A stretch of DNA of 64,000 nucleotides from IMG/VR virus record IMGVR_UViG_3300042453_002472, positions 62,001 through 126,000 of that record; one strand, given 5' to 3'. This document shows, piece after piece, positions 1-64,000 of this stretch; positions within the stretch are counted from its first letter, which is position 1; each line of letters opens with the position of its first letter. Both the position numbers and the translations under genes were made by a program. The notes beneath the pieces were generated by a model. It was not told where the DNA came from. It ran no database searches and saw nothing but the letters and a program-made list of their open reading frames with translations. This stretch comes from a virus.

Positions 1-1
1 T

Positions 2-1795
2 ACTAATGTAATTGTCCGTGCATATGGTAAAGACCAATTACGAATTGTAGATACCAATAGATTACAGAGCTCTGGTAATTTAGGTCAAAGTAAAATAGCC
101 GACAGATATACTAGACTGCATGGTGCTAATAAACATCGTGTAGGTGGAATGGGTGGATATGATTCTAACTATTATATGCATCAGAATCGTATGCAACTTT
201 ATGCTGATTATGAAATGATGGATAAAGATCCAATTATACATTCAGCATTAGATATTTATTCTGACGAATCTACATTAGCCGATCAGTTTGGTGAAATTTT
301 AACAATTAAATCTAATAAATCGAACATTCAAAAAATATTATATAATTTATTTTATGATGTATTGAACATTGAATTTAATTTATGGGCATGGATACGTAAT
401 TTAACTAAATATGGTGATTTCTTTTTAAAATTAGATATTGCTGAAGAGTATGGAATTATCAATGCTCGTCCATTTTCTAGTTATGAAATGGAACGTTGGG
501 AAGAATATAATGAAGCTACTGGTGAGTATGAAATTAAATTTAAAAATATTGCATCGGAACAAATGAAATATGATGTGTTTGAAATTGCACATTTTCGTAT
601 GTTATCCGATTCAAATTTTTTACCATATGGTAGATCTATGCTCGAAGGAGCTCGTAAAGAGTTTCAGAAATTAATGATGATGGAAGATGCTATGCTAATA
701 CATCGTATTATGCGAGCACCTGAAAAACGTATTTTCAAAATAGATATTGGTAATATTCCACCAAATGAAGTTGATTCTTTCATGGAACAAATTATCAATA
801 AAATGAAAAAAATTCCACATATCGATCCACAAACAGGTAATTACAATTTACGTTTTAATCTTAATAACATGTTGGAAGATTATTACTTACCAGTTCGAGG
901 AGGACAGTCATCTACGCAAATAGATACATTACCAGGTATGACATTTACTGGAATGGATGATATTGAATACATCAAAGACAAAATGATGGCTGCTTTAAAA
1001 ATACCTAAACCATTCTTAGGATATGCAGAAGCAGTTGAAGGAAAATCTACATTAGCATCAATGGATATTCGTTTTGCTAGAACTATTGAACGAATACAAA
1101 AAATTGTAATTTCTGAATTAACTAAAATTGCAATTGTGCATTTGTACGCTCAAGGATTTGAAGGAGAGGATTTAGTCGGTTTTGAATTACAATTAACAGC
1201 TCCATCTATTATTTATGATCAACAAAAAGTTGCGTTAATGAATGAAAAGATAACATTAGCAAACGCAATGAAAGATTCAAAATTAGTATCAGATCAATAC
1301 ATTTACGAATTTATATTTAATATGTCCGAAGAACAATGGTTACAAGAAAGAACCAATGTTATTGAAGATCTTAAATTAAGATTCCGACAAAATCAGATTG
1401 AACAAGAAGGTAATGATCCGGCAATAACAGGTGTATCATTTGGAACTCCACACGATCTAGCAACGGTTCATATGTCATCTAATGAAGTTGAAGAAAAAGA
1501 CAAAGGCGGTCGTCCAAAAGAAGGAATTAAATCAGGTCAGCATAAAAACGCGTTTGGTTGGGATGTTACTGGTAAAAAAGAAATCGATCAAGCGTTTGAT
1601 CCTGAAAATCAAAAAACAGCATTTCAGCCAGATCCAAATTTCCGGAATAGTTCTACAATTGCCGTTGAAAGTTTTGTAAAAAAATTACAGTCTGTAAAAG
1701 GAAATAGTGTATCTATTATAACTGAGACATTAAATTCTAATAATAAACAAGATGAAGATTCTGGAACTATACTAGATGAAAATAACATTTTATAA
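2..1795 (+). CDS. gp20: Portal vertex protein, 5'-truncated by window edge
   Basis: Dodecameric portal at the unique head vertex, through which DNA enters and leaves and to which the neck binds. The frame is open from base 2, so the gene starts upstream; the ATG at 149 is internal, because coding-like residues (RLQSSGNLGQSKIADRYTRL) precede it. Features typical of T4 gp20 include the DPIIHSALDIYSDE segment near the visible N-terminus and the IPKPFLGY..EGKSTLASMDIRFARTIERIQ helix region in the middle. About 597 residues are visible, longer than T4 gp20 (524). The excess is a hydrophilic C-terminal tail containing GGRPKEGIKSGQHK. The order portal, protease, scaffold, capsid downstream is that of T4. 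The family call is firm; the tail function is unknown. Confidence 0.93.
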   Translation, partial: TNVIVRAYGKDQLRIVDTNRLQSSGNLGQSKIADRYTRLHGANKHRVGGMGGYDSNYYMHQNRMQLYADYEMMDKDPIIHSALDIYSDESTLADQFGEILTIKSNKSNIQKILYNLFYDVLNIEFNLWAWIRNLTKYGDFFLKLDIAEEYGIINARPFSSYEMERWEEYNEATGEYEIKFKNIASEQMKYDVFEIAHFRMLSDSNFLPYGRSMLEGARKEFQKLMMMEDAMLIHRIMRAPEKRIFKIDIGNIPPNEVDSFMEQIINKMKKIPHIDPQTGNYNLRFNLNNMLEDYYLPVRGGQSSTQIDTLPGMTFTGMDDIEYIKDKMMAALKIPKPFLGYAEAVEGKSTLASMDIRFARTIERIQKIVISELTKIAIVHLYAQGFEGEDLVGFELQLTAPSIIYDQQKVALMNEKITLANAMKDSKLVSDQYIYEFIFNMSEEQWLQERTNVIEDLKLRFRQNQIEQEGNDPAITGVSFGTPHDLATVHMSSNEVEEKDKGGRPKEGIKSGQHKNAFGWDVTGKKEIDQAFDPENQKTAFQPDPNFRNSSTIAVESFVKKLQSVKGNSVSIITETLNSNNKQDEDSGTILDENNIL

Positions 1796-1802
1796 TTATA
1801 AA

Positions 1803-1818
1803 CATATTTATTTAAAAG
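1803..1818 (+). promoter_or_regulatory. Late-type box before CDS 1840
   Basis: ACATATTTATTTAAAA, 22 bp before the ATG at 1840. One of about 16 similar boxes in front of structural genes in this window; the role as a promoter is inferred from position only. Confidence 0.45.
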
Positions 1819-1839
1819 ATTCGGGGCAACGTATAAAAC

Positions 1840-2694
1840 ATGAAAAAATTAAAACATTCGAAATATAAAAATACGGGTATTTTATTTGAAATGTTAGTAA
1901 GAAAATTAACATCTGAAACATTATCTTCTGATAAATCGGTTACAATTGATATAATTAAAAAATACTTTGGACGTAATACTGAATTAGCAAAAGAATTGCA
2001 TTTGTATAACACGTTAATTAAAGAGCAATTTAAAAGTGAAGCTCAGGCATTAGATTATGTACGTACAGTAAAATCTGCACACTCTAAATTAAATCAAAGT
2101 GCATTAAAGCGACAACGATATAATTTAGTAAAAGAAATTTCAGAAAAATTTGTTTTTTCAGATATGGCAAAAATGCATATCAATAATTACAAAGTTTTAG
2201 CATCTATTAACATGTTGTTCGAACATGATGAAACTCATAATCCAAAACAATTGCTAGAATGTAAAAATGTAATTATTACACATGGATTAATATCAGAACA
2301 ACGTACCCATGTAAAAAAAGACAATATACTCGAAACATTTGAATCACAATCTAAGGATATGCGTTTGTTAGCATATCAAATGTTAGTAGATAAATTTAAT
2401 AAAAAATATTCAGTATTATCCGAATCTCAGAAACGTTTATTAAACAAATATATTACAAATGTTAATGATACTACTGCTTTAAAGGAATATATACAACATG
2501 TTATTCCTGTTATTAAAAAAGATTTAGCTGCACAAGCAAAGCATATCTCAGATCCTGCTACTAAAATAAAAGTAACAAAACTATCTGAAATGTTATGTAA
2601 TGTTGAAACAATGAAATCTATTAAAGAATCACATATTTTATCATTACTTCGTTATTTTGATTTGATAGACGAATTAAAAGGGATTCATTCATGA
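1840..2694 (+). CDS. Hypothetical protein of the head gene cluster
   Basis: A 284-residue, lysine-rich, mostly helical protein of unknown function. It lies where T4 carries the prohead core genes 67 and 68, but I see no convincing similarity to either. No membrane segment or catalytic motif is visible. A late-type box precedes the ATG and the stop overlaps the next start (ATGA at 2691-2694), so it is translated with the following gene. A role in head assembly or as a prohead core component is inferred from position only. Confidence 0.75.
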   Translation: MKKLKHSKYKNTGILFEMLVRKLTSETLSSDKSVTIDIIKKYFGRNTELAKELHLYNTLIKEQFKSEAQALDYVRTVKSAHSKLNQSALKRQRYNLVKEISEKFVFSDMAKMHINNYKVLASINMLFEHDETHNPKQLLECKNVIITHGLISEQRTHVKKDNILETFESQSKDMRLLAYQMLVDKFNKKYSVLSESQKRLLNKYITNVNDTTALKEYIQHVIPVIKKDLAAQAKHISDPATKIKVTKLSEMLCNVETMKSIKESHILSLLRYFDLIDELKGIHS

Positions 2695-3551
2695 GGTCAT
2701 TTCTTAAAGAAATTGAAGATAAATTTTTAGAATTAAATTCAGTTCATGAAAATTTAAAGTCTAGTTTAGATGAGCCAAACTACATCGAAGTAGCAGTACG
2801 TGATGCTAAACGAGCTTTAGAAACATATGCGGATATTGCTAGAAGTTTTAATGAAATTACTACATATGGATCTAATGTATATGCTTCATTTAATGGAGAA
2901 GAAATACAAGATCTATATGACACGTTTATTAAACAAAATATTGAAATTATCGATCATAATATTTCATTGGATGAAATGTCAACAACTGGGGGAGTTGCTG
3001 GATTTAATACACCAGCTGCTTTTGCTAAACCAGGCAAATGGCGTGGTAAACAAGCTAGATATGAATCAGTAAATACCCCACCAACATATAAATTCGATCC
3101 ATTTACAGATAACGATCAGTATCAAAAACCTGAGTCTGAGGAAGAAGAATATAATTCTAAATTTCCATTTGCAGTTGATGGTAAAGATTGGCAACATTCT
3201 GATTATGAATATCCATCAAAAAATTTAGTAGGAAAACCAGGTACTGCTACTAAAAAACATAAAACATTAACTGTTAATGAAGTGATAGAAACAAAATATG
3301 AACAGTTAATTGAAAGTTATCGAAACTTTAAATCTGAAGATATAAAACCTTCGGTTAAAGTTAAGAAAACAATACAAGAAATTGCAAAAAAACTTTCTGA
3401 AATTGAAACGTTGGTTAATTACAATACAAAATTAAAAACAGAATCTGGTGTAACATCTACATCATATGGACCAGCGACAACAAAAGCGTTACAAAAAATA
3501 TCAGAAAGATTAATAAAAATATCAGAACGAATAAGATCATTAGGGGAATAA
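2691..3551 (+). CDS. Hypothetical head-cluster protein, possible prohead core component
   Basis: A 286-residue protein beginning MRSFLKEIEDKF. The N-terminal and C-terminal thirds are charged and helical. The middle (about residues 97-170) is low in predicted helix, with a small-residue stretch STTGGVAGFNTPAAF followed by aromatic and acidic sequence. The first residues contain FLKE, which fits the (I/L)XE cleavage rule of T4-type prohead proteases, so it could be a processed core protein. The start overlaps the previous stop by ATGA, and it ends one base before the protease start. Function unproven. Confidence 0.72.
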   Translation: MRSFLKEIEDKFLELNSVHENLKSSLDEPNYIEVAVRDAKRALETYADIARSFNEITTYGSNVYASFNGEEIQDLYDTFIKQNIEIIDHNISLDEMSTTGGVAGFNTPAAFAKPGKWRGKQARYESVNTPPTYKFDPFTDNDQYQKPESEEEEYNSKFPFAVDGKDWQHSDYEYPSKNLVGKPGTATKKHKTLTVNEVIETKYEQLIESYRNFKSEDIKPSVKVKKTIQEIAKKLSEIETLVNYNTKLKTESGVTSTSYGPATTKALQKISERLIKISERIRSLGE

Positions 3552-3552
3552 T

Positions 3553-4182
3553 ATGTCAAAACAACTAATTGTAGAATATATGCCATTTAAACCGGTTGGT
3601 TCATTAAATGAATCAAATGGGGCTGCATATGGAATACCAGGTGGTTTTGTAGTTGAAGGAGTTTTACAAAGAGCTGGTGCTAAAAATCAAAATGGACGAA
3701 TATATCCTAAAAACATATTACATAGAGAGTGCCAGAGATATCAACGAGAATATATTGATCAACATAGAGCATTAGGTGAATTAGATCATCCAGAATCATC
3801 GGTAGTTAACTTGAATAATGTGTCACACAATATTCTTAAAATTTGGTGGAGTGGTGATGATCTACATGGTACAGTTCAAGTATTAGATACGCCATCTGGT
3901 AAAATTCTTAAAGAGTTGTTCCGAGCGGGAATTACATTGGGAATATCATCGCGAGGATTGGGATCTGTAAAGGAATTACGTAACGAGTCAGCAGTAGAAG
4001 TTCAAGAGGATTTTGAATTAATATGTTGGGACTTTGTATCAAATCCATCAACCCACGGTGCATTTATGCGACCAACATCAATGAATGAATCTGTTAATAA
4101 AAATCAAACAACAAATAAATACGCAAATGTTAATAACATTATCACATCTATATTGTGTGAAGATGGAAAATGTAGGATATAA
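3553..4182 (+). CDS. gp21: Prohead protease (T4 gp21-like, peptidase S80)
   Basis: Serine protease that matures the prohead by cutting scaffold, capsid and internal proteins after (I/L)XE. The fold signature is clear: GVLQRAGAKNQNGRIYP at about residues 36-52, the probable catalytic His79 in GELDHPES, and the probable catalytic Ser132 or Ser133 in LGISSRGLG. At 209 residues it is close to T4 gp21 (212). Its own N-terminus has LIVE at residues 5-8, which would suit self-removal. The start is preceded by AGGGGA. Its presence makes the predicted cleavage sites in several small proteins of this phage testable. Confidence 0.93.
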   Translation: MSKQLIVEYMPFKPVGSLNESNGAAYGIPGGFVVEGVLQRAGAKNQNGRIYPKNILHRECQRYQREYIDQHRALGELDHPESSVVNLNNVSHNILKIWWSGDDLHGTVQVLDTPSGKILKELFRAGITLGISSRGLGSVKELRNESAVEVQEDFELICWDFVSNPSTHGAFMRPTSMNESVNKNQTTNKYANVNNIITSILCEDGKCRI

Positions 4183-4183
4183 T

Positions 4184-4561
4184 ATGAATACACCGAATTT
4201 AAAAAGAATTTTAGAAATGATGACTGGCGAAGAAGAAGTAGCATTAACAAAAGAAGAAAAACGCCAGTTTATGCAAGATGTAGCAAATTTTTCTGCATTA
4301 GGTGAATCGGTATATGGAAGTGGAAAACTAAAAGATTTAACGGAACGCGTACGTGGTATCGTTGACAAATCACAACGAATAATGACCGAAGATAAAGACT
4401 GGTTTGATAATGTAACTGTAAGTCGTCATGCGAAAGGTTTAACGGAAGCTTTTAAAGTATTTGAAGCTACTTCTAAAGAAATAAACCAATTACAGCAACG
4501 ATTAGAAGCTGCATATGAAGATATTGGACAGCATTTAAACCGATACTTCCGCGTTGGATAA
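4184..4561 (+). CDS. Small helical protein between protease and scaffold
   Basis: A 125-residue acidic, helical protein (MNTPNLKRILEMMTGEEE...). The ATG at 4184, two bases after the protease stop, was chosen; an in-frame ATG 99 bases upstream would lie deep inside the protease gene. The N-terminus has KRILE, which fits the (I/L)XE rule about nine residues in, as in capsid-targeted internal proteins, so it may be a prohead core or internal protein. The rest has no recognisable domain; predicted helices carry LTERVRGIVDKSQ and LQQRLEAAYEDIG. Confidence 0.75.
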   Translation: MNTPNLKRILEMMTGEEEVALTKEEKRQFMQDVANFSALGESVYGSGKLKDLTERVRGIVDKSQRIMTEDKDWFDNVTVSRHAKGLTEAFKVFEATSKEINQLQQRLEAAYEDIGQHLNRYFRVG

Positions 4562-4562
4562 T

Positions 4563-4591
4563 TTGGAAATTAGTATAAAATACTTTATTAT
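4563..4591 (+). promoter_or_regulatory. Sigma70-like promoter for the 4606-bS21 unit
   Basis: TTGGAA at 4563-4568, 17-bp spacer, TATTAT at 4586-4591, 14 nt before the ATG at 4606. This would transcribe the 4606 gene and bS21 as a unit ending at the hairpin at 5334-5364. Confidence 0.5.
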
Positions 4592-4605
4592 TAAGGTAAT
4601 ATAAA

Positions 4606-5058
4606 ATGAATAAACTAAAAAAACTATATCGTGACTTTTTTGGATTAACTGAACAAACATCAATTAATAATAAAAAAGGATCTGTACATTTACCGAAAAC
4701 AACACCTGCACCTGATATTAAAAAAATGACTGATCAGGGATTAGATGTTAAATTAGAAAATACTGAATTAGAAGAAGCAGAATTAGTTAATAAGATTACT
4801 GATTATCAAGGCGGCGTACGAATGTTATTTGCTGATCCGGCAACAGCAAAACAAACAATGATGGATATTATTGATTGGTCAAAGAAAAAAGGATTTGAAC
4901 TAATTACAAAAGATTTATACAAAACATCATCTGGTGCAGTAGCTGGATATCTATATTTTAGAATTGGTACGGATCCGTATAAAGATTCACAGAGAATACA
5001 AGGTTATATATCACAGTCTCCGGGAATTGCTAAATTTAAATTTAAAGTTAAAAAATAA
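4606..5058 (+). CDS. Hypothetical protein, candidate processed internal protein
   Basis: A 150-residue protein with a basic, lysine-rich N-terminus (MNKLKKLYRDFFGLTE) followed by a Q/T-rich linker and a mixed alpha/beta C-terminal part ending in KFKFKVKK. GLTE at residues 13-16 fits the gp21 cleavage rule, resembling the capsid-targeting leader of T4 internal proteins. It has its own sigma70-like promoter and AAGGT before the ATG, and is followed closely by the bS21 gene. No known family was recognised. Confidence 0.72.
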   Translation: MNKLKKLYRDFFGLTEQTSINNKKGSVHLPKTTPAPDIKKMTDQGLDVKLENTELEEAELVNKITDYQGGVRMLFADPATAKQTMMDIIDWSKKKGFELITKDLYKTSSGAVAGYLYFRIGTDPYKDSQRIQGYISQSPGIAKFKFKVKK

Positions 5059-5067
5059 ACAAGTTAT

Positions 5068-5310
5068 ATGAGTAAAAAACAAAAACAACATCAACAAATT
5101 GTTCCTGGTAATTCTTTAGCTATAAATGTAGTAGGTACAGAAGCAATGGATTTAGCACATGCATTAAAGGCATGGAAACGTAAAGTAAAATCTGCTAACA
5201 TATTGAATCGGGTTAAAGACAAACAAGAATATATTAAACCTAGTGTAACAAATCGTCAGCAAAAAACCAAAGCTGCATACATTCAACGTATAAAATCAGC
5301 AAACGAATAA
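5068..5310 (+). CDS. rpsU: Ribosomal protein bS21 homolog
   Basis: An 80-residue basic protein matching the bacterial small-subunit protein bS21. It has ALKAWKRKVKSANIL (about 32-46) in place of the usual ALKRFKRKxxKxGxL, then EYIKPSV (54-60) and KAAYIQRIK (69-76), the last two close to Bacteroidota bS21. bS21 binds near the 3' end of 16S rRNA and affects initiation. In Bacteroidota it helps occlude the anti-Shine-Dalgarno sequence, with a conserved Tyr in this region; Tyr71 is the candidate here. The gene has no Shine-Dalgarno, shares a sigma70-like promoter with its upstream neighbour, and is followed by a strong terminator, so it is insulated from the scaffold and capsid genes. bS21 has been reported in other aquatic phages near head genes. 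Confidence 0.85.
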   Translation: MSKKQKQHQQIVPGNSLAINVVGTEAMDLAHALKAWKRKVKSANILNRVKDKQEYIKPSVTNRQQKTKAAYIQRIKSANE

Positions 5311-5333
5311 TAAACACGAAAATATAATAATTT

Positions 5334-5364
5334 AAAGCCTCAACAAAAAAGTTGGGGCTTTTTT
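5334..5364 (+). terminator. Intrinsic terminator after bS21
   Basis: GCCTCAAC and GTTGGGGC pair across an A6 loop (one G-T pair), flanked by AA/TT, then T6 followed by ACTG. It separates the bS21 unit from the scaffold and capsid genes. Confidence 0.85.
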
Positions 5365-5382
5365 ACTGTTTTTTAATACATT

Positions 5383-5398
5383 GATATATTTATTAAAG
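5383..5398 (+). promoter_or_regulatory. Late-type box before the scaffold gene
   Basis: GATATATTTATTAAAG, unusually far (105 bp) from the gp22 ATG; the interval is a structured leader. Confidence 0.45.
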
Positions 5399-5401
5399 AA
5401 T

Positions 5402-5472
5402 ACGCTATTTTCTTTTATTATATAGCGTTTAGATGTATAAAAAATATTCTATTAAGATTCATAATAATCTTA
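5402..5472 (+). promoter_or_regulatory. Structured 5' leader of gp22
   Basis: Two simple hairpins lie between the late box and the AAGGAG ribosome site. ACGCTAT (5402-5408) pairs with ATAGCGT (5422-5428), and TAAGATT (5453-5459) pairs with AATCTTA (5466-5472) across a 6-nt loop. Neither has a T-tract, so they are not terminators. A role in mRNA stability or processing of the highly expressed scaffold-capsid transcript is inferred. Confidence 0.4.
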
Positions 5473-5502
5473 CTTCCAAAAAAAAAATTTAAGGAGAAAC
5501 AA

Positions 5503-6474
5503 ATGGCAAAATCAGATTTGCTAAAAGAAGCAATCGCTGATGCACGTGCTGTTAAAGAAACTGCATTAGCAAACGCAAAACTTGCGCTTCAAGAAGCTTT
5601 CGCACCAAGAATTAAAGAGATGCTGGCAACAGAAATCGAAAATGAATTGGCTGACGAAGATGCGATGGAAGCGGATGTAGAAATGGATTCAATGGATGTT
5701 GACGCTGGTATGGAAGGCGAAGGCGAAGGAGTTGAGTGGGTTGACAATGACATTTCATTTTCAGTAGGTGATGAAACTTATGATTATGAAATTAACGAAC
5801 CAGCTGACGAAGAAATGCCGGCAGACGTACCTGCAGAAATTGAAGCTGATGAATTTTCTGAAGAGGGTGAAGAAGATCTAAATTTAGAAGCAATCATTCG
5901 TGAGCTTGAAGGCGATTTAGAAATGGAAACAGAACCAGAAATGGAAACAGATGTTGACGAAGAAATCGTTGCAGATGGCTATATGTCTGACGAAGATGAT
6001 GAAATGATGTCTGAAAATATCGATTCTATCATTGAAGCAATCTTACGTGAAGAGGAAGAAGCAGAAGAAGATGAAGAGGCAGATCACATGAAAGAAGAAA
6101 TGGAAGCTAAAGAAGAAGAACTTAAAGAAGCTTACCGTACGGTTCATGAACTTAAGTCTATTCTTTCTGAAGTTAATCTTTTAAATGCAAAACTTCTTTA
6201 CACAAACAAATTGTTCCGTAACTTTGAGTTAAACGAAACTCAAAAAATGAAAGTAATTGAAAATTTTGATCGTGCCGGAACAACGAGAGAAGTTAAATTA
6301 GTATTCACTACATTGGCTGAATCATTCACTCGTCCAGTTAAAAAACGTGTAGTTAAAGAGTCGTATGCATCTAAAGCAGTTGCAACAACAGCTCCTAGCA
6401 AAGCAACAACACAAGTTTTATCTGAAGGGTTTGAATTAGCTAACCGTTGGAAAAAATTAGCAGGATTGCTATAA
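5503..6474 (+). CDS. gp22: Prohead core scaffold protein (gp22-like)
   Basis: Internal scaffold around which the capsid protein assembles, later degraded by the prohead protease. The 323-residue protein is extremely acidic in its middle (about residues 45-215, runs of E and D with EMETEPEMET-type repeats) and helical at both ends. It has many (I/L)XE sites, as expected for a substrate of gp21. Its place directly before the capsid gene is that of T4 gene 22. A strong AAGGAG lies 7 bases before the ATG, and an array of T4-style late signals precedes it. The sequence is low complexity, so the call rests mainly on composition and synteny. Confidence 0.85.
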   Translation: MAKSDLLKEAIADARAVKETALANAKLALQEAFAPRIKEMLATEIENELADEDAMEADVEMDSMDVDAGMEGEGEGVEWVDNDISFSVGDETYDYEINEPADEEMPADVPAEIEADEFSEEGEEDLNLEAIIRELEGDLEMETEPEMETDVDEEIVADGYMSDEDDEMMSENIDSIIEAILREEEEAEEDEEADHMKEEMEAKEEELKEAYRTVHELKSILSEVNLLNAKLLYTNKLFRNFELNETQKMKVIENFDRAGTTREVKLVFTTLAESFTRPVKKRVVKESYASKAVATTAPSKATTQVLSEGFELANRWKKLAGLL

Positions 6475-6498
6475 ACATTAAAAAAAAGGAAAACAAAA

Positions 6499-8148
6499 AT
6501 GAGTATTTCAAATTTATTGCAAACTAACGATTTTGTACAAAGAAATCAAGCAAAAGCGTTAGCAGCAAAATGGGAAAAGACCGGTCTATTAGAAGGTCTT
6601 AAGGGCGAAACCGAAAAAGCAGGTATGGCTCAATTGCTTGAAAACCAAGCACGTCAATTAGTAAAAGAAGCATCATCTACGGGTGTTGCTGCAGGATCTG
6701 AAGAATGGGCTGGTGTAGCTCTTCCATTGGTACGTCGTATCTTTGCTGAATTTGCAGCTAAAGAATTCGTTTCAGTTCAACCAATGAACTTGCCATCAGG
6801 ACTTATTTTCTATCTTGATTTCAAATATGGTACAGCACAACCAGGATTCGATGATGACAACTTGAACCGTACAGGTGATCCATTTGGAAATCCTAATGCA
6901 TTAGATTCAATGTTTGGTGTTACTACAACTGGATCTGACGCAGCTGGAGGTCTTTATGGAGCAGGTCGTTTTGGATATTCAATTCATAACGTTAGTTCGA
7001 CAGTAACTGCAGCAACTGGTTCTGCACCATCATCTGCATCTTTAAATTTCGATTCAGATTTTACAAACGGATCATCAAATTATAAAGTTGTTACAGTTAA
7101 CGTACCAACAGATGCTGATTTATATGCAGTTCGTGCATTTACACTTAGTTCTGGTTCTGCTAACACAGAAATTGTACCGGTACAAGCTTTCTCAACAATT
7201 ACTAGCAACTACACTGCGTCATTCGTTGTAACTGCAACTCAAGCAATTGCAATTCAAACTGCAATTAGTGCATCTAATTTCAAATTGAATTATAGCAAAC
7301 AACCTACTGATATTACTAGAGGTGATTTTGAAGATAAAAATCCATTTAAAGGATCTTCTGCTAACACAGGTATTAATACTGGTATTGATATTGATATCCC
7401 AGAAATCAATCTTGAAATGCAATCAGAACCAATTGTTGCTAAAACACGTAAGTTGAAAGCAGTTTGGACTCCTGAATTTGCTCAAGACCTTAATGCTTAC
7501 CACTCAATTGATGCTGAAGCTGAATTGACTTCAATGCTTTCTGAGTATGTATCAATGGAAATCGATCTTGAGATCCTTGACATGTTGATCGCAGCAGCTC
7601 CAACAACTGAGTATTGGTCAGCAGTTAACAACGAAGTATGGAACGGAACTGGTTTCACTCAAACTTCTACTACTACTGGTGGTTTCTATAACACTCAAGG
7701 TGGTTGGTTCCAAACATTAGGTACTAAACTTCAAAAAGTATCTAATAAAATTCACCAAAAAACATTGCGTGGTGGTGCTAACTTCCTTGTAACTTCTCCT
7801 GCTGTTGCAACTATCCTTGAGTCTATCCCAGGATTTGCTGCTGACACAGATGGAACTAAAATGGAATTTGCAGCTGGTGTACAAAAAATTGGTGCAATCA
7901 ATAACCGTTACACAGTTTACAAAAACCCATACATGAAAGAGAATGTAATCCTTATGGGATTCCGTGGAGCACAGTTCCTAGAAACAGGTGCTGTATTTAG
8001 CCCATACATTCCACTTATCATGACTCCGTTGGTATACGATCCAGTTAACTTCACTCCACGTAAAGGTGTTATGACACGTTACGCGAAGAAAGTGGTCCGC
8101 CCCGAATTTTATGGGAAGGTATATGTACGTGGATTAGATACTCTATAG
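6499..8148 (+). CDS. gp23: Major capsid protein (gp23-like)
   Basis: Forms the hexamers of the head shell. At 549 residues it is close to T4 gp23 (521). Typical segments are EEWAGVALPLVRRIFAEF, the PSGLIFYLDFKYGT strand, and the long conserved C-terminal half with WTPEFAQDLNAYHSIDAEAE and NPYMKENVILMGFRGAQFLETGAVFSPYIPL. The N-terminal about 65 residues are helical and contain LLE sites that could be the gp21 maturation cut, as in T4 (the exact site is not determined). The central part (about 135-265), rich in S/T/A, is a likely surface insertion. AAGGA ribosome site; followed by a UUCG-loop terminator. Confidence 0.96.
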   Translation: MSISNLLQTNDFVQRNQAKALAAKWEKTGLLEGLKGETEKAGMAQLLENQARQLVKEASSTGVAAGSEEWAGVALPLVRRIFAEFAAKEFVSVQPMNLPSGLIFYLDFKYGTAQPGFDDDNLNRTGDPFGNPNALDSMFGVTTTGSDAAGGLYGAGRFGYSIHNVSSTVTAATGSAPSSASLNFDSDFTNGSSNYKVVTVNVPTDADLYAVRAFTLSSGSANTEIVPVQAFSTITSNYTASFVVTATQAIAIQTAISASNFKLNYSKQPTDITRGDFEDKNPFKGSSANTGINTGIDIDIPEINLEMQSEPIVAKTRKLKAVWTPEFAQDLNAYHSIDAEAELTSMLSEYVSMEIDLEILDMLIAAAPTTEYWSAVNNEVWNGTGFTQTSTTTGGFYNTQGGWFQTLGTKLQKVSNKIHQKTLRGGANFLVTSPAVATILESIPGFAADTDGTKMEFAAGVQKIGAINNRYTVYKNPYMKENVILMGFRGAQFLETGAVFSPYIPLIMTPLVYDPVNFTPRKGVMTRYAKKVVRPEFYGKVYVRGLDTL

Positions 8149-8170
8149 TATTTAATATTTAACGAATAGG

Positions 8171-8198
8171 AAAGGGGTGGCTTCGGTCACCCTTTTTT
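8171..8198 (+). terminator. Intrinsic terminator after the capsid gene
   Basis: GGGTGGC-TTCG-GTCACCC (one G-T pair) with a UUCG tetraloop, followed by T6 and ACTG. Confidence 0.92.
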
Positions 8199-8204
8199 AC
8201 TGTT

Positions 8205-8220
8205 CAATATTTATATTAAA
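8205..8220 (+). promoter_or_regulatory. Late-type box before CDS 8230
   Basis: CAATATTTATATTAAA, 9 bp before the ATG at 8230. Confidence 0.45.
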
Positions 8221-8229
8221 AGAAATAAT

Positions 8230-8505
8230 ATGGCAGTACCTTATAACAAGTATTCAATGCAAACAATTATACGATATGATGGTCGTTTAGTCGATGTATT
8301 AGATCGTATACGAGCAATTAGTTTGGTATTAATGGTTCATATCGAACAAGACTTAGGTCCAGATAAAGAATTAATTACCATCAAAGTAATGACACCTCAT
8401 TCTCCTCATGACACGTTTAAAGCTATCCGTCAAGCCTGTTTAGGTAAGATTGAAACACTTAAAGACATGACACTTCGAGAATCTACACTTACAAAATTAT
8501 TTTAA
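8230..8505 (+). CDS. Hypothetical small protein
   Basis: A 91-residue protein of mixed alpha/beta type (RYDGRLVDVLDRIRAISLVLMVHIEQD...). I recognise no family. It lies between the capsid terminator and PhoH with its own late-type box, so it is probably a late gene. The ratio of charged to hydrophobic residues and the lack of low complexity support a folded protein. Confidence 0.7.
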   Translation: MAVPYNKYSMQTIIRYDGRLVDVLDRIRAISLVLMVHIEQDLGPDKELITIKVMTPHSPHDTFKAIRQACLGKIETLKDMTLRESTLTKLF

Positions 8506-8527
8506 TTTTAACTTAAAACAGGTTACT

Positions 8528-9193
8528 ATGACAACATCAAACAAGGAGAAAACTCCACCGAAGAACGACATTAAATTTTCAATAACATTATCAGAAGAAC
8601 AAAAACTAGCAAAAGCAAAAATTATTGAAACACCATTCAATTTTATACTAGGTAAAGCTGGGTCTGGTAAAACCTTGTTAGCAGTCCAAATTGCTTTGGA
8701 TATGTTTTTTAAACGACAAATAAACAAAATCATTATAACACGTCCTACCGTATCAAATGAAGATAATGGATTTTTACCCGGCTCATTGAATGAAAAGATG
8801 GAGCCATGGTTAGTGCCGCTTCGAAGCAATATGCGTAAGGTATACAATAAACCGGATATACTGGAAAAAATGGAAAAAGAAGAAAACATTGAATTGGTTT
8901 CTTTAGCACATTTCCGAGGACGTACTTTTGATCATGCAATTTGTATTGTGGATGAATTTCAGAATTTAACCAAACAACAATTACAAATGGTGTTGTCTCG
9001 ATTAGGTAAAGACAGTTTAATGATATTAACTGGCGATAAATATCAGATAGATTTAAAATTTACAAATGATTCGGCAGTGCATGAAGTTCCTAAATTAACT
9101 AAGTCTAGATTTGTGAATGAAATTATATTGTTAGATAATCATCGACATGAAGCATTAGATGAAATTTTAAAGCTCTTAAATGAGACGTATTGA
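8528..9193 (+). CDS. phoH: PhoH-like ATPase
   Basis: P-loop ATPase of the PhoH family, common in aquatic phages, with unclear role (RNA-related or phosphate-stress linked in bacteria). Walker A is GKAGSGKT at 42-49, followed by the family signature TRPTVSNEDNGFLPGSLNEKM at about 71-91 and Walker B ICIVDEFQN (Asp142, Glu143). The sensor segment MILTGDKYQID follows. At 221 residues it corresponds to the C-terminal ATPase domain alone, without the PIN domain of long PhoH proteins. Embedded among late structural genes. Confidence 0.92.
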   Translation: MTTSNKEKTPPKNDIKFSITLSEEQKLAKAKIIETPFNFILGKAGSGKTLLAVQIALDMFFKRQINKIIITRPTVSNEDNGFLPGSLNEKMEPWLVPLRSNMRKVYNKPDILEKMEKEENIELVSLAHFRGRTFDHAICIVDEFQNLTKQQLQMVLSRLGKDSLMILTGDKYQIDLKFTNDSAVHEVPKLTKSRFVNEIILLDNHRHEALDEILKLLNETY

Positions 9194-9209
9194 TATTTAT
9201 ATATAAAAA
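9191..9209 (+). promoter_or_regulatory. Late-type box before gp13
   Basis: TGATATTTATATATAAAA overlapping the end of phoH, about 10 bp before the gp13 ATG, with AAGGA between. Confidence 0.45.
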
Positions 9210-9218
9210 GGAAACATA

Positions 9219-10457
9219 ATGGATTATAGTGTATCAAAGCCCATATGGCCCGGTTCTTCTTCATTTACAACTGGATCTACACCATTTGGATTTTTTGATA
9301 CAGATCCATTATTTCAACAACAAGCCGATCGATTTGCTAAATATGCAGCACAACATGTTGGATATCCTATTATGGATGTTGAATTAGTTGATGTTAATTT
9401 TTATACTGCATTTGAAGCTGCTGTTATAGAATACTCAAATCAAATCAATCAAATTAATATAACTAACAATTTGATGAGTACATTGGGTATCCAAACCGGA
9501 TCTAGCTTCTTAGGTCCGCAAGGTTTTACCGGAGCAGTAGTTGGAAGCTCTTTAGGATACATTACAAAACTATCTAGAGCATATGGTACTGAAGCTGATT
9601 CTGGTGGTACTGTAAAATGGAGAAAAGTACAGATAGATATGATTCCTGGTCAGCAGACATATAGTATGCGCGCAGCTGTATCTTCATCATTAGCAGCAGA
9701 ATCATCATCATTATCTCCAACTAGCTCAATTGAAATTAAACGAGTATTACATACACCACCGCCAGCAATTGTTAGATATTTTGATCCATTTGTTGGTACT
9801 GGATTAGGATCGCAACAACTTTTAGATTCATTTAACTTTGGAGGATTTTCACCTTCTATTAGTTTCATGATGATGCCAATACATGCAGATTTGTTAAGAC
9901 TACAATCGATTGAATTCAATGACCAGGTACGTAAGTCTCATTATTCATTTGAAATACATGGCGATGATATTAAGTTTTATCCAATACCAACATCAGGCAC
10001 CGGTAGTTCAGCATCTACTATATTCTATGGTCAAGTATGGGTAGAATATATATTTGCCGATGAAAAAGATAAGGATGCCTTATTATTTGGTAATACAGCA
10101 CTTTTAAACGGCGTTGTGAGTGACGCATCTAATATACCATATACATATCAAACATACAGTAGCATTAATGATATGGGGCGATCTTGGATAATTAAATATG
10201 GTGCTGCACTTGTAAAAGAAATGTTAGGATTTGTACGTAATAAATATTCATCAATTCCAATACCTAATTCCGAAGTTACATTGAACGGTGGAGATTTAAT
10301 TTCACAGGGACAATCGGAAAAAGATGCATTAATAACGCAGTTGAGAGAATTTTTAGATAAATTGACAAAAGAACAAATGCTAACACGACAAAATGCTGAA
10401 TCAACTCAGATGCATGAAATTTTAGCAAAAGTTCCATTGAAAATATATGTTGGATAG
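9219..10457 (+). CDS. gp13: Neck / head-completion protein (gp13-like)
   Basis: Part of the ring that closes the filled head and joins it to the tail. The first 90 residues carry the conserved pattern FFDTDPLFQQQADRFAKYAA, VGYPIMDVEL and FYTAFEAAVIEYSNQIN seen in gp13 proteins of T4-like marine phages. Later come WSYGAALVKEMLGF-like helices (IIKYGAALVKEMLGFVRNKYSSI) that are typical of the C-terminal region. At 412 residues it is longer than T4 gp13 (309), with extra serine-rich stretches at about 145-175. It is followed 8 bp later by the gp14-like gene, as in T4. Confidence 0.8.
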   Translation: MDYSVSKPIWPGSSSFTTGSTPFGFFDTDPLFQQQADRFAKYAAQHVGYPIMDVELVDVNFYTAFEAAVIEYSNQINQINITNNLMSTLGIQTGSSFLGPQGFTGAVVGSSLGYITKLSRAYGTEADSGGTVKWRKVQIDMIPGQQTYSMRAAVSSSLAAESSSLSPTSSIEIKRVLHTPPPAIVRYFDPFVGTGLGSQQLLDSFNFGGFSPSISFMMMPIHADLLRLQSIEFNDQVRKSHYSFEIHGDDIKFYPIPTSGTGSSASTIFYGQVWVEYIFADEKDKDALLFGNTALLNGVVSDASNIPYTYQTYSSINDMGRSWIIKYGAALVKEMLGFVRNKYSSIPIPNSEVTLNGGDLISQGQSEKDALITQLREFLDKLTKEQMLTRQNAESTQMHEILAKVPLKIYVG

Positions 10458-10465
10458 GAGTAAAT

Positions 10466-10984
10466 ATGGCACTTTTTGGCGGAATGCGGGACGCAAAATT
10501 TTTAGCATCAATCAATGCAGAACTACTAAATTCCATAATAGACACTGAAATTGAATTTTTCAAATTAATTGTTGAACGAAGCGATTCAAATGTATATGGC
10601 GAATCTGAATCAAAATCATATTATGATTCAATTTTAATTCCATGTTTAATCACAAAAGAAACTAAAAATGCTGTTATGGATGATTACGGTCATACATATA
10701 CTCGTACGGCACAATTTGCAATAACGCGTGATATATTAGAACGAGCTGATTTTTATCCTGAAGTAGGTGATATAATATTCTGGGACAATGAATATTATGA
10801 ACTTGATAACGTAGATGCTAATCAGTATTTTACGGGTAAAAATCCAGACACTTGGCCAAACGGCGATAAACATGGTTATAGTGTGTCTGTTCTATGTGAT
10901 GCTCATGCAACACGACAAACACCAACAGGTATCACAAATATCAGAAGAGGTGGAAATAACAATTTTGCATATAAAGGATTTTAA
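10466..10984 (+). CDS. gp14: Neck protein (gp14-like)
   Basis: Second head-tail neck protein. The 172 residues include a YGESESKSYYDSILIPCLI region and YPEVGDIIFWDNEYYELDNVD, which mirrors the EGDLIYFPMDNSLFEI segment of T4 gp14. It is shorter than T4 gp14 (256). An AGGAG ribosome site lies before the ATG, and the last base of its stop is the first base of the next ATG. The call rests on the weak motif match plus the gp13-gp14-gp15 order. Confidence 0.75.
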   Translation: MALFGGMRDAKFLASINAELLNSIIDTEIEFFKLIVERSDSNVYGESESKSYYDSILIPCLITKETKNAVMDDYGHTYTRTAQFAITRDILERADFYPEVGDIIFWDNEYYELDNVDANQYFTGKNPDTWPNGDKHGYSVSVLCDAHATRQTPTGITNIRRGGNNNFAYKGF

Positions 10985-12204
10985 TGCCTAGATTAAATAG
11001 ACAAAATATTGATCGAAAAACAAATAAACCCAATCCCACACAAACAGAAGGATTAGGAAATGATTTGTTTTTGAATCGGGCAGAACAAATTCGACGAGAT
11101 GATGACATAATACGTACAGCAAAACGAAATATTTATGATATTGACTTTGCAATTAAATGGTTTATTGACAACGAAATACAGCCTCAAGTAACAGCTAATA
11201 GTCAAACTATCAATGTACCAGTAATTTTTTCAAATGGTGAAAAATGGGACAATGTGCGTCGATTAGGATATTTACGCGATGAAAAAGGAATGTTACAATC
11301 TCCGGTAATCATGTTGAAACGTAACTCTATGGTTGAACGAGACTCTGTTAAATCATTGGATGTTAACAGACCACAATCTGAAAACGTACGGATTTATAAA
11401 ACCAAATACAATGAACGTTCCAGATATCAAGATGAATTGTTTCCAATTCCAATTAATAACCCACAGCCATCAGAAAAAGTATATGTTGTAGATATTCCTA
11501 AATACGTAACAGTTGAATATGACATGCTACTTTGGTGTGATTTTACCACACAAATGAATTCACTGGTCGATCAAATAATGCCATATGGGCGATTTGCGTG
11601 GGGTAACGAAAACAATAAATTTTCAACAACATTAGGGTCAGTATCATTCGAAACAGTTAACACTGTTGGAGAAGACCGATTAGTTAGAGCTACTATACCA
11701 TTAACTGTATTAGGTACATTGCTATCTGAACAAGAAGCACGTAGATCCACACTTCGAAAAATGTTTTCTATTAAAAAACTTTCATTCGATCAAGTAGTCG
11801 ATGTTTCTGAAGATATATTTGCATCAACAGTAGTTCCACCTGCATTAATGCAAAGCCGCGGATATATAGCAAACGGTGGGTCGGTTTCAGTATCTGGAGG
11901 TACTACTGCTACAATTAATGCAGAAGTAATGGCATACTTGACTAATTTATCCGATAAAACAGCAGTATATGTTTCAAATAACACTGTAACTGTAACAGCT
12001 TCAGCTGCATATAATTCAGTAACAACAGTTGCTGCAACTAAAAATGAATTTAATGTTTATATAAACGGCCAATATATCGATAAAGCTCTTTATACATGGA
12101 CACCATCATTATCATCAACACAAACTATTGTTTTTGATACTATAGGCTTAGGTTATACTATTGATACATTAGATAGCGTTGTTATTAATGGGAGATGGCA
12201 ATAA
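10984..12204 (+). CDS. gp15: Tail sheath terminator (gp15-like) with C-terminal extension
   Basis: Caps the contractile sheath and tube at the head-proximal end. Residues about 50-270 match the gp15 layout: NVPVIFSNGEKW, then SPVIMLKRNSM, then YDMLLWCDFTTQMNSLVDQIMPYGRFAWG and a strand-rich end. T4 gp15 has 272 residues; here residues about 290-406 form an added S/T/V-rich domain (GGSVSVSGGTTATI...VYINGQYIDKALYTW...) that looks like a beta-sandwich decoration. The start overlaps the gp14 stop by one base, and AAGGA lies upstream. Confidence 0.75.
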   Translation: MPRLNRQNIDRKTNKPNPTQTEGLGNDLFLNRAEQIRRDDDIIRTAKRNIYDIDFAIKWFIDNEIQPQVTANSQTINVPVIFSNGEKWDNVRRLGYLRDEKGMLQSPVIMLKRNSMVERDSVKSLDVNRPQSENVRIYKTKYNERSRYQDELFPIPINNPQPSEKVYVVDIPKYVTVEYDMLLWCDFTTQMNSLVDQIMPYGRFAWGNENNKFSTTLGSVSFETVNTVGEDRLVRATIPLTVLGTLLSEQEARRSTLRKMFSIKKLSFDQVVDVSEDIFASTVVPPALMQSRGYIANGGSVSVSGGTTATINAEVMAYLTNLSDKTAVYVSNNTVTVTASAAYNSVTTVAATKNEFNVYINGQYIDKALYTWTPSLSSTQTIVFDTIGLGYTIDTLDSVVINGRWQ

Positions 12205-12518
12205 TGGCAAGGCAGTTTAAACCAGGACAATTACGTACCGGATCTCTTTATGATATATCTTCTAGTTTTGCATTAACAGCATCTTACGTCGCAAACGGTG
12301 GAGGCGGTGAATCATTTAGAATTATTAGTGGTAGCGTTATAGCTCAAGTTAACACAGTTAATGATTTATTTTTAGTTAAATCTGCTAGCATTGATTTGTT
12401 TAAAATACAATCTGATCGAGTTATTGTAGTAGCAACACAATCAGCAGAATTATCAAATCCAGCACCGAATGGCGGAATATATTTTACATCAGGTTCGTTT
12501 TTTGTAGGATTGGATTAG
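12204..12518 (+). CDS. Small fibre-like virion protein
   Basis: A 104-residue protein beginning MARQFKPGQLRTGSLYDISSSFALTASYV. The TGSLYDISSSFALTASY stretch resembles the GTASFATSASYA repeats of the large fibre proteins downstream. The rest is strand-rich with FRIISGSVIAQVN and ends FVGLD. The ATG at 12204 (overlapping the gp15 TAA) was preferred over 12195 because GGGAG sits 9 bases upstream of it. Probably a small component of the fibre or adhesin apparatus. Confidence 0.65.
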   Translation: MARQFKPGQLRTGSLYDISSSFALTASYVANGGGGESFRIISGSVIAQVNTVNDLFLVKSASIDLFKIQSDRVIVVATQSAELSNPAPNGGIYFTSGSFFVGLD

Positions 12519-12533
12519 TTAATTTAAGTTTTA

Positions 12534-12550
12534 ACATATTTATTATAAAA
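12534..12550 (+). promoter_or_regulatory. Late-type box before CDS 12570
   Basis: ACATATTTATTATAAAA followed by AAAGGA before the ATG at 12570. Confidence 0.42.
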
Positions 12551-12569
12551 AATATAGTAAAGGAATAAA

Positions 12570-13613
12570 ATGGCAGTTTGGAAAAAGGTAGTTGTATCCG
12601 GTAGTAATATATCACAACTTAATAATGATGCTGGATATTTAACCGCGGTAACACAACAAAATACATTTGCTACTATGTCTATTAACGGCATTTCTGTAAT
12701 TGCAGATTCATCCGTTGACACATTAACGTTTGCATCATCATCTGGTGCTGGATTAGATATTACTGGAAATGCAACTACAGACACTATCACATTTACTCTC
12801 GGTAGTATCCCAAATGCTAGCTTAACAAATTCATCTATTACAATAGCAGGAACTTCTGTTTCATTAGGCGGATCTATAACACAAGCACAAATCCTTAACG
12901 GATCAGGTGTCTGGTCTGGTTCAGCTCAATTACCAGCTGGTATTGTGTCATCATCTGTATTATCATCGCCGGGTCAAGGACAAGCTGTACTTACAACAAA
13001 CGGTGTAGCAGGATCGACTATCGATTTAGGTTTAGAAACTGGCGATTCGCCACAATTTGTAGGATTGACATTAACCGGTGATGCAGCAGTTAATGGCGGC
13101 GATATTACTACAACCGCCGCAACCGCCACCGTATTTAATACCAATGCTACTACTGTTAACGCATTTGGTGCAGCAACAACATTAAATTTAGGCGCTGGTT
13201 CTGGTACAACTACAGTAAATAATAGTTTAGTTGTAACTGGAGATTTAACTGTTAATGGTACTACTACATTTATTAATGTTCAAGATTTATATGTAGAAGA
13301 TAAATTTATCTTGTTAGCATCCGGATCTGCTGCATCAAGTGATGGTGGTATTATTATCGATAGAGGTTCGGATGCTGCTGGTAACATTGCATATGGATTT
13401 GATGCAGCAACAGATCGTTGGGGATTCCAATCCGGTGTCACTGATACTACCAATGCATTAGATCCGACATCTGCTGGAGGAGTTAGTGGTTCATTTGTAC
13501 CATATTTATTTACTGAAGCAAATCATGGTGCTACTAAACCAGTAACTGGTGAGTTTGCAGTTCAAGGTGCAATGTATACATCTACGGCAGGTGATATTTG
13601 GATTTATGCGTAA
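12570..13613 (+). CDS. Tail fibre / structural protein with WKKVVVSGS N-terminus
   Basis: A 347-residue beta-rich protein. The N-terminus MAVWKKVVVSGSNISQLNNDAGYL is shared with the protein at 14103 and is common at the start of fibre-like proteins of marine T4-like phages, so it is probably a virion attachment segment. The middle has the recurring GDSPQFVGLTLTGDAAVNGG and NSLVVTGDLTVNGTTTFI units typical of phage fibre shafts. The C-terminus (LLASGSAASSDGGIIIDRG...FAVQGAMYTSTAGDIWIYA) is a compact domain also widespread in such proteins. Role in host contact is inferred. Confidence 0.8.
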   Translation: MAVWKKVVVSGSNISQLNNDAGYLTAVTQQNTFATMSINGISVIADSSVDTLTFASSSGAGLDITGNATTDTITFTLGSIPNASLTNSSITIAGTSVSLGGSITQAQILNGSGVWSGSAQLPAGIVSSSVLSSPGQGQAVLTTNGVAGSTIDLGLETGDSPQFVGLTLTGDAAVNGGDITTTAATATVFNTNATTVNAFGAATTLNLGAGSGTTTVNNSLVVTGDLTVNGTTTFINVQDLYVEDKFILLASGSAASSDGGIIIDRGSDAAGNIAYGFDAATDRWGFQSGVTDTTNALDPTSAGGVSGSFVPYLFTEANHGATKPVTGEFAVQGAMYTSTAGDIWIYA

Positions 13614-13626
13614 TATTATATATAAT
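13598..13626 (+). promoter_or_regulatory. Sigma70-like promoter, near-leaderless, for CDS 13634
   Basis: TTGGAT at 13598-13603 (inside the end of the fibre gene), 17-bp spacer, TATAAT at 13621-13626, then 7 nt to the ATG at 13634. No room for a leader of more than a base or two. Confidence 0.55.
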
Positions 13627-13633
13627 AAGTTAT

Positions 13634-13822
13634 ATGGGTATCATAAATAAAATAAATAAACCGGCACATCAAGCTAATCAATCCGTAAATCAGTTAAATA
13701 CTTCTGAATTAGAATTTTTATTAACAATGTTACGTACATCCACATTAACCGGCGAACAAGTTGAATTGTTTTATAATATGGTAATCAAATTACAAAATCA
13801 ATACACCGAACAAACTAAATAG
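13634..13822 (+). CDS. Small helical protein, paralog of its neighbour
   Basis: A 62-residue protein (MGIINKINKPAHQANQ...). The ATG at 13634 was preferred to one 36 bases upstream that lies inside the previous gene and the promoter. Residues about 24-57 (SELEFLLTMLRTSTLTGEQV followed by a second helix) share a helix-T(L/I)TG-helix pattern with the next gene, suggesting a tandem duplication. Probable function in fibre assembly or regulation is unknown. Confidence 0.6.
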   Translation: MGIINKINKPAHQANQSVNQLNTSELEFLLTMLRTSTLTGEQVELFYNMVIKLQNQYTEQTK

Positions 13823-13824
13823 TT

Positions 13825-14010
13825 ATGGATTTATTTGCTATAGATTTAACACCGCAAGAAATTAGTATTTTACGACAATCATTAGATGTAATCACTATTA
13901 CTGGTAAAGATGCTAAAACTATTGCATCACTTCAGGTTAAATTAGAATCAGAGATTGCAGAAATTGCTAAACAAATGGATTCTAAACAAACCAGTAAAAA
14001 ACCTCGTTAA
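13825..14010 (+). CDS. Small helical protein, paralog of its neighbour
   Basis: A 61-residue protein with LTPQEISILRQSLDVITITG followed by a second helix (KDAKTIASLQVKLESEIAEI) and a basic tail. The layout repeats that of the gene at 13634, two bases upstream. No SD is visible. No family recognised. Confidence 0.6.
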   Translation: MDLFAIDLTPQEISILRQSLDVITITGKDAKTIASLQVKLESEIAEIAKQMDSKQTSKKPR

Positions 14011-14026
14011 TATATTTATTAATAAA
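14009..14026 (+). promoter_or_regulatory. Late-type box before the structured leader
   Basis: AATATATTTATTAATAAA directly ahead of the folded RNA leader of the fibre gene at 14103. Confidence 0.42.
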
Positions 14027-14027
14027 T

Positions 14028-14097
14028 CATTGTAGGCCGCAAGGAAGTAGGCATATACACGGCATAAGTGTATGTATCTAACCACAATGGTAGGAGT
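14028..14097 (+). promoter_or_regulatory. Folded 5' leader RNA of fibre gene, multi-branch candidate
   Basis: CATTGT (14028-14033) can pair with ACAATG (14084-14089) to close a loop holding two more stems. These are CC-GCAA-GG with a GNRA-type loop (14037-14044), and an 8-bp stem ATATACAC/GTGTATGT (14053-14060 with 14068-14075, one G-T pair) around GGCATAA. The TAGGAG ribosome site follows at once (14091-14096). No known riboswitch was recognised. The high G+C of part of this leader stands out from the AT-rich surroundings. Confidence 0.45.
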
Positions 14098-14102
14098 ATA
14101 AT

Positions 14103-16265
14103 ATGCCAGCATGGAAAAAAGTCATAGTATCCGGATCGGATGCTGCATTAAATTCTTTATATTCGCCTAGTATAACTGGGTCTCTACTTGGGACAGCCTC
14201 ATTTTCTCTAACAGCTTCTAACATAACACCTGCTATATCGAATGATGCAGACACTCGAGTGTTAACTGCTAACGGAGATGGCACATTAAATGCTGAATCA
14301 TTACTAACATTTGATGGTTCTAAATTAAGTGTACTTTATCAATCGGGAGATGAAGGTGGAGAAATACTGCTAAACAAACCGGTTACTAATACATCCCTTA
14401 CTGGTAGTGGTGTTACCATTGATGTGTATCAAAATAAAATTCGATTTTTTGAACAAGGAGGGGCTGCAAGAGGAGCATACATTGACCTAACAGCTGCAGC
14501 CGGAGGTGCTGGAACAAATCTACTATCAGGTTCTGGTGGCGGAGCTACATTTAACGGTGGTACAAATGTCAATAACAGATTGATTACAGCCACCGGAACC
14601 TCTCCAGAATTAAACGGAGAAGCGGCTTTAACCTTTGACGGCTCAGCACTTACTATGACTGGATCGTTTAACATATCTGGTTCTATCTTCAATCCTAACA
14701 GCATACACTTTTACACAACTGCGAGTGGAGTAACTCAAGTTGGGCAATTAGGTTGGGATGATGGCGCCGGCACGTTAGACTTAATGTTAAAGGGCGGAAA
14801 CGTTAATGTAGAGTTAGGTCAAGAAAATGTTGTATTGGTTTTTAATAATACAGGAACTACCTTAAACAAAGGAGAAGTAGTTTTTGTTTCCGGGTCACAA
14901 GGAAATAGACCTTCGGTTAACAGAGCGATTGGTACGACTGATGGATATTCAGCAACAACTTTAGGATTTACTGCAGAATCTATATTATCTGGTGCTGAAG
15001 GTTATGTTACTACATTTGGATTTATTAATAACATAAATACCAGTGGTACAATAGGCGGATCGCCAGTTTGGTTATCACCAACCACCCCAGGTGGATGGAC
15101 AACTACACAGCCACAAGCACCACAACATACAGTACTATTAGGATATATTGTTAGGGTGCATAATACCGTAGGATCTATATTTACGCATATATCAAATGGA
15201 TGGGAGATTGGGGAGTTACATGATGTTAGAGAAACTACAACTACATCATCCTTTGGTGATATATTAGTAAAATCTGGAAGCGTTTGGATTAGTGGTAGAC
15301 AGCTTACCGGATCATACGGATTAACGGGAAGTTTGTCAGCAACTTCATTTACAGGGTCACTACTAGGTACCGCATCATTCGCAACATCAGCATCATATGC
15401 TCCGGTATTCCCATACACTGGCTCAGCACAGATAACTGGAAGCTTAGGAGTTACTGGATCATTTTCTGTAAATAATGGAACTAATGTTAAACTAGATACT
15501 GCAACTAGTACATTAACAGATGATAGTAATATTAGTTCCGTAGATTGGCAAAATCGTATTTCATATGATACAACCCAACTTCAATCAATTGATTGGCAGA
15601 ACCGTTATTTATTAGATACTGCCGGTAATATATCAAGTGATTGGACAAACAGAGTTAATCTCGATTCGTCAGGTAACACATCTATAAATTGGGAAAACCG
15701 TCGAGCAGACGACACCGGAGGTAATCCATCAATAGACTGGAGTGGTACTTCTGGACTTAATATAGTAAATTATCGACCTACTATTGAAATTTCAAATGAA
15801 ACTTCTCAAGATGAATTTATTGCAACCACAACCGGGTTTGGTAGTATAGCTTCTAATTTTGCTGGTAAACTTATAGAGGTTGGCCCAAATATTGATTTGG
15901 CAGTAACAGCATCAAATACTGTATTTTTAGATACAGATGGTGTATGGAAACTAGCAGACCAATCAACAGATAATACTACAAAACTTTTAGGAATTTGTAC
16001 TAATGGGTACGTTAGAGGTGGTATCTTAATAGATGGAATAGTTACTGTAACAACCTCATCTGCTATTATAGATGTACCATATGTAAGAGGAAGTAACTTT
16101 TACGGTATGCCTGTATATTTAACCGGATCACAGTCATCCCTTACTACAACTAAACCAACCTCAGGATATGTGAGAGTGGTAGGCCATATGTACTACAACA
16201 GCGCAACAACACCTGACTATTGGATAATGAAATTTAACCCATCTAACGATTGGTATGAGATATGA
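14103..16265 (+). CDS. Large tail fibre / adhesin-like protein
   Basis: A 720-residue beta-rich protein with the shared N-terminus MPAWKKVIVSGSDAALN. SLLGTASFSLTASNI near the start and SLLGTASFATSASYAP near residue 420 are shaft-like repeats. Residues about 470-560 hold five SxDWxNRxxxDxxGN units (SSVDWQNRIS, QSIDWQNRYL, SSDWTNRVNLD, TSINWENRRAD, PSIDWSG), a distinct short repeat. Other parts (AVEFNNTG-like VLVFNNTGTTLNKGEVVFVSG; GFTAESILSGAEGYVTTFG) are found in phage structural proteins that carry capping or decoration domains. It overlaps the next gene by ATGA. Confidence 0.8.
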   Translation: MPAWKKVIVSGSDAALNSLYSPSITGSLLGTASFSLTASNITPAISNDADTRVLTANGDGTLNAESLLTFDGSKLSVLYQSGDEGGEILLNKPVTNTSLTGSGVTIDVYQNKIRFFEQGGAARGAYIDLTAAAGGAGTNLLSGSGGGATFNGGTNVNNRLITATGTSPELNGEAALTFDGSALTMTGSFNISGSIFNPNSIHFYTTASGVTQVGQLGWDDGAGTLDLMLKGGNVNVELGQENVVLVFNNTGTTLNKGEVVFVSGSQGNRPSVNRAIGTTDGYSATTLGFTAESILSGAEGYVTTFGFINNINTSGTIGGSPVWLSPTTPGGWTTTQPQAPQHTVLLGYIVRVHNTVGSIFTHISNGWEIGELHDVRETTTTSSFGDILVKSGSVWISGRQLTGSYGLTGSLSATSFTGSLLGTASFATSASYAPVFPYTGSAQITGSLGVTGSFSVNNGTNVKLDTATSTLTDDSNISSVDWQNRISYDTTQLQSIDWQNRYLLDTAGNISSDWTNRVNLDSSGNTSINWENRRADDTGGNPSIDWSGTSGLNIVNYRPTIEISNETSQDEFIATTTGFGSIASNFAGKLIEVGPNIDLAVTASNTVFLDTDGVWKLADQSTDNTTKLLGICTNGYVRGGILIDGIVTVTTSSAIIDVPYVRGSNFYGMPVYLTGSQSSLTTTKPTSGYVRVVGHMYYNSATTPDYWIMKFNPSNDWYEI

Positions 16266-17074
16266 GTAACGTAAGCAAAATAAACGGTTTTCAAATAACA
16301 GCAGAGAGTGCTTCATTTGCATCTACGGCTTCATTTGTCAACCCACTTAATCAACAAGTAGTAATTACAGGTTCAATTACACAGAATGCTTCAACAGCTT
16401 CATTTGGTGGAATAGTTGGAATTGGAACAACTACCCCAGCTCATAGTCTTCATATATCTACAACCTCAACCCAACCAAATATAATTGGAACTAATTCAGC
16501 CCCAGTATCTATGAAAATAGGTCATGGTTATGATCTTGGATCTAGTAATAATATTACTTCAAAAATAGAATTTAATCATAATGCTGGAACGAATTTTTAT
16601 GCAGATGATATAATATTTAGCACTTCACCCTCTACTACTTTACCTTCTAATTCAGATTCATCAATTGAACGAATGCGTATTACTTCAACAGGTAATACTC
16701 TTATAACTGGTTCATTAACTATAACAGGAAGTCAAGTAATAACTGGTTCATTACGTGGAAATGTATCCACACTTTCCATTTCATCAAATACTGCTTCACT
16801 TAATATGTCTTTTGGTAACTTCTTTATTTTAAATTTAGTAAATGGAGCAAACACCCATATTAACCCAACTAACCTACAACCAGGACAAACAGTCAATATT
16901 AGAGTAAATCAAGGTTCAGCTGGAACAGGTACAGTAAGTTTTCCATCTACCGTTGATCAACCAAGTGGTTCTGCATATACTGGTTCACAAATATCAAACG
17001 CAATTGATATTGTAACAATGATTACATTTGATTCAACAACAGTATTTTTAAGTTCTGTAAGAAATATGATATAA
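16262..17074 (+). CDS. Fibre-like structural protein
   Basis: A 270-residue beta-rich protein beginning MSNVSKINGFQITAESASFASTASF. SASFASTASF and TGSLTITGSQVITGSL are shaft repeats of the kind seen in the neighbouring fibre genes, and MSFGNFFILNLVNGANTHINP with PGQTVNIRVNQG forms a C-terminal domain common in marine phage structural proteins. Translationally coupled to the 14103 gene (ATGA). Its role in the fibre is inferred. Confidence 0.75.
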   Translation: MSNVSKINGFQITAESASFASTASFVNPLNQQVVITGSITQNASTASFGGIVGIGTTTPAHSLHISTTSTQPNIIGTNSAPVSMKIGHGYDLGSSNNITSKIEFNHNAGTNFYADDIIFSTSPSTTLPSNSDSSIERMRITSTGNTLITGSLTITGSQVITGSLRGNVSTLSISSNTASLNMSFGNFFILNLVNGANTHINPTNLQPGQTVNIRVNQGSAGTGTVSFPSTVDQPSGSAYTGSQISNAIDIVTMITFDSTTVFLSSVRNMI

Positions 17075-17077
17075 GTT

Positions 17078-19309
17078 ATGTTTACACCATTTGCATTTAT
17101 TCAACCTTTATCTTTAGTACTACCAACCCCTGGGATAATAGTTAATGGTTATTATATAGGAGGTGATTTTAATACATATGCTACTAATACCAACCCATAT
17201 TTTAGAGTTTTAGATTCAAGTGGATCCCAGGCTAGTAATTTTAATCAAGGTGACGGTTTAAATGGCACTGTATACACTTATAGCATACAATCTGATGATA
17301 AATTAGTACTAGGAGGTATATTCCTTAACTATTCAGGATCATCCCAACCATATATAACCCGAATTAATACAAACGGAACTAGAGATACTACATTTAATAT
17401 AGGTACAGGTTTTAATAGTGGTGTAGTTACATTGGGTATAGATTCATTGGGTCGTATAATAGCTGGCGGATCATTAAGTTCATATTCTGGTTCAACACAG
17501 AACAGAATAACTCGAATTAATTCTAATGGAACTAGAGATACTACATTTAATATAGGAACTGGTTTCAACGGTAGTCTTAGTAGTTTATCAATACAAACAG
17601 ATAATAAAATAATAGCCTCTGGAGCATTTACATCATATTCAGGCTCGTCATCCGGTGCAACTCGTATAATACGTTTGAATACTGATGGGACAAGAGATAC
17701 AACTTATAATGTTGGCACCAGCGGATTAAATGGCCAAGCAAATTATATGGTGTCACAATCCGACGGTAAAGTAATAGCTGTAGGTAATTTCACTTCATAT
17801 TCAGGCTCATCAATAAACCGAATTGTAAGACTAAACACAAATGGTACTCTAGATACAACATTCAATATAGGAACTGGATTTAATAGTGAGGTAAATTCAT
17901 TAGCAATTCAATCCGATGATAAAGTAATAGTTGTAGGTAATTTCACTTCATACTCTGGTTCAAACATAAATCGAATTGTAAGACTAAATACAAATGGTAC
18001 TCTAGATACAACATTCAATATAGGAACTGGAATTGGTGGTGTTACACCAACAGTAGATAGTATTGGAATCCAATCTGATGGAAAAATATTAATACAAGGT
18101 CAATTTACCTCATACTCAGGATCGTTAGCTGTAAGAACTATTAGATTAAACACTGATGGTACTGTAGATACTTCTTTTAATCATGGGATAAATTCATCTA
18201 CTCGTCCAAATATAATATTACAACTACCTAATAATAATATTGTTGTCGGAGGTAATTTCACAGGGAATAATATAGATTCATTAACCTTTTTAAATACTAC
18301 TGGCAGCACTACTTCTAATAGTATAATAGCCTCTAATGGGTTTTGGTTTAATATACGCGACCTAAAAGCACAAACTGATGGAAAAATTATAACTGGTGGA
18401 ACTTTTACATATTATTCAGGATCATCTCGAAATTATATAACTAGAATAAACCCTAACGGAAGTATAGATGCCTCTTTTAACATAGGAAATGGTTTTAACA
18501 GTACTGTAAATTCATTAACATTACAAACAGATGGAAAAATTATAGCAGGGGGATCATTTACTTCATACTCTGGTTCAACACAGAACAGAATAACTCGAAT
18601 TAATTCTAATGGAACTAGAGATACTACATTTAGTATAGGAACTGGTTTTGGTGGTGGTCTTAGTAGTTTATCAATACAAACAGATAATAAAATAATAGCT
18701 GGAGGTGATTTCACTTCATATTCTGGTTCAAACATAAATCGAATTGTAAGACTAAATACAAGTGGTACTATAGATGCTACGTTTAACGTAGGAACTGGAT
18801 TTAACAATACTGTAAATGCATTAGCTATCGACTCTTCGAACCGTATAATAGCCGGTGGGGCCTTGACTTCATACTCTGGTTCAAACATAAATCGAATTGT
18901 AAGAATAAATACAAATGGTACTCTAGATACAACATTCAATATAGGAACTGGATTCGGAAATAACTCAGTAACCTCATTAGCAATCCAAACCGATGGAAAA
19001 ATTATAGCAGGGGGATCATTTACTTCATATTCCGGTTCATCAACAAATCGAATTATAAGACTAAATACAAATGGTACTATAGATGCAACATTCAATGTAG
19101 GGTCTGGAGCTAATGGAGAAGTATCCAACATAACATTAGACCCAGAAACGCAAAAAATCTTAATAGGTGGAGGATTTACTACATATTCAGGCTCAACAGT
19201 AAACCGAATTGCAAGACTAAATACAAATGGTACTATAGATACTACATTTGTTCCTACAGGATCTGGTTTTAACAACGTTGTACGTATAATTTTGCCATAT
19301 ATATATTAA
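17078..19309 (+). CDS. Delta-60 repeat (predicted beta-propeller) adhesin
   Basis: A 743-residue protein made almost wholly of about 13 copies of a roughly 52-residue unit, consensus IQTDGKIIAGGxFTSYSGS then NRIxRLNTNGTxDTTFNIG and GFNxxVxxLx, the delta-60 (DUF5122) repeat known from secreted bacterial proteins and some phages. The unit is predicted to form beta-propeller blades. Several copies are nearly identical at the DNA level (for example around 17800-18020 and 18730-18960), so copy number can change by recombination. Placed at the end of the fibre block, it is a strong candidate for the host-binding tip. Confidence 0.82.
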   Translation: MFTPFAFIQPLSLVLPTPGIIVNGYYIGGDFNTYATNTNPYFRVLDSSGSQASNFNQGDGLNGTVYTYSIQSDDKLVLGGIFLNYSGSSQPYITRINTNGTRDTTFNIGTGFNSGVVTLGIDSLGRIIAGGSLSSYSGSTQNRITRINSNGTRDTTFNIGTGFNGSLSSLSIQTDNKIIASGAFTSYSGSSSGATRIIRLNTDGTRDTTYNVGTSGLNGQANYMVSQSDGKVIAVGNFTSYSGSSINRIVRLNTNGTLDTTFNIGTGFNSEVNSLAIQSDDKVIVVGNFTSYSGSNINRIVRLNTNGTLDTTFNIGTGIGGVTPTVDSIGIQSDGKILIQGQFTSYSGSLAVRTIRLNTDGTVDTSFNHGINSSTRPNIILQLPNNNIVVGGNFTGNNIDSLTFLNTTGSTTSNSIIASNGFWFNIRDLKAQTDGKIITGGTFTYYSGSSRNYITRINPNGSIDASFNIGNGFNSTVNSLTLQTDGKIIAGGSFTSYSGSTQNRITRINSNGTRDTTFSIGTGFGGGLSSLSIQTDNKIIAGGDFTSYSGSNINRIVRLNTSGTIDATFNVGTGFNNTVNALAIDSSNRIIAGGALTSYSGSNINRIVRINTNGTLDTTFNIGTGFGNNSVTSLAIQTDGKIIAGGSFTSYSGSSTNRIIRLNTNGTIDATFNVGSGANGEVSNITLDPETQKILIGGGFTTYSGSTVNRIARLNTNGTIDTTFVPTGSGFNNVVRIILPYIY
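17330..19260 (+). repeat. Array of near-identical delta-60 coding repeats
   Basis: About twelve units of roughly 150-160 bp, each containing AATGGTACTCTAGATACAAC-like and TCATATTCAGGTTCA-like stretches in frame. The closest pairs differ at only a few bases, which is unusual in a compact phage genome and suggests recent duplication or gene conversion. Confidence 0.7.
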
Positions 19310-19327
19310 TGTAAAACAATTAAATTT

Positions 19328-19564
19328 ATGACACTTAAAGAATTTTTACAAGACAAAACTTTAACAGCAGTTGAATTAGTTGATTTTGATTACAACCAAA
19401 TCATCAATGTTTATGTTGATGGAGCAGGATATGGATTAAAAATCGACACTTCAAATATACCTGCAGGTACACCTTTAGACTATCGAACAGATTTTACATT
19501 GGATGGAGATACACTATCTGTAAGTGATTTCTCTATCAACATAAATGATGTTGAAATGCTTTAA
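19328..19564 (+). CDS. Hypothetical small protein in the fibre block
   Basis: A 78-residue acidic protein (MTLKEFLQDKTLTAVELVDFD...), strand-rich in its second half with the pattern TLDGDTLSVSDFSININDVEML. No family recognised. It follows the delta-60 gene by 19 bp without an SD and could be an assembly partner of the adhesin, by position only. Confidence 0.6.
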   Translation: MTLKEFLQDKTLTAVELVDFDYNQIINVYVDGAGYGLKIDTSNIPAGTPLDYRTDFTLDGDTLSVSDFSININDVEML

Positions 19565-19569
19565 AATTT

Positions 19570-19585
19570 AATATTTATAATAAAA
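19570..19585 (+). promoter_or_regulatory. Late-type box before CDS 19590
   Basis: AATATTTATAATAAAA, only 4 bp before the ATG at 19590, so a transcript starting here would be leaderless. Confidence 0.4.
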
Positions 19586-19589
19586 CTAA

Positions 19590-19826
19590 ATGGCTAAAGT
19601 TTTATCTAAAACTGGAATAGTAACTGGAGAACAAGTTGATGCTTGGCATGTTACCCAATCAATTGATGCTTTTACTAAAGTTGAAGCATACGATATAACT
19701 GTGTCTGGCTCATTTACTTTAACAGGAAGTTTAAGATTAAGCGGAAGTTTAATAGGAAATACAACAGGCACTGGTGGTCAAGGTGGTTATGGCGGATCTG
19801 GAATCATAATAATTACTAGTTGGTAA
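19590..19826 (+). CDS. Small fibre-tip-like protein with glycine-rich C-terminus
   Basis: A 78-residue protein beginning MAKVLSKTGIVTGEQVDAWHVTQSIDAFT, then the shaft-like SGSFTLTGSLRLSGSLIG, and ending GTGGQGGYGGSGIIIITSW. The Gly-rich tail followed by I/V residues and a terminal aromatic is a common ending in phage fibre proteins. Probably a short distal fibre component or adhesin. Confidence 0.65.
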   Translation: MAKVLSKTGIVTGEQVDAWHVTQSIDAFTKVEAYDITVSGSFTLTGSLRLSGSLIGNTTGTGGQGGYGGSGIIIITSW

Positions 19827-19827
19827 T

Positions 19828-19856
19828 TTGGATTTTATATAAATACTTCTTATTAT
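19828..19856 (+). promoter_or_regulatory. Sigma70-like promoter for CDS 19875
   Basis: TTGGAT (19828-19833), 17-bp spacer, TATTAT (19851-19856), 18 nt before the ATG at 19875. Confidence 0.5.
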
Positions 19857-19874
19857 ATCAAGAAACGGTTACAT

Positions 19875-20147
19875 ATGACACGAAAATTAGACAAAGAACA
19901 TTTAGATGCAATACAAGAGTTACGAACAGGGTTTTCTGAGGTTGCATCTTACATCGGCAATGTATCAATTGAAAAACAACTATTAAAACGGCAACTAGAA
20001 CAACTTGCTGAACAAGAAACTCAATTATTAGCTCGATTTGATAAATTACGAAATGATGAATCATCCTTACTAGAAAAACTTAAAGAGCGGTATGGAGACG
20101 GTGAAATAAATATTGCTGCCGGCACATTTACTCCTGTTGGTCAGTAA
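19875..20147 (+). CDS. Coiled-coil small protein
   Basis: A 90-residue protein, nearly all helix with heptad-like Leu/Gln spacing (IEKQLLKRQLEQLAEQETQL). It then has a short C-terminal segment DGEINIAAGTFTPVGQ. Similar short coiled-coil proteins occur before the sheath gene in related phages but I cannot name a family. Its sigma70-like promoter sets it apart from its late-box neighbours. Confidence 0.65.
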   Translation: MTRKLDKEHLDAIQELRTGFSEVASYIGNVSIEKQLLKRQLEQLAEQETQLLARFDKLRNDESSLLEKLKERYGDGEINIAAGTFTPVGQ

Positions 20148-20155
20148 CATTAGCA

Positions 20156-20172
20156 TTATATTTATAATAAAC
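20156..20172 (+). promoter_or_regulatory. Late-type box before the sheath gene
   Basis: TTATATTTATAATAAAC, 19 bp before the gp18 ATG, with AGGAG between. Confidence 0.48.
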
Positions 20173-20191
20173 AAATCATAGGAGTAATTTA

Positions 20192-22684
20192 ATGGCAGAA
20201 AGAATTGTGTCACCAGGCGTATTTACGAACGAAGTAGATCAATCGTTTTTAGCTGGTGGCGTTGCTGCAATAGGTGCAGCAATAGTAGGTCCAACTGTGA
20301 AAGGACCAGCACTAATTCCTACGCAAATAAGAAATTATAGCGATTTTGTAGCAACATTTGGATCATATACAGATGATTCATATGTGCCATTTGTCGTTCA
20401 AGATTATTTACGTAACGGAAGTGTAATCACAGTAACTCGTCTTTTATATGAAGATGGGTATAAATTAACAAATGGAGCATTAGCAATCATTGCAGCTTCG
20501 GGATCTGGCGCATCTAAAGTAGAAGTAGTAACACATGTACTTCATCCAGTGCAAGCAGTAGAAGCAGATGGTGCTACACCAATATTTGAAAATTCAGTGT
20601 TAACTGATGCTGGGTCAGGATCATTTGCAATTAAAATATCCGGATCTAGTGCAGTTGCATCAACCGATGCTGCCATTGGATTTGATGGATCATTCCTAGT
20701 ATCACAAGATACTGCGATATCCGCTTCTATTAATCCAAATGCTAATAACTATTTAGCTAAAGTATTTGGAACTGGTCCTAAATCGGTAGACTATCCAGCA
20801 TATGTATTGTATGAAAATCCGACTGCATTTGCTGCATTTGCAAATCCAGGCAATATTACTACGAAACTAGCAATAATTTCAAACTATGAATTGCTAACTG
20901 ATTATGGTAATTTAGATGGTAAAGCTGCTACTCCATGGATAACATCACAAAAAGTAGGAGTTGTATCTAAAGACTTGTTCCGTTTCTATGCATTAGCAGA
21001 TGGTACATCAGTTAACCATGAGGTTAAAGTTGGTATTCGAGATGTACGTACTTCAGCTGAAGTTTCTGATCCATCTGGATATGGTACATTTACTGTGGAA
21101 GTTCGACGAGTTAATACTAATAATATTCCAAACTCACCATATTCATCTCAAGACACAGACCGAAATCCTGATATTGTTGAAGTATTTCAAAATGTCAATT
21201 TAAATCCAGATTCATCTAGATACATCTCTCGGGTAATTGGAGATCGTTATCAGATTGTGTCAGATGATAATAAAATTGTTCGTTACGGTGCATATCCAAA
21301 CCTTTCAAAATACATCCGAGTAGAAGTAACAACTGGTGTTGAAACAAAAACAAATGATAAAAGTTTGATTCCATTTGGATTCCGTGCGTTGAATTCACCA
21401 ATACCGATGCCATCTGGTTCTGTTAACTTAACTGCTACTACATATCTAACATCACAAGTTGTAACTACATACAACGCAAATAACTATTTTGGATTTAACT
21501 TTAGCAATGTTAATAACTTGAATTACTTAGCACCAGTACCAACATCTGGTTCAGTAACTGGTAGTAACACTGACTTTTATTTAGGTAATGTGAATCAAGA
21601 TGCAGCTGCAGGTTTTCCTACAACAACATCACCATATTCCGGAAGTTTAGAAACAGCATTGACAACAGGTAATTCATACTTTACAGCTAACGTAGCACTT
21701 AGTACACGTAAGTTCATTGTACCGATGCAAGGCGGATTTGATGGGGCTAAACCAAACCTAAAAAAATACTCAGGACAATACATTACAAATGACAACACAT
21801 TTGGATTCAATTGTTCAGGTACAAGCACAGCTGGAACAAAAGCATATAACAAAGCATTTGCATTGCTAAGTGATACTGATTACTATGACATTAACATGTT
21901 AGTAACCCCTGGTATTATTAATAGCGAACACAGCATTGTAACTAGTGCAGCAATTAACATGGTAGAAACTCGTCAAGATGCATTCTATGTAATGGATTCA
22001 AACGGATTAACAGAATCAATTCCTACCGTGGTTAATAATGTTACCACATTAGATACAAATTATACTGCAACATATTGGCCATGGGTTAGAATAGTTAATC
22101 CTGCTAAAAATGTGCCATTATGGGTTCCACCATCCGTTGTAGTACCAGGCGTGTTATCATTTAACGATTCTGTTGCCGCACCATGGTATGCACCAGCTGG
22201 ATTGACACGCGGTGGTTTAACCACAGTATCAGATGTATATACTAACTTGAATCAATCAGATCGGGACACATTGTATGAAGCTCGCGTAAACCCTATTGCC
22301 AACTTCCCTAACGACGGAGTATGTATTTGGGGGCAAAAGACTCTACAAGGAATTCCAAGTGCATTAGACCGAGTAAATGTGCGTCGTTTACTGCTTACTG
22401 TGAAGAAGTTTATTGCATCATCTACTAGATACTTAGTATTTGAACAAAACACTGATGCAACACGTTTACGTTTCTTGTCAATTGTTAATCCATACCTAGA
22501 TCAGGTAAAAGCTAAACAAGGATTATTTGCATTCCGTGTAGTAATGGATTCTTCAAATAATACACCAGATTTGATTGATCAAAATATTTTATATGGTCAA
22601 ATCTTCCTTCAACCGACACGTACGGCTGAATTTATTATTTTAGATTTCAATATTCAACCTACTGGAGCAAGTTTCCCAGAATAG
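20192..22684 (+). CDS. gp18: Contractile tail sheath protein (gp18-like)
   Basis: Forms the hexameric contractile sheath. The N-terminus MAERIVSPGVFTNEVDQSF and AAIVGPTVKGPALIPTQIRNYSDFVATFG are diagnostic of phage sheath proteins. The C-terminal core has INPIANFPNDGVCIWGQKTL, ALDRVNVRRLLLTVKKFIASSTRYLVFEQNT and a final FIILDFNIQPTGASFPE strand that interlocks with neighbouring subunits. At 830 residues it is longer than T4 gp18 (659), the extra being variable surface domains in the middle. Strong SD and late box, and followed by a UUCG hairpin terminator. Confidence 0.96.
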   Translation: MAERIVSPGVFTNEVDQSFLAGGVAAIGAAIVGPTVKGPALIPTQIRNYSDFVATFGSYTDDSYVPFVVQDYLRNGSVITVTRLLYEDGYKLTNGALAIIAASGSGASKVEVVTHVLHPVQAVEADGATPIFENSVLTDAGSGSFAIKISGSSAVASTDAAIGFDGSFLVSQDTAISASINPNANNYLAKVFGTGPKSVDYPAYVLYENPTAFAAFANPGNITTKLAIISNYELLTDYGNLDGKAATPWITSQKVGVVSKDLFRFYALADGTSVNHEVKVGIRDVRTSAEVSDPSGYGTFTVEVRRVNTNNIPNSPYSSQDTDRNPDIVEVFQNVNLNPDSSRYISRVIGDRYQIVSDDNKIVRYGAYPNLSKYIRVEVTTGVETKTNDKSLIPFGFRALNSPIPMPSGSVNLTATTYLTSQVVTTYNANNYFGFNFSNVNNLNYLAPVPTSGSVTGSNTDFYLGNVNQDAAAGFPTTTSPYSGSLETALTTGNSYFTANVALSTRKFIVPMQGGFDGAKPNLKKYSGQYITNDNTFGFNCSGTSTAGTKAYNKAFALLSDTDYYDINMLVTPGIINSEHSIVTSAAINMVETRQDAFYVMDSNGLTESIPTVVNNVTTLDTNYTATYWPWVRIVNPAKNVPLWVPPSVVVPGVLSFNDSVAAPWYAPAGLTRGGLTTVSDVYTNLNQSDRDTLYEARVNPIANFPNDGVCIWGQKTLQGIPSALDRVNVRRLLLTVKKFIASSTRYLVFEQNTDATRLRFLSIVNPYLDQVKAKQGLFAFRVVMDSSNNTPDLIDQNILYGQIFLQPTRTAEFIILDFNIQPTGASFPE

Positions 22685-22704
22685 TATTTTAAATCTAATC
22701 ATTA

Positions 22705-22733
22705 AAAGGTAGGACTTCGGTTCTACCTTTTTT
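22705..22733 (+). terminator. Intrinsic terminator after the sheath gene
   Basis: GGTAGGAC-TTCG-GTTCTACC (one G-T pair) with UUCG loop, flanked by AAA/TTT, then a T-tract and ACT. Confidence 0.9.
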
Positions 22734-22740
22734 ACTTTGC

Positions 22741-22758
22741 TGATATTTATATAAAAAA
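22741..22758 (+). promoter_or_regulatory. Late-type box before the tube gene
   Basis: TGATATTTATATAAAAAA immediately after the terminator and 18 bp before the gp19 ATG. Confidence 0.48.
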
Positions 22759-22775
22759 GTAATGAAGGATACCAA

Positions 22776-23291
22776 ATGGCATTAACACCAACTTTACCTG
22801 ATATTAGTCAGAATGATTTATTTAATAGTGCGTTTTCGTGGGAACCGAAATATGCCAATAGATTTATTATGCAATTAGCAGGTACAAATATTCCGGCATA
22901 TCTAGTTAAAGCTGCAGCTCGCCCTACTATAACAAATGGTGAAATTGTTCTAGATCATATCAATATTGACCGAAAAGTTAAAGGAAAATCTCGTTGGAGT
23001 GATGTTTCGATATCTATATATGATCCAATTACATCAGAAGGCGCTCAGGCAGTAATGGAATGGGTACGTTTCCACCACGAATCATTAACTGGTAGAGATG
23101 GATATTCTACTGATTATAAACGCGATTTAGAATTTTATGCATTATCAGCATTAGGTGAAAAAATTGAAAACTGGACTTTAAAAGGAGCATTTATTTCAGA
23201 TGCAAACTTTGGAAACATGGATTGGGGAACAGAAGAAGCGATGATGATTGAATTAACGCTTAAATATGATTACGCAATTCTTCAATACTAA
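22776..23291 (+). CDS. gp19: Tail tube protein (gp19-like)
   Basis: Forms the inner tail tube. The 171-residue protein is near T4 gp19 (163). It contains EPKYANRFIMQLAGTNIPAYLVKAAARP, LDHINIDRKVKGKSRWSDVSISIYDPI and NWTLKGAFISDANFGNMDWGTEEAMMIELTLKYDYAILQY, the standard tube-protein layout with the final strand. AAGGA ribosome site; followed by a terminator. Confidence 0.95.
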   Translation: MALTPTLPDISQNDLFNSAFSWEPKYANRFIMQLAGTNIPAYLVKAAARPTITNGEIVLDHINIDRKVKGKSRWSDVSISIYDPITSEGAQAVMEWVRFHHESLTGRDGYSTDYKRDLEFYALSALGEKIENWTLKGAFISDANFGNMDWGTEEAMMIELTLKYDYAILQY

Positions 23292-23310
23292 TATTGATAT
23301 TATACTATTT

Positions 23311-23336
23311 AATGGGGGCAGTTGTCCCCATTTTTT
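23311..23336 (+). terminator. Intrinsic terminator after the tube gene
   Basis: AATGGGG pairs with CCCCATT around an 8-nt loop, followed by T6. Confidence 0.88.
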
Positions 23337-23344
23337 ATGTTCAA

Positions 23345-23361
23345 ACATATTTATTTAAAAG
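23345..23361 (+). promoter_or_regulatory. Late-type box before CDS 23379
   Basis: ACATATTTATTTAAAAG, the same sequence as the box at 1803, followed by AAGGAG before the ATG. Confidence 0.48.
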
Positions 23362-23378
23362 AAGTTATAAGGAGAATA

Positions 23379-24140
23379 ATGAGTGCAATGACAGATCGAG
23401 TAACCAATCAAGATTTAATACAACTTGCTAAAAAACAGTATGAAGACAGCAAACGAAGCAGTATTCCTAGCGAATTAATTCGTTTAGTTAGCAACGGAAT
23501 GGTATATCCAAAAGATCATCCATTACGTGATGGTACTATTGAAATGCGGTACATGACAGCATATGATGAAGATATTCTAACTAATCCATCATATATACGA
23601 GAAGGCGTTGTATTAGATAAATTGTTAGAATCATTGATAGTAACTCCTGTAGATTATTCAACTATTTCGCGCGTAGACAAAAATGGATTGATTATCTCAG
23701 CCCGTATATTAAGTTACGGAAAGGATTATCCAGTTCAAGTAACAAATCCTAAAACAAGTAACACGTTGCAACGCATTGTCGATTTAAACAAATTAAAACA
23801 TTCAGAATTCAATTTAGTTTCTGATGAAAATGGTGAATTTGATTATGAACTAACAAATGGAACTAAATTAAAATTTAAATTTTTGTTAAACAATGATAAT
23901 GTAGATTTATCTATTTCAAAATTTTTAGAACATACTATTTGTCAAGTTAATGATTCTCGATCAAAAACAGACATTGATGATTTCATTCGATATAAATTTT
24001 TAGCATCTGAATCTAAAAAATTCCGGAATTATATGAGTGATAATACACCGAGTGTTGTATTAGAATATGAATTCGAAGGTGAAGATGGGGACACCTTCAC
24101 TGCAATGTTTCAAATTGGAGCAGACCTTTTTTGGTTTTAA
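23379..24140 (+). CDS. Tail assembly / baseplate protein (gp26- or chaperone-like), frame 1
   Basis: A 253-residue protein. MRYMTAYDEDILTNPSYIREGVVLDKLLESLI at about residues 53-84 resembles the T4-like baseplate/tail-assembly family (T4 gp26 area), where an EDIL..P....G..LD.LL pattern is conserved. The ATG at 23379 has AAGGAG 5 bases upstream; a TTG 57 bases earlier lies in the terminator and is rejected. It sits between tube and probable tape measure, the classic position of tail assembly chaperones. Its last bases contain a CTTTTTT run at 24126-24132 from which a +1 shift would fuse it to the overlapping downstream frame. Confidence 0.72.
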   Translation: MSAMTDRVTNQDLIQLAKKQYEDSKRSSIPSELIRLVSNGMVYPKDHPLRDGTIEMRYMTAYDEDILTNPSYIREGVVLDKLLESLIVTPVDYSTISRVDKNGLIISARILSYGKDYPVQVTNPKTSNTLQRIVDLNKLKHSEFNLVSDENGEFDYELTNGTKLKFKFLLNNDNVDLSISKFLEHTICQVNDSRSKTDIDDFIRYKFLASESKKFRNYMSDNTPSVVLEYEFEGEDGDTFTAMFQIGADLFWF

Positions 24141-24360
24141 ACCAGAAGACCGCGTACAACTTCATGAATCTTTATTCAATCTAGTTTGGTTTGGTCAAGG
24201 TCGATGGACATGGTCTGATTTATACAGTATGCCAGTGTATTTACGTAGATTCTGGATCAATAAAGTCAATCAGATAATTGAAGAAGATAAACAACGTCAT
24301 GAGAAAAAGAAAGCCAAAGCGTCTGCTTCTAAAAAACCTATCGTAAAATCTCCATTGTAA
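24067..24360 (+). CDS. Overlapping downstream frame, probable frameshift extension
   Basis: This frame overlaps the previous gene by 74 bases, far more than any other pair here, and its only in-frame ATGs (24067, 24085) lack a good ribosome site. From about residue 27 it reads KPEDRVQLHESLFNLVWFGQ and WTWSDLYSMPVYLRRFWINK, like the second part of T4-like tail assembly proteins that ends in a lysine-rich helix. A +1 slip at 24126-24132 joins IGADL directly to FGFKPEDRV. Either a fused long form or a separate small protein is possible; the fusion is favoured. Confidence 0.6.
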   Translation: MNSKVKMGTPSLQCFKLEQTFFGFKPEDRVQLHESLFNLVWFGQGRWTWSDLYSMPVYLRRFWINKVNQIIEEDKQRHEKKKAKASASKKPIVKSPL

Positions 24361-24375
24361 ATATTTATAATAAAG
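24359..24375 (+). promoter_or_regulatory. Late-type box before the tape-measure gene
   Basis: AAATATTTATAATAAAG, 10 bp before the ATG at 24386; no SD is visible in the short interval. Confidence 0.42.
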
Positions 24376-24385
24376 TACGATTTAT

Positions 24386-26059
24386 ATGAATTTGCATCGA
24401 GATCAACTAATTAGTCGCTTAAAACAACAACCAAGGCATGGACAGGCAGTTGATCCATTAAGCCAAGTAACAGCTGGTCTTAAACAGGTATTTGATTTAT
24501 ATAAAGTCGGCGGCGATGAAATTATCCGTTTAAATGTATTTGGTAAACTAGCAGATCAGATTAGTGGAGTAGTACAAAATTTATCAATACTTCAAGATCT
24601 AAATCAAGAGTTATCAGAAGGATTTAATATTAATGGAGAAAACGCTGCTAAATTTGGTGTTAAAATTGATAAAATATCACGCGAATTAGGAACTAATTCA
24701 CAAAAGAATAAACAATATGCTGTTGAATTAAGAAATTTATTTGTTGGCACTACTAAGATATATAATAATACTACCGGTGCTGGTGCAATGTTATTGAAAC
24801 AAAGTGAAGCATTGCGAAACCGATTAGGATTAACCGCAGAAGCCAATGAAAGTTTTGCTCGTACACAAACAGTATTATATTCTAATATGGGTATTACATT
24901 CGAGCAGTCAGCAGAACAATTTGCTGATGTAGCTGCATCTTTAGAAAAGTTAGGCTATGAAGGTGCAATGACAGATATATTAGATTCGTTTACTGATTTA
25001 GAAGCAAAACAACGGGTTACATTCGGCAGAATGCCACACCAACTAGGCCTAGCATTGGCTAAAACAAAATTATTAGGTACATCATTATCAACTCTTACAG
25101 ATGGTGCACAACAATTTTTAGATGTAGAAAGCGCAATTGCTGGTCAACTAGAATTTCAATTATTAACGGGTGAAGAATTAACTACACAAAAAGGTGAAGA
25201 TTTTGCAGTTGAAATGCAAAAAGCTGTACTTGCGCAAGATGCAAATCGTCAAGTTGAACTATATGCAGGATTGGTTGAAAAATATGGTGATGACTTGCGA
25301 GATAATGTCTATCTACAACAACGTTTTAATGATATAGCAGGTATATCGGTAGATGATGCATTTAAAATGTATGAACAATTAAAAGCTCAAAAACTAACAC
25401 ATGAAGATAGTTTAAAACTTATTAACGCACAAGTCGATGCAACAGTAATTAATGGTAAGAATTTTGAAGAGCAGATTAAATTAGGCGATGAACGTTCACA
25501 GCAAGTGCAACAACTAGATCGAAACGTTAAGGCACAAATAGATGCACTTGGAGATTATTCTGAAGAAGTTAAAAAACTAAATACAGGATTCCAAGCTGCA
25601 TCTGACGCTACTTATGCTGGTGCTGGTAAACTAGCAAATCAGGCAATTAATAAAGGATCTGGAATAATCGGCACTGCTATAGGGTTAATGAATGTTGGTA
25701 GTATCGTTGTAGATTTATTAAATATAAAAGGAATAACAACCAGGCAAGATCGGGACACATTGCCATTAAATACTACCCCTAAACAAGATGTATTTATACC
25801 AGCATCCGCGGGTACTGTCGTGTCAGGGCCATTTGGATCATTTGCATTAGATAGCCGAGATGATGTATTAGCTATGCCAGGTATTCGGGACGCAGTCGGA
25901 TCGCGAGGAAATGGTTCTGGAGAATCTGTTGGATCTGCTGTAGCTGCAGCATTAAAAGGAATGAGTTTTCATGTAACCAATGTATTTGATGGTCAAAAAA
26001 TTCGATCTTCATTACAAATATTAGATAATTCAGTAATGAATAACACGAATATAATATAG
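24386..26059 (+). CDS. Probable tail tape measure protein
   Basis: A 557-residue, mainly helical protein, close to T4 gp29 (590 residues) in length. Long helical stretches with Gln/Lys-rich heptads run from about residue 20 to 430 (ISGVVQNLSILQDLNQEL, LRNRLGLTAEANESFARTQTVL, VQQLDRNVKAQIDALGDYSEEVKKL). A short hydrophobic segment GSGIIGTAIGLMNVGSIVVDLL lies at about 430-450, and an S/G-rich C-terminus follows. Position after the chaperone-like pair matches the usual order tube, chaperones, tape measure. Weak sequence similarity makes a baseplate hub alternative possible. Confidence 0.65.
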   Translation: MNLHRDQLISRLKQQPRHGQAVDPLSQVTAGLKQVFDLYKVGGDEIIRLNVFGKLADQISGVVQNLSILQDLNQELSEGFNINGENAAKFGVKIDKISRELGTNSQKNKQYAVELRNLFVGTTKIYNNTTGAGAMLLKQSEALRNRLGLTAEANESFARTQTVLYSNMGITFEQSAEQFADVAASLEKLGYEGAMTDILDSFTDLEAKQRVTFGRMPHQLGLALAKTKLLGTSLSTLTDGAQQFLDVESAIAGQLEFQLLTGEELTTQKGEDFAVEMQKAVLAQDANRQVELYAGLVEKYGDDLRDNVYLQQRFNDIAGISVDDAFKMYEQLKAQKLTHEDSLKLINAQVDATVINGKNFEEQIKLGDERSQQVQQLDRNVKAQIDALGDYSEEVKKLNTGFQAASDATYAGAGKLANQAINKGSGIIGTAIGLMNVGSIVVDLLNIKGITTRQDRDTLPLNTTPKQDVFIPASAGTVVSGPFGSFALDSRDDVLAMPGIRDAVGSRGNGSGESVGSAVAAALKGMSFHVTNVFDGQKIRSSLQILDNSVMNNTNII

Positions 26060-26069
26060 GATTAATAAA

Positions 26070-27947
26070 ATGTCAAATACATATCAAAATCCATATTCCA
26101 GTACGAATTTTCCTCCTCCGCCATTTACGCCGGCAGCAGGGCAATCAAAATATTCTGATACACAATTTCCGCCACCGCCATTTCCAAATACAGCAGAGCC
26201 ATCGAAATATTCAGACACAGAATTTCCTCCTCCACCATTTCCTATAGGAATCCGACGAGAAAAATATTCTGATACACAATTTCCAATTGGTACGGTATCT
26301 GAATATGAAGGTGCTATTTATTTAACAACTATTGACAGTTCATTTCGTCCAGTATCGAAACAATATCCAACTCCAGGCGGAATTTTATTATCATTATCAC
26401 AATATTCATACGCAGTACCATTTAATACACCAGAAATTGTGTTAGGTCCGTCTGCAAATGGCGACAATTCAACTCTATCTAATCCAAGCGGATTTACATA
26501 TCGTACACGAGCTGATATTGTGCAAAATATTGGTAATACACCACCGGGATCCATATTTAAAAATGCAATTAGAAATGCATTAGTCGGAATTACAGCTGGT
26601 CTTGGTACTCCAATGACTCATCAATTATCCAGTACTGCAATTTCTACAATATTTAAATTAAGTTTAGATGATGATACTCGCAGTGAAAACTTAGGAACAC
26701 CATATTCTATTATGCCATTCACGCGTAAAAAAGAAATAGAAGAATGGTCATTAACTAAATATAAAGACTTTCGAACGTTTAAAGGATATGTATTTAGCGT
26801 AGATGATGTTAGAATAGATGGTGCTGCTGCAGCTGCTAGAAATTTATTTAGCGGAAATATTAAATCTTCTGCAATTAGTGGATTATTTGCTGCAACATCT
26901 GCAGCTCCAGGGGGTGCATATACATTATTCAATTTAGAGTCAGTATATGGATTTGGTAATCACGGTGATACTAATGCTCAACGACGAGATTTCACAGCAA
27001 GAACTCAAGTTGCTACAAATTGGTCACCTATACCATCTATAGGACCTGATGGTAAATTAAGTACAAAAGGTAAATGGATCCCTACATTTAATCCTATAGA
27101 GTTATCTACTGAATTTAGAGGTGATAAAATTAATGTTATTGATTTCAGTCAACGAAAATTATCACAAGTATATCAGTGGAAACCTAAACTATTTAATGGA
27201 AGTGATACGTGGAATGCTATTTCAAATATATTAAATGCTACCGATTTAACACAAGATTTTATAAAATTTTATTTTACTGGTCCTAAATTACACAATGGAG
27301 CAGAAGATGCTGTTGATGATATCATGGTATTTCGAGCTACAATAGATTCATTTTCTGATAGTCATTCGCCATCCTGGGATGCAGTTCAAATGGTTGGTCG
27401 TGCTGACCCTAATTACATTTATACCGGATATTCTCGCGATGTTAGTTTATCATTCACAATGTTTGCTACATCCCGTGATGAAATGAAACCGATGTATCGT
27501 AAGATTAATGCATTAGCAGCATATACTACTCCTGATTATTCGAGTGATACAATAGCAATGAAAGGTCCATGGCTACGAATGACAATTGGTGATTTATTAG
27601 TCCAACAGCCGGTAGTAATTACATCATTACAATATACATTTATGGATTCTGATACTACCTGGGAAATTAACATAGAACAAGATAGCACAATGATGCAAGT
27701 ACCACATAAAGTTTCAGTTCAACTAGGATTACATGTTATATCTGATTATCTTCCTGAAAAAGGCGGACGTATGTATTCATTGGCTAAACAATATAATGAT
27801 CTAGGAATTCCAAAAGAAGGTGGCGATAATTGGTTAAGTGATTTTGGTACAAACCAAACTGATGAGAAAGCTAAAAAAATAGCTGAAAATCGAGCTGCTA
27901 ATCGTGCTAGTATAACAACAGAAAACCAACCTGGCGTTGGTGGATAA
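26070..27947 (+). CDS. Baseplate protein with N-terminal KYSDTxFPPPPF repeats
   Basis: A 625-residue baseplate protein. Residues 1-72 are four tandem copies of a 16-20-residue unit, (K)YSDTQFPPPPFP with variable linkers; three copies carry FPPPPF and the last is FPIG. The remainder has a conserved-looking C-terminal domain: YIYTGYSRDVSLSFTMFATSRDEMKPMYRK, MKGPWLRMTIGDLLVQQPVVITSLQYTF and WEINIEQ, as in tube-proximal baseplate or hub proteins. The proline-rich arm may dock to the tube or to a partner. Exact T4 equivalent not assigned. Confidence 0.72.
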   Translation: MSNTYQNPYSSTNFPPPPFTPAAGQSKYSDTQFPPPPFPNTAEPSKYSDTEFPPPPFPIGIRREKYSDTQFPIGTVSEYEGAIYLTTIDSSFRPVSKQYPTPGGILLSLSQYSYAVPFNTPEIVLGPSANGDNSTLSNPSGFTYRTRADIVQNIGNTPPGSIFKNAIRNALVGITAGLGTPMTHQLSSTAISTIFKLSLDDDTRSENLGTPYSIMPFTRKKEIEEWSLTKYKDFRTFKGYVFSVDDVRIDGAAAAARNLFSGNIKSSAISGLFAATSAAPGGAYTLFNLESVYGFGNHGDTNAQRRDFTARTQVATNWSPIPSIGPDGKLSTKGKWIPTFNPIELSTEFRGDKINVIDFSQRKLSQVYQWKPKLFNGSDTWNAISNILNATDLTQDFIKFYFTGPKLHNGAEDAVDDIMVFRATIDSFSDSHSPSWDAVQMVGRADPNYIYTGYSRDVSLSFTMFATSRDEMKPMYRKINALAAYTTPDYSSDTIAMKGPWLRMTIGDLLVQQPVVITSLQYTFMDSDTTWEINIEQDSTMMQVPHKVSVQLGLHVISDYLPEKGGRMYSLAKQYNDLGIPKEGGDNWLSDFGTNQTDEKAKKIAENRAANRASITTENQPGVGG

Positions 27948-27984
27948 TGTTTATAAAAATATATATTAAACAGAGGATTATAAT

Positions 27985-28287
27985 ATGGCAAATCGATACT
28001 CAAATACTAAAACGATAAAGGACTCAAATGGTCGCCGGAGAAAAGATACAATGATTATTCCGGTACCAGCTATATCTAATAATGATGTGTATATTCAAGT
28101 TACATCGTTAGAACGCTTAGATTTATTAGCATATAGATTCTACAATGATGCTACTTTATGGTATGTTATTGCATCTGCAAATGGTTTAGGTAAAGGATCA
28201 TTGATTGCCCCTCCTAATACACGATTACGTATTCCAGATATCACTGGTATACAACAACAAATACAAACAGTAAATACAACTAGATGA
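27985..28287 (+). CDS. gp53: Baseplate wedge / LysM-like protein (gp53-like)
   Basis: A 100-residue protein carrying LERLDLLAYRFYNDATLWYVIASANGLGKGS and a proline-containing end (APPNTRLRIPD). That is the LysM-type pattern found in phage tail protein X and in T4 gp53, where it contacts baseplate or peptidoglycan-associated partners. An SD (GAGGA) precedes the ATG. The stop overlaps the next start (ATGA). Confidence 0.75.
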   Translation: MANRYSNTKTIKDSNGRRRKDTMIIPVPAISNNDVYIQVTSLERLDLLAYRFYNDATLWYVIASANGLGKGSLIAPPNTRLRIPDITGIQQQIQTVNTTR

Positions 28288-30353
28288 GTGCTATATTTTA
28301 TTCACAAGTTAATCCTAATTTAAGAGCTGAATTAAATGCTCGAGGCCGAGCTGGTTCTATAGATCGAACTACTGCTGCTATGCAATTTATGTTGGAAAAA
28401 ATTGCAAATGTTGAATTAACTGCATATGAATCCCGACCACAAAAAGATTCTAAACCATTTGATGGTTATGGTATTTTAGGTGGAGCTTCAGTGGTATCTA
28501 AAGCATACATGCCATCAGGTCCGGAAGGATTTTTAAATGATAGAATTAGACCGGCGCACCGTATACCTCCATTTATAACAAATGTAAATACTGGTTTTTA
28601 TGATCAATCTAAATTCTATATGAATAAGACTACGATTGATATTAGTATTCCGGATCCAACAACTGATTTAAATGAAATTGAACGTATATATTGTGCACCG
28701 GGTCGGTACATTCAATTAGTAATTGCACATCCAGAGACAGCTGTTATTACAAATACAAAATTATCTGATTTAGAATTGCCTAGCACACAAACTTTGACAA
28801 AGTTATATCCAAATGTAGATTTAGAACGTCTAAAAAACATGAATGAATTTTATTTTCAAGGACGTATATCAAATTTTACATTTTCATACACACCAGCTGG
28901 TACGGTTGAATTGCAAATCGAAGCTATAGGTACTAGTAACACATATGCAGAGGTTCAGCTTTATATAAAGAATTCAGTAAAAACTAAAAATAGCGGATCT
29001 GGTGGTAAAGATGTTGAAAATCAAGTTAGCGATTTGTACGCCGGATTATCGAGACAAATTGATGATATTATTCAAGCATACAAAGAAACTGGCAAAGAGA
29101 ATATAGAATTTGAGCAAATAACATCCGGAACTAAAGATCAAGGTTTATTAGTTGGAGTGCCATATAAAATAGGAAATACTAATTCGCCACATCAACATCG
29201 TTTAATAACTTTAGGATATTTAATTAACTATATTAATACATTTGCATTAGAACGTGTCGGATCGCGAATAGTATGTAATGATTCGGTATGTTTAAGTAAT
29301 TTTTATGAAAAAATAGTATCAGCAGATCCAGAAAATATATTGTTATGGTCTGGCACCAACGGTATTAAGACTGATGTATATAATTATGATATAACTACAC
29401 AACCTCCATTAGGCGAAGCTGTGATATTCGGAACTACGGCTGATGTTCCTGAAGTTACCCCAGCTGGGCCACCCGATTCCCCATTAAAAATGTTTCCAAA
29501 CGTTAACCCACAATCAGAAGGATTTTCTGTAATAGCAGGGTCAGCTGGGGTATCATATCCATCTCGAATATACATAAACATTGATGTTATACAAAACATT
29601 ATTAATGAAATGTCCGCACAAGAAAAACCAGATTTATCTATTAGACATTTTTTAAATAAATTAAGTAATATAATATATACTTCTACTGGCAATGCTATAC
29701 GTATGGTGTTAGTGCAAGATCCTATAATTCCAGATGCTTTATTATATACTGATGTAAATTATGTTGATTCAGACAGAGTTGTAACAGAATTTGAAATTCC
29801 AATATTTACATCAAAAACTGGCCAATCAGTAGTTCGTGATTTTTCACTAACATCAAATGTACCGAATTCAATTAAAAATATGATTTTTGGTATTACATCT
29901 GGGGCAACCGGTACACAGAAACAAGTTGCATATAACGGATATATATATGGAACTGAAGCGCAAAGAATTGAATTAGAAAAAGAGTGGCGAGCTAATCACG
30001 AACAATCACTCAAAGATTTGGCTACTGTTAAAAATACTTTTTCAAAAAGACCAGATGACCCGGTACTTAAAAAAACATTTGCTAAAGTTTTAGAACAATA
30101 TATATCATATTTTACGCCTGATATTAAAAAATCGATACAACGTAATAAAACTGTGTTTCCAATGGAATTAGAGTTTACAATTGATGGTATTAATGGATTT
30201 AAATATGGAGATGTTTTAACATTTGCTGGGTTACCGAGAAGATATACAGATGCATTTGTATTTACTATAATGGCAGTTACACATGAAGTTTCAAACACTG
30301 GCGATTGGACTACTAAAATTAGATGTGTACCTAGAGTTCGGATATTAGAATGA
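28284..30353 (+). CDS. Baseplate hub-like protein
   Basis: A 689-residue structural protein translationally coupled to the gp53-like gene. Recognisable stretches are ISIPDPTTDLNEIERIYCAPGRYIQLVIAHPE, RISNFTFSYTPAGTVELQIEAIGTS and, near the C-terminus, FPMELEFTIDGINGFKYGDVLTFAGLP with FTIMAVTHEVSNTGDWTTKIRC. The last is the hub signature in which a beta-domain builds the spike-holding trimer (T4 gp27 type). It is longer than T4 gp27 (391). No lysozyme motif was seen. Confidence 0.75.
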   Translation: MSAIFYSQVNPNLRAELNARGRAGSIDRTTAAMQFMLEKIANVELTAYESRPQKDSKPFDGYGILGGASVVSKAYMPSGPEGFLNDRIRPAHRIPPFITNVNTGFYDQSKFYMNKTTIDISIPDPTTDLNEIERIYCAPGRYIQLVIAHPETAVITNTKLSDLELPSTQTLTKLYPNVDLERLKNMNEFYFQGRISNFTFSYTPAGTVELQIEAIGTSNTYAEVQLYIKNSVKTKNSGSGGKDVENQVSDLYAGLSRQIDDIIQAYKETGKENIEFEQITSGTKDQGLLVGVPYKIGNTNSPHQHRLITLGYLINYINTFALERVGSRIVCNDSVCLSNFYEKIVSADPENILLWSGTNGIKTDVYNYDITTQPPLGEAVIFGTTADVPEVTPAGPPDSPLKMFPNVNPQSEGFSVIAGSAGVSYPSRIYINIDVIQNIINEMSAQEKPDLSIRHFLNKLSNIIYTSTGNAIRMVLVQDPIIPDALLYTDVNYVDSDRVVTEFEIPIFTSKTGQSVVRDFSLTSNVPNSIKNMIFGITSGATGTQKQVAYNGYIYGTEAQRIELEKEWRANHEQSLKDLATVKNTFSKRPDDPVLKKTFAKVLEQYISYFTPDIKKSIQRNKTVFPMELEFTIDGINGFKYGDVLTFAGLPRRYTDAFVFTIMAVTHEVSNTGDWTTKIRCVPRVRILE

Positions 30354-30958
30354 GACAACGTTTACATTACACCCCAAGTCAGATTACTAAAAATCTATAT
30401 ACTACTGGATCTGAGTTAATGAATTCAGCTCAGAAAGAATATATAGGTCCATATCATACATACACTACCGGTGAAGTATTTTCTGGTGCAACATGGAATC
30501 CACAAACATCAATCAAATTATTTGCTATAGTATTTGAATCCGAGTTAACGAAACAGTACAAAAGAATAAAAACTGTACAAACAAAATTTGATCCGCCGGT
30601 AACTAGTATACCAACAATCACAGAAGCAGATCGTACAGCTGGATTCATTACTAGATATATTTTATATCAGTTAAATAAAAATTTAATAACCGAAATCGAT
30701 TCAGGTCAATATACAAAATGGATTGCTCGGCAAATAGATAATAATTTATACCAAGCATTTCAGTTTAAATGGTATATCTCCGGACCAACTACCGATGTAT
30801 ATGAAGGTGGCGTATTAAAACCAGGTGTATACACTAAAAACTTAGAAACACTAACCAAGTTACAAGAATCGATTCCTGATATATTTACATTCTTTACTGA
30901 TTTATTACAATATTATTCTGACTCGGATTACGTGGTACCTGCAGATATTAATCAATAA
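30350..30958 (+). CDS. Hypothetical baseplate-associated protein
   Basis: A 202-residue protein, start overlapping the hub stop by ATGA. N-terminal RLHYTPSQITKNLYTTGSEL and YIGPYHTYTTGEVFSGATWNPQTS is a pattern repeatedly seen in proteins at the end of baseplate operons of large aquatic phages. No catalytic residues are visible. It is the last gene of the structural block; the next gene has a different promoter type. Confidence 0.7.
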   Translation: MRQRLHYTPSQITKNLYTTGSELMNSAQKEYIGPYHTYTTGEVFSGATWNPQTSIKLFAIVFESELTKQYKRIKTVQTKFDPPVTSIPTITEADRTAGFITRYILYQLNKNLITEIDSGQYTKWIARQIDNNLYQAFQFKWYISGPTTDVYEGGVLKPGVYTKNLETLTKLQESIPDIFTFFTDLLQYYSDSDYVVPADINQ

Positions 30959-30960
30959 CA

Positions 30961-30989
30961 TTGTTTTATTGAAATATTTTTCTTATATT
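30961..30989 (+). promoter_or_regulatory. Leaderless promoter for PolA-like operon
   Basis: TTGTTT (30961-30966), 17-bp spacer, TATATT (30984-30989), then 6 nt to the ATG. From the spacer through the ATG it matches the 56045 promoter (TTTTTCTTATATTTAATG). Confidence 0.6.
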
Positions 30990-30995
30990 TAATGT

Positions 30996-32318
30996 ATGAT
31001 AACGGATCATGCAGATGAAATTGATGCAATATTGCAATACTGTGCACAGAAGCGAACTCTGTTAATACCAATACTATCAAGTCCAGTATTACATCCTGTT
31101 ATTAATCCAGTTATTGCAATTTATATTTATACTGAAGATGATGTAGAAAGATTAATACCAATCCGGCATACAGAACAGATAACCGGGTTTTCAAAACGAT
31201 TGCCAGACTTTTTAGCATTACGCAATATATTTGTCCATGACAAGAAAACCTGGCTTCAAATCGGAGGAAATGATGCCGTATTGGATATAAAGACGTTATG
31301 GTGGTATACATACAATGAAGCATATGATGAATCACATTATCCAACAACGGCTCATTCATTTTATTGGCGACGTCATCAAACATTAGCACATGTTAATGCA
31401 ATTGTGCCATTACAACAACATTTAGCTATGTGTCAGAAAATTAGAAAATATGCTTGGCCGATGTGTATGAATGCCGAACTGTCAACTTCATATTTACGGT
31501 TCAATGAAATATATCCTAAAGTTTTTGCTGAAATTGAAAGCACGGGATTAGCTGTTAATGAAACATTCCGTATGCCAGATTTAGTTAATGCTGGTCGAGT
31601 GTATTCAAGTTATAACTATCACACGGTTACGGGTCGACCTAGTAATGCAGCTCGAGGATTCAATTTTGCTGCAATGAACAAAGAAGATGGTACACGTGCA
31701 GCATTTTGTAGCAGATTTGATAATGGAGCATTAGTGGAAATGGACTTTGATGCATATCATGTTAGATTGATTGCTAGGATAATTGGATATGAGTTACCGG
31801 CTGGATCTGTGCATGAATATTTTGGCCGGTTCTATTTTGACACTGAACAATTAACAGAAGAACAATACGAACAAAGCAAACAAATAACATTTCGTTTGTT
31901 ATATGGTGGAATCGATCGAGAATTTTTATCCGTTCCATTTTTTGCTAAGGTAAATGATTTTATTTATTCATTATGGAATACTTGGAAAACAAAAAAGCGA
32001 ATAGAAACACCGATTTTAAAACGACAAATTACACATGATATGATTTCAAATCCAACCGCAAACAAAGTGTTTAACTATTATTTACAAGCAATGGAAACGG
32101 AGGTATCTGTGCAAAAATTACAAACAGTTCAACAAATATTACACGACTATGAAACTAAACTCATATTGTACACGTATGATAGTATTTTGATAGACAGTAA
32201 ATTTGAAGAAGCTCAACAACTCATACCACAGATAAAACAGGCATTGGAACAAGGTAATTTTCCAGTAAAAGTGAAAGTTGCTAATATTTATAGTAAAATG
32301 AAAACAATCTCGTTATGA
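30996..32318 (+). CDS. Divergent family-A DNA polymerase-like protein
   Basis: A 440-residue protein with the palm and fingers motifs of bacterial Pol I: TGRPSN at 212-217, motif A DFDAYHVR with Asp250, motif B K295-x3-F299-x3-Y303-GG, and motif C YTYDS with Asp395. Both metal-binding Asp are kept. Pol I's Glu in motif A is His, the motif B Arg four residues before the Lys is Tyr, and the motif C HDE is YDS. Before this lies a shortened region (about 70-110) resembling a decayed 3'-5' exonuclease domain. Since gp43 is also encoded, this is a second polymerase, possibly for repair or specialised synthesis, or an inactive relative. Confidence 0.72.
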   Translation: MITDHADEIDAILQYCAQKRTLLIPILSSPVLHPVINPVIAIYIYTEDDVERLIPIRHTEQITGFSKRLPDFLALRNIFVHDKKTWLQIGGNDAVLDIKTLWWYTYNEAYDESHYPTTAHSFYWRRHQTLAHVNAIVPLQQHLAMCQKIRKYAWPMCMNAELSTSYLRFNEIYPKVFAEIESTGLAVNETFRMPDLVNAGRVYSSYNYHTVTGRPSNAARGFNFAAMNKEDGTRAAFCSRFDNGALVEMDFDAYHVRLIARIIGYELPAGSVHEYFGRFYFDTEQLTEEQYEQSKQITFRLLYGGIDREFLSVPFFAKVNDFIYSLWNTWKTKKRIETPILKRQITHDMISNPTANKVFNYYLQAMETEVSVQKLQTVQQILHDYETKLILYTYDSILIDSKFEEAQQLIPQIKQALEQGNFPVKVKVANIYSKMKTISL

Positions 32319-33565
32319 ACATAGACATTAATTTAATATTAACAGAATGGTGTTATCGATTACCAAAAGGATATCCTACTGCATCTAAAGATTATGAGAC
32401 ATTATATGATGTTTTATTAGAAGTGGTAAATATATCTCCAGACGAAGCACGACTGATTGTAGAACGAGCTCGAGGTAACGTTAAACAACTCGTTACTGAA
32501 TCTATACAATTTGATTCTATCGAAAATCAATTATTAATTAATGCAATTCAACAAGCAAATAAAACCAATGAATTTCGAGAATTTTTAAATTTATTACCAA
32601 CTGAAGCAGATGCTATAACTTTAAATTTTTTAAATCAATTGAATTCGGAACAATCTGTAATGTTTGCTTCTTTGTTATATACATTGAATGATGTTACAGA
32701 GGATGAGTTAAATACTATAAACTTCAAATCCGGCATTGGACATGATTTATTCAAATTAGAACCTAAGGGTATAGGAAAAGGTGAAATTTTATTAGCATCT
32801 TTAATCAAAGGATCACGAATAAACGGCAGCGGAGTATCATTTGATATGACAGCAAATGGACGATCCTATGAAATAAAAGATTATACTGGTGGGAAAGGAA
32901 ATGCTAAATCGATTCGATTGGGTACTAAAGCTAGTGTTACTAGATTTAAATTTTGGGATGAAATAGTAACAACTTTGAAACGTCTAGATCAATTACGAGG
33001 AACTGTTGAAAACCCAAAATTTAAATTTCATAAATATTTTAACGAATCGTTGTTAAATTCTATTGCATATTTAGATGATCGGCGCACATTTATTTTAGCT
33101 GGAAATTTAAATATGAAAGATAAACAATTTTTAATGCAATTTTATCGAGAAGCTAACTTATTAAATTCTGAAATACAAGGATATACTAATGTTATTTTAC
33201 GCGGACCAAATGCTACTCCTATAGAAATGTCAATTGAGCCATTAAAACAAACAATTGATGGATCAGTAACTATTAAGCCTATCGATGATGGTAGTCAGGA
33301 CATTACATATATTAACACAGAACTTCGTCGATTAAAATACGTACGACAACCAGAAATGTTAGATGTAGATTTACAAGAAGCTGTTGATTCAATTATAGGT
33401 AACGATTTACAATTTATTGTTTTTAGAAAAGATCGTATACGAGTTACAAACGAATTTAGATATGTAGTTATAGATGCCGGAAAAATACGTATAATAGAAA
33501 CGGCAATTGGTTCAGATAAAATTGATTTAAGCGATACGGATATAACTGAGGAATATGAACTTTGA
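32315..33565 (+). CDS. Possible PD-(D/E)XK nuclease-like protein
   Basis: A 416-residue protein coupled by ATGA to the PolA-like gene. The N-terminal 130 residues are helical. Then GIGKGEILL (Glu157), SFDM (Asp177) and SYEIKDYTGG (Glu186, Lys188) give the spaced E...D...ExK pattern of PD-(D/E)XK nucleases, followed by a basic RLGTKASVTRFKFWDE segment. No family name is certain. A role with the adjacent polymerase in DNA repair or processing is inferred. The alternative is a structural protein with a chance match. Confidence 0.5.
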   Translation: MNIDINLILTEWCYRLPKGYPTASKDYETLYDVLLEVVNISPDEARLIVERARGNVKQLVTESIQFDSIENQLLINAIQQANKTNEFREFLNLLPTEADAITLNFLNQLNSEQSVMFASLLYTLNDVTEDELNTINFKSGIGHDLFKLEPKGIGKGEILLASLIKGSRINGSGVSFDMTANGRSYEIKDYTGGKGNAKSIRLGTKASVTRFKFWDEIVTTLKRLDQLRGTVENPKFKFHKYFNESLLNSIAYLDDRRTFILAGNLNMKDKQFLMQFYREANLLNSEIQGYTNVILRGPNATPIEMSIEPLKQTIDGSVTIKPIDDGSQDITYINTELRRLKYVRQPEMLDVDLQEAVDSIIGNDLQFIVFRKDRIRVTNEFRYVVIDAGKIRIIETAIGSDKIDLSDTDITEEYEL

Positions 33566-33948
33566 AAACACAACTACTTTGCACATTTGCACATAAAACG
33601 GATTTAAACATTATATCCGAATACATACAACATAACTACGAGATTCCAGAACGTCGAATATTTGTATTTGCAAACGAAGATCATGCAGACAATTTGTATT
33701 GCACATACAATGCTATCGATTCTGGTCGCAGAGGACAAAACACAATAAGCATACACCGTAAAAAAGAAACAAATACCTTGTATACGGTTAATGCACTTAA
33801 TGAAGTTATACGAACGGTTAATAACGGAGTTTTAGATAAAACATATCAATTGGATTGGAGTAAATATCAAAATTCATTTATATTAACAGATGATGCTGGA
33901 TATCGTGTTGTTGGATTGGTATTTTTTAAGAAAATTACTTGGAATTGA
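33562..33948 (+). CDS. Hypothetical protein, third gene of the PolA-like operon
   Basis: A 128-residue protein that starts with TTG, overlapping the previous TGA (TTGA at 33562-33565); no in-frame ATG gives a better start. It contains NTISIHRKKETNTLYTVNALNEVIR and DKTYQLDWSKYQNSFILTD, typical of a conserved phage protein of unknown role, probably nucleic-acid related given its operon. Expressed from the leaderless promoter at 30961. Confidence 0.7.
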   Translation: MKTQLLCTFAHKTDLNIISEYIQHNYEIPERRIFVFANEDHADNLYCTYNAIDSGRRGQNTISIHRKKETNTLYTVNALNEVIRTVNNGVLDKTYQLDWSKYQNSFILTDDAGYRVVGLVFFKKITWN

Positions 33949-33960
33949 TATTTATATAAG
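33945..33960 (+). promoter_or_regulatory. Late-type box before CDS 33975
   Basis: TTGATATTTATATAAG overlapping the end of the previous gene, 14 bp before the ATG, with AGGAAT between. Confidence 0.45.
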
Positions 33961-33974
33961 TAATAGGAATAACT

Positions 33975-34400
33975 ATGCTAAAATTAAAACATTTATTAAA
34001 AGAAGATGAGCAGAAATGGAATCCTGCTGATTATAAGTCGCCAGCACAATTAGGTAAAACGACTGGATTAGATGCCGAAGCAGATCAAAGAATACAGGAT
34101 AGTTTTTTATCTAAACTAGAACAAAACTATTCTAGAATAAAACGAGCTCGTATTGATATGGCTGAGTTTAAAAATGATGTGATGGATTTGTTATCAATCT
34201 ATAAAGATAAAACGCCTGGCAGTGCGACTACTATGGATTTTATAAATGCATTTTTAGAATTATATCCATATTCAAAAACATATAGCGGATGGCAAGGAAC
34301 TTACCGAGATGTAAGAGATAATCTTAATCGTATGTTACAACACGCATATGCAATCCAATCCGGCGATACTAGCAGTTACGCATATCGATTTTCAAAATAA
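33975..34400 (+). CDS. Candidate internal head protein with capsid-targeting-like leader
   Basis: A 141-residue helical protein beginning MLKLKHLLKE then DEQKW. The leader of basic and hydrophobic residues ending in LLKE parallels T4 internal-protein leaders (MKTYQEFIAE) cleaved by gp21 after (I/L)XE. It has a late-type box although it lies among early-type replication genes. The mature part is helical with no known motif. It is followed 6 bases later by a gene with the fuller family leader. Internal-protein status is inference. Confidence 0.65.
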   Translation: MLKLKHLLKEDEQKWNPADYKSPAQLGKTTGLDAEADQRIQDSFLSKLEQNYSRIKRARIDMAEFKNDVMDLLSIYKDKTPGSATTMDFINAFLELYPYSKTYSGWQGTYRDVRDNLNRMLQHAYAIQSGDTSSYAYRFSK

Positions 34401-34406
34401 GTAATT

Positions 34407-34907
34407 ATGAAAAAACTAGAAAACATCCTAGCAGAAAATATGCGTCGTTTTAATACAAAAAATCTACACGAAGCTGATTTAAGTGATTTGGAAAATAAAT
34501 TAGGATTCGATGGTGCCAATCGAGATCCTCGAACAGGTAATCCAATGTTTGATCCTAAGAATTTAAAACTTCATATTAACCGAGTTGATTATGATACCAA
34601 CATTTCTGGTATTACATCTATGTATTTTCAAGGATCTGGAATTGATGATAAAAATACATTTCAAGATATTGTGAACGACATCAAACAAGATATTGAAAGT
34701 AAAAATGATCCAACTGGTGCATATGATCAAACCAGATTAGTATCCGACATTACATTTGACTGTGAACTTAAAGTTGGTACCGATACTATCGATTTGACAG
34801 TTACATATGATGAAGATGGTGATATTCAAAATGTAGAAATACAGGATGAAGATATTGCTACAAAATATGGAATAAGTGATTCTACGATTATGGATTATTT
34901 ATTTTAA
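34407..34907 (+). CDS. Candidate internal head protein, MKKLENILAE leader
   Basis: A 166-residue acidic protein. Residues 1-10 MKKLENILAE and 11-22 NMRRFNTKNLHE match the leaders of the genes at 48124 and 55479, with (I/L)XE sites after ILAE and LHE. After the leader it is a mixed, strand-rich domain (ISGITSMYFQGSG, DITFDCELKVGTDTIDLTVTYDEDGD) unlike the other family members, so the shared leader is attached to a different body. It is transcribed with 33975 from a late box. Confidence 0.68.
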   Translation: MKKLENILAENMRRFNTKNLHEADLSDLENKLGFDGANRDPRTGNPMFDPKNLKLHINRVDYDTNISGITSMYFQGSGIDDKNTFQDIVNDIKQDIESKNDPTGAYDQTRLVSDITFDCELKVGTDTIDLTVTYDEDGDIQNVEIQDEDIATKYGISDSTIMDYLF

Positions 34908-34934
34908 AAACAAAAAAAAACTTAACAAATTACT

Positions 34935-34962
34935 TTGATTTAACGATTTAATTACTTATAAT
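34935..34962 (+). promoter_or_regulatory. Sigma70-like promoter for the gp32-uvsX operon
   Basis: TTGATT (34935-34940), 16-bp spacer, TATAAT (34957-34962), about 50 nt before the gp32 ATG. This one gives a leader and AAGGA, unlike the leaderless class. Confidence 0.55.
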
Positions 34963-35011
34963 GTAATTAATATTTTATATTTTATTAACCAATTAAAAAA
35001 GGATTTAACCA

Positions 35012-35788
35012 ATGGGCTTAAATTTAGATGCCATAAAGGCAAAACTCAATCAGTTGAACAAAACTGATGAAAAGAAAAACAATTTGTGGAAACCTGAAGC
35101 AGGTAAAACAAGAATCCGTATCGTGCCATATGTGCACAGAAAAGACAATCCATTCTTAGAATTGTATTTTCATTACGACATTGGCAAAAGATCAATGTTA
35201 TCACCGATCTCATTCGGCAATGCAGATCCAATCGTAGAGTTTTCAGACAAACTAAAAAAAACTGGCGATAAGGATGAATGGATGATGGGTCGTAAAATTG
35301 AGCCTAAAATGAGAACTTATGTACCTGTTATCGTGCGCGGTAAAGAAGCAGAAGGTGTAAAGTTTTGGGGATTTGGTAAAACTATCTACGCAGAACTATT
35401 ATCAATTATCTCTGATCCAGACTATGGAGACATTACAGATTTAATGAATGGTCGTGATATTGATGTAGAATTTACTCCTGCAGAAGGTGGTGCATTTCCA
35501 AAAACTGCAATTCGAGTGAAACCAAACACACAGCCAGCAACAGAAGATAAAGCAATTGCTGAAAAGATTATGAATCAACCAGTAATTACTGACATATTTC
35601 CTGAACCAACTTATGAAGAGTTAGAAGTTGCATTAACAGAATGGATGAATCCTGAAAATGCAGATTCAGATGTAGCAGCTGATGAAGAAGAAGAGGCACA
35701 AGGCGTTTCAACACCAGCAAAAGCTGCAAAGCCAGTAGCAGGTAAAGTTGATGACGTAGCATCAGCATTCAATGATCTTTTTAATTAA
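35012..35788 (+). CDS. gp32: Single-stranded DNA-binding protein (gp32-like)
   Basis: Coats ssDNA in replication, recombination and repair. The N-terminal basic segment is followed by LWKPEAGKTRIRIVPYVHRKDNPFLELYFHYDIGKRSMLSP, typical of T4-like gp32, and the C-terminus is acidic (DVAADEEEEAQG) ending DVASAFNDLFN, as in gp32 tails that bind partner proteins. At 258 residues it is shorter than T4 gp32 (301). There is no cysteine in the protein, so the T4 zinc site is absent. First gene of an operon with uvsX and rnh. Confidence 0.92.
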   Translation: MGLNLDAIKAKLNQLNKTDEKKNNLWKPEAGKTRIRIVPYVHRKDNPFLELYFHYDIGKRSMLSPISFGNADPIVEFSDKLKKTGDKDEWMMGRKIEPKMRTYVPVIVRGKEAEGVKFWGFGKTIYAELLSIISDPDYGDITDLMNGRDIDVEFTPAEGGAFPKTAIRVKPNTQPATEDKAIAEKIMNQPVITDIFPEPTYEELEVALTEWMNPENADSDVAADEEEEAQGVSTPAKAAKPVAGKVDDVASAFNDLFN

Positions 35789-35801
35789 GAAGGAGTTATA
35801 A

Positions 35802-36965
35802 ATGGCAAAGAGTAAAAGCAAACTGGAACTGGAAGACTCATTAGCAAGTACATTAGCTGATAGCATTAACAAGCAATTTAAAGGGCAAGCTCTTAAAACA
35901 GCTTTCTTTTTAGAAGGAGATGCTGATTCACCAAGCAATGTAACAGAATGGATTTCATCTGGTTGTGATATGCTCGATTTAGCGATTTCAAACCGATCGA
36001 ACGGAGGATTCCCAGTAGGTCGGATAACTGAAGTTACCGGATTAGAAGCATCAGGTAAGTCTTTATTAGTATCTCATGTAGCTGCAGAAACACAGAAAAA
36101 AGGTGGATTAGCAGTTTATATTGATACAGAAGCAGCAACTAGTGCTGAATTTATGTCAGCTATTGGAATTGATTTGAAATCAATGTTATATGTTCCATTA
36201 GAAACAGTAGAAGAAATTTTTGAAACAATTGAAACTATTGTTGAACAGGTACGTAAATCAGATAAAGATCGTCTCGTTACTATTATTGTTGACTCTATTA
36301 TGGGTGCATCTACAAAAATAGAAATGGCTGCTGAATATGACAAAGATGGATATGCTACCAGTAAATCAATTATTCTATCAAAAGCAATGCGTAAGGTAAC
36401 TAACTGGATTGCACGAGAAAGAATTTGTTTGATTATGACTAATCAGTTACGAACTAAATTAGGGGTATCATTCGGCGATGCGTGGACAACATCGGGTGGT
36501 AAAGCGATTCCATTTCATGCATCTGTACGTCTTCGTCTTAAGAATACTGGAATGATTAAAGCCAAAGTTGAAGGCGTTGAACAAGTGGTAGGAAGTAAGA
36601 CTGAAGTACAAGTAGTGAAAAACAGAATGGGTCCTCCGCATCGAAAAATCAACTATGACATCTATTATGATAGTGGTATTGATAACTATGGTGGATGGCT
36701 TGAAACAATGAAAAAATACAATCTAGTAAAACAATCAGGAGCTCATTATACATTAGATGACACTGATATTGAAACTGGAGAAGTATTTGGAGAAATTAAA
36801 TTTCAATCAAAAACATTTGTAGATAAGGTAATCAATCAACCAGAGATTAAAGATCGATTGTATAAAAGAATATGCGATGCGTATATCTTTAAGTATCAAG
36901 CTGGTATCGATGGCGGTATTGATGACGTAATTATTACAGATGAGGTTATAGACGAAGAAGCTTAA
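35802..36965 (+). CDS. uvsX: Recombinase UvsX (RecA-like)
   Basis: Strand-exchange recombinase. Walker A is GLEASGKS at 80-87, Walker B region TIIVDSIMGAS, and the L1/L2 region has ICLIMTNQLRTKLG then TTSGGKAIPFHASVRLRL. At 387 residues it is near T4 UvsX (391). AAGGAG lies before the ATG. Works with gp32, next to it. The stop overlaps the rnh start by one base. Confidence 0.95.
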   Translation: MAKSKSKLELEDSLASTLADSINKQFKGQALKTAFFLEGDADSPSNVTEWISSGCDMLDLAISNRSNGGFPVGRITEVTGLEASGKSLLVSHVAAETQKKGGLAVYIDTEAATSAEFMSAIGIDLKSMLYVPLETVEEIFETIETIVEQVRKSDKDRLVTIIVDSIMGASTKIEMAAEYDKDGYATSKSIILSKAMRKVTNWIARERICLIMTNQLRTKLGVSFGDAWTTSGGKAIPFHASVRLRLKNTGMIKAKVEGVEQVVGSKTEVQVVKNRMGPPHRKINYDIYYDSGIDNYGGWLETMKKYNLVKQSGAHYTLDDTDIETGEVFGEIKFQSKTFVDKVINQPEIKDRLYKRICDAYIFKYQAGIDGGIDDVIITDEVIDEEA

Positions 36966-38023
36966 TGAACAGGTATCAACAGCTATTCAAACAGTTACAA
37001 CAAGAAAAGGAAAATAGTCCATCAAGTGTCAATGATCATATTATGGTGCTTGATGGGCTAAACACCTTTATTAGAGCGTTTGGAGCAACTCCATCTACAA
37101 ATGAAGATGGTGATCATATCGGAGGAATTACTGGATTTTTATTTTCAATAGGTAAAGTAGTTCGAGATTTTAAACCATCTCGGTTAGTTATCGTGTTTGA
37201 TGGTAGAGGCGGATCTGCTCGTCGCAGAAAGATTTACGGCGATTATAAAGGTAATCGAGCAAATAAAACACGTTTACGTAGACACGATCATCAACAATTT
37301 GCTACAATTGAAGATGAACAGGAAGCAATGCGTTGGCAATTTTCTCGATTAGTATCATATCTAGATAATTTACCAGTAACATTTATTTCAATTGATGGTA
37401 TCGAAGCAGATGATACGATTGCATATATTGCTGATATGTATCAAGGTATTTCTAAAAAAATTACCATAGTTTCAACGGATAGAGATTTTTATCAGTTAAT
37501 AAGTCCTACAATTCAAGTATGGTCGCCTATCAAAAAGAAAATGTATGACGAACAAGCATTATTAGATGAATTTGGAGTACATCCAAATAACTATGTTATT
37601 TATCGAACATTTACAGGCGACACCTCTGACAACATACCCGGGGTATCTGGAATAGGTCCAAAGACAATTATAAAAACATTACCCGAACTTGCTGATACTA
37701 CTGAGTTTACGTTAGATGCATTATTTAATAAATGCACTAATAATTTAAATGAATCAAAAACATATGGTAAAATACTAGAAAATCAGGATACTATTGATAA
37801 GAATTATCGTTTAATGAATATTAAATTATTAGATATTCCAGCTCAGAGTGCTACGGTAATTCGAGGTATATTAGATCAGCCGATTCCAATGATGAACAAA
37901 ATGGAATTTCAAAGATTATTCATGGAAGACAAAATGTGGTCAACTATGAAAAATTTACCAGATTGGTTAAATAATACATGGTTATCACTAAATGCATTTG
38001 CACAACAAACACATAAAAAATAA
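36965..38023 (+). CDS. rnh: RNase H / 5'-3' exonuclease (T4 rnh-like)
   Basis: Flap-type 5' nuclease that removes RNA primers. Acidic metal-site residues are visible in IMVLDGLNTFIRAFG, LVIVFDGRGGSARR, DGIEADDTIAYIAD, IVSTDRDFYQLI and FTGDTSDNIPGVSGIGPKT (the helix-hairpin-helix). 352 residues against 305 in T4. Starts on the last base of the uvsX TAA. Confidence 0.93.
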   Translation: MNRYQQLFKQLQQEKENSPSSVNDHIMVLDGLNTFIRAFGATPSTNEDGDHIGGITGFLFSIGKVVRDFKPSRLVIVFDGRGGSARRRKIYGDYKGNRANKTRLRRHDHQQFATIEDEQEAMRWQFSRLVSYLDNLPVTFISIDGIEADDTIAYIADMYQGISKKITIVSTDRDFYQLISPTIQVWSPIKKKMYDEQALLDEFGVHPNNYVIYRTFTGDTSDNIPGVSGIGPKTIIKTLPELADTTEFTLDALFNKCTNNLNESKTYGKILENQDTIDKNYRLMNIKLLDIPAQSATVIRGILDQPIPMMNKMEFQRLFMEDKMWSTMKNLPDWLNNTWLSLNAFAQQTHKK

Positions 38024-38024
38024 C

Positions 38025-38053
38025 TTGGAATTTATACATAACTATTATATAAT
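38025..38053 (+). promoter_or_regulatory. Leaderless promoter for gp41 helicase
   Basis: TTGGAA (38025-38030), exactly 17 bp, TATAAT (38048-38053), 6 nt, ATG. A start site 7 nt after the -10 would coincide with the ATG. Confidence 0.65.
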
Positions 38054-38059
38054 AAGTTT

Positions 38060-39427
38060 ATGACAGATAAACTATCGGAATATGGCTGGAGCTTTCAAGT
38101 AAAAGTTTTAGCAGCAATGTTTACCGACCGAATATTTTTACAACAAATTGCCGATATTATTCGCCCAGAGTATTTCGAATCAGATGCAAATAATTGGGTA
38201 TTAGAAACAGTTTTAGATCATTTTCAACAATATAAAACACCCCCAACAAAAGATGTTTTAAAAGTTCGATTAACTGCATTAAGTGAATCTGGTCCAGAAT
38301 CTATACTTAAAACTGCAATACTAGAACAACTTAAAGATGTGTTCCGATACATGGAATCAGATGATTTAAGTTTTGTCAAAGATGAAATACTTAATTTCTG
38401 TAAAAATCAGGAAATTAAACGGGCAATTATGGATTCGGTTAATTTGTTGCAACGTGGAAATTATGATGAAATAAAGTCAAAGATTGATACAGCAATGAAA
38501 GCTGGTGCTGATACTAATATTGGGTTAGAATATAAACTTAATATATCAGCTCGATACGCCGAAGCATCGCGTCATACAATTACAACCGGATGGGATGTTA
38601 TTGATGATTTAATGGACGGCGGATTAGCTCCAGGTGAATTAGGTGTAGTAATGGCACCAGCTGGTATTGGTAAATCATGGCTCTTAATTAACATTGGAGC
38701 TAATGCAGTAAAGGCAGGTCATACCGTAATACATTACACATTAGAACTTAATGAAAATTATGTAGGACAACGTTATGATTCGGTATTAACTGGTATTAAT
38801 GCACAGAGCTTAAAAAATCATCAAGACACAGTTGAAGATAAAATGAAAAGTTTACGCGGTGATTTGATTGTAAAATATTTTCCAACTAAATCAGTTGGCG
38901 TAATGGGATTAAAAGCTCATTTAGAAAAAACTATTATGCTAGGTAAAAAGCCAGATGTTGTAATTGTAGATTATGGTGATTTGTTAAAAATCAATACAAA
39001 AAAGGACAAACACGAGGCATTAGAAGAACTTTACGAGGAGTTACGAGGAATGGCAGGTGAGTATGATATTCCGGTTTGGACGGCATCACAAGCAGGTCGA
39101 AGTGCGTTAGAAGAAGATATTATTGAAGCAGATAAAATTGCATCATCATATGGAAAAGTGATGGTAGCTGACTTCTTGATGTCATTGTCTCGTAAGGTTG
39201 AAGATAAAATGTCAGGTACAGGTAGAGGTCACGTTATTAAGAATCGGTTCGGCCCAGATGGCATTACCTTGCCTAGTAAAATTAACACAAACAACGGCCA
39301 ATTTCAATTTTTTGAGCCACAAACAACACAAGGCAAACAGACCACACAAGTTATGAAAACAGGCGAAAATGTTATGAAGAAAAATTTAGCACAAAAATTC
39401 AAAGATTTGGGTGGAACTTTAGGATAA
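38060..39427 (+). CDS. gp41: Replicative DNA helicase (gp41, DnaB-like)
   Basis: Hexameric 5'-3' helicase. It has the Walker A APAGIGKS at 199-206, Walker B DVVIVDYGDLLKI, and DGGLAPGELGVVM before the P-loop, as in DnaB-like RecA folds. The N-terminal ~150 residues are the helical primase-contact domain. 455 residues, near T4 gp41 (475). No SD; the promoter suggests a leaderless mRNA. No gp61 primase gene is in the window. Confidence 0.93.
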   Translation: MTDKLSEYGWSFQVKVLAAMFTDRIFLQQIADIIRPEYFESDANNWVLETVLDHFQQYKTPPTKDVLKVRLTALSESGPESILKTAILEQLKDVFRYMESDDLSFVKDEILNFCKNQEIKRAIMDSVNLLQRGNYDEIKSKIDTAMKAGADTNIGLEYKLNISARYAEASRHTITTGWDVIDDLMDGGLAPGELGVVMAPAGIGKSWLLINIGANAVKAGHTVIHYTLELNENYVGQRYDSVLTGINAQSLKNHQDTVEDKMKSLRGDLIVKYFPTKSVGVMGLKAHLEKTIMLGKKPDVVIVDYGDLLKINTKKDKHEALEELYEELRGMAGEYDIPVWTASQAGRSALEEDIIEADKIASSYGKVMVADFLMSLSRKVEDKMSGTGRGHVIKNRFGPDGITLPSKINTNNGQFQFFEPQTTQGKQTTQVMKTGENVMKKNLAQKFKDLGGTLG

Positions 39428-39430
39428 AAC

Positions 39431-39445
39431 CATATTTATATAAAA
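39431..39445 (+). promoter_or_regulatory. Orphan late-type box after the helicase
   Basis: CATATTTATATAAAA directly followed by the hairpin at 39448-39476, with no gene between. Its function is unclear. Confidence 0.3.
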
Positions 39446-39447
39446 TG

Positions 39448-39476
39448 AGGTCCGGATAATATTCGGCCCTTTTTTT
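39448..39476 (+). terminator. Intrinsic terminator after gp41
   Basis: AGG-T-CCG and CGG-C-CCT pair with one T-C mismatch; a T7 tract follows. Weaker than the other terminators. Confidence 0.65.
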
Positions 39477-39519
39477 ATCTAATAAACATTTATATTTTTT
39501 AAATTAAAGAGATTACAAC

Positions 39520-41376
39520 ATGGAGATTTCAAACAAAATTTTAAGTGAAATTACAGTATACATGAAGTATGCAAAGTATGTTCCCGAGCTCAATCGTCGA
39601 GAAACATGGGAAGAATTAGTTACGAGAAACAAAGAAATGCATCAAAAGAAGTATCCGCATTTGCGAGATGAAATTGAAGCTGCATATAAATTTGTTTATG
39701 ATAAAAAAGTATTACCATCGATGCGTAGTTTGCAATTCGGCGGAAAACCAATTGAAATCTCCCCTAACCGAATTTATAACTGTGCATATTTACCAATTGA
39801 TGATTATCGAGCATTTGGCGAAGCAATGTTTTTACTTTTAGGCGGTACTGGTGTAGGATATTCAGTTCAAACACATCACGTAGAAAAATTGCCTGAAATT
39901 CGTAAACCTAATCCAAAGAAAACACGAAGATATCTTATCGCGGATTCGATCGAAGGATGGGCTGATGCAGTAAAGGCATTAGTTAAATCGTATTTCGAAG
40001 GTGGATCTACGTTTACATTTGATTTTTCGGATATTCGTGCCAAAGGTGCTCGTTTAGTAACATCCGGAGGAAAAGCACCAGGCCCACAACCACTTAAAGA
40101 ATGTTTAATTAAATTAGCCGGTATCTTAGATGCAAAAGAAGATGGCGATAAATTAACTGCTATTGAAGTACACGATATGGTTTGTCATATTGCAGATGCA
40201 GTATTAGCCGGGGGTATTCGTAGAGCAGCTCTTATTAGTCTTTTTAGTGCCGATGATGAAGAAATGATTTCATGCAAATCTGGTAATTGGTGGGAGCATA
40301 ATCCACAACGAGGGCGTGCAAACAATTCAGCAACATTAATGCGTCATAAATTAACAAAAGAATTCTTTATGGATTTATGGAAACGTGTTGAATTGTCAGG
40401 AGCAGGTGAACCAGGAATTTATTTAACAAATGATAAAGATTGGGGAACGAATCCATGTTGTGAAATTGCATTACGACCATTTCAGTTCTGTAATTTATGT
40501 GAAGTTAACGCGTCTGACATCGAATCACAAGAAGATTTAGAAGCAAGAGTACGAGCAGCAGCATTTATTGGAACACTTCAAGCAGGTTACACTGATTTTC
40601 ATTATCTTCGTCCAGTATGGAAACGTACGACTGAGAAAGATGCCCTTATCGGAGTATCCATGACAGGAATCGGTTCTGGAACAGTGTTAGGCTATGATAT
40701 GAAAGCTGCCGCAAAGGCAGTTAAAGAAGAAAATGTACGGGTAGCTGAATTGATTGGAATCAACAAATCAGCTCGTACTACCACAGTTAAGCCTGCAGGG
40801 ACGACATCATTAGCATTAGGAACATCATCAGGTATTCACGCTTGGCACAATGATTATTATATTCGTCGCATTCGTGTAGGAAAAAATGAAGCAATTTATT
40901 CATACCTAGCAATCAATCATCCAGAACTTATTGAAGATGAGTATTTCCGTCCACATGACACTGCAGTTATTTCAATTCCTCAAAAAGCACCAGAAGGCGC
41001 TATTATGAGAACAGAATCCCCATTCCAATTATTAGATCGTATTAAAAAGGTACACCTAGAATGGGTTAAACCAGGACACCGATCAGGAAATAATACTCAC
41101 AATGTTTCTGCAACCGTTTCACTTAAAGCAGATGAATGGGAATTAGCTGGCGAATGGATGTGGGAGAATAGAGATCATTATAACGGATTATCAGTATTGC
41201 CATATGATGGCGGAACTTATACACAAGCTCCATTTGAAGATTGTACTCAAGAAACATATGAGAACATGATGAAATCTCTTCATAATATTGATTTGAGTCA
41301 AGTAATTGAATTAGATGATAATACCGACTTATCAGGCGAATTAGCTTGTGCTGGTGGAGCGTGTGAGATAAAATAA
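39520..41376 (+). CDS. nrdJ: Class II (B12-dependent) monomeric ribonucleotide reductase
   Basis: Makes dNTPs using adenosylcobalamin. MRSLQFGGKPIEISPNRIYNCAY and FGEAMFLLLGGTGVGYSVQ are typical of monomeric class II enzymes. Cys88 (NCAY), the NPCCEIALRPFQFCNLCEVN region (Cys313/314, Cys324) and the C-terminal redox pair CAGGAC (610-615) are in place. The enzyme needs external reductant, and a thioredoxin is encoded nearby. It needs no oxygen or NrdB partner but needs host cobalamin. 618 residues. A weak late-type box (39485-39500) and a poor SD precede it. Confidence 0.93.
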   Translation: MEISNKILSEITVYMKYAKYVPELNRRETWEELVTRNKEMHQKKYPHLRDEIEAAYKFVYDKKVLPSMRSLQFGGKPIEISPNRIYNCAYLPIDDYRAFGEAMFLLLGGTGVGYSVQTHHVEKLPEIRKPNPKKTRRYLIADSIEGWADAVKALVKSYFEGGSTFTFDFSDIRAKGARLVTSGGKAPGPQPLKECLIKLAGILDAKEDGDKLTAIEVHDMVCHIADAVLAGGIRRAALISLFSADDEEMISCKSGNWWEHNPQRGRANNSATLMRHKLTKEFFMDLWKRVELSGAGEPGIYLTNDKDWGTNPCCEIALRPFQFCNLCEVNASDIESQEDLEARVRAAAFIGTLQAGYTDFHYLRPVWKRTTEKDALIGVSMTGIGSGTVLGYDMKAAAKAVKEENVRVAELIGINKSARTTTVKPAGTTSLALGTSSGIHAWHNDYYIRRIRVGKNEAIYSYLAINHPELIEDEYFRPHDTAVISIPQKAPEGAIMRTESPFQLLDRIKKVHLEWVKPGHRSGNNTHNVSATVSLKADEWELAGEWMWENRDHYNGLSVLPYDGGTYTQAPFEDCTQETYENMMKSLHNIDLSQVIELDDNTDLSGELACAGGACEIK

Positions 41377-41382
41377 TATTTA

Positions 41383-41395
41383 GATATTTATTAAT
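41383..41395 (+). promoter_or_regulatory. Late-type box immediately before CDS 41396
   Basis: GATATTTATTAAT followed at once by the ATG at 41396, so again no leader or SD. Confidence 0.4.
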
Positions 41396-42159
<764 letters not shown>

Positions 42160-42178
42160 ATAATTAATAAAACAAGTT

Positions 42179-42883
42179 ATGACAACGAAACAAAGAACAA
42201 ATTTAGAATTAGTGCATCCTGGCTTTGCAAATGGAGTTTCTATTCAGTTAGCAACAAAACAATCGATTGAAGGTCCAGATGCTAGATTGACTACAGAAGA
42301 AAAACAAGCTATTATCGATAAAGCTGCATATCATTATGGTCAATTCTTAACCGCATTAGGCGTAACATGGGAATCTGATCCAAACTCGGCTGATACACCT
42401 CGGCGAGTAGCAAAGGCATATGTAAATGACTTATGGGCCGGTCGATATGAACCAATGTCAGATATTACAGCATTTCCAAGTGATGGATACGATGGCATTG
42501 TGTTTGAAGGAGGTATTCCATTAACATCAATGTGTAGCCATCATCATCAAACTATTATGGGTCTAGTTCACGTTGCATATATTCCGGGTGAAAATAGCAA
42601 CGTTATTGGTTTAAGTAAATTGAATCGAGTAGTTGAGCACTTTGGCAGACGAGGTGCAATTCAAGAACAATTAACTGTTGCTATCCACCACGCAATTGAT
42701 GAACTTATCGAAAACAATAAAGGTGTAGCAGTAATGATTGAAGCAACTCATAACTGTGTGCAATGTCGAGGAGTTAAGCATGGTGGTGCTTCAATGAAAA
42801 CTGCGAAATTATCTGGTGCATTTTTAGAAGATGGCAACGCAAGATCAGAATTTTATCAATTTGTAAAAGGTTATAATAATTAA
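42179..42883 (+). CDS. folE: GTP cyclohydrolase I (FolE)
   Basis: First step of the 7-deazaguanine pathway, GTP to dihydroneopterin triphosphate. The Zn/active-site motifs are TSMCSHHHQT and later NCVQCRGVKHGG, with DTPRRVAKAYV and VIGLSKLNRVVEHFGRRGAIQEQL as family blocks. 234 residues against 222 in E. coli. It heads a run folE-queD-small-small-queE. Confidence 0.95.
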   Translation: MTTKQRTNLELVHPGFANGVSIQLATKQSIEGPDARLTTEEKQAIIDKAAYHYGQFLTALGVTWESDPNSADTPRRVAKAYVNDLWAGRYEPMSDITAFPSDGYDGIVFEGGIPLTSMCSHHHQTIMGLVHVAYIPGENSNVIGLSKLNRVVEHFGRRGAIQEQLTVAIHHAIDELIENNKGVAVMIEATHNCVQCRGVKHGGASMKTAKLSGAFLEDGNARSEFYQFVKGYNN

Positions 42884-42884
42884 T

Positions 42885-43349
42885 ATGGCACGTTACATTT
42901 CAACAAAATTATTTGATGGTTACTCAACTTGTTTCCGTCAATGGAAAGCAGAAGATACTCATTGTAAATTCTTACATGGATATGCTGTATCATTTAGAGT
43001 ATGGTTTGAAGGAGAATTAGATCATCGTAATTGGGTATGGGATTTTGGCGGTATGAAGCGTTCTAAAACTCAAATTGCAGGTATGTCTCCAAAAGATTAT
43101 TTTACATTTTTATTAGATCATACTACAATCGTTGCATTAGATGATCCATATTTAGATAAATTCAAACAAATGGATGAAGATGGTATTATTCAATTAAGAA
43201 TTTTACCAGCTACTGGATGTGAAAAATTTGCAGAACATTTATATTATGTAATAAATGCATTCTTAAAAGAAGAAACAGAAGGCCGAGTAAAAGCTATCAA
43301 AATAGAAGTATACGAACACGAACGAAATTCAGCAAGTTATGAACAATAA
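42885..43349 (+). CDS. queD: 6-carboxytetrahydropterin synthase (QueD)
   Basis: T-fold enzyme converting the FolE product to 6-carboxytetrahydropterin. FRQWKAEDTHCKFLHGYAVSF carries the catalytic Cys and a Zn-ligand HG(Y), then VWDFGGMK and LLDHTTIV, then EVYEHERNSASYE. 154 residues. It starts two bases after the folE stop. Confidence 0.9.
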   Translation: MARYISTKLFDGYSTCFRQWKAEDTHCKFLHGYAVSFRVWFEGELDHRNWVWDFGGMKRSKTQIAGMSPKDYFTFLLDHTTIVALDDPYLDKFKQMDEDGIIQLRILPATGCEKFAEHLYYVINAFLKEETEGRVKAIKIEVYEHERNSASYEQ

Positions 43350-43554
43350 TAAAGACCAAATGAAAGTAGAAGTTAATGAGATGGCAATAACTCAACAAAT
43401 TAAAATTGCTTTAGAAAACTCCAATCTAAGTGTTGTTGTTACACCAATTATGTTTGATCCTAACGAATTTATACCAGTACTAGGTGTGTTAGTAAAAAAC
43501 GAGGATTCTAGTTATACTAGAAAATATACAATAACGGTTAAACCAAATAACTAA
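43339..43554 (+). CDS. Hypothetical small protein
   Basis: A 71-residue protein with a beta-strand-rich C-terminal half (LSVVVTPIMFDPNEFIPVLGVLVKN). Start at 43339 overlaps queD by 11 bases; an ATG at 43360 is also possible. No family recognised; sits between queD and queE. Confidence 0.5.
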   Translation: MNNNKDQMKVEVNEMAITQQIKIALENSNLSVVVTPIMFDPNEFIPVLGVLVKNEDSSYTRKYTITVKPNN

Positions 43555-43557
43555 ACC

Positions 43558-43929
43558 ATGAAGAGTAATGATCAATATATGTCACTGTATGATTACAGTG
43601 GTAAAGCATCTCGAGAAAGTGGACTAGGTCAAAAAGTGTATGAAGCTGCAAAGTCAAAAAATATTCATGTTATTTATCAAGATCTACCACCAGACTTATC
43701 TAGACCAGAATATAATCGAGTAGCAACATATCCAAAATCATTTCTAGATGAATACTTTGGCAAAACTACACCCGGTGATACATTTGCTTCTGAATTAGCA
43801 CAGGCTGATTTGCGTTATTTACTTGAACGTTTATATTCATTAGAAAATAAGTTTGATGAATTAATTAAAAAATTAGATACCAATGTTACCAATAGTGTTG
43901 AGTCAATCGATGACGACCTACCATTTTAA
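43558..43929 (+). CDS. Small protein with SSB-tail-like DDDLPF C-terminus
   Basis: A 123-residue protein. The middle has a basic/aromatic domain, then a helix LRYLLERLYSLENKFDELIKKL, then SVESIDDDLPF at the very end. Bacterial SSB ends DDDIPF or, in many Bacteroidota, DDLPF, which is the docking tip for many replication and repair enzymes. The phage gp32 does not end this way. The protein could mimic or compete with host SSB. No N-terminal OB fold was seen. This function is inference. Confidence 0.6.
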   Translation: MKSNDQYMSLYDYSGKASRESGLGQKVYEAAKSKNIHVIYQDLPPDLSRPEYNRVATYPKSFLDEYFGKTTPGDTFASELAQADLRYLLERLYSLENKFDELIKKLDTNVTNSVESIDDDLPF

Positions 43930-43936
43930 GGAATTT

Positions 43937-44713
43937 ATGAAGCCAGGAAGAATAACAGACTACAATAAAACATTGCCAATCATAGAATTATATCGTTGTG
44001 TGCAATCAGAAGGAAGCCGATTTGGTAGACCAACAATCGCAGTACGCACTACCGGATGCACTCATCGATGCTATTTTGGTGAAGGTGGCTGGTGCGATAG
44101 CTGGTACAGTTCAATTCATCCAGAAAAAGGTACTTTTACATTCAATGATATTATTAAAATTTACGACGAAAATCCACATATTAAAGAAATGATGTTAACT
44201 GGAGGATCCCCGACAATGCATCCAGCACTAGTTAATGAATTGACACATTTTGCACATGAAAGAGATATTCTTATTACTATTGAAACTGAAGGTTCTCATT
44301 ATATTGAAACTGATTACCCTATTGGCCTCCTTTCTATTAGTCCTAAGTTTGCCAATAGCGTACCCGTTGTGGGCGTTGCTACACCGCAAGGGACGATTAC
44401 GGATGAAAAGATGGTTAAGCAACATAATAAATTCCGTCTCAATAGCGAAGCGATAGATAAAATGATTGCATATCACGCAGATTATCACTATAAACCAGTC
44501 TGGGATGGTACTGAAGAGAATCTACAAGAAATTGAATTGTTTAGGATTCAACATAATATTCCAAAGGATAAAACGTACATAATGCCTGCTGGTGATACTA
44601 GAGACGAATTGATTAAAATGTATCCGTTGGTATTTGAAATGTGTGCTAACCATGGTTATAACATGACAGGAAGAGACCATATCGTGGCATATGATACTAA
44701 AAGGGGAGTTTGA
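43937..44713 (+). CDS. queE: 7-carboxy-7-deazaguanine synthase (QueE), radical SAM
   Basis: Makes CDG from the QueD product. The N-terminus has the expected EGSRFGRPTIAVRTTGCTHRC; the cluster cysteines are Cys41, Cys45 and Cys53 (spacing CX3CX7C rather than the common CX3CX2C). MLTGGSPTMHP follows as the GGEP-like motif. 258 residues. The ATG at 43937, 8 bases after the previous stop, was chosen with AAGGAAT just upstream; an in-frame ATG further up lies inside the previous gene. Confidence 0.88.
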   Translation: MKPGRITDYNKTLPIIELYRCVQSEGSRFGRPTIAVRTTGCTHRCYFGEGGWCDSWYSSIHPEKGTFTFNDIIKIYDENPHIKEMMLTGGSPTMHPALVNELTHFAHERDILITIETEGSHYIETDYPIGLLSISPKFANSVPVVGVATPQGTITDEKMVKQHNKFRLNSEAIDKMIAYHADYHYKPVWDGTEENLQEIELFRIQHNIPKDKTYIMPAGDTRDELIKMYPLVFEMCANHGYNMTGRDHIVAYDTKRGV

Positions 44714-44736
44714 TATGTGGACAACGACAACGACAT

Positions 44737-44764
44737 TTGGAAATTATGAAATTAATTATATTAT
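44737..44764 (+). promoter_or_regulatory. Leaderless promoter candidate for thioredoxin gene
   Basis: TTGGAA (44737-44742), 16 bp, TATTAT (44759-44764), 6 nt, ATG at 44771. Confidence 0.45.
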
Positions 44765-44770
44765 AAAGAA

Positions 44771-45019
44771 ATGAAACAAGTACTTTATTTTTCAGCAGAA
44801 TGGTGTGGACCATGCAAAATGATTAAACCACAAATTCAACAATTACAATCTCAAATGACAATTACATTTATTGACGCAGATGCAAGCCCAGATACATGCA
44901 GTAAATACAACGTACGAACTGTGCCTACATTGCTGATAATTAAAAATGGAATAGAAGTAGGACGAATACTAGGAACTGCTATAACAAAAGATGCAGTAAT
45001 AAATTTATATAATAAATAA
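44771..45019 (+). CDS. Thioredoxin-like protein
   Basis: An 82-residue minimal thioredoxin fold with the active site WCGPCK at 11-16 and the cis-Pro RTVPTLLI. Shorter than bacterial thioredoxin (about 105), like the T4 thioredoxin/glutaredoxin. A natural electron donor for the class II reductase encoded 3 kb upstream. Confidence 0.9.
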   Translation: MKQVLYFSAEWCGPCKMIKPQIQQLQSQMTITFIDADASPDTCSKYNVRTVPTLLIIKNGIEVGRILGTAITKDAVINLYNK

Positions 45020-45034
45020 AAAAAGGAATAAGTT

Positions 45035-45334
45035 ATGAATTGGAAACCAATTGGAGATCAAGTTCTTGTTAAACAGCAAGAAAAACAAGAAAAAACAGCG
45101 AGTGGTATTATTGTTATGGCTGGTATGGATGATTATGTAACGTGTGATGTCATTGCAATTGGCGATGGTTTGTTTACGCATACTGGTGATCGAATTCCAA
45201 TGACAACAAAACCCGGCATGCAAGTTAAAATTTACAATGGGAATATCGGATCCCAGAAAAAAGTTACAATTGATGGCGATGAATATGTACTTATTCGTGA
45301 ATCAGAAATTGCTATGATAAATACCAATGTATGA
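45035..45334 (+). CDS. GroES-like co-chaperonin (T4 gp31 counterpart)
   Basis: Co-chaperonin that caps host GroEL. N-terminal MNWKPIGDQVLVKQQ and EKTASGIIVMAG (the mobile loop region), then DGDEYVLIRESEIAMI as in the bacterial GroES C-terminus (DGEEYLILRESDILAI). At 99 residues it is bacterial-GroES-like in length (T4 gp31 is 111). It has a short SD (AAGGAA). Confidence 0.85.
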   Translation: MNWKPIGDQVLVKQQEKQEKTASGIIVMAGMDDYVTCDVIAIGDGLFTHTGDRIPMTTKPGMQVKIYNGNIGSQKKVTIDGDEYVLIRESEIAMINTNV

Positions 45335-45564
45335 TTGAATTCATAGGATGGGTAAGCACGGCATTGGTTTTGTTAGGATACATTTCCAATGCCAAAGGCT
45401 ATCCAATGTTTGCGATGATTGCTTGGATAATTGGTGATATTGGTTGGGTATCATATGATTTATATATAAACAATATAAGTCACCTAGTATTAAGTTTTGT
45501 CATCATATCAATTAATTTATACGGAATTATTCGTATATTACACAATAAAGAAATTACAAAGTAA
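45331..45564 (+). CDS. Small membrane protein
   Basis: A 77-residue protein with about three hydrophobic segments (FIGWVSTALVLLGYI, FAMIAWIIGDIGWVSY, LVLSFVIISINLYGIIRI). Similar proteins occur in other large phages and I do not know their function. Coupled by ATGA to groES and abutting the gp43 start. Confidence 0.7.
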   Translation: MIEFIGWVSTALVLLGYISNAKGYPMFAMIAWIIGDIGWVSYDLYINNISHLVLSFVIISINLYGIIRILHNKEITK

Positions 45565-48075
45565 ATGTATCAAAATATTTCATATGACAGAAAATCCGGT
45601 ACTATGCACGTGTGGGATGATGAATTAGGACATCAAAAATTTCCATTTAAACCATATGCATATTTACCAGACTCTGCAGGAACATATGTATCATTAGACG
45701 GCACTACATTAAAACAGATACCAGGAAATCATAAAGATAATCCTGCTTCATACGAATCTGATCTAAATGAAGAAGTCCGAACCCTGATAGATTTATACTA
45801 TGAATCAGATTTAGTATCAAAAGGACATCGCGATTTTTTCTTTGATATTGAAACAGCAAAAGATGAAAATGGATATAGTACTATACATGATACGCGCACG
45901 GCTATAACATCAATTGCATATTATGATAAAATTGGTAATGATAGACGAGTACTTATATTAGACGAACTGAATCGCATAAAAGAACGTGAAATACAAGGCG
46001 ATGGTTATGTTTTAGAAATATTTCGAGACGAAAGAGATCTTTTAACCAGATTTATAAACATATTTGCGGCTGTACAACCAACTGTAATTACAGGATGGAA
46101 CACTGATGGATATGATATTCCATATTTATTGGGTCGTGCTAAAAAGGTATTAGGTGTAAATGCCATCAAAAAATTAAGTCCGGCTGGAATTGTAGATTAT
46201 AATCCAAAAAAGGAAAAATGGAAAATATTTGGTGTTTCTAGTTTAGATTATTTGAAACTATATAAAAACTTTACATACAGCGAATTACCAAATTATCGAT
46301 TAGATACTGTTGCAAAACTAGAATTGGGTCGAGGTAAAGTTGAATATGAAGGTGATTTAGATGTTCTTTTTACACAAGATATTCACAAGTTTGCTTTTTA
46401 CAACATGACAGATACCGATTTGGTTTATGAATTAGATGAAAAGTTACAGTTCATAAACTTAGCACGGACTATATGTCATAAAGGACATGTACCATATGAA
46501 GATGTTTATTATGCATCTAAATATCTAGATGGTGCTGCTATAGTAGATTTAAAACGTAATGGATATGTAGCTCCAAATAAACAATTCCGTTTTATTGAAG
46601 AAGAAACTGCAGCTGATGTGTTGGCAGGTGCATATGTAATGGCACCGGTGCCTGGATTGTATAAATGGATATATGACTTGGATTTAACATCTCTGTATCC
46701 GAGTATCATTATGAGTTTAAACATATCTCCAGAAACAAAGATCGGAGTTATTGCTAATTGGGATGAAACATGTTTATTAAAAACTGATCCGGTATCGGTA
46801 CAAATTGGAAACAAAACGATTACAGATGTTAAACAATGGTTAACCGATAATAAATATACAGTTGCTAGCAATGGAACGGTGTATCGAACCGATATAAAAG
46901 GATTTTTACCAACAATTCTAGCAAAATGGTTTGATGAGCGGGTAGAATTTAAAGATAAGCGTGATGAATATGAAGTAGGTAGTGATGATTATAAGTTTTA
47001 TGATGCAATGCAGTTAACACAAAAAGTATTGCTTAATTCATTTTATGGAGTATTAGGACTTAAAACGTTTCGATTCCACGATTTAGATAATGCTGGTGCT
47101 ATTACAGCAACTGGACAAAGTATTATTAAATTTTCAGCAAAAGTTATTAATAATCATTACCAAAAAGAAATTGGACATTCAAACTTTATTAATGCATCCG
47201 GTCAACAAGCTGAGTTTGCATTTTATACTGACACAGATTCAACATTTGTTTCTAGTTTACCGCTCATACAGCATCGTTATCCTGGATTCGATGAAACAGA
47301 CGAACAATTCATGATTGAAAAAACCAATGAAATTGCATCTGAAGTACAACTTAAAGTAAACACAATGTACAACCAGTATGCAAAAGTATTTTTAAATACA
47401 GATTCGCATCGGTTCACAATTAAACAAGAATATGTTGCAAAATCTGGTTTATGGATTGCTAAGAAAAGATATGCACAGTGGGTTATCTTTAAAGAAGGTA
47501 AACCTACTAACAAAATGGATATTAAAGGATTAGATGTAGTTAGATCATCATTCCCAGATGAGTTTAAAACTATAATGAAAGAAACATTATGGTATATTTT
47601 GAAACAAAACAGCAAACAAGCTACATCTGAAATGATTTTAAAATTCAAAGATTCATTGAATAATGCAGAATTAACAAGTGTAATGAAGAATTCAGGTGTT
47701 AAAGAAATATCTAAATATACTAAGAAACGTAAACCTTTTAGTGGATATTTATCTGGTTCGCCAGCTCATGTTAAATCAGCAATTAATTACAATGACATGT
47801 TAACAACATTAACAACTGATGTAGTTTCTATCAAAGATGGTGATAAAGTGAAATGGGCATATCTTCGAAATAATCCATATGGATTTGATACCATGGCACT
47901 TAAAGGTTACCAGGATCCTACGGAGATTGTAGATTTTGTTGCAATGTACATTGATCGTAACAAGCAGTTTGAACGCGAATTAAAAGGCAAACTAGATGAT
48001 TTCTATGCAGCAATGACGTGGGGCGTATTGCCAGAAAATAATAATGCGGCAAAGTTTTTTAGCTTTGGTAAATGA
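45565..48075 (+). CDS. gp43: DNA polymerase gp43 (family B)
   Basis: Replicative polymerase with proofreading. Exo I has FFDIETA (Asp94, Glu96), Exo II TGWNTDGYD (176-184), Exo III YNMTDTDLVYEL (279-290), motif A DLTSLYPSI (Asp373 onward), motif B KVLLNSFYG (487-495) and motif C YTDTDS (554-559). 836 residues against 898 in T4. The C-terminal FFSFGK could be the clamp-binding end. No intein or intron; one continuous frame. Confidence 0.96.
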   Translation: MYQNISYDRKSGTMHVWDDELGHQKFPFKPYAYLPDSAGTYVSLDGTTLKQIPGNHKDNPASYESDLNEEVRTLIDLYYESDLVSKGHRDFFFDIETAKDENGYSTIHDTRTAITSIAYYDKIGNDRRVLILDELNRIKEREIQGDGYVLEIFRDERDLLTRFINIFAAVQPTVITGWNTDGYDIPYLLGRAKKVLGVNAIKKLSPAGIVDYNPKKEKWKIFGVSSLDYLKLYKNFTYSELPNYRLDTVAKLELGRGKVEYEGDLDVLFTQDIHKFAFYNMTDTDLVYELDEKLQFINLARTICHKGHVPYEDVYYASKYLDGAAIVDLKRNGYVAPNKQFRFIEEETAADVLAGAYVMAPVPGLYKWIYDLDLTSLYPSIIMSLNISPETKIGVIANWDETCLLKTDPVSVQIGNKTITDVKQWLTDNKYTVASNGTVYRTDIKGFLPTILAKWFDERVEFKDKRDEYEVGSDDYKFYDAMQLTQKVLLNSFYGVLGLKTFRFHDLDNAGAITATGQSIIKFSAKVINNHYQKEIGHSNFINASGQQAEFAFYTDTDSTFVSSLPLIQHRYPGFDETDEQFMIEKTNEIASEVQLKVNTMYNQYAKVFLNTDSHRFTIKQEYVAKSGLWIAKKRYAQWVIFKEGKPTNKMDIKGLDVVRSSFPDEFKTIMKETLWYILKQNSKQATSEMILKFKDSLNNAELTSVMKNSGVKEISKYTKKRKPFSGYLSGSPAHVKSAINYNDMLTTLTTDVVSIKDGDKVKWAYLRNNPYGFDTMALKGYQDPTEIVDFVAMYIDRNKQFERELKGKLDDFYAAMTWGVLPENNNAAKFFSFGK

Positions 48076-48088
48076 TTTTTTTTTTTGC

Positions 48089-48106
48089 ATATATTTATAT
48101 TAAAAT
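48089..48106 (+). promoter_or_regulatory. Late-type box before CDS 48124
   Basis: ATATATTTATATTAAAAT after a T-tract (48075-48086), 17 bp before the ATG, with AAAGGA between. Confidence 0.48.
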
Positions 48107-48123
48107 TATGTTAAAGGATACTA

Positions 48124-48510
48124 ATGTCAAATATTAAACTAACAGATTTGCTAGCAGAAAATATGCGTCGGTTTAAAACTAAAAATTTAAATGAAGAACA
48201 TCCTGGGATTTTATTTCCAGCTTCTAAAATGGCAATAGGAGCTGGAGGACTTTTGGCAGCTGCAGTTGCAACATATGCAAAAGTATTTTCTGGAAAAAGT
48301 GCAAAAGAGCGAGAACAAGCTCGTATGGTATTAAACATACAAAGCATGATTATAAAAGATACAGATCCAGATGAAATTCTTAAATATATGAAATCGATAG
48401 ATTCTACTATAGATGATGCAACTGGAATTGAAATTATGAAAGCATTAGGTCGACAATTAGGATTGTATGTAGATCCAGAAAATGAAGACGATTCTACTCC
48501 GTTAAGTTAA
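48124..48510 (+). CDS. Candidate internal head protein with membrane-like segment
   Basis: A 128-residue protein starting MSNIKLTDLLAE then NMRRFKTKNLNE, the fullest match to the family leader. (I/L)XE sites lie after DLLAE and KNLNE. After the second site comes a hydrophobic stretch KMAIGAGGLLAAAVATYAKVF that could cross or disturb a membrane, then an acidic helical tail ending DDSTPLS. Late-type box and SD. A membrane-active delivered effector is possible but unproven. Confidence 0.7.
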   Translation: MSNIKLTDLLAENMRRFKTKNLNEEHPGILFPASKMAIGAGGLLAAAVATYAKVFSGKSAKEREQARMVLNIQSMIIKDTDPDEILKYMKSIDSTIDDATGIEIMKALGRQLGLYVDPENEDDSTPLS

Positions 48511-48522
48511 ACTAAATATTTT

Positions 48523-48550
48523 AAGTGCAATTTAAACGTTGCACTTTTTT
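48523..48550 (+). terminator. Intrinsic terminator after CDS 48124
   Basis: AAGTGCAA pairs perfectly with TTGCACTT around an 8-nt loop, followed by a T6 tract and ACTG. Confidence 0.9.
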
Positions 48551-48563
48551 ACTGTTAAAACAT

Positions 48564-48592
48564 TTGGTTATTTTAATATTATTACATATAAT
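48564..48592 (+). promoter_or_regulatory. Sigma70-like promoter for CDS 48604
   Basis: TTGGTT (48564-48569), 17 bp, TATAAT (48587-48592), 11 nt to the ATG. Confidence 0.55.
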
Positions 48593-48603
48593 AAAAGAAA
48601 AAT

Positions 48604-49041
48604 ATGTACGGAAAAAAGCAATGGCGCGGCCGCGAAGTAGAAGGTCGGTATTCGGATATTATGACATTCTTTGTTAGAGAGTTAGTTAACAATAAACTAG
48701 AAGTAAAATCATATACAGAATATCCACATTATTATTTTACTATAGAATATATGCGACAAATTGAAGATAATGCACAATATCTTTCAATTATCCGGCATAT
48801 TTTAGATACAACTAATTGTGCTATAACCATTGAAGCTGCTAAAGACACTTTAAAGAACATTCCTGTGGATCTTGTTAATCGATGCCACATTATTTATCGT
48901 ATACAAGATGATGCAGTACAACTGCTAAAAGACACCGATACATTGAGTATTGATGCTGGTTGGTATCGTGTGCACCAGATTACTAAGTGCAATATGATGG
49001 AAATTCAGCCTGATAACTATAAATTTGATGAAGAACTATGA
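48604..49041 (+). CDS. Hypothetical protein, first gene of the 48.6-49.8 kb unit
   Basis: A 145-residue protein (GRYSDIMTFFVRELVNNKLEV..., then YFTIEYMRQI and VNRCHIIYRIQDDAVQLL), mixed alpha/beta. No family recognised. Coupled by ATGA to the nucleotidyltransferase gene, so probably acts with it. Confidence 0.68.
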   Translation: MYGKKQWRGREVEGRYSDIMTFFVRELVNNKLEVKSYTEYPHYYFTIEYMRQIEDNAQYLSIIRHILDTTNCAITIEAAKDTLKNIPVDLVNRCHIIYRIQDDAVQLLKDTDTLSIDAGWYRVHQITKCNMMEIQPDNYKFDEEL

Positions 49042-49454
49042 AATTAGGAGTTATAGCAGGTAATTTTGATGTAATGCATCCAGGTTACATTAAAATGTTT
49101 AAAGAATGTAAAAAACATTGTACTTGGTTAATAGTATTATTACATGAAGATCCTAGTTTAGAACGCCCAGAGAAAATGAAACCAATATTATCTTTAGATG
49201 ACCGAAAAGAAATGTTGTATTCATTAGAAATGATTGATGAAGTTATAGCATATTCTACCGAAGAAATACTATATGAATTCCTTAAAGGAATCGATCCAGA
49301 TGTACGGTTTTTAGGCGATGATTATATTGGAAAAGATTTTACTGGTAAGGAATTAGGTATCGATATTCATTACATAAACAGAGACCATGGATGGTCAACC
49401 ACTAAATTTAAAAAACAAATAGCAGATGAAGTACAGCGTAGTAGTAACATTTAG
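49038..49454 (+). CDS. Cytidylyltransferase-like nucleotidyltransferase
   Basis: A 138-residue protein of the GCT/TagD-like nucleotidyltransferase fold. GNFDVMHPGYIKMFKECK is the HxGH-type motif (here HPGY), LDDRKEMLYSLEMIDEVI follows, and HGWSTTKFKKQI is the ISTT-like motif. It would transfer a nucleotide to a phosphorylated alcohol or sugar. It is upstream of the glycosyltransferase and DpdA genes. Confidence 0.8.
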   Translation: MKLGVIAGNFDVMHPGYIKMFKECKKHCTWLIVLLHEDPSLERPEKMKPILSLDDRKEMLYSLEMIDEVIAYSTEEILYEFLKGIDPDVRFLGDDYIGKDFTGKELGIDIHYINRDHGWSTTKFKKQIADEVQRSSNI

Positions 49455-49779
49455 TATGGAAGGGTTTCATTGTTGGCCTGCAGCAAAAGACATATTTCCA
49501 CCAGTAGCATTTTTATCAGATAGACATCGTCATATGTTCGGGTTTCGTTGTTATGCAACAGTAACACATACAGATCGCGACAAAGAATTTATTTTATTGA
49601 ATCGTGAAATAAAAAGAACATTACAATTGAGCTTCGAAAAAGGCTTTGCCAATGTGTTAGAATTCGGACCAATGTCATGTGAAGCAATTGGCGAATGGTT
49701 ATTAGATCAATTTCCAGAACTATACAAAGTAGAAGTTTGGGAAGATTGGGAAAACGGCGCTATAATTGAGCGTGATTAA
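49426..49779 (+). CDS. T-fold (QueD-like) protein of unknown activity
   Basis: A 117-residue protein. VVTFSMEGFHCWPAA, LSDRHRHMFGFRCYATVTHTD and the acidic end VEVWEDWENGA show the strand-helix layout of the T-fold (QueD/6-PTP synthase) family, with an HRH in place of the Zn HGH. The ATG at 49426 overlaps the previous gene by 29 bases; MEGF at 49456 would delete the first strand, so 49426 is preferred. It could be a second pathway enzyme or a distinct phage family. Confidence 0.6.
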   Translation: MKYSVVVTFSMEGFHCWPAAKDIFPPVAFLSDRHRHMFGFRCYATVTHTDRDKEFILLNREIKRTLQLSFEKGFANVLEFGPMSCEAIGEWLLDQFPELYKVEVWEDWENGAIIERD

Positions 49780-49780
49780 C

Positions 49781-49809
49781 TTGGATAGTTTTAAAAAATT
49801 TATTATTAT
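49781..49809 (+). promoter_or_regulatory. Near-leaderless promoter for the GT-dpdA operon
   Basis: TTGGAT (49781-49786), 17 bp, TATTAT (49804-49809), 8 nt, ATG at 49818. Confidence 0.55.
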
Positions 49810-49817
49810 AAGTTATA

Positions 49818-50978
49818 ATGAGGAATTTATTTTATTTCGGTTTAGAACCACTTAAAGCTCGATACACATATCAGCTTTCAAAAGAATGGATGCCAGCCAC
49901 ATTCGAACCATATGTAAAAGCTGGAAAATTAAACTTTATAGATATTGAAGGCGAATTTGATCCTGATCAGCAAATTAAAGTTGGTGCAGTATTAGATGCT
50001 ATTGGTAGAGGTAAATTTAGTTTGACACAATGTCAAAATTTTCTTCAACGAATTTATAATGATGAAGTTAAATCTGGAGATATTATCTTTTTGCAAGATT
50101 ATTGGACTCCTGGTTTAGATGCAATTTGGTATGCATTGGATTTATATGGCATTGAAGTTAAAGTGTATGCAATGCTTCATGCACAATCTGTTGATGAATA
50201 TGATTTTACATATCCAATGGCAAAGTGGATGCGTAATTATGAATTAGGATTAGATAAACGAATGTCTGGCATCTTTGTCGGTAGCACTATTCATAGAGAA
50301 CAACTTCGAGCAGCTGGATTCACTGCACCAATTCATGTAGTTTCATTACCAATTCATAAACAAGCTACATTAGCAAAATTACCAAATATATCTGAACGAA
50401 AGAAAAATGTAGTAGTATATTCATCTCGTTTAGACAAAGAAAAGAATCCGTTTTTCATGTTAGATGTTGCAGAACAGTTTTTAGAACAACATACTATATG
50501 GGAATGGCATGTAACTACATCTGGTAAAGAATTTAGATCGATGCTTCCTGATGTAATTGATGCAATGAAAGCATTAGCTAAACGTCAACCTCGTTTTAAA
50601 TTGTTAAGTGGATTGTCAAAAGAAGAATATTACACTGAATTAGCTACATGTAAAATTCAGTTCAATTCAGCATTACAAGATTACGTGTCTTGGACAGTTA
50701 TTGAAGCAACGGCATTTGGTGCTGATATTGTATATCCTAATTTCAGATCTTTCCCTGAATTTATAGATTATGATCGTTTATACAAAGCATTTGATGTTAC
50801 GAGTGCATTACGATTATTACAGCATACAATTGAAACACAAAGAACACATTACAATATAGTTGATATTTCTGACTTAGGTCGGCAGTTAGAAGCTTATATT
50901 ATGGTTAATGATATAACTCAAGAACATAATATATGGCATGAAACAGCATATTGTAAACATTTAATACAAGGAAAATAA
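49818..50978 (+). CDS. GT-B glycosyltransferase coupled to dpdA
   Basis: A 386-residue GT4-like protein. The C-terminal half has NVVVYSSRLDKEKNPFFMLDVAEQF (a Rossmann donor site), LSGLSKEEYYTELATCKIQFNSALQDYVSWTVIEATAFGADIVYPN and DVTSALRLLQ. The TAATG junction at 50978 makes its translation depend on or coincide with dpdA. This raises the possibility that it adds a sugar to a modified base or to a pathway partner; protein or lipid targets remain possible. Confidence 0.75.
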   Translation: MRNLFYFGLEPLKARYTYQLSKEWMPATFEPYVKAGKLNFIDIEGEFDPDQQIKVGAVLDAIGRGKFSLTQCQNFLQRIYNDEVKSGDIIFLQDYWTPGLDAIWYALDLYGIEVKVYAMLHAQSVDEYDFTYPMAKWMRNYELGLDKRMSGIFVGSTIHREQLRAAGFTAPIHVVSLPIHKQATLAKLPNISERKKNVVVYSSRLDKEKNPFFMLDVAEQFLEQHTIWEWHVTTSGKEFRSMLPDVIDAMKALAKRQPRFKLLSGLSKEEYYTELATCKIQFNSALQDYVSWTVIEATAFGADIVYPNFRSFPEFIDYDRLYKAFDVTSALRLLQHTIETQRTHYNIVDISDLGRQLEAYIMVNDITQEHNIWHETAYCKHLIQGK

Positions 50979-52228
50979 TGAGTAAAAAGTTTATTTACTA
51001 TCCTTCATTATCAGCAGGATCAATGGTATCAGCATTCAAAAAGGATGCTAAGTTTGAAGATGGTACCACTATGCGATTTTTCGGGAAAGATTATCCAGAA
51101 GAATGGAGGCATCCATATTTTTTGATTACAGCAGGTCACCATTACAAGAAAATGGATTTTCGTCAACAGATTGGTCTAGATGATGATGTATTAGTATTTG
51201 GAGATTCAGGAGGATTCCAGATTGCTACTGGTGCATTGAAATGGGATAGCACACTTCGAGAAAAAATATTTCATTGGTTAGAAGCTAACAGCGATGTAGC
51301 AGCTAACTTAGATATTCCACCTCGAGTTACATTTGAAAATCGTTTTCAAGATTCGATGGATATTTCTTTTGATAACTTTAAATGGTTTGAAAAACATCAA
51401 TCAGGCAAGACAAAATTCTTAAATGTAATTCAGGGTACATATAACGAAGAATATAACACATGGTATCATAAATTTAAAGACTTTGACTTTAACGGATGGT
51501 GTATTGGAGGTCCAAAGCGATTAGTTGATTTTATGTATGTTATTGCATTAATGTTGCAAGAAAGAGAATTTGAAAAGCCTCATGTTCAATATATTCACTT
51601 GTTAGGTATTTCAAAAATATCAGATTTCTTTATTCTATCCACATTACAAAAGTTACTTAATGACTTAACTAATGGTCGTGTGCAATTATCGACAGATTCA
51701 TCGTCACCGGGTCAGTATCCAGTATATGGAACATATCTTCACTCAGGTAATTATAAGACACAGACATTTACAGAATTGTATTTCCCTAAGAATGCTGAAT
51801 ATCGTAGAAAGACACATATTAAGCAAGGTAAAGATTCGGTAGATATCGATAAGACAAAACATGTACCGTGTAGTATGGATTGTCCAGCATGTAAAGATTT
51901 TACGTATGAATATTTAGGCGGGCTGACTACAGATGGATTGGATCGATATTCACAAGAAGGTATGCCAAGAATGGTTGTGCATAATACACATTTGTATGTG
52001 AATATTGCAAAGGATATTGACAAAATGGTTGATAGTCATGTTGAATTGTTAGAAACAGCTATTCCAACGGATTTGTTTAATGTGATATTATCATTACATG
52101 ATATGTTTGCAGATCCAGAAAATGCAATGCATGTATATGCAAAATACAAAAAAACATATAAAAAATTCGGAGGGGATTCTATATCAACTACCGATGCAAA
52201 TAAGTTCGCAGAATTCTTTAAATTTTAA
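50978..52228 (+). CDS. dpdA: DNA 7-deazaguanine transglycosylase (DpdA), TGT-like
   Basis: A 416-residue relative of tRNA-guanine transglycosylase. DSGGFQIATG at 76-85, LNVIQGTY (substrate region), WCIGGPKRLVD (GG) and TDSSSPGQYP (a candidate nucleophile Asp) follow the TGT order, and the C-terminal zinc site is PCSMDCPACKD plus HNTHLY. Phage proteins of this type (DpdA) exchange guanine for preQ0 or a relative in DNA, which blocks restriction. The family has different subtypes and I cannot assign this one. Together with folE/queD/queE this marks a DNA-modifying phage. Confidence 0.85.
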   Translation: MSKKFIYYPSLSAGSMVSAFKKDAKFEDGTTMRFFGKDYPEEWRHPYFLITAGHHYKKMDFRQQIGLDDDVLVFGDSGGFQIATGALKWDSTLREKIFHWLEANSDVAANLDIPPRVTFENRFQDSMDISFDNFKWFEKHQSGKTKFLNVIQGTYNEEYNTWYHKFKDFDFNGWCIGGPKRLVDFMYVIALMLQEREFEKPHVQYIHLLGISKISDFFILSTLQKLLNDLTNGRVQLSTDSSSPGQYPVYGTYLHSGNYKTQTFTELYFPKNAEYRRKTHIKQGKDSVDIDKTKHVPCSMDCPACKDFTYEYLGGLTTDGLDRYSQEGMPRMVVHNTHLYVNIAKDIDKMVDSHVELLETAIPTDLFNVILSLHDMFADPENAMHVYAKYKKTYKKFGGDSISTTDANKFAEFFKF

Positions 52229-52237
52229 AAGGTAAAC

Positions 52238-52948
52238 ATGGAAAAAAGTAAATTACAATCATTTATTAATCGCTACTATTTAGCAGGAAATTGTGAAGCG
52301 GTTATTCTTAATGAAAATTCTACCGGTGTAGGTTGTAATCTAATCGATCAAGATCAAACCGTAGTAGGTAAAATTCAATGGAAAACTACACCATTTATGA
52401 ATGGATCGTTAGGTATTAATCATACCGGTGCATTGACAAAAATGCTTAGTGCCGTAGGAGAAAAAATTAATATTGACGTGCAAGAATCTGCAGGTAAAAA
52501 CTATGCAATGAAAATTTCAGAAGGTACCACAAAGTTAACCTTCATGTTAGCAGATACCACTGTAATTCCAGCAGTACCAACAATTAATGCAGAACCAGAT
52601 TATCAGGTTTCAATCGATGTTGATGATGAATTTATTAGTAAATTTATTAAAGCAAAAAATGCATTGCCAGATGCTAAGAATTTTGCAGTACAAGTTGTAA
52701 ATGGTAGTATAAAATTTATTATTAACTATACCACTATTAATGCAGATAACATTTCATTTGAAGTTGGTCCTACTAATATTACTAATATGGAACCTATCTG
52801 TTTTTCAGCAGATAAATTAAAAGAAATTCTTATCGCAAATAAAGGTGATTCTGGTAAACTTCATATTTCACCAGAAGGATTAGCAAGAATTGATTTTACC
52901 GGAACTGATTTTGAATCATCTTATTGGTTAGTACAATTGCAAAATTAA
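52238..52948 (+). CDS. gp45: Sliding clamp (gp45-like)
   Basis: Processivity clamp for gp43, also used by T4 late transcription. 236 residues (T4: 228), beta-rich without catalytic motifs. FINRYYLAGNCEAVILN, LGINHTGALTKMLSAV and FEVGPTNITNMEPICFSADKLKEIL match the clamp layout, with a C-terminal ESSYWLVQLQN strand. The AAAGGT ribosome site precedes it, and the clamp loader genes gp44 and gp62 follow shortly. Confidence 0.85.
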   Translation: MEKSKLQSFINRYYLAGNCEAVILNENSTGVGCNLIDQDQTVVGKIQWKTTPFMNGSLGINHTGALTKMLSAVGEKINIDVQESAGKNYAMKISEGTTKLTFMLADTTVIPAVPTINAEPDYQVSIDVDDEFISKFIKAKNALPDAKNFAVQVVNGSIKFIINYTTINADNISFEVGPTNITNMEPICFSADKLKEILIANKGDSGKLHISPEGLARIDFTGTDFESSYWLVQLQN

Positions 52949-52950
52949 TT

Positions 52951-53379
52951 ATGATAGTATCTGTAGTAAATCAGTCAAATAATGCACTACCTGCATACGA
53001 AACTCCGGGTAGTGCTGGTTTAGATATCCGATGTATTAATGAAGTCGCAATTGACTCAGGCGGCAGATGTTTAGTTGAAACTGGATTATTTGTAGAAGTT
53101 CCGCAAGGTTATGAATTGCAAATAAGACCAAGAAGTGGATTGGCACTAAAACATGGAATTACTGTGTTAAATTCACCGGGCACGATTGATTCAGATTATC
53201 GGGGAGAAATAAAAGTTATTTTGATTAATCATGGTCCGCACTCTATTATATTCAATCCAGGCGACCGAATAGCACAAATGGTTTTATGCAAAGTAGAACA
53301 GATACAATGGTTACCGGTAGCTGGATTAACTGGAACTAAACGAGGAGAAAAAGGATTCGGTTCTACCGGAGGAAAATAA
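52951..53379 (+). CDS. dut: dUTPase
   Basis: Hydrolyses dUTP to dUMP and keeps uracil out of DNA. All five motifs are seen: PGSAGLDI, RPRSGLALKHGI, NSPGTIDSDYRGEI, GDRIAQMVLCKV and RGEKGFGSTG. 142 residues. The ATG at 52951 follows the clamp stop directly; 52924 is inside the clamp gene. Confidence 0.95.
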   Translation: MIVSVVNQSNNALPAYETPGSAGLDIRCINEVAIDSGGRCLVETGLFVEVPQGYELQIRPRSGLALKHGITVLNSPGTIDSDYRGEIKVILINHGPHSIIFNPGDRIAQMVLCKVEQIQWLPVAGLTGTKRGEKGFGSTGGK

Positions 53380-53386
53380 TTATATT

Positions 53387-54313
53387 ATGTTTAATACACA
53401 AGAAAATACACTTTGGGTCGAATCATTTCGTCCCGACACATTAGAAGGATATATAGGTAATGAACATATCATTGAAAAAGTACGCATCTTTATTAATAAT
53501 GGTGATGTTCCTCACTTATTATTCTATGGTACCGCGGGTACTGGGAAGACCACGTTGGCAAAAATCATTGCCGGTAGTGTGGATGCCGATGTTATGTATA
53601 TAAATGCATCCGATGAAAACTCAGTAGATGCTGTACGGGATAAGATTAAACGTTATGCATCGACAGTAGGATTTCGACGATGGAAAATCATTATATTGGA
53701 TGAGGCTGATTATTTGACACCAAATGCTCAAGCAGCATTACGTAATTTAATGGAAACATATAGTAAAACAACCCGTTTTATTCTTACATGTAATTATGTA
53801 GAAAAGATTATTGATCCAATACAATCTCGTTGTCAAACATTTGCAATTACTCCTCCGAATAAAACAGATGTAGCAAAGCGGCTTGTGCAAGTATTAGAAG
53901 AAAAGCAAATTGAGTTTGATATTAAAGATGTTGCTGCAATAATTAATGCATCATATCCAGATATTCGTCGTGCAATTAATGCAGCACAAGCATCAGTTGT
54001 TAATAACACATTGCAACTAGATAAAGCAAGTGCTATACAAGCAAATTACATGACAGAAATATTAGATGTATTACGCAATTCTGCAGACAAGAAAGGTGCA
54101 TTCACTAAAATACGTCAAATTATTGCAGATAGCAAAGTAAGAGATTTTACGGCACTATACACATTTCTATATGACAATTTAGATGAATTCGCTCATGGAC
54201 ATGTAGCTCCATGCATTTTAATTATTGCAGAAGCTCAATACAAAGATGCATCTGTTGTAGACAAAGAAATCAACATAATGTCCATGTTTGTAAATATATT
54301 AGGAGAAATATGA
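53387..54313 (+). CDS. gp44: Clamp loader large subunit (gp44-like, RFC family)
   Basis: AAA+ ATPase that loads the clamp. Walker A YGTAGTGKTTLAK (48-55 core), Walker B ILDEADYLT (105-108 DEAD), and sensor/Arg motif IQSRCQTF. 308 residues against 319 in T4. GGAGG lies 14 bases before the ATG. ATGA overlap with the Zn-ribbon gene. Confidence 0.95.
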   Translation: MFNTQENTLWVESFRPDTLEGYIGNEHIIEKVRIFINNGDVPHLLFYGTAGTGKTTLAKIIAGSVDADVMYINASDENSVDAVRDKIKRYASTVGFRRWKIIILDEADYLTPNAQAALRNLMETYSKTTRFILTCNYVEKIIDPIQSRCQTFAITPPNKTDVAKRLVQVLEEKQIEFDIKDVAAIINASYPDIRRAINAAQASVVNNTLQLDKASAIQANYMTEILDVLRNSADKKGAFTKIRQIIADSKVRDFTALYTFLYDNLDEFAHGHVAPCILIIAEAQYKDASVVDKEINIMSMFVNILGEI

Positions 54314-54528
54314 GTAAATTAAATGTTAATATTGGCCCAAACGATATGCAGCCAATTCAATGCAAAGAATGTGATGGAATGTATTTTCGTCAAGTAATGG
54401 CAATTAACAAAGTATCAAAATTTCTAACAGGTGGGGATAAAGATACAATGGTTCCGGTTCCTGTGTTTCGATGTGATGATTGCGGGTCTATTCCAGAAGT
54501 GTTTCAACCCATTAAACTGAAAAAATAA
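54310..54528 (+). CDS. Zinc-ribbon small protein
   Basis: A 72-residue protein with CKEC...CDDC (two CXXC pairs) and FRQVMAINKVSKFLTGGDKD between them, typical of a Zn ribbon. The start overlaps gp44 stop by ATGA; an upstream in-frame ATG would be deep inside gp44. No known T4 counterpart was assigned. Confidence 0.72.
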   Translation: MSKLNVNIGPNDMQPIQCKECDGMYFRQVMAINKVSKFLTGGDKDTMVPVPVFRCDDCGSIPEVFQPIKLKK

Positions 54529-54740
54529 TGTCTAGCCCATACTATAAAGACGATGTAACAATTGTTTTTAAAACATCAGCTCGGAGCAATGCTAAAACCA
54601 AAATGAAAACATTGCGCAATAAAAGTATTGATGATGTGTTAGAACGTAAAATTCCCGGAATACCAGATACAGCAGTTATACTAGAAATGGGTATTGGTCC
54701 AAATTTCGAAAAACAATGGCGAACTAAATATAAACTATAA
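54528..54740 (+). CDS. Hypothetical small protein
   Basis: A 70-residue basic protein (MSSPYYKDDVTIVFKTSARS...), coupled to the Zn-ribbon gene by TAATG. No family recognised. Confidence 0.62.
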   Translation: MSSPYYKDDVTIVFKTSARSNAKTKMKTLRNKSIDDVLERKIPGIPDTAVILEMGIGPNFEKQWRTKYKL

Positions 54741-55193
54741 ATGGCAGAAGAAAAAAAGGGTGCAACTATCTTTGATTTTATCGAAGGCGTAACAAGCAAA
54801 AAGAAAGCATGGAATAAATGGAGTGAAACTGATCAAAAGGCATTTTCTCCATATATTGTTAATCGTTGGCTTTCTATGCGACAAGATTTAGTTGAGGTTA
54901 TTAATGAGTTACAGACATACACAATAGGGTTATTACGGCCACAAGAAACATATCGTCTTTATTACGAACTATTACCGCATAACAAGGCATTTGCTAAATA
55001 CATTAAAGGTAAAAAAGAAGATAAATTTTCCGATAAACTAATCTCTCAAGTTGCAGAGCACTACAAAGTAAGTCGTTCTGAAGCAACTGATTACGTGGAT
55101 TTGATGGATCAAACTAGTTGCACTCGTCTGCTAAATTTATATGGATATTCGGAGAAAGAAGTAAAAAACATGATGAAAGGAGTTAGAAAATGA
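54741..55193 (+). CDS. gp62: Clamp loader small subunit (gp62-like)
   Basis: Partner of gp44. 150 residues (T4: 187). IFDFIEGVTSKKKAW, SPYIVNRWLSMRQDLVEVINELQ and LMDQTSCTRLLNLYGY follow the gp62 pattern. The start abuts the previous stop. Less similar to T4 than the gp44 is. Confidence 0.78.
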   Translation: MAEEKKGATIFDFIEGVTSKKKAWNKWSETDQKAFSPYIVNRWLSMRQDLVEVINELQTYTIGLLRPQETYRLYYELLPHNKAFAKYIKGKKEDKFSDKLISQVAEHYKVSRSEATDYVDLMDQTSCTRLLNLYGYSEKEVKNMMKGVRK

Positions 55194-55435
55194 GTGTAAA
55201 CACGCAATCACATTACCGAGGTAAAGATAGCCTGTATAAATTCGCAGAAGATTGGGAACTTAATAGCTATGAATTTGATATTATTAAACGAATCGTACGT
55301 TGTCGTTACAAAGGATCATTTACCGAAGATTTAAATAAGACTAAAGATTTAATTGATATCTATTTAACAGAACAACAACATACACATACTCCAAAAATAA
55401 ATGTTATTGGATGTTCTTTGGATTTAACAAAATAG
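55190..55435 (+). CDS. DUF3310-like protein
   Basis: An 81-residue protein. SHYRGKDSLYKFAEDWELNSYEFDIIKRIVRCRYKGSFTEDLNKTKDLIDIYL follows the DUF3310 order (HY..., an N-terminal helix, KYI-R..KG-like, EDL.K). The family is common in phages and its role is unknown. Translated from an ATGA overlap with gp62. Confidence 0.62.
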   Translation: MSVNTQSHYRGKDSLYKFAEDWELNSYEFDIIKRIVRCRYKGSFTEDLNKTKDLIDIYLTEQQHTHTPKINVIGCSLDLTK

Positions 55436-55450
55436 TATTTTTTTTTTTGA

Positions 55451-55468
55451 TTATATTTATATTAAAAT
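55451..55468 (+). promoter_or_regulatory. Late-type box before CDS 55479
   Basis: TTATATTTATATTAAAAT after a T-tract (55438-55448), near-identical in layout to the 48089 box, with AGGA before the ATG. Confidence 0.48.
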
Positions 55469-55478
55469 TAGGAAATAT

Positions 55479-55916
55479 ATGATAAAACTAAAAAATATTC
55501 TAGCAGAAAATATGCGTCGTTTTAAAACTAAGAATTTAAACGAAGATGAAGATAAAGCATATAATGCACAACAAGATGCTATACGACTCAATAAAATTGC
55601 AAATCATTATTTAATGGAGCAAGAGACCATTAATTTTGATAAAAATTATTTTACTAATAAAAAACAAGGTCAAATTACTTTTGACGATTACGGGTTCCCA
55701 ACAGATGTTGATGGAGTTCAAATAACAGATTATGAAACTCAGTGGCAACCAAACTTCACCACAAAAAATTTTGGTGGGAGAGGAACTAAAGGTGGTAAAT
55801 ATAATTGGGTTTATGGTGAAACTGTTTCAACGGGTGTTAACGCTCCAGGGCAACAAAAACCAGGTATCTCAATTAAAGACGAGAATGAACAAGAGGTTGG
55901 TACATTTATTTTTTAA
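55479..55916 (+). CDS. Candidate internal head protein, MIKLKNILAE leader
   Basis: A 145-residue protein with MIKLKNILAE, then NMRRFKTKNLNE, then an unrelated acidic/Asn-rich body (QQDAIRLNKIANHYLMEQETI, FDDYGFPTDVDGVQITDYE, GRGTKGGKYNWVYGETVSTG). Two (I/L)XE sites flank the conserved second segment. Only the leader is shared with 34407 and 48124, which is what one expects if the leader is a targeting signal. Late box, no clear role for the body. Confidence 0.7.
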   Translation: MIKLKNILAENMRRFKTKNLNEDEDKAYNAQQDAIRLNKIANHYLMEQETINFDKNYFTNKKQGQITFDDYGFPTDVDGVQITDYETQWQPNFTTKNFGGRGTKGGKYNWVYGETVSTGVNAPGQQKPGISIKDENEQEVGTFIF

Positions 55917-55926
55917 ATAAAAACTA

Positions 55927-56007
55927 TGGAACTAAATAGATTTAGACAATTATTAGAATCAACAAAAAGAGTGGGTTTTTTTTATTTTATGGTATTTTAT
56001 TTATAAG
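55927..56007 (+). pseudogene. Truncated leader-like remnant
   Basis: A 26-codon frame MELNRFRQLLESTKRVGFFYFMVFYL starting 8 bp after the 55479 gene. The first 12 residues look like another targeting-type leader (QLLE site). It runs through an eight-T tract and then ends. Probably the remains of a further family member, or a chance ORF before the terminator. Confidence 0.35.
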
Positions 56008-56008
56008 T

Positions 56009-56035
56009 GGTGCAGCATTATTGCTGCACTTTTTT
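56009..56035 (+). terminator. Intrinsic terminator after 55479/55927
   Basis: GTGCAGCA-TTAT-TGCTGCAC perfect 8-bp stem, then T6 and ACTG. Confidence 0.92.
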
Positions 56036-56044
56036 ACTGTCCGG

Positions 56045-56073
56045 TTGTTTCCTATTATATTTTTTCTTATATT
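56045..56073 (+). promoter_or_regulatory. Leaderless promoter for RecB-like nuclease
   Basis: TTGTTT (56045-56050), 17 bp, TATATT (56068-56073), 6 nt, ATG at 56080. The same spacing and -35/-10 as the 30961 promoter. Confidence 0.6.
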
Positions 56074-56079
56074 TAATGT

Positions 56080-57036
56080 ATGAAAAATGGTTATATTAAT
56101 CCTGTCTATAAGCTATCATTACGCGATGCTGACACAGTTCCTCGTAGAATATCATATTCACAATGGTACATGTATGAACGGTGTCCGTTATCCTGGAAAC
56201 TTGCTTATATAGATGGATTGGCTCCATTCCAGGCTTCAATCGATACATGTTTTGGTACGGCATTCCACGAGACAATGCAGTATTATATTGAAGTTATGTA
56301 TACCAAATCGGTTAAACAAGCAGATGCGTTAGATTTGCGAAGTATACTAACTAACAAACTGCGAGAAGAATATCAACGCAATGTAACTGATACCGGATCA
56401 CACTTTTCCAATCCATTGCAGTTAGCAGAATATTTAGAAGATGGTGTTGCTATTTTGGAATGGTTCAAGAAACGACGCAAACAGTATTTTTCTACTAAAG
56501 ATTGGGAATTGGTAGGCATTGAAATAGAGTTATGTACCCCGGCATCGCCTAGTAATCCATCGGTTTATTTATTTGGATTTATTGATTTGGTTATACGCCA
56601 TATTCCAACTAATACTATACATGTATATGATATTAAAACAAGTCGTGGCGGTTGGAACAAATATCAAAAATCAGATCCTTTAAAAGCAGCCCAACTCGTA
56701 TTATATAAAAATAAATTTTCCGAGCAATTTGGTGTCCCGAAAGAAAATATTGTAGTTGAGTTTTTTATTGTGAAACGCAAAATGATTGAAGAGTCAATGT
56801 TTCCACAAAAACGCATACAATTATTTAAACCTAGCTCCGGCACGGTAACACAACGCAAAGTTCAACGTCAAATTGATGCATTTGTAGAACATTGTTTCGA
56901 TTCTGAAGGAAATAAACTTGCAGATAAACCATATATGGCCATTTCTGGAAAGGGTGATAAAAATTGCAAGTATTGTCCATTCAAAACAGATTATATGAAT
57001 TGTCCTAAAGAAAATAGGATTCGTGCCGAAAAATAA
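56080..57036 (+). CDS. RecB/Cas4-like PD-(D/E)XK exonuclease with Fe-S cysteines
   Basis: A 318-residue protein. FHETM (His63), GFIDLV (Asp169) and VYDIKTS (Asp184, Lys186) form the RecB-family active site. Cys35 and Cys296/299/308 (CKYCP.....MNCP) are placed as the four ligands of a 4Fe-4S cluster, as in AddB and Cas4. Likely processes DNA ends in recombination or degrades host DNA. It shares an almost identical promoter with the PolA-like operon, suggesting co-expression. Confidence 0.85.
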   Translation: MKNGYINPVYKLSLRDADTVPRRISYSQWYMYERCPLSWKLAYIDGLAPFQASIDTCFGTAFHETMQYYIEVMYTKSVKQADALDLRSILTNKLREEYQRNVTDTGSHFSNPLQLAEYLEDGVAILEWFKKRRKQYFSTKDWELVGIEIELCTPASPSNPSVYLFGFIDLVIRHIPTNTIHVYDIKTSRGGWNKYQKSDPLKAAQLVLYKNKFSEQFGVPKENIVVEFFIVKRKMIEESMFPQKRIQLFKPSSGTVTQRKVQRQIDAFVEHCFDSEGNKLADKPYMAISGKGDKNCKYCPFKTDYMNCPKENRIRAEK

Positions 57037-57043
57037 CTATAAT
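57015..57043 (+). promoter_or_regulatory. Near-leaderless promoter candidate for CDS 57049
   Basis: TAGGAT (57015-57020), 17 bp, TATAAT (57038-57043), 5 nt, ATG at 57049. The -35 has one base different from TTGGAT. Confidence 0.38.
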
Positions 57044-57048
57044 ATAGT

Positions 57049-57258
57049 ATGATTCAATATAAACATAAACATGCATATGTATATCGATTTGAAATACAAA
57101 AGCGAGCCCCATTTGTAGGATGGGAAGTTATGGAATATGTTTTACTAACTGATGAAACTGGACCTAATAGTAAAAGTAACCGACAACTATTAGAAACTGG
57201 ATTACGAATAGCATATAATCATATGCCAAAGAGTGTTAAATTTTCATATGAAAAATAA
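57049..57258 (+). CDS. Hypothetical small protein
   Basis: A 69-residue protein (YRFEIQKRAPFVGWEVMEYVLLTDETG...), strand-rich N-terminus followed by a helix. No family recognised. Next gene starts one base after its stop. Confidence 0.6.
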   Translation: MIQYKHKHAYVYRFEIQKRAPFVGWEVMEYVLLTDETGPNSKSNRQLLETGLRIAYNHMPKSVKFSYEK

Positions 57259-57259
57259 T

Positions 57260-57664
57260 ATGGCAAAAGTAGCATTAATCGGAAATACAGGTTGGCAAAA
57301 TAAACGCAAAGTTCAGGAAACATTGCAAATGTTAAAACGTAAATTTCCAGATGATCTGATTATTATTGGAGCTGGTGGGAATGAAGGTGCTAATTATTTT
57401 GTAAGAAAATTTGCATTAGAATTCGGAATGAATTATCAGGAATTCAATCCATCATTTTCTGGATATAATTTATATTCAGCAATGCCAGAATCATATTATG
57501 GTAAAAAATATCATTTTTCACAATTACATCATCGCATGAAACTAATTGCACAACAATGTGATTACATGATGATTATGACTAATGAATCACAATTAGACCC
57601 GGTATTACAAACAGCATATACTAATGTGAACAAGTTGAATAAACCAGTGGTTATTTTAGGTTAG
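57260..57664 (+). CDS. SLOG-like (DUF2493-type) Rossmann protein
   Basis: A 134-residue protein. KVALIGNTGWQNKRKVQETLQ, IIIGAGGNEGANYFVRKFALEFG and a final KPVVILG have the order of SLOG/YspA Rossmann proteins that sense or process nucleotide derivatives. The ATG at 57260 was taken because it follows the previous stop by one base; the upstream in-frame ATG falls in the previous gene. Confidence 0.6.
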   Translation: MAKVALIGNTGWQNKRKVQETLQMLKRKFPDDLIIIGAGGNEGANYFVRKFALEFGMNYQEFNPSFSGYNLYSAMPESYYGKKYHFSQLHHRMKLIAQQCDYMMIMTNESQLDPVLQTAYTNVNKLNKPVVILG

Positions 57665-57680
57665 TAATATTTATAATAAA
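57665..57680 (+). promoter_or_regulatory. Late-type box before the glycosyltransferase operon
   Basis: TAATATTTATAATAAA, the same core as at 24359, followed by AAGGAA before the ATG at 57698. Confidence 0.48.
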
Positions 57681-57697
57681 GTTATAAGGAATAATAA

Positions 57698-59188
57698 ATG
57701 GAGTTACCAAAGTTAAAAAAAATTGATCCAAACAAGCCAGCAAAAAAGAAAATTTTATTGTTAGCAGATGATTTTCGTTTACCATCCGGTATTGGAACAA
57801 TTAGCAAAGAAATTATTTTCAGCACAGTTAAAGAATTTGATTGGGTTCAAATTGGAGCTGCAATCAATCATCCGGATGCTGGCAAGGCATTTGATTTGTC
57901 TGCAGAAATTGCCCAAGAAACTGGGGTAGAAGATGCATCAGTTAAATTGATACCATATAATGGATATGGCGACCGAAATATTTTATTTGCGGTACTAAAT
58001 CAAGAAAAGCCTGATGCTATTCTTCATTTCACCGATCCTCGTTATTGGACTTGGTTGTATGCGATCGAACATGAAATCAAAACAACCTTTGGTATTCCTA
58101 TTACCTATTATTCAATTTGGGATGATTTACCATATCCAATGTGGAATGCCCCATATTACGGTAGTTGTGATATGATTATGGGAATTAGCAAACAGTCTGA
58201 TAATATCCATAAAGAAGTGCTTAAACAGAACGGATTTGGTGTTGTAGATTACGACAACGGAGATTCAGTACCTGCAGATATTAAATGGAATGATGCAATC
58301 ACCGGTTTCGTGCCTCACGGATTAAATCATAACACGTTCAAACCATTAGAAGCTACAAATCCAGCATACGCAACAATGTTTGAAAGAATTAAAAAACAAA
58401 ATGATGTAGACTTTGTAGTATTTTGGAATAACCGAAACATCCGAAGAAAACAGCCAGGTGATGTAATATTAGCATTCAAACACTTTACAGATCAACTACC
58501 AGAAGATAAACGATCTAAAGTTGCATTACTAATGCATACGCAACCAATCGACGAAAATGGAACCGATTTACGTGCAGTAGCAAAAGTACTTGCCCCGCAA
58601 TGTAAAATTATTTTTTCAGAACAAAAATTATCTGGAACGGATCTAAACGCAATGTATAATGTTGCAGATGTAGTGGTAAATATTGGTTCTAATGAAGGTT
58701 GGGGTCTAAGTTCAACCGAAGCAATATTAGCTGGAATCCCGATTATTAACAACGTAACTGGCGGATTGCAAGATCAATGTGGGTTCGTAGATGAAAATGG
58801 CGAATGGATTTGTTTTAACGGAGAGTTTTCTACAAATCACACCGGTAAATATAAAAAACATGGATCTTGGGTAAAACCAGTATTTCCAACCAACCGTTCA
58901 TTGCAAGGATCACCAGCAACACCATATATTTTTGATGATAGAGCTCAATTTGAAGATGTTTCAGACGCAATCATGTATTGGTATCAAATGTCTAAATTAG
59001 AAAGAGACACGAGAGGATTAGCAGGAAGACAATGGGCTTTAGAAAACGGATTAACGGCAGAGCAAATGGGTAATAAAATGATTGATATGTATCGTTATTT
59101 GTTTACCGCATATAAACAACCAAGACCTTCATACACATTACACCAAGTACAGCCAACAGAATATAAACAAACAGGAATAGTAGCATAA
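57698..59188 (+). CDS. GT4-family glycosyltransferase
   Basis: A 496-residue GT-B protein. NEGWGLSSTEAILAGIPII (Glu333 and Glu341, the EX7E motif) is the donor-sugar signature. The start, MELPKLKKIDPN, repeats a motif at the end of the next protein (QLKKIELPKLQK). N-terminal PSGIGTISKEI is the acceptor Rossmann. A late-type box suggests expression with virion proteins, which would fit capsid or fibre glycosylation; a host-surface role is also possible. Confidence 0.88.
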   Translation: MELPKLKKIDPNKPAKKKILLLADDFRLPSGIGTISKEIIFSTVKEFDWVQIGAAINHPDAGKAFDLSAEIAQETGVEDASVKLIPYNGYGDRNILFAVLNQEKPDAILHFTDPRYWTWLYAIEHEIKTTFGIPITYYSIWDDLPYPMWNAPYYGSCDMIMGISKQSDNIHKEVLKQNGFGVVDYDNGDSVPADIKWNDAITGFVPHGLNHNTFKPLEATNPAYATMFERIKKQNDVDFVVFWNNRNIRRKQPGDVILAFKHFTDQLPEDKRSKVALLMHTQPIDENGTDLRAVAKVLAPQCKIIFSEQKLSGTDLNAMYNVADVVVNIGSNEGWGLSSTEAILAGIPIINNVTGGLQDQCGFVDENGEWICFNGEFSTNHTGKYKKHGSWVKPVFPTNRSLQGSPATPYIFDDRAQFEDVSDAIMYWYQMSKLERDTRGLAGRQWALENGLTAEQMGNKMIDMYRYLFTAYKQPRPSYTLHQVQPTEYKQTGIVA

Positions 59189-60453
59189 TGAGAAACGTAG
59201 TTATAGCATCACCAGTAGCAACACAAAGTGGTTATGGACATCATGCACGTGAAATTATCACGAATATTATAGAACAAAAATCAGATGAATGGGATGTAAA
59301 ATTAGTATCATTGCCATGGGGAGCGACTCCAATGTCATATCCATTGGTACCTGATTTGCAACGAAGAATCATTCCGTTGCCACTAACACAGCAACCTGAC
59401 ATATGGATTCAAATTTCTGTTCCTAATGAATTACAACCAGTAGGTAAATACAATATCGGAGTAACTGCAGGAACCGAAGGAGATATTTGCCCGGAGGATT
59501 GGATTGATAAATTAAATGCCATGCAATTAATTATTGTTCCGAGTGAATTTACTAAAACAGTGTTTATTGAAACTTCTAAAAAGCATAACAAACCATTAAC
59601 TGTTAAAATAGAGGTAATTCCAGAATATTTTGTTGAGACGGTTTATAATAATAAAGATGTTGTAGCATCAGTACCTGCATTGGATGACATTAAAGAGTCT
59701 TGGGCGTATTTATCAGTTGGTCATTGGTTGCAAGGACAAATCGGTGAGGATCGAAAAAATATTTCTGGACTTGTGCATTGTTTTTTCAATACATTCAAAA
59801 ATACAAAAGATATGCCGGCCTTAATATTAAAAACGAGTGGGGCTACTTATAGTATAATGGATCGAATGGATATTGAATCCAAAGTATTACAGATACGAGA
59901 TATGTTCGGTAACGCAAAACTTCCAAATGTATATGTATTGCATGGTGAGTTGACAGATGCTGAAATGAATGCATTGTATAATCATAGCAAAGTAAAAGCA
60001 ATGGTAACATTTACTAAATCTGAAGGATTTGGTCGACCATTATTAGAATTTTCTACAACCGGTAAACCTATTATAGCACCGCATTATTCTGGACAAGCTG
60101 ATTTCTTGAAAAAAGATTTTATATGTGAATTGCCAGGCGGATTAACACCAATTCATGCATCTGCACAAAATCCATTTTTAATTGGAGATGCAAAATGGTT
60201 TACTCCTGATTATACATACGCCGGCAAGATGTTGCAGGATGTTCGTAAAAACTACAAGAAATGGTGTGATTTAGCAAAACGACAAAGATACTTTGTTAAT
60301 AGCACATTTACTAAAACTGCTGTATCAGATATCTATAAGAACGTATTACAGCACATAGAAGAAATGGTAGCAAAGATACCAAAGCCAGTAGAACTTAAGT
60401 TACCGCAGCTAAAAAAGATAGAATTGCCTAAGTTACAAAAGGTTGGAGAATAA
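59188..60453 (+). CDS. GT4-family glycosyltransferase
   Basis: A 421-residue GT-B protein. SEGFGRPLLEFSTTGKPII (Glu279, Glu287) is the EX7E motif. N-terminal QSGYGHHAREI is the Rossmann start. It ends with PKPVELKLPQLKKIELPKLQK, whose LPKLKKI-type motif also opens the preceding GT, a possible docking tag. Coupled to it by TAATG. Confidence 0.88.
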   Translation: MRNVVIASPVATQSGYGHHAREIITNIIEQKSDEWDVKLVSLPWGATPMSYPLVPDLQRRIIPLPLTQQPDIWIQISVPNELQPVGKYNIGVTAGTEGDICPEDWIDKLNAMQLIIVPSEFTKTVFIETSKKHNKPLTVKIEVIPEYFVETVYNNKDVVASVPALDDIKESWAYLSVGHWLQGQIGEDRKNISGLVHCFFNTFKNTKDMPALILKTSGATYSIMDRMDIESKVLQIRDMFGNAKLPNVYVLHGELTDAEMNALYNHSKVKAMVTFTKSEGFGRPLLEFSTTGKPIIAPHYSGQADFLKKDFICELPGGLTPIHASAQNPFLIGDAKWFTPDYTYAGKMLQDVRKNYKKWCDLAKRQRYFVNSTFTKTAVSDIYKNVLQHIEEMVAKIPKPVELKLPQLKKIELPKLQKVGE

Positions 60454-60471
60454 TTTAAAATAACGTATTAT
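60443..60471 (+). promoter_or_regulatory. Near-leaderless promoter for CDS 60477
   Basis: TTGGAG (60443-60448, inside the end of the preceding GT gene), 17 bp, TATTAT (60466-60471), 5 nt, ATG at 60477. Confidence 0.5.
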
Positions 60472-60476
60472 ATATT

Positions 60477-61124
60477 ATGAAAATAAGTTATGCTGTAACC
60501 GTTTGTGATGAATTTATAGAAATTCAACGATTGTTAGCGTTTTTGTTAGAACATAAACAACCTCATGACGAAATCGTTATTCAAATGGATTTGTCTGTAG
60601 CTGATCTTAATAGTATGTCAGAAGCTAAAAAATTAGTTTGGCAGTATATCATGAAACATAATGAACAAGGGCATTGCCGAGTTATATTTAACCCATTAAA
60701 TAGCGATTTCTCAGCATTTAAAAATCATTTAACCCAACAATGTACCGGAGATTATATCTTCCAAATTGATGCTGATGAATACCCATCAGAGGATTTAATT
60801 AAACATTTACATGAGCTTTTAGAATTAAATCCTGAAATGGATATTTTCTTAGTACCACGAGTAAACACAGTTGAGGGTTTAACACCTGAACATATTCAAC
60901 AATGGGGCTGGAAAGTAAACGAAAAAGGTTGGGTTAATTGGCCTGATTTTCAATGGCGTATTTGGAGAAATGTACCTGAAATTAAATGGATAAATAAAGT
61001 ACATGAGCGGTTGGATGGGTTCAAAACATATACTATTCTACCAGATGTAGAATATTTTGCTTTATATCACCCAAAAACAATTGACCGACAAGAAAAACAA
61101 AATAATTTTTACAATACATTATGA
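60477..61124 (+). CDS. GT2-family glycosyltransferase
   Basis: A 215-residue GT-A protein. Opening ISYAVTVCDEFIEIQRLLAFL is the nucleotide-binding start and QIDADEYPSEDLIKHL carries the DXD-type motif. Later residues VNEKGWVNWPDFQWRIWRN may form the acceptor site. First gene of a sugar operon; overlaps the next start (ATGA). Confidence 0.85.
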   Translation: MKISYAVTVCDEFIEIQRLLAFLLEHKQPHDEIVIQMDLSVADLNSMSEAKKLVWQYIMKHNEQGHCRVIFNPLNSDFSAFKNHLTQQCTGDYIFQIDADEYPSEDLIKHLHELLELNPEMDIFLVPRVNTVEGLTPEHIQQWGWKVNEKGWVNWPDFQWRIWRNVPEIKWINKVHERLDGFKTYTILPDVEYFALYHPKTIDRQEKQNNFYNTL

Positions 61125-62506
61125 TTAATAAAACGTACACTGATTTAGAACGAGAATTCATAGATTCTAAAGATTTAAAAGTAGAAGATATTTTAAATCT
61201 AGTAGAAAAGTTCATCAAACATAAAGAATCATCTAAAACATGGGAAGCTGGTAAAGATTTAGTTCAATATGCTGGAAATTATTTTGATGAAAAAGAATAT
61301 ATAGCAGCAGTTAAAACATTACTAGGAGGATGGTTAGTTTTAGGACAAGAAGGTATACGTTTCGAATCCAGATTTCCTAAACGGTTAGGTAAAAAATTAG
61401 GAATTTTAACGAACAGTGGATCTAGTGCAAATTTATTAATGTTAGCAGCATTAACCTCAAAACGAGGTATGAATTTGCCAAAAGGAACTAAAGTATTAAC
61501 TCCAATTGCTGGATTTCCTACAACAATTAATCCTATTTTGCAGTTAGGATTTACTCCGGTATTTGTGGATATTGAATTAGAATCTTTAAATTTAAATTTA
61601 GATCAAGTAGAACAAAAATTAAAAGAAGATCCGGATATTAAAGTTATAACATTTGCACATGTTTTAGGAAATCCTCCTAATATGGATCGTTTAATGGAAT
61701 TGGTTGAAAAATACAATTTAATTTTATTAGAAGATTGCTGCGATGCATTAGGTTCAAAATACAAAGATCAGCCATTAGGAACATATGGCAAAATGGCCAG
61801 TTGTTCATTTTATCCAGCACATCATATTACTATGGGTGAAGGCGGTTTTGTTGCATGTAATGATTTAGAAACGGAGCGAATTTTAAGAAGTTTTAGAGAT
61901 TGGGGTCGAGGCTGTTATTGTGTAGGAAAACAAAATCAGTTAGAATGCGGAATGTGTAATCAACGATTTAATAATTGGTTACCAGCTCTGCCAAATGACG
62001 TATTTGACCATAAATATGTTTACGAAGAAATTGGTTATAATTTAAAACCAATAGAAATGCAAGCTGCTATGGCATTTGTGCAAATGCAAAAATTAGAAGA
62101 AATAGGTCAAATTCGAAGAAAAAATCACGCATTAATTGTTGATATTTTTAAATCATATGAACAATTCTTTTATTTACCAAAAGCAACAGAACACGCAGAT
62201 CCAGATTGGTTTGCTGTAGCATTAACGGTAAAAGATGGTGCTGGATTTACGAGAGCCGAATTTTGTCAATTTTTAGAATCACACAAAATACAAACACGGC
62301 CATATTTTGCTGGTAATATTATGTTACAGCCAGCATATCAAGGATTAATGGATCCTGAACAAGTAATCAATGATTTTCCAATAGCCAGAAAAGTTACAAC
62401 CGATACATTCTTTTTAGGTTGTAGTCCAGTTATTACAGAAGAACAAATTGCATATATTAAAACAATTGTAGATAAATTTTTTAATTTTAATTTTAAGAAT
62501 AAATAA
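61121..62506 (+). CDS. rfbH: RfbH-like sugar 3-dehydratase (PLP, Fe-S)
   Basis: Dehydrase removing the 3-OH from a 4-keto-6-deoxy nucleotide sugar, on the way to 3,6-dideoxyhexoses. DegT/AHBA fold, but the PLP lysine is replaced: YPAHHITMGEGG has His234-His235. Cysteines 265, 267, 276 and 279 (CYC...CGMC) and DWGRG match RfbH (E1), which carries a 2Fe-2S cluster and needs a reductase partner. 461 residues. Next to gmd, which makes a GDP sugar, whereas RfbH classically uses CDP sugars. Confidence 0.88.
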   Translation: MINKTYTDLEREFIDSKDLKVEDILNLVEKFIKHKESSKTWEAGKDLVQYAGNYFDEKEYIAAVKTLLGGWLVLGQEGIRFESRFPKRLGKKLGILTNSGSSANLLMLAALTSKRGMNLPKGTKVLTPIAGFPTTINPILQLGFTPVFVDIELESLNLNLDQVEQKLKEDPDIKVITFAHVLGNPPNMDRLMELVEKYNLILLEDCCDALGSKYKDQPLGTYGKMASCSFYPAHHITMGEGGFVACNDLETERILRSFRDWGRGCYCVGKQNQLECGMCNQRFNNWLPALPNDVFDHKYVYEEIGYNLKPIEMQAAMAFVQMQKLEEIGQIRRKNHALIVDIFKSYEQFFYLPKATEHADPDWFAVALTVKDGAGFTRAEFCQFLESHKIQTRPYFAGNIMLQPAYQGLMDPEQVINDFPIARKVTTDTFFLGCSPVITEEQIAYIKTIVDKFFNFNFKNK

Positions 62507-63483
62507 TGAAAAAGAAACGAGCATTAATTACAGGTATCGGCGGGATGGATGGATCTCATTTAGCCGAATTTTTATTATCAAAAGATTATGAAGTATTTGG
62601 ATTAGAACGAAGAAAAAGTACACCATATACTCCGAATTTATTCAAAGTATCCGATCAAATTCATATGTTGAAAGGAGATTTATCGGATCAAAATTCATTA
62701 GTTCGCGCAGTTAAAGATAGCGAACCGCATGAAGTTTATAATTTAGGAGCACAATCCTTTGCTGGAGAAAGTTGGGGAACACCGGAACAAACTTCAGATA
62801 TAACCGGTTTAGGTGCATTACGCGTTTTAGAAGCTATTCGCGAATATGGAAATAAAAACACTAAATTTTATCAAGCATCGTCATCTGAAATGTTTGGTAA
62901 AAAAGGTGGAACTGCTAATGAATTAACAGATTTTCATCCATGTTCGCCATACGGTGTAGCAAAATTATATGCGTATTGGATTACTAAAAACTATCGAGAA
63001 AGTTATGGTATGTTTGCAGTAAATGGAATTTTATTCAATCATGAATCAGAACGTAGGGGTGTAGAATTTGTAACACGAAAAATTACTGATGGAGTTGCTC
63101 GTATACATTTAGGATTAGCAGATCATATAACATTAGGAAATATCGAATCTAAAAGAGATTGGGGATATGCGCCTGATTACGTAGAAGGAATGTGGATGAT
63201 GCTTCAACAAGATACTCCGGAAGATTTTGTTTTAGCAACTGGTAAAACATATTCAATTAAAGAATTTTTAGATTATTCATTTGCGTGTATTGGAATTGAT
63301 AATTGGAGTAAATTTGTTAAATTTGACAGTAAATTATTACGTCCAGTAGATCCGATGTGTTTATTAGGCGATGCATCAAAAGCAAAAGAAAAATTAGGAT
63401 GGGAACCTAAAACCAGTTTGGAACAAATGGTTAATATAATGGTAACTAATGATATTAATTTATTAAAAAATAATATAAAGTAA
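62506..63483 (+). CDS. gmd: GDP-mannose 4,6-dehydratase-like SDR
   Basis: Extended SDR. ITGIGGMDGSHLAEFLL (NAD(P) site), YNLGAQSFAGESW, the catalytic set SSSEMFG and YGVAKLYAYWITKNYRESYG (YxxxK), LFNHESERRG and the GNIESKRDWG motif that is diagnostic of Gmd. 325 residues. Would give GDP-4-keto-6-deoxymannose, the feed for RfbH-like or ColD-like steps. Starts on the last base of the rfbH TAA. Confidence 0.93.
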   Translation: MKKKRALITGIGGMDGSHLAEFLLSKDYEVFGLERRKSTPYTPNLFKVSDQIHMLKGDLSDQNSLVRAVKDSEPHEVYNLGAQSFAGESWGTPEQTSDITGLGALRVLEAIREYGNKNTKFYQASSSEMFGKKGGTANELTDFHPCSPYGVAKLYAYWITKNYRESYGMFAVNGILFNHESERRGVEFVTRKITDGVARIHLGLADHITLGNIESKRDWGYAPDYVEGMWMMLQQDTPEDFVLATGKTYSIKEFLDYSFACIGIDNWSKFVKFDSKLLRPVDPMCLLGDASKAKEKLGWEPKTSLEQMVNIMVTNDINLLKNNIK

Positions 63484-63487
63484 ATAT

Positions 63488-64000
63488 ATGGAAAATAACA
63501 TCAAAGTTGTAAATTTAGGCGAACATTATGTTTCGGATTTTATTAAATCAGAATCCGACTATACCGGCCGAGAAAAATATAGTTTAGATTTAGTATTAAA
63601 CACTGAAATTGGCGCTGCTAGATTAACGGGAATGCCACCAAATGAAACGATGTGGGGTAAGTATTGGTATCGTTCCGGAATTAATGCTACTATGACTAAA
63701 GAATTAGGAAACATTGTAGATGAAATAACATCTCGAGTAAAACATCAATCAGGTGACATATGGTTAGATATTGCATGTAATGATGGAACTTTATTAAAGC
63801 AAGTACCTGATACTTATAGTAAAATAGGTATCGATCCTGCAGATGATACTTTTGTTAACGAATCATCTAAAGTAGCTACGATTGTACAAGATTATTTTAG
63901 TTACGACGCATATCAACGTACGGGGTATGGCGATAAAAAAGTCAAAGTTATAACGACGATTGCTATGTTTTACGATCTATTAGATCCGCATCCTTTTATT
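63488..64000 (+). CDS. Sugar C-methyltransferase-like protein, 3'-truncated
   Basis: The frame is open to the window end (171 codons seen). WLDIACNDGTLL is motif I of SAM methyltransferases; ITTIAMFYDLLDPHPF is typical of the NovU/TylC3-type sugar C-methyltransferases. The N-terminal Cys motif of that family is not seen here. Starts 4 bases after gmd stop, so it belongs to the sugar operon. Confidence 0.75.
   Translation, partial: MENNIKVVNLGEHYVSDFIKSESDYTGREKYSLDLVLNTEIGAARLTGMPPNETMWGKYWYRSGINATMTKELGNIVDEITSRVKHQSGDIWLDIACNDGTLLKQVPDTYSKIGIDPADDTFVNESSKVATIVQDYFSYDAYQRTGYGDKKVKVITTIAMFYDLLDPHPFI

Follow-up and report, generated by a model that had tools for sequence, protein, structure and literature searches.

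Exchangeable N-terminal leaders resembling capsid-targeting propeptides on unrelated proteins of a relative of Far-T4 phages

A T4-related phage (record of 160 kb), nearest to Far-T4 phages, and many phages like it seem to mark at least a dozen otherwise unrelated proteins with a single removable tag, most likely so that these proteins travel in the head and enter the bacterium together with the DNA. The tags are short N-terminal leaders, read here as T4-like capsid-targeting propeptides cut by the S77 prohead protease, with a probability of roughly 0.85. During late infection, the first 10-25 residues of each leader protein would attach it to the prohead core, and the protein would then be enclosed in the prohead. 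Cleavage would follow (L/I)-x-E: the protease would cut the short form of the leader at its one site and the long form at either of its two sites or at both. The freed body would remain with the DNA and be injected with it into the next host. The capsid-targeting-like character of the leader, proposed in an earlier note, is supported by the S77 protease, the L-x-E boundary, exchange near the Glu, late-type boxes and the lack of leader-like matches in cells; packaging, cleavage and injection we infer, since virion proteomics or mass spectrometry was not found in the literature on the Far-T4-like clade, and a term search of PMC7077304 gave neither Immuto nor mass spectrometry.

A broader reading stands at slightly better than even odds: Far-T4 phages would possess an exchangeable cargo-tag system, in which leader families that can replace one another on the same bodies deliver about 15 candidate injected effectors per genome, a conserved mini protein kinase included, that act before phage gene expression. 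Tags would be exchanged at the Glu where the protease cuts, and the cargo would turn over in fixed hotspots. Far-T4-type phages are reported to be common in aquatic samples, with Bacteroidetes as predicted hosts, and we know of no effector described in them. If the reading is true, a short peptide pattern would pick injected proteins straight from metagenomes, and the T4 capsid-targeting idea, so far applied to a handful of proteins, would take in a large exchangeable set. What a phage delivers together with its DNA would become an immediately testable question, with the conserved kinase-fold cargo as a concrete first candidate.

Leader genes in the window, the home record and other genomes

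The window is the whole 64,000-nucleotide stretch that was analysed (positions 62,001 to 126,000 of IMG/VR record IMGVR_UViG_3300042453_002472). Five plus-strand open reading frames with the leaders and coordinates given in the earlier note were all found there, and each leader ends in (I/L)-x-E. Gene 1 (33975..34400, 141 aa) carries the short leader MLKLKHLLKE before a body of 131 aa, while gene 2 (34407..34907, 166 aa) carries the long leader MKKLENILAENMRRFNTKNLHE before a body of 144 aa. Gene 3 (41396..41920, 174 aa) has a short leader of ten residues (letters not shown), and genes 4 (48124..48510, 128 aa) and 5 (55479..55916, 145 aa) have the long leaders MSNIKLTDLLAENMRRFKTKNLNE and MIKLKNILAENMRRFKTKNLNE, respectively. 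The description of their bodies as unrelated agrees with all-against-all blastp of the five proteins, in which the best E value was 0.13 over 12 residues; the gene 4 protein matched the rest of its own genome, at E 0.001, through residues 4-29 only.

Seventeen leader genes, hand-picked from pattern matches on an uncurated greedy call of 214 open reading frames, were identified in the complete home record. Two more long leaders (genome 7161 and the minus-strand gene 26128-27642) and ten more short ones had been missed because the earlier reader saw one window. The short form is 10 aa in length and the long forms are about 18-25 aa; the long leader, ..xILAENMxRFxTKNLxE, occurs in five copies and has two L-x-E sites, the second lying 12 residues downstream. 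The pattern L-x-x-[ILFVM]-[ILFMV]-x-E was strongly enriched at N-termini of the home record, at 15 of 2,996 positions starting in the first 14 residues versus 20 of 47,191 elsewhere (odds ratio 11.9, p 4e-10).

A search of other phage genomes, as the earlier note had recommended, located the long leader in at least 118 stretches of IMG/VR contigs. Among the 141 matches listed, 138 have a possible start codon (ATG, GTG or TTG) 5-13 codons upstream, representing 121 distinct proteins, and one runs off the contig end. Internal positions, which would speak against a leader, account for the other two (L016 and L088); these belong to one protein family, and each open reading frame also begins with a leader. 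The scan of 84,980 cellular genomes gave 23 matches, none leader-like, the nearest (L432) lacking L at -2 despite E at +12 and a Met located 8 residues upstream; two leader peptides searched by tblastn found nothing in 50,697 phage records. Chance matches in the viral scan number about one by our own uncomputed estimate, and a chance origin of the leaders was rejected on the basis of random-contig and backwards-pattern controls together with the cellular scan.

The module boundary, leader exchange and a second leader family

Reading of N-termini in the cultured relative Immuto, a Flavobacterium phage with the laboratory host LMO8, brought out a second family, leader 2, with MENFDLKKFLVEN-type leaders on gp003, gp092, gp077 and gp076; cleavage there is predicted after FLVE or the second L-x-E. 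It has two L-x-E sites 12 residues apart, like the long form of leader 1, but differs in sequence; 109 of its 118 matches are N-terminal, a few of them evidently by chance (L169, L190, L235, L259, L266). Conservation was analysed with 138 of the 141 leader-1 matches and 105 of the 118 leader-2 matches. Across 63 body clusters, the long leader keeps L(-2) in 61 and E(+12) in 55, neither position being fixed by the search, and information falls right after E(+12) from 3.4 to 1.3 to 0.7 bits. Across 35 body clusters, leader 2 keeps L(-2) in 33 and E(+12) in 30, with the same fall afterwards; large body clusters may be chained, because clustering is single-linkage.

Homologous bodies were found behind different leaders. 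In five displayed families, body homology starts at residue 1 or 2 after the last Glu of the leader. Among 67 distinct, non-independent junction pairs (at least 50% identity over at least 40 aa), the alignment begins at the first residue behind both leaders in 10, and in 56 its start is not within three residues after both. Homologs of gene 1, which bears a short leader, have the long leader in other phages, while the body of gene 2, which bears a long leader, has a homolog behind a short leader in G004; the 2 distinct homologs of gene 3 among fetched loci keep a short leader. Recognised leaders are lacking in 10 of 14 homologs of home leader body 151181 and in 8 of 19 homologs of body 17602, matches that are partly to shared domains. 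As an exchangeable module, the leader would allow different genes to become cargo by acquiring it.

N-terminal enrichment of the leader pattern was only 2.1-fold in Mel-JY01, and it was absent in RM378, a distant Far-T4 phage with an annotated gp21 protease (2 N-terminal matches, 0.9-fold). Shared N-terminal 5-mers proved noisy as a general detector, linking 40 genes in the home phage, 44 in G004, 46 in Immuto, 31 in Mel-JY01, 9 in RM378 and 30 in 150 kb of T4, and 0-8 genes when applied to internal windows.

The prohead protease, late-type boxes and the variable cargo locus

The presumed cutter is a gp21-like S77 prohead protease of 209 aa (3553..4182, plus strand; PF03420, E 9.1e-34). The gp23-like major capsid protein (6499..8148, plus strand) has a conserved QLLENQARQLVKE followed by A, with the E at residue 57, and contains a stretch resembling the leaders, L-x-E-N...x-E. 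Additionally, an LLKE scaffold site of the home phage was considered and rejected, being absent in Mel-JY01 and Immuto.

The S77 protease was found on 6 of 20 leader-1 contigs (from at least 118 stretches) versus 1 of 19 random contigs (from 35, all those of at least 15 kb; p 0.09), and on 19 of 33 leader-2 contigs (from 111), Immuto among them; many contigs are fragments, the leader contigs were longer ones taken by eye, not all, and evident leader-2 chance matches were left out, as was at least one genuine contig of some length (L221). Conversely, 20 S77-bearing records, chosen as longer contigs from 80 protease loci, contained the short-leader pattern, which also catches some long leaders, in 15 cases and the long pattern in 7; each of these two patterns occurred in 0 of 19 random contigs and the backwards pattern in 0 of 39. 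The S77-bearing records are close relatives of the home phage (protease identity 84-100%), and leader DNA is identical in G075, G076 and G078, so that shared descent confounds the co-occurrence.

Late-type boxes tend to precede the leader genes, which also tend to fill a variable locus before ssb. The late boxes proposed for four of the window genes are present, ATATTTAT starting 12-33 nt before the start codons at 33975, 41396, 48124 and 55479. The box is ATATTTATA at genes 1 (33948..33956), 4 (48091..48099) and 5 (55453..55461) and ATATTTAT at gene 3 (41384..41391), all in upstream sequence on the plus strand; gene 2 has no box of its own and begins after a 6-nt gap behind gene 1. The ATATTTAT box was present in 91 of 120 upstream regions, with a mean of 4.4 in simple shuffles. 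The variable cargo locus (33949..35011, plus strand) has a conserved gene (33562-33948) upstream and an ssb-like gene (35012-35788) downstream. Because ssb was seen in just 4 of 33 protease-selected records, relatives were chosen by ssb instead; after removal of 16 duplicate intervals and 9 without the upstream gene from 80 loci, 40 of 55 distinct intervals held 1-3 leader genes and 15 were empty, and of 51 leader calls in these intervals at least one (L486, short) looks like chance.

Cargo bodies, rival explanations and known systems

Nameable cargo comprises a protein-kinase fold, a phage lysozyme domain, DUF5872 and DUF6934. In its AF2 model (pLDDT 88.8), one conserved cargo (home genome 45633) has a protein-kinase fold, with CK2alpha as best Foldseek match (E 5e-5, probability 1.00, TM-score 0.48 by query); residues 1-9 are disordered, the fold starts after the predicted cut, and K50 is invariant. 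By sequence, it had no kinase match in Pfam, and its best PDB kinase reached E 0.6. The model of gene 2 has a mostly folded body and a leader with pLDDT below 50, and a fold search with it returned nothing significant (best E 0.07). Searches with 95 of 97 representative leader proteins (a chance match and an N-containing stretch were excluded) gave only single weak matches, in Pfam (2 families), PHROGs (1), NCBIfam (1) and PADLOC (4: three Cas names and one homing endonuclease). A vRNAP-domain match (E 1.9e-4) was set aside, being absent from ten large proteins tested. The suggestion of anti-defence effectors found no support, the tested bodies matching no known anti-defence or anti-restriction family; such a role is only an analogy with T4 Ip1-3 (PMC12373910).

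The leader could instead be a sorting signal for another destination, such as the membrane, the tail, a phage compartment or a host chaperone, its L-x-E ending being incidental. The lysozyme domain of one leader protein could suit a tail or envelope role; we nevertheless judge this reading unlikely, given that two leader families differing in sequence are both conserved only as far as L-x-E, that bodies in the five displayed families are joined at or beside that Glu, and that the capsid protein has a similar stretch. It is less probable still that the shared N-termini, as a start region or recombination handle, are functionless remnants of recent duplication or recombination. In favour of this, DNA identity among the five long-leader copies of the home record is 0.69-0.90 and the ssb-side locus turns over; the residues of the copies hold, however, while synonymous codons vary, which also led to rejection of a DNA- or RNA-level element. 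Moreover, the same spacing recurs in two leader families, and in 20 of 20 fetched loci, some of them identical, the kinase-like cargo has retained (I/L)-x-E within ten residues despite divergence elsewhere in its leader.

Perhaps one chance in several attaches to packaged proteins that are mainly structural or scaffolding helpers and not injected effectors. T4 IPIII affects head assembly (PMC9026906), and a portion of the 17602 body is seen again in a protein whose N-terminus is that of one encoded just before the Immuto protease. Helpers of this kind fit poorly with a cargo locus that varies and is empty in 15 of 55 intervals, and with a kinase fold and a lysozyme domain among the named cargo.

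The capsid-targeting reading has its closest precedent in T4 IPI-III and Alt, for which PMC9026906, PMC3012670 and PMC12373910 describe a capsid-targeting sequence (CTS), an N-terminal propeptide of 10-19 residues removed by gp21, on unrelated bodies. The home leaders share with it a short propeptide on unrelated bodies, an S77 protease and variable loci, with cleavage predicted. They differ in that no sequence similarity to MKTYQEFIAE, the N-terminus of T4 IPII and IPIII, was seen beyond the L/I-x-E ending, in the larger number of leader genes (17, by the hand-picked list) and in a long form whose two sites are spaced by 12 residues. The short home leader has the same form as the propeptide MAKINELLRE of T4 gp24 (N-terminus MAKINELLRES), which ends in LLRE and is given as 10-20 residues in PMC5694885; gp24, unlike the leader family, is a capsid vertex protein encoded by one gene. 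The same paper describes the inner head proteins gp53 and gp54 of SPN3US and gp93 of phiKZ: gp53 and gp54, although diverged from each other, likewise begin with the same 15 residues and have two candidate protease sites, whereas propeptides in these phages are long, sit on paralogs and have the motifs A-x-E or S-x-E. The home leaders, in contrast, are short propeptides, and the bodies behind them show no detectable similarity. T4 internal proteins are said to be basic, whereas the 17 home bodies are not on average, with a mean net charge per residue of -0.006 and net charges from -19 to +35.

Leader genes in the home record and its relatives

Comparative evidence strongly supports the view that the short N-terminal leaders carried by unrelated proteins of this phage are of the capsid-targeting type. 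As described for T4, the internal proteins have nothing in common but a capsid-targeting leader; gp21 cleaves them, they are injected, and Ip1-3 each inhibit different GmrSD restriction enzymes (PMC3012670, PMC9026906, PMC12373910, PMC5694885); SPN3US gp53 and gp54 are described with a common N-terminus holding two candidate sites (PMC5694885). T4 gp24 begins MAKINELLRES, and IPII and IPIII begin MKTYQEFIAE. The home leaders would act in the manner of the T4 capsid targeting sequence, a likeness drawn from the way of working and not from descent; the bodies of T4 internal proteins are basic, those of the home leader proteins on average not. Among open-licence PMC papers, none was found containing the six short leader strings, and no title or abstract describing these leaders in Far-T4 phages.

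All five leader genes that the earlier note had reported were found in the window with the leaders it described, and their bodies are indeed unrelated to one another. The whole home record (159,977 bases), of which the window is bases 62001-126000, has 17 listed: five with the long leader (leader 1, two L-x-E sites; genome 7161, 26128-27642 on the minus strand, 96407, 110124 and 117479) and twelve with a short leader bearing one (I/L)-x-E, including genome 14408, 15028, 15548, 17602, 45633 and five within 146118-151945. The short pattern is enriched at N-termini of the home record (odds ratio 11.9). For three related records the same rate test gives 3.8-, 7.4- and 7.3-fold, for Flavobacterium phage Immuto 7.4-fold and for Microcystis phage Mel-JY01 2.1-fold; in RM378 it occurs without N-terminal enrichment (0.9-fold, same rate test). 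Lists read by eye gave about 15 leader genes in a 160 kb related record (G004) and 8-9 in each of two ~100 kb fragments. Larger home-record proteins at 21023, 46184 and 140738 have N-termini of another style (IINTVLQTITEQ, YIIKLVLQEQ, VLTEQLIQEQ), possibly further cleavable leaders.

By capsid protein identity, the nearest annotated phages are Immuto (57.5%) and Mel-JY01 (54.0%), with Rhodothermus phage RM378, described as the Far-T4 reference phage (PMC4360716), at 38.0%; the predicted hosts of marine Far-T4 phages are given as Bacteroidetes (PMC7198788). The plus strand holds 204 of the 214 called ORFs of the home record. Genes at window 42179-44713 and 50978-52228, which resemble GTP cyclohydrolase, QueD, QueE and DpdA, suggest 7-deazaguanine DNA modification; Immuto carries genes annotated with these four names.

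A bounded leader module exchanged between bodies

The long leader is widespread among phages: a DNA pattern encoding E-N-M-x-R-F-x-x-K-N-L occurs in at least 118 stretches of IMG/VR contigs, and 138 of the 141 matches listed lie 5-13 codons past a possible start codon, the other three comprising two second copies within one protein family and one running off a contig end. Across 84,980 bacterial and archaeal genomes, 23 matches included none that was leader-like (L at -2, E at +12, ATG 5-13 codons before). Counted from the Glu of the first L-x-E site and among the matches listed, two positions that the search pattern left free are conserved, L(-2) in 61 and E(+12) in 55 of 63 body clusters, and conservation drops sharply directly after E(+12); on these alignments, the leader is evidently a bounded module. 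Four Immuto proteins have a different long leader, MENFDLKKFLVENKLTTNSKILKE or a close variant of it; the pattern of this leader 2 occurs in 111 stretches, with 109 of 118 matches N-terminal, a few by chance. In its 35 body clusters, L(-2) is kept 33 times and E(+12) 30 times. Since both positions are kept in each family, a pair of L-x-E sites spaced by 12 residues is common to the two. A third type has QFKRMQxLAG close to its start; of its 15 matches, 14 lie 2-8 codons past an ATG and one is cut off by a contig end. Leader residues are kept while synonymous codons vary, so it is the peptide that selection acts on. Directly after leader 1, several otherwise different proteins (e.g. L056, L078, L096) carry DQNNNG[YF]PD, presumably akin to a calcium-binding loop, which may be a second shared module.

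As read from protein alignments, leaders are exchanged between bodies. The window 34407 body has a long leader at home and a short one in its G004 homolog (68% identical); the 33975 body has a short leader at home and long ones in other phages (44-51% identity). A leader-1 body at locus L121 resembles 15 leader-2 proteins over ~40-65 residues. An automatic search gave 67 distinct junction pairs with differing leader types. In 10 of these the alignment starts at the first residue past both leaders, in 11 it starts no more than three residues past them, and in 56 it does not. Displayed families aligning from residue 1 or 2 are DDFKSPNTPEHR, NEESDKRFAEY, Q[ST]QPP, GKFYKGS and the 33975 family. 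In each of two records (L016, L088) one ORF carries a pair of leaders, of which the second is internal. In this 233-aa ORF (L016:2700-3700, minus strand) the second long leader lies 127 codons past the first, and the N-terminal half is similar to a stand-alone short-leader gene in L125 (59% over 83 aa); the ORF looks like a fusion of two cargo genes with an internal cut site.

Protease, late-type boxes and the hotspot

An S77 (gp21-type) prohead protease is encoded at window 3604-4092 (ORF 3553-4182; PF03420, E 9.1e-34). S77 was present in 6/20 leader-1 and 19/33 leader-2 contigs, many of them fragments, versus 1/19 random contigs (p 8e-4 for both leaders pooled, p 0.09 for leader 1 alone). 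The short pattern was found in 15 of 20 S77-bearing relatives, with 57 copies in all, and the long one in 7 with 25 copies, these being the 7 records of at least 64 kb; neither was found in the 19 random contigs. This co-occurrence is not an independent test, because the relatives are close kin, some with identical leader DNA. Capsid proteins of relatives keep a leader-like stretch, QLLENQARQLVKE followed by A, with E57 in 40/40 aligned (home included) and E48 in 39/40.

Leader genes look late-expressed from their upstream sequence: ATATTTAT precedes leader-1 genes in 91 of 120 regions, where simple shuffles average 4.4, and in the home record this box type precedes 10/17 leader genes versus 38/197 others (p 8e-4). 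Boxed non-leader ORFs at 82192 and 84776 are, to judge by gene order, probably tail sheath and tail tube. The 495-aa long-leader protein at 26128-27642 (minus; L003:7128-8642) has its own late-type box. A second box, CTTATATTTAaAGTATAAA, upstream of 4975, 25484, 152367 and 153647, differs from the late-type ATATTTATA box and is probably another promoter class.

Leader genes sit in a hotspot. In 80 relatives picked by ssb alone, to avoid bias, 55 distinct intervals from the upstream gene to ssb held 1-3 leader genes in 40 cases and none in 15; the pattern assigns a leader to 51 of the 58 ORFs counted. Four of the seven leader-less ORFs resemble degenerate leader genes and three HNH proteins. 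The latter (L014, L496, L503) begin MNYExIYxQLIxRAxTR...YKERHHI, which looks HNH-like, and are possibly homing endonucleases resident in the cargo hotspot.

The leader proteins as putative cargo

Representative leader proteins from other phages gave almost no family matches. The family of genome 45633 occurs in 22/32 records searched and in 10/10 protease-selected ones, and keeps (I/L)-x-E within its first 10 residues at 20/20 fetched loci, some identical. Its predicted model is confident (pLDDT 88.8), with residues 1-9 disordered, and matches protein kinases, e.g. CK2alpha (E 5e-5, TM-score 0.48 by query), a link not found by sequence searches alone. Three of the 17 home leader proteins passed the Pfam cut-off, with DUF6934 at genome 15028 (E 1e-6), DUF5872 at 151181 (E 1e-11) and a phage lysozyme domain at 147942 (E 2e-7); further PHROGs matches were to families of unknown function, plus an endolysin family for 147942. 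This lysozyme domain (147942-148826; L007:3042-3926) sits behind the short leader MIHLKSILSE; a lysozyme targeted to the capsid would be odd. Its relatives in records G004 and G011 likewise carry the leader.
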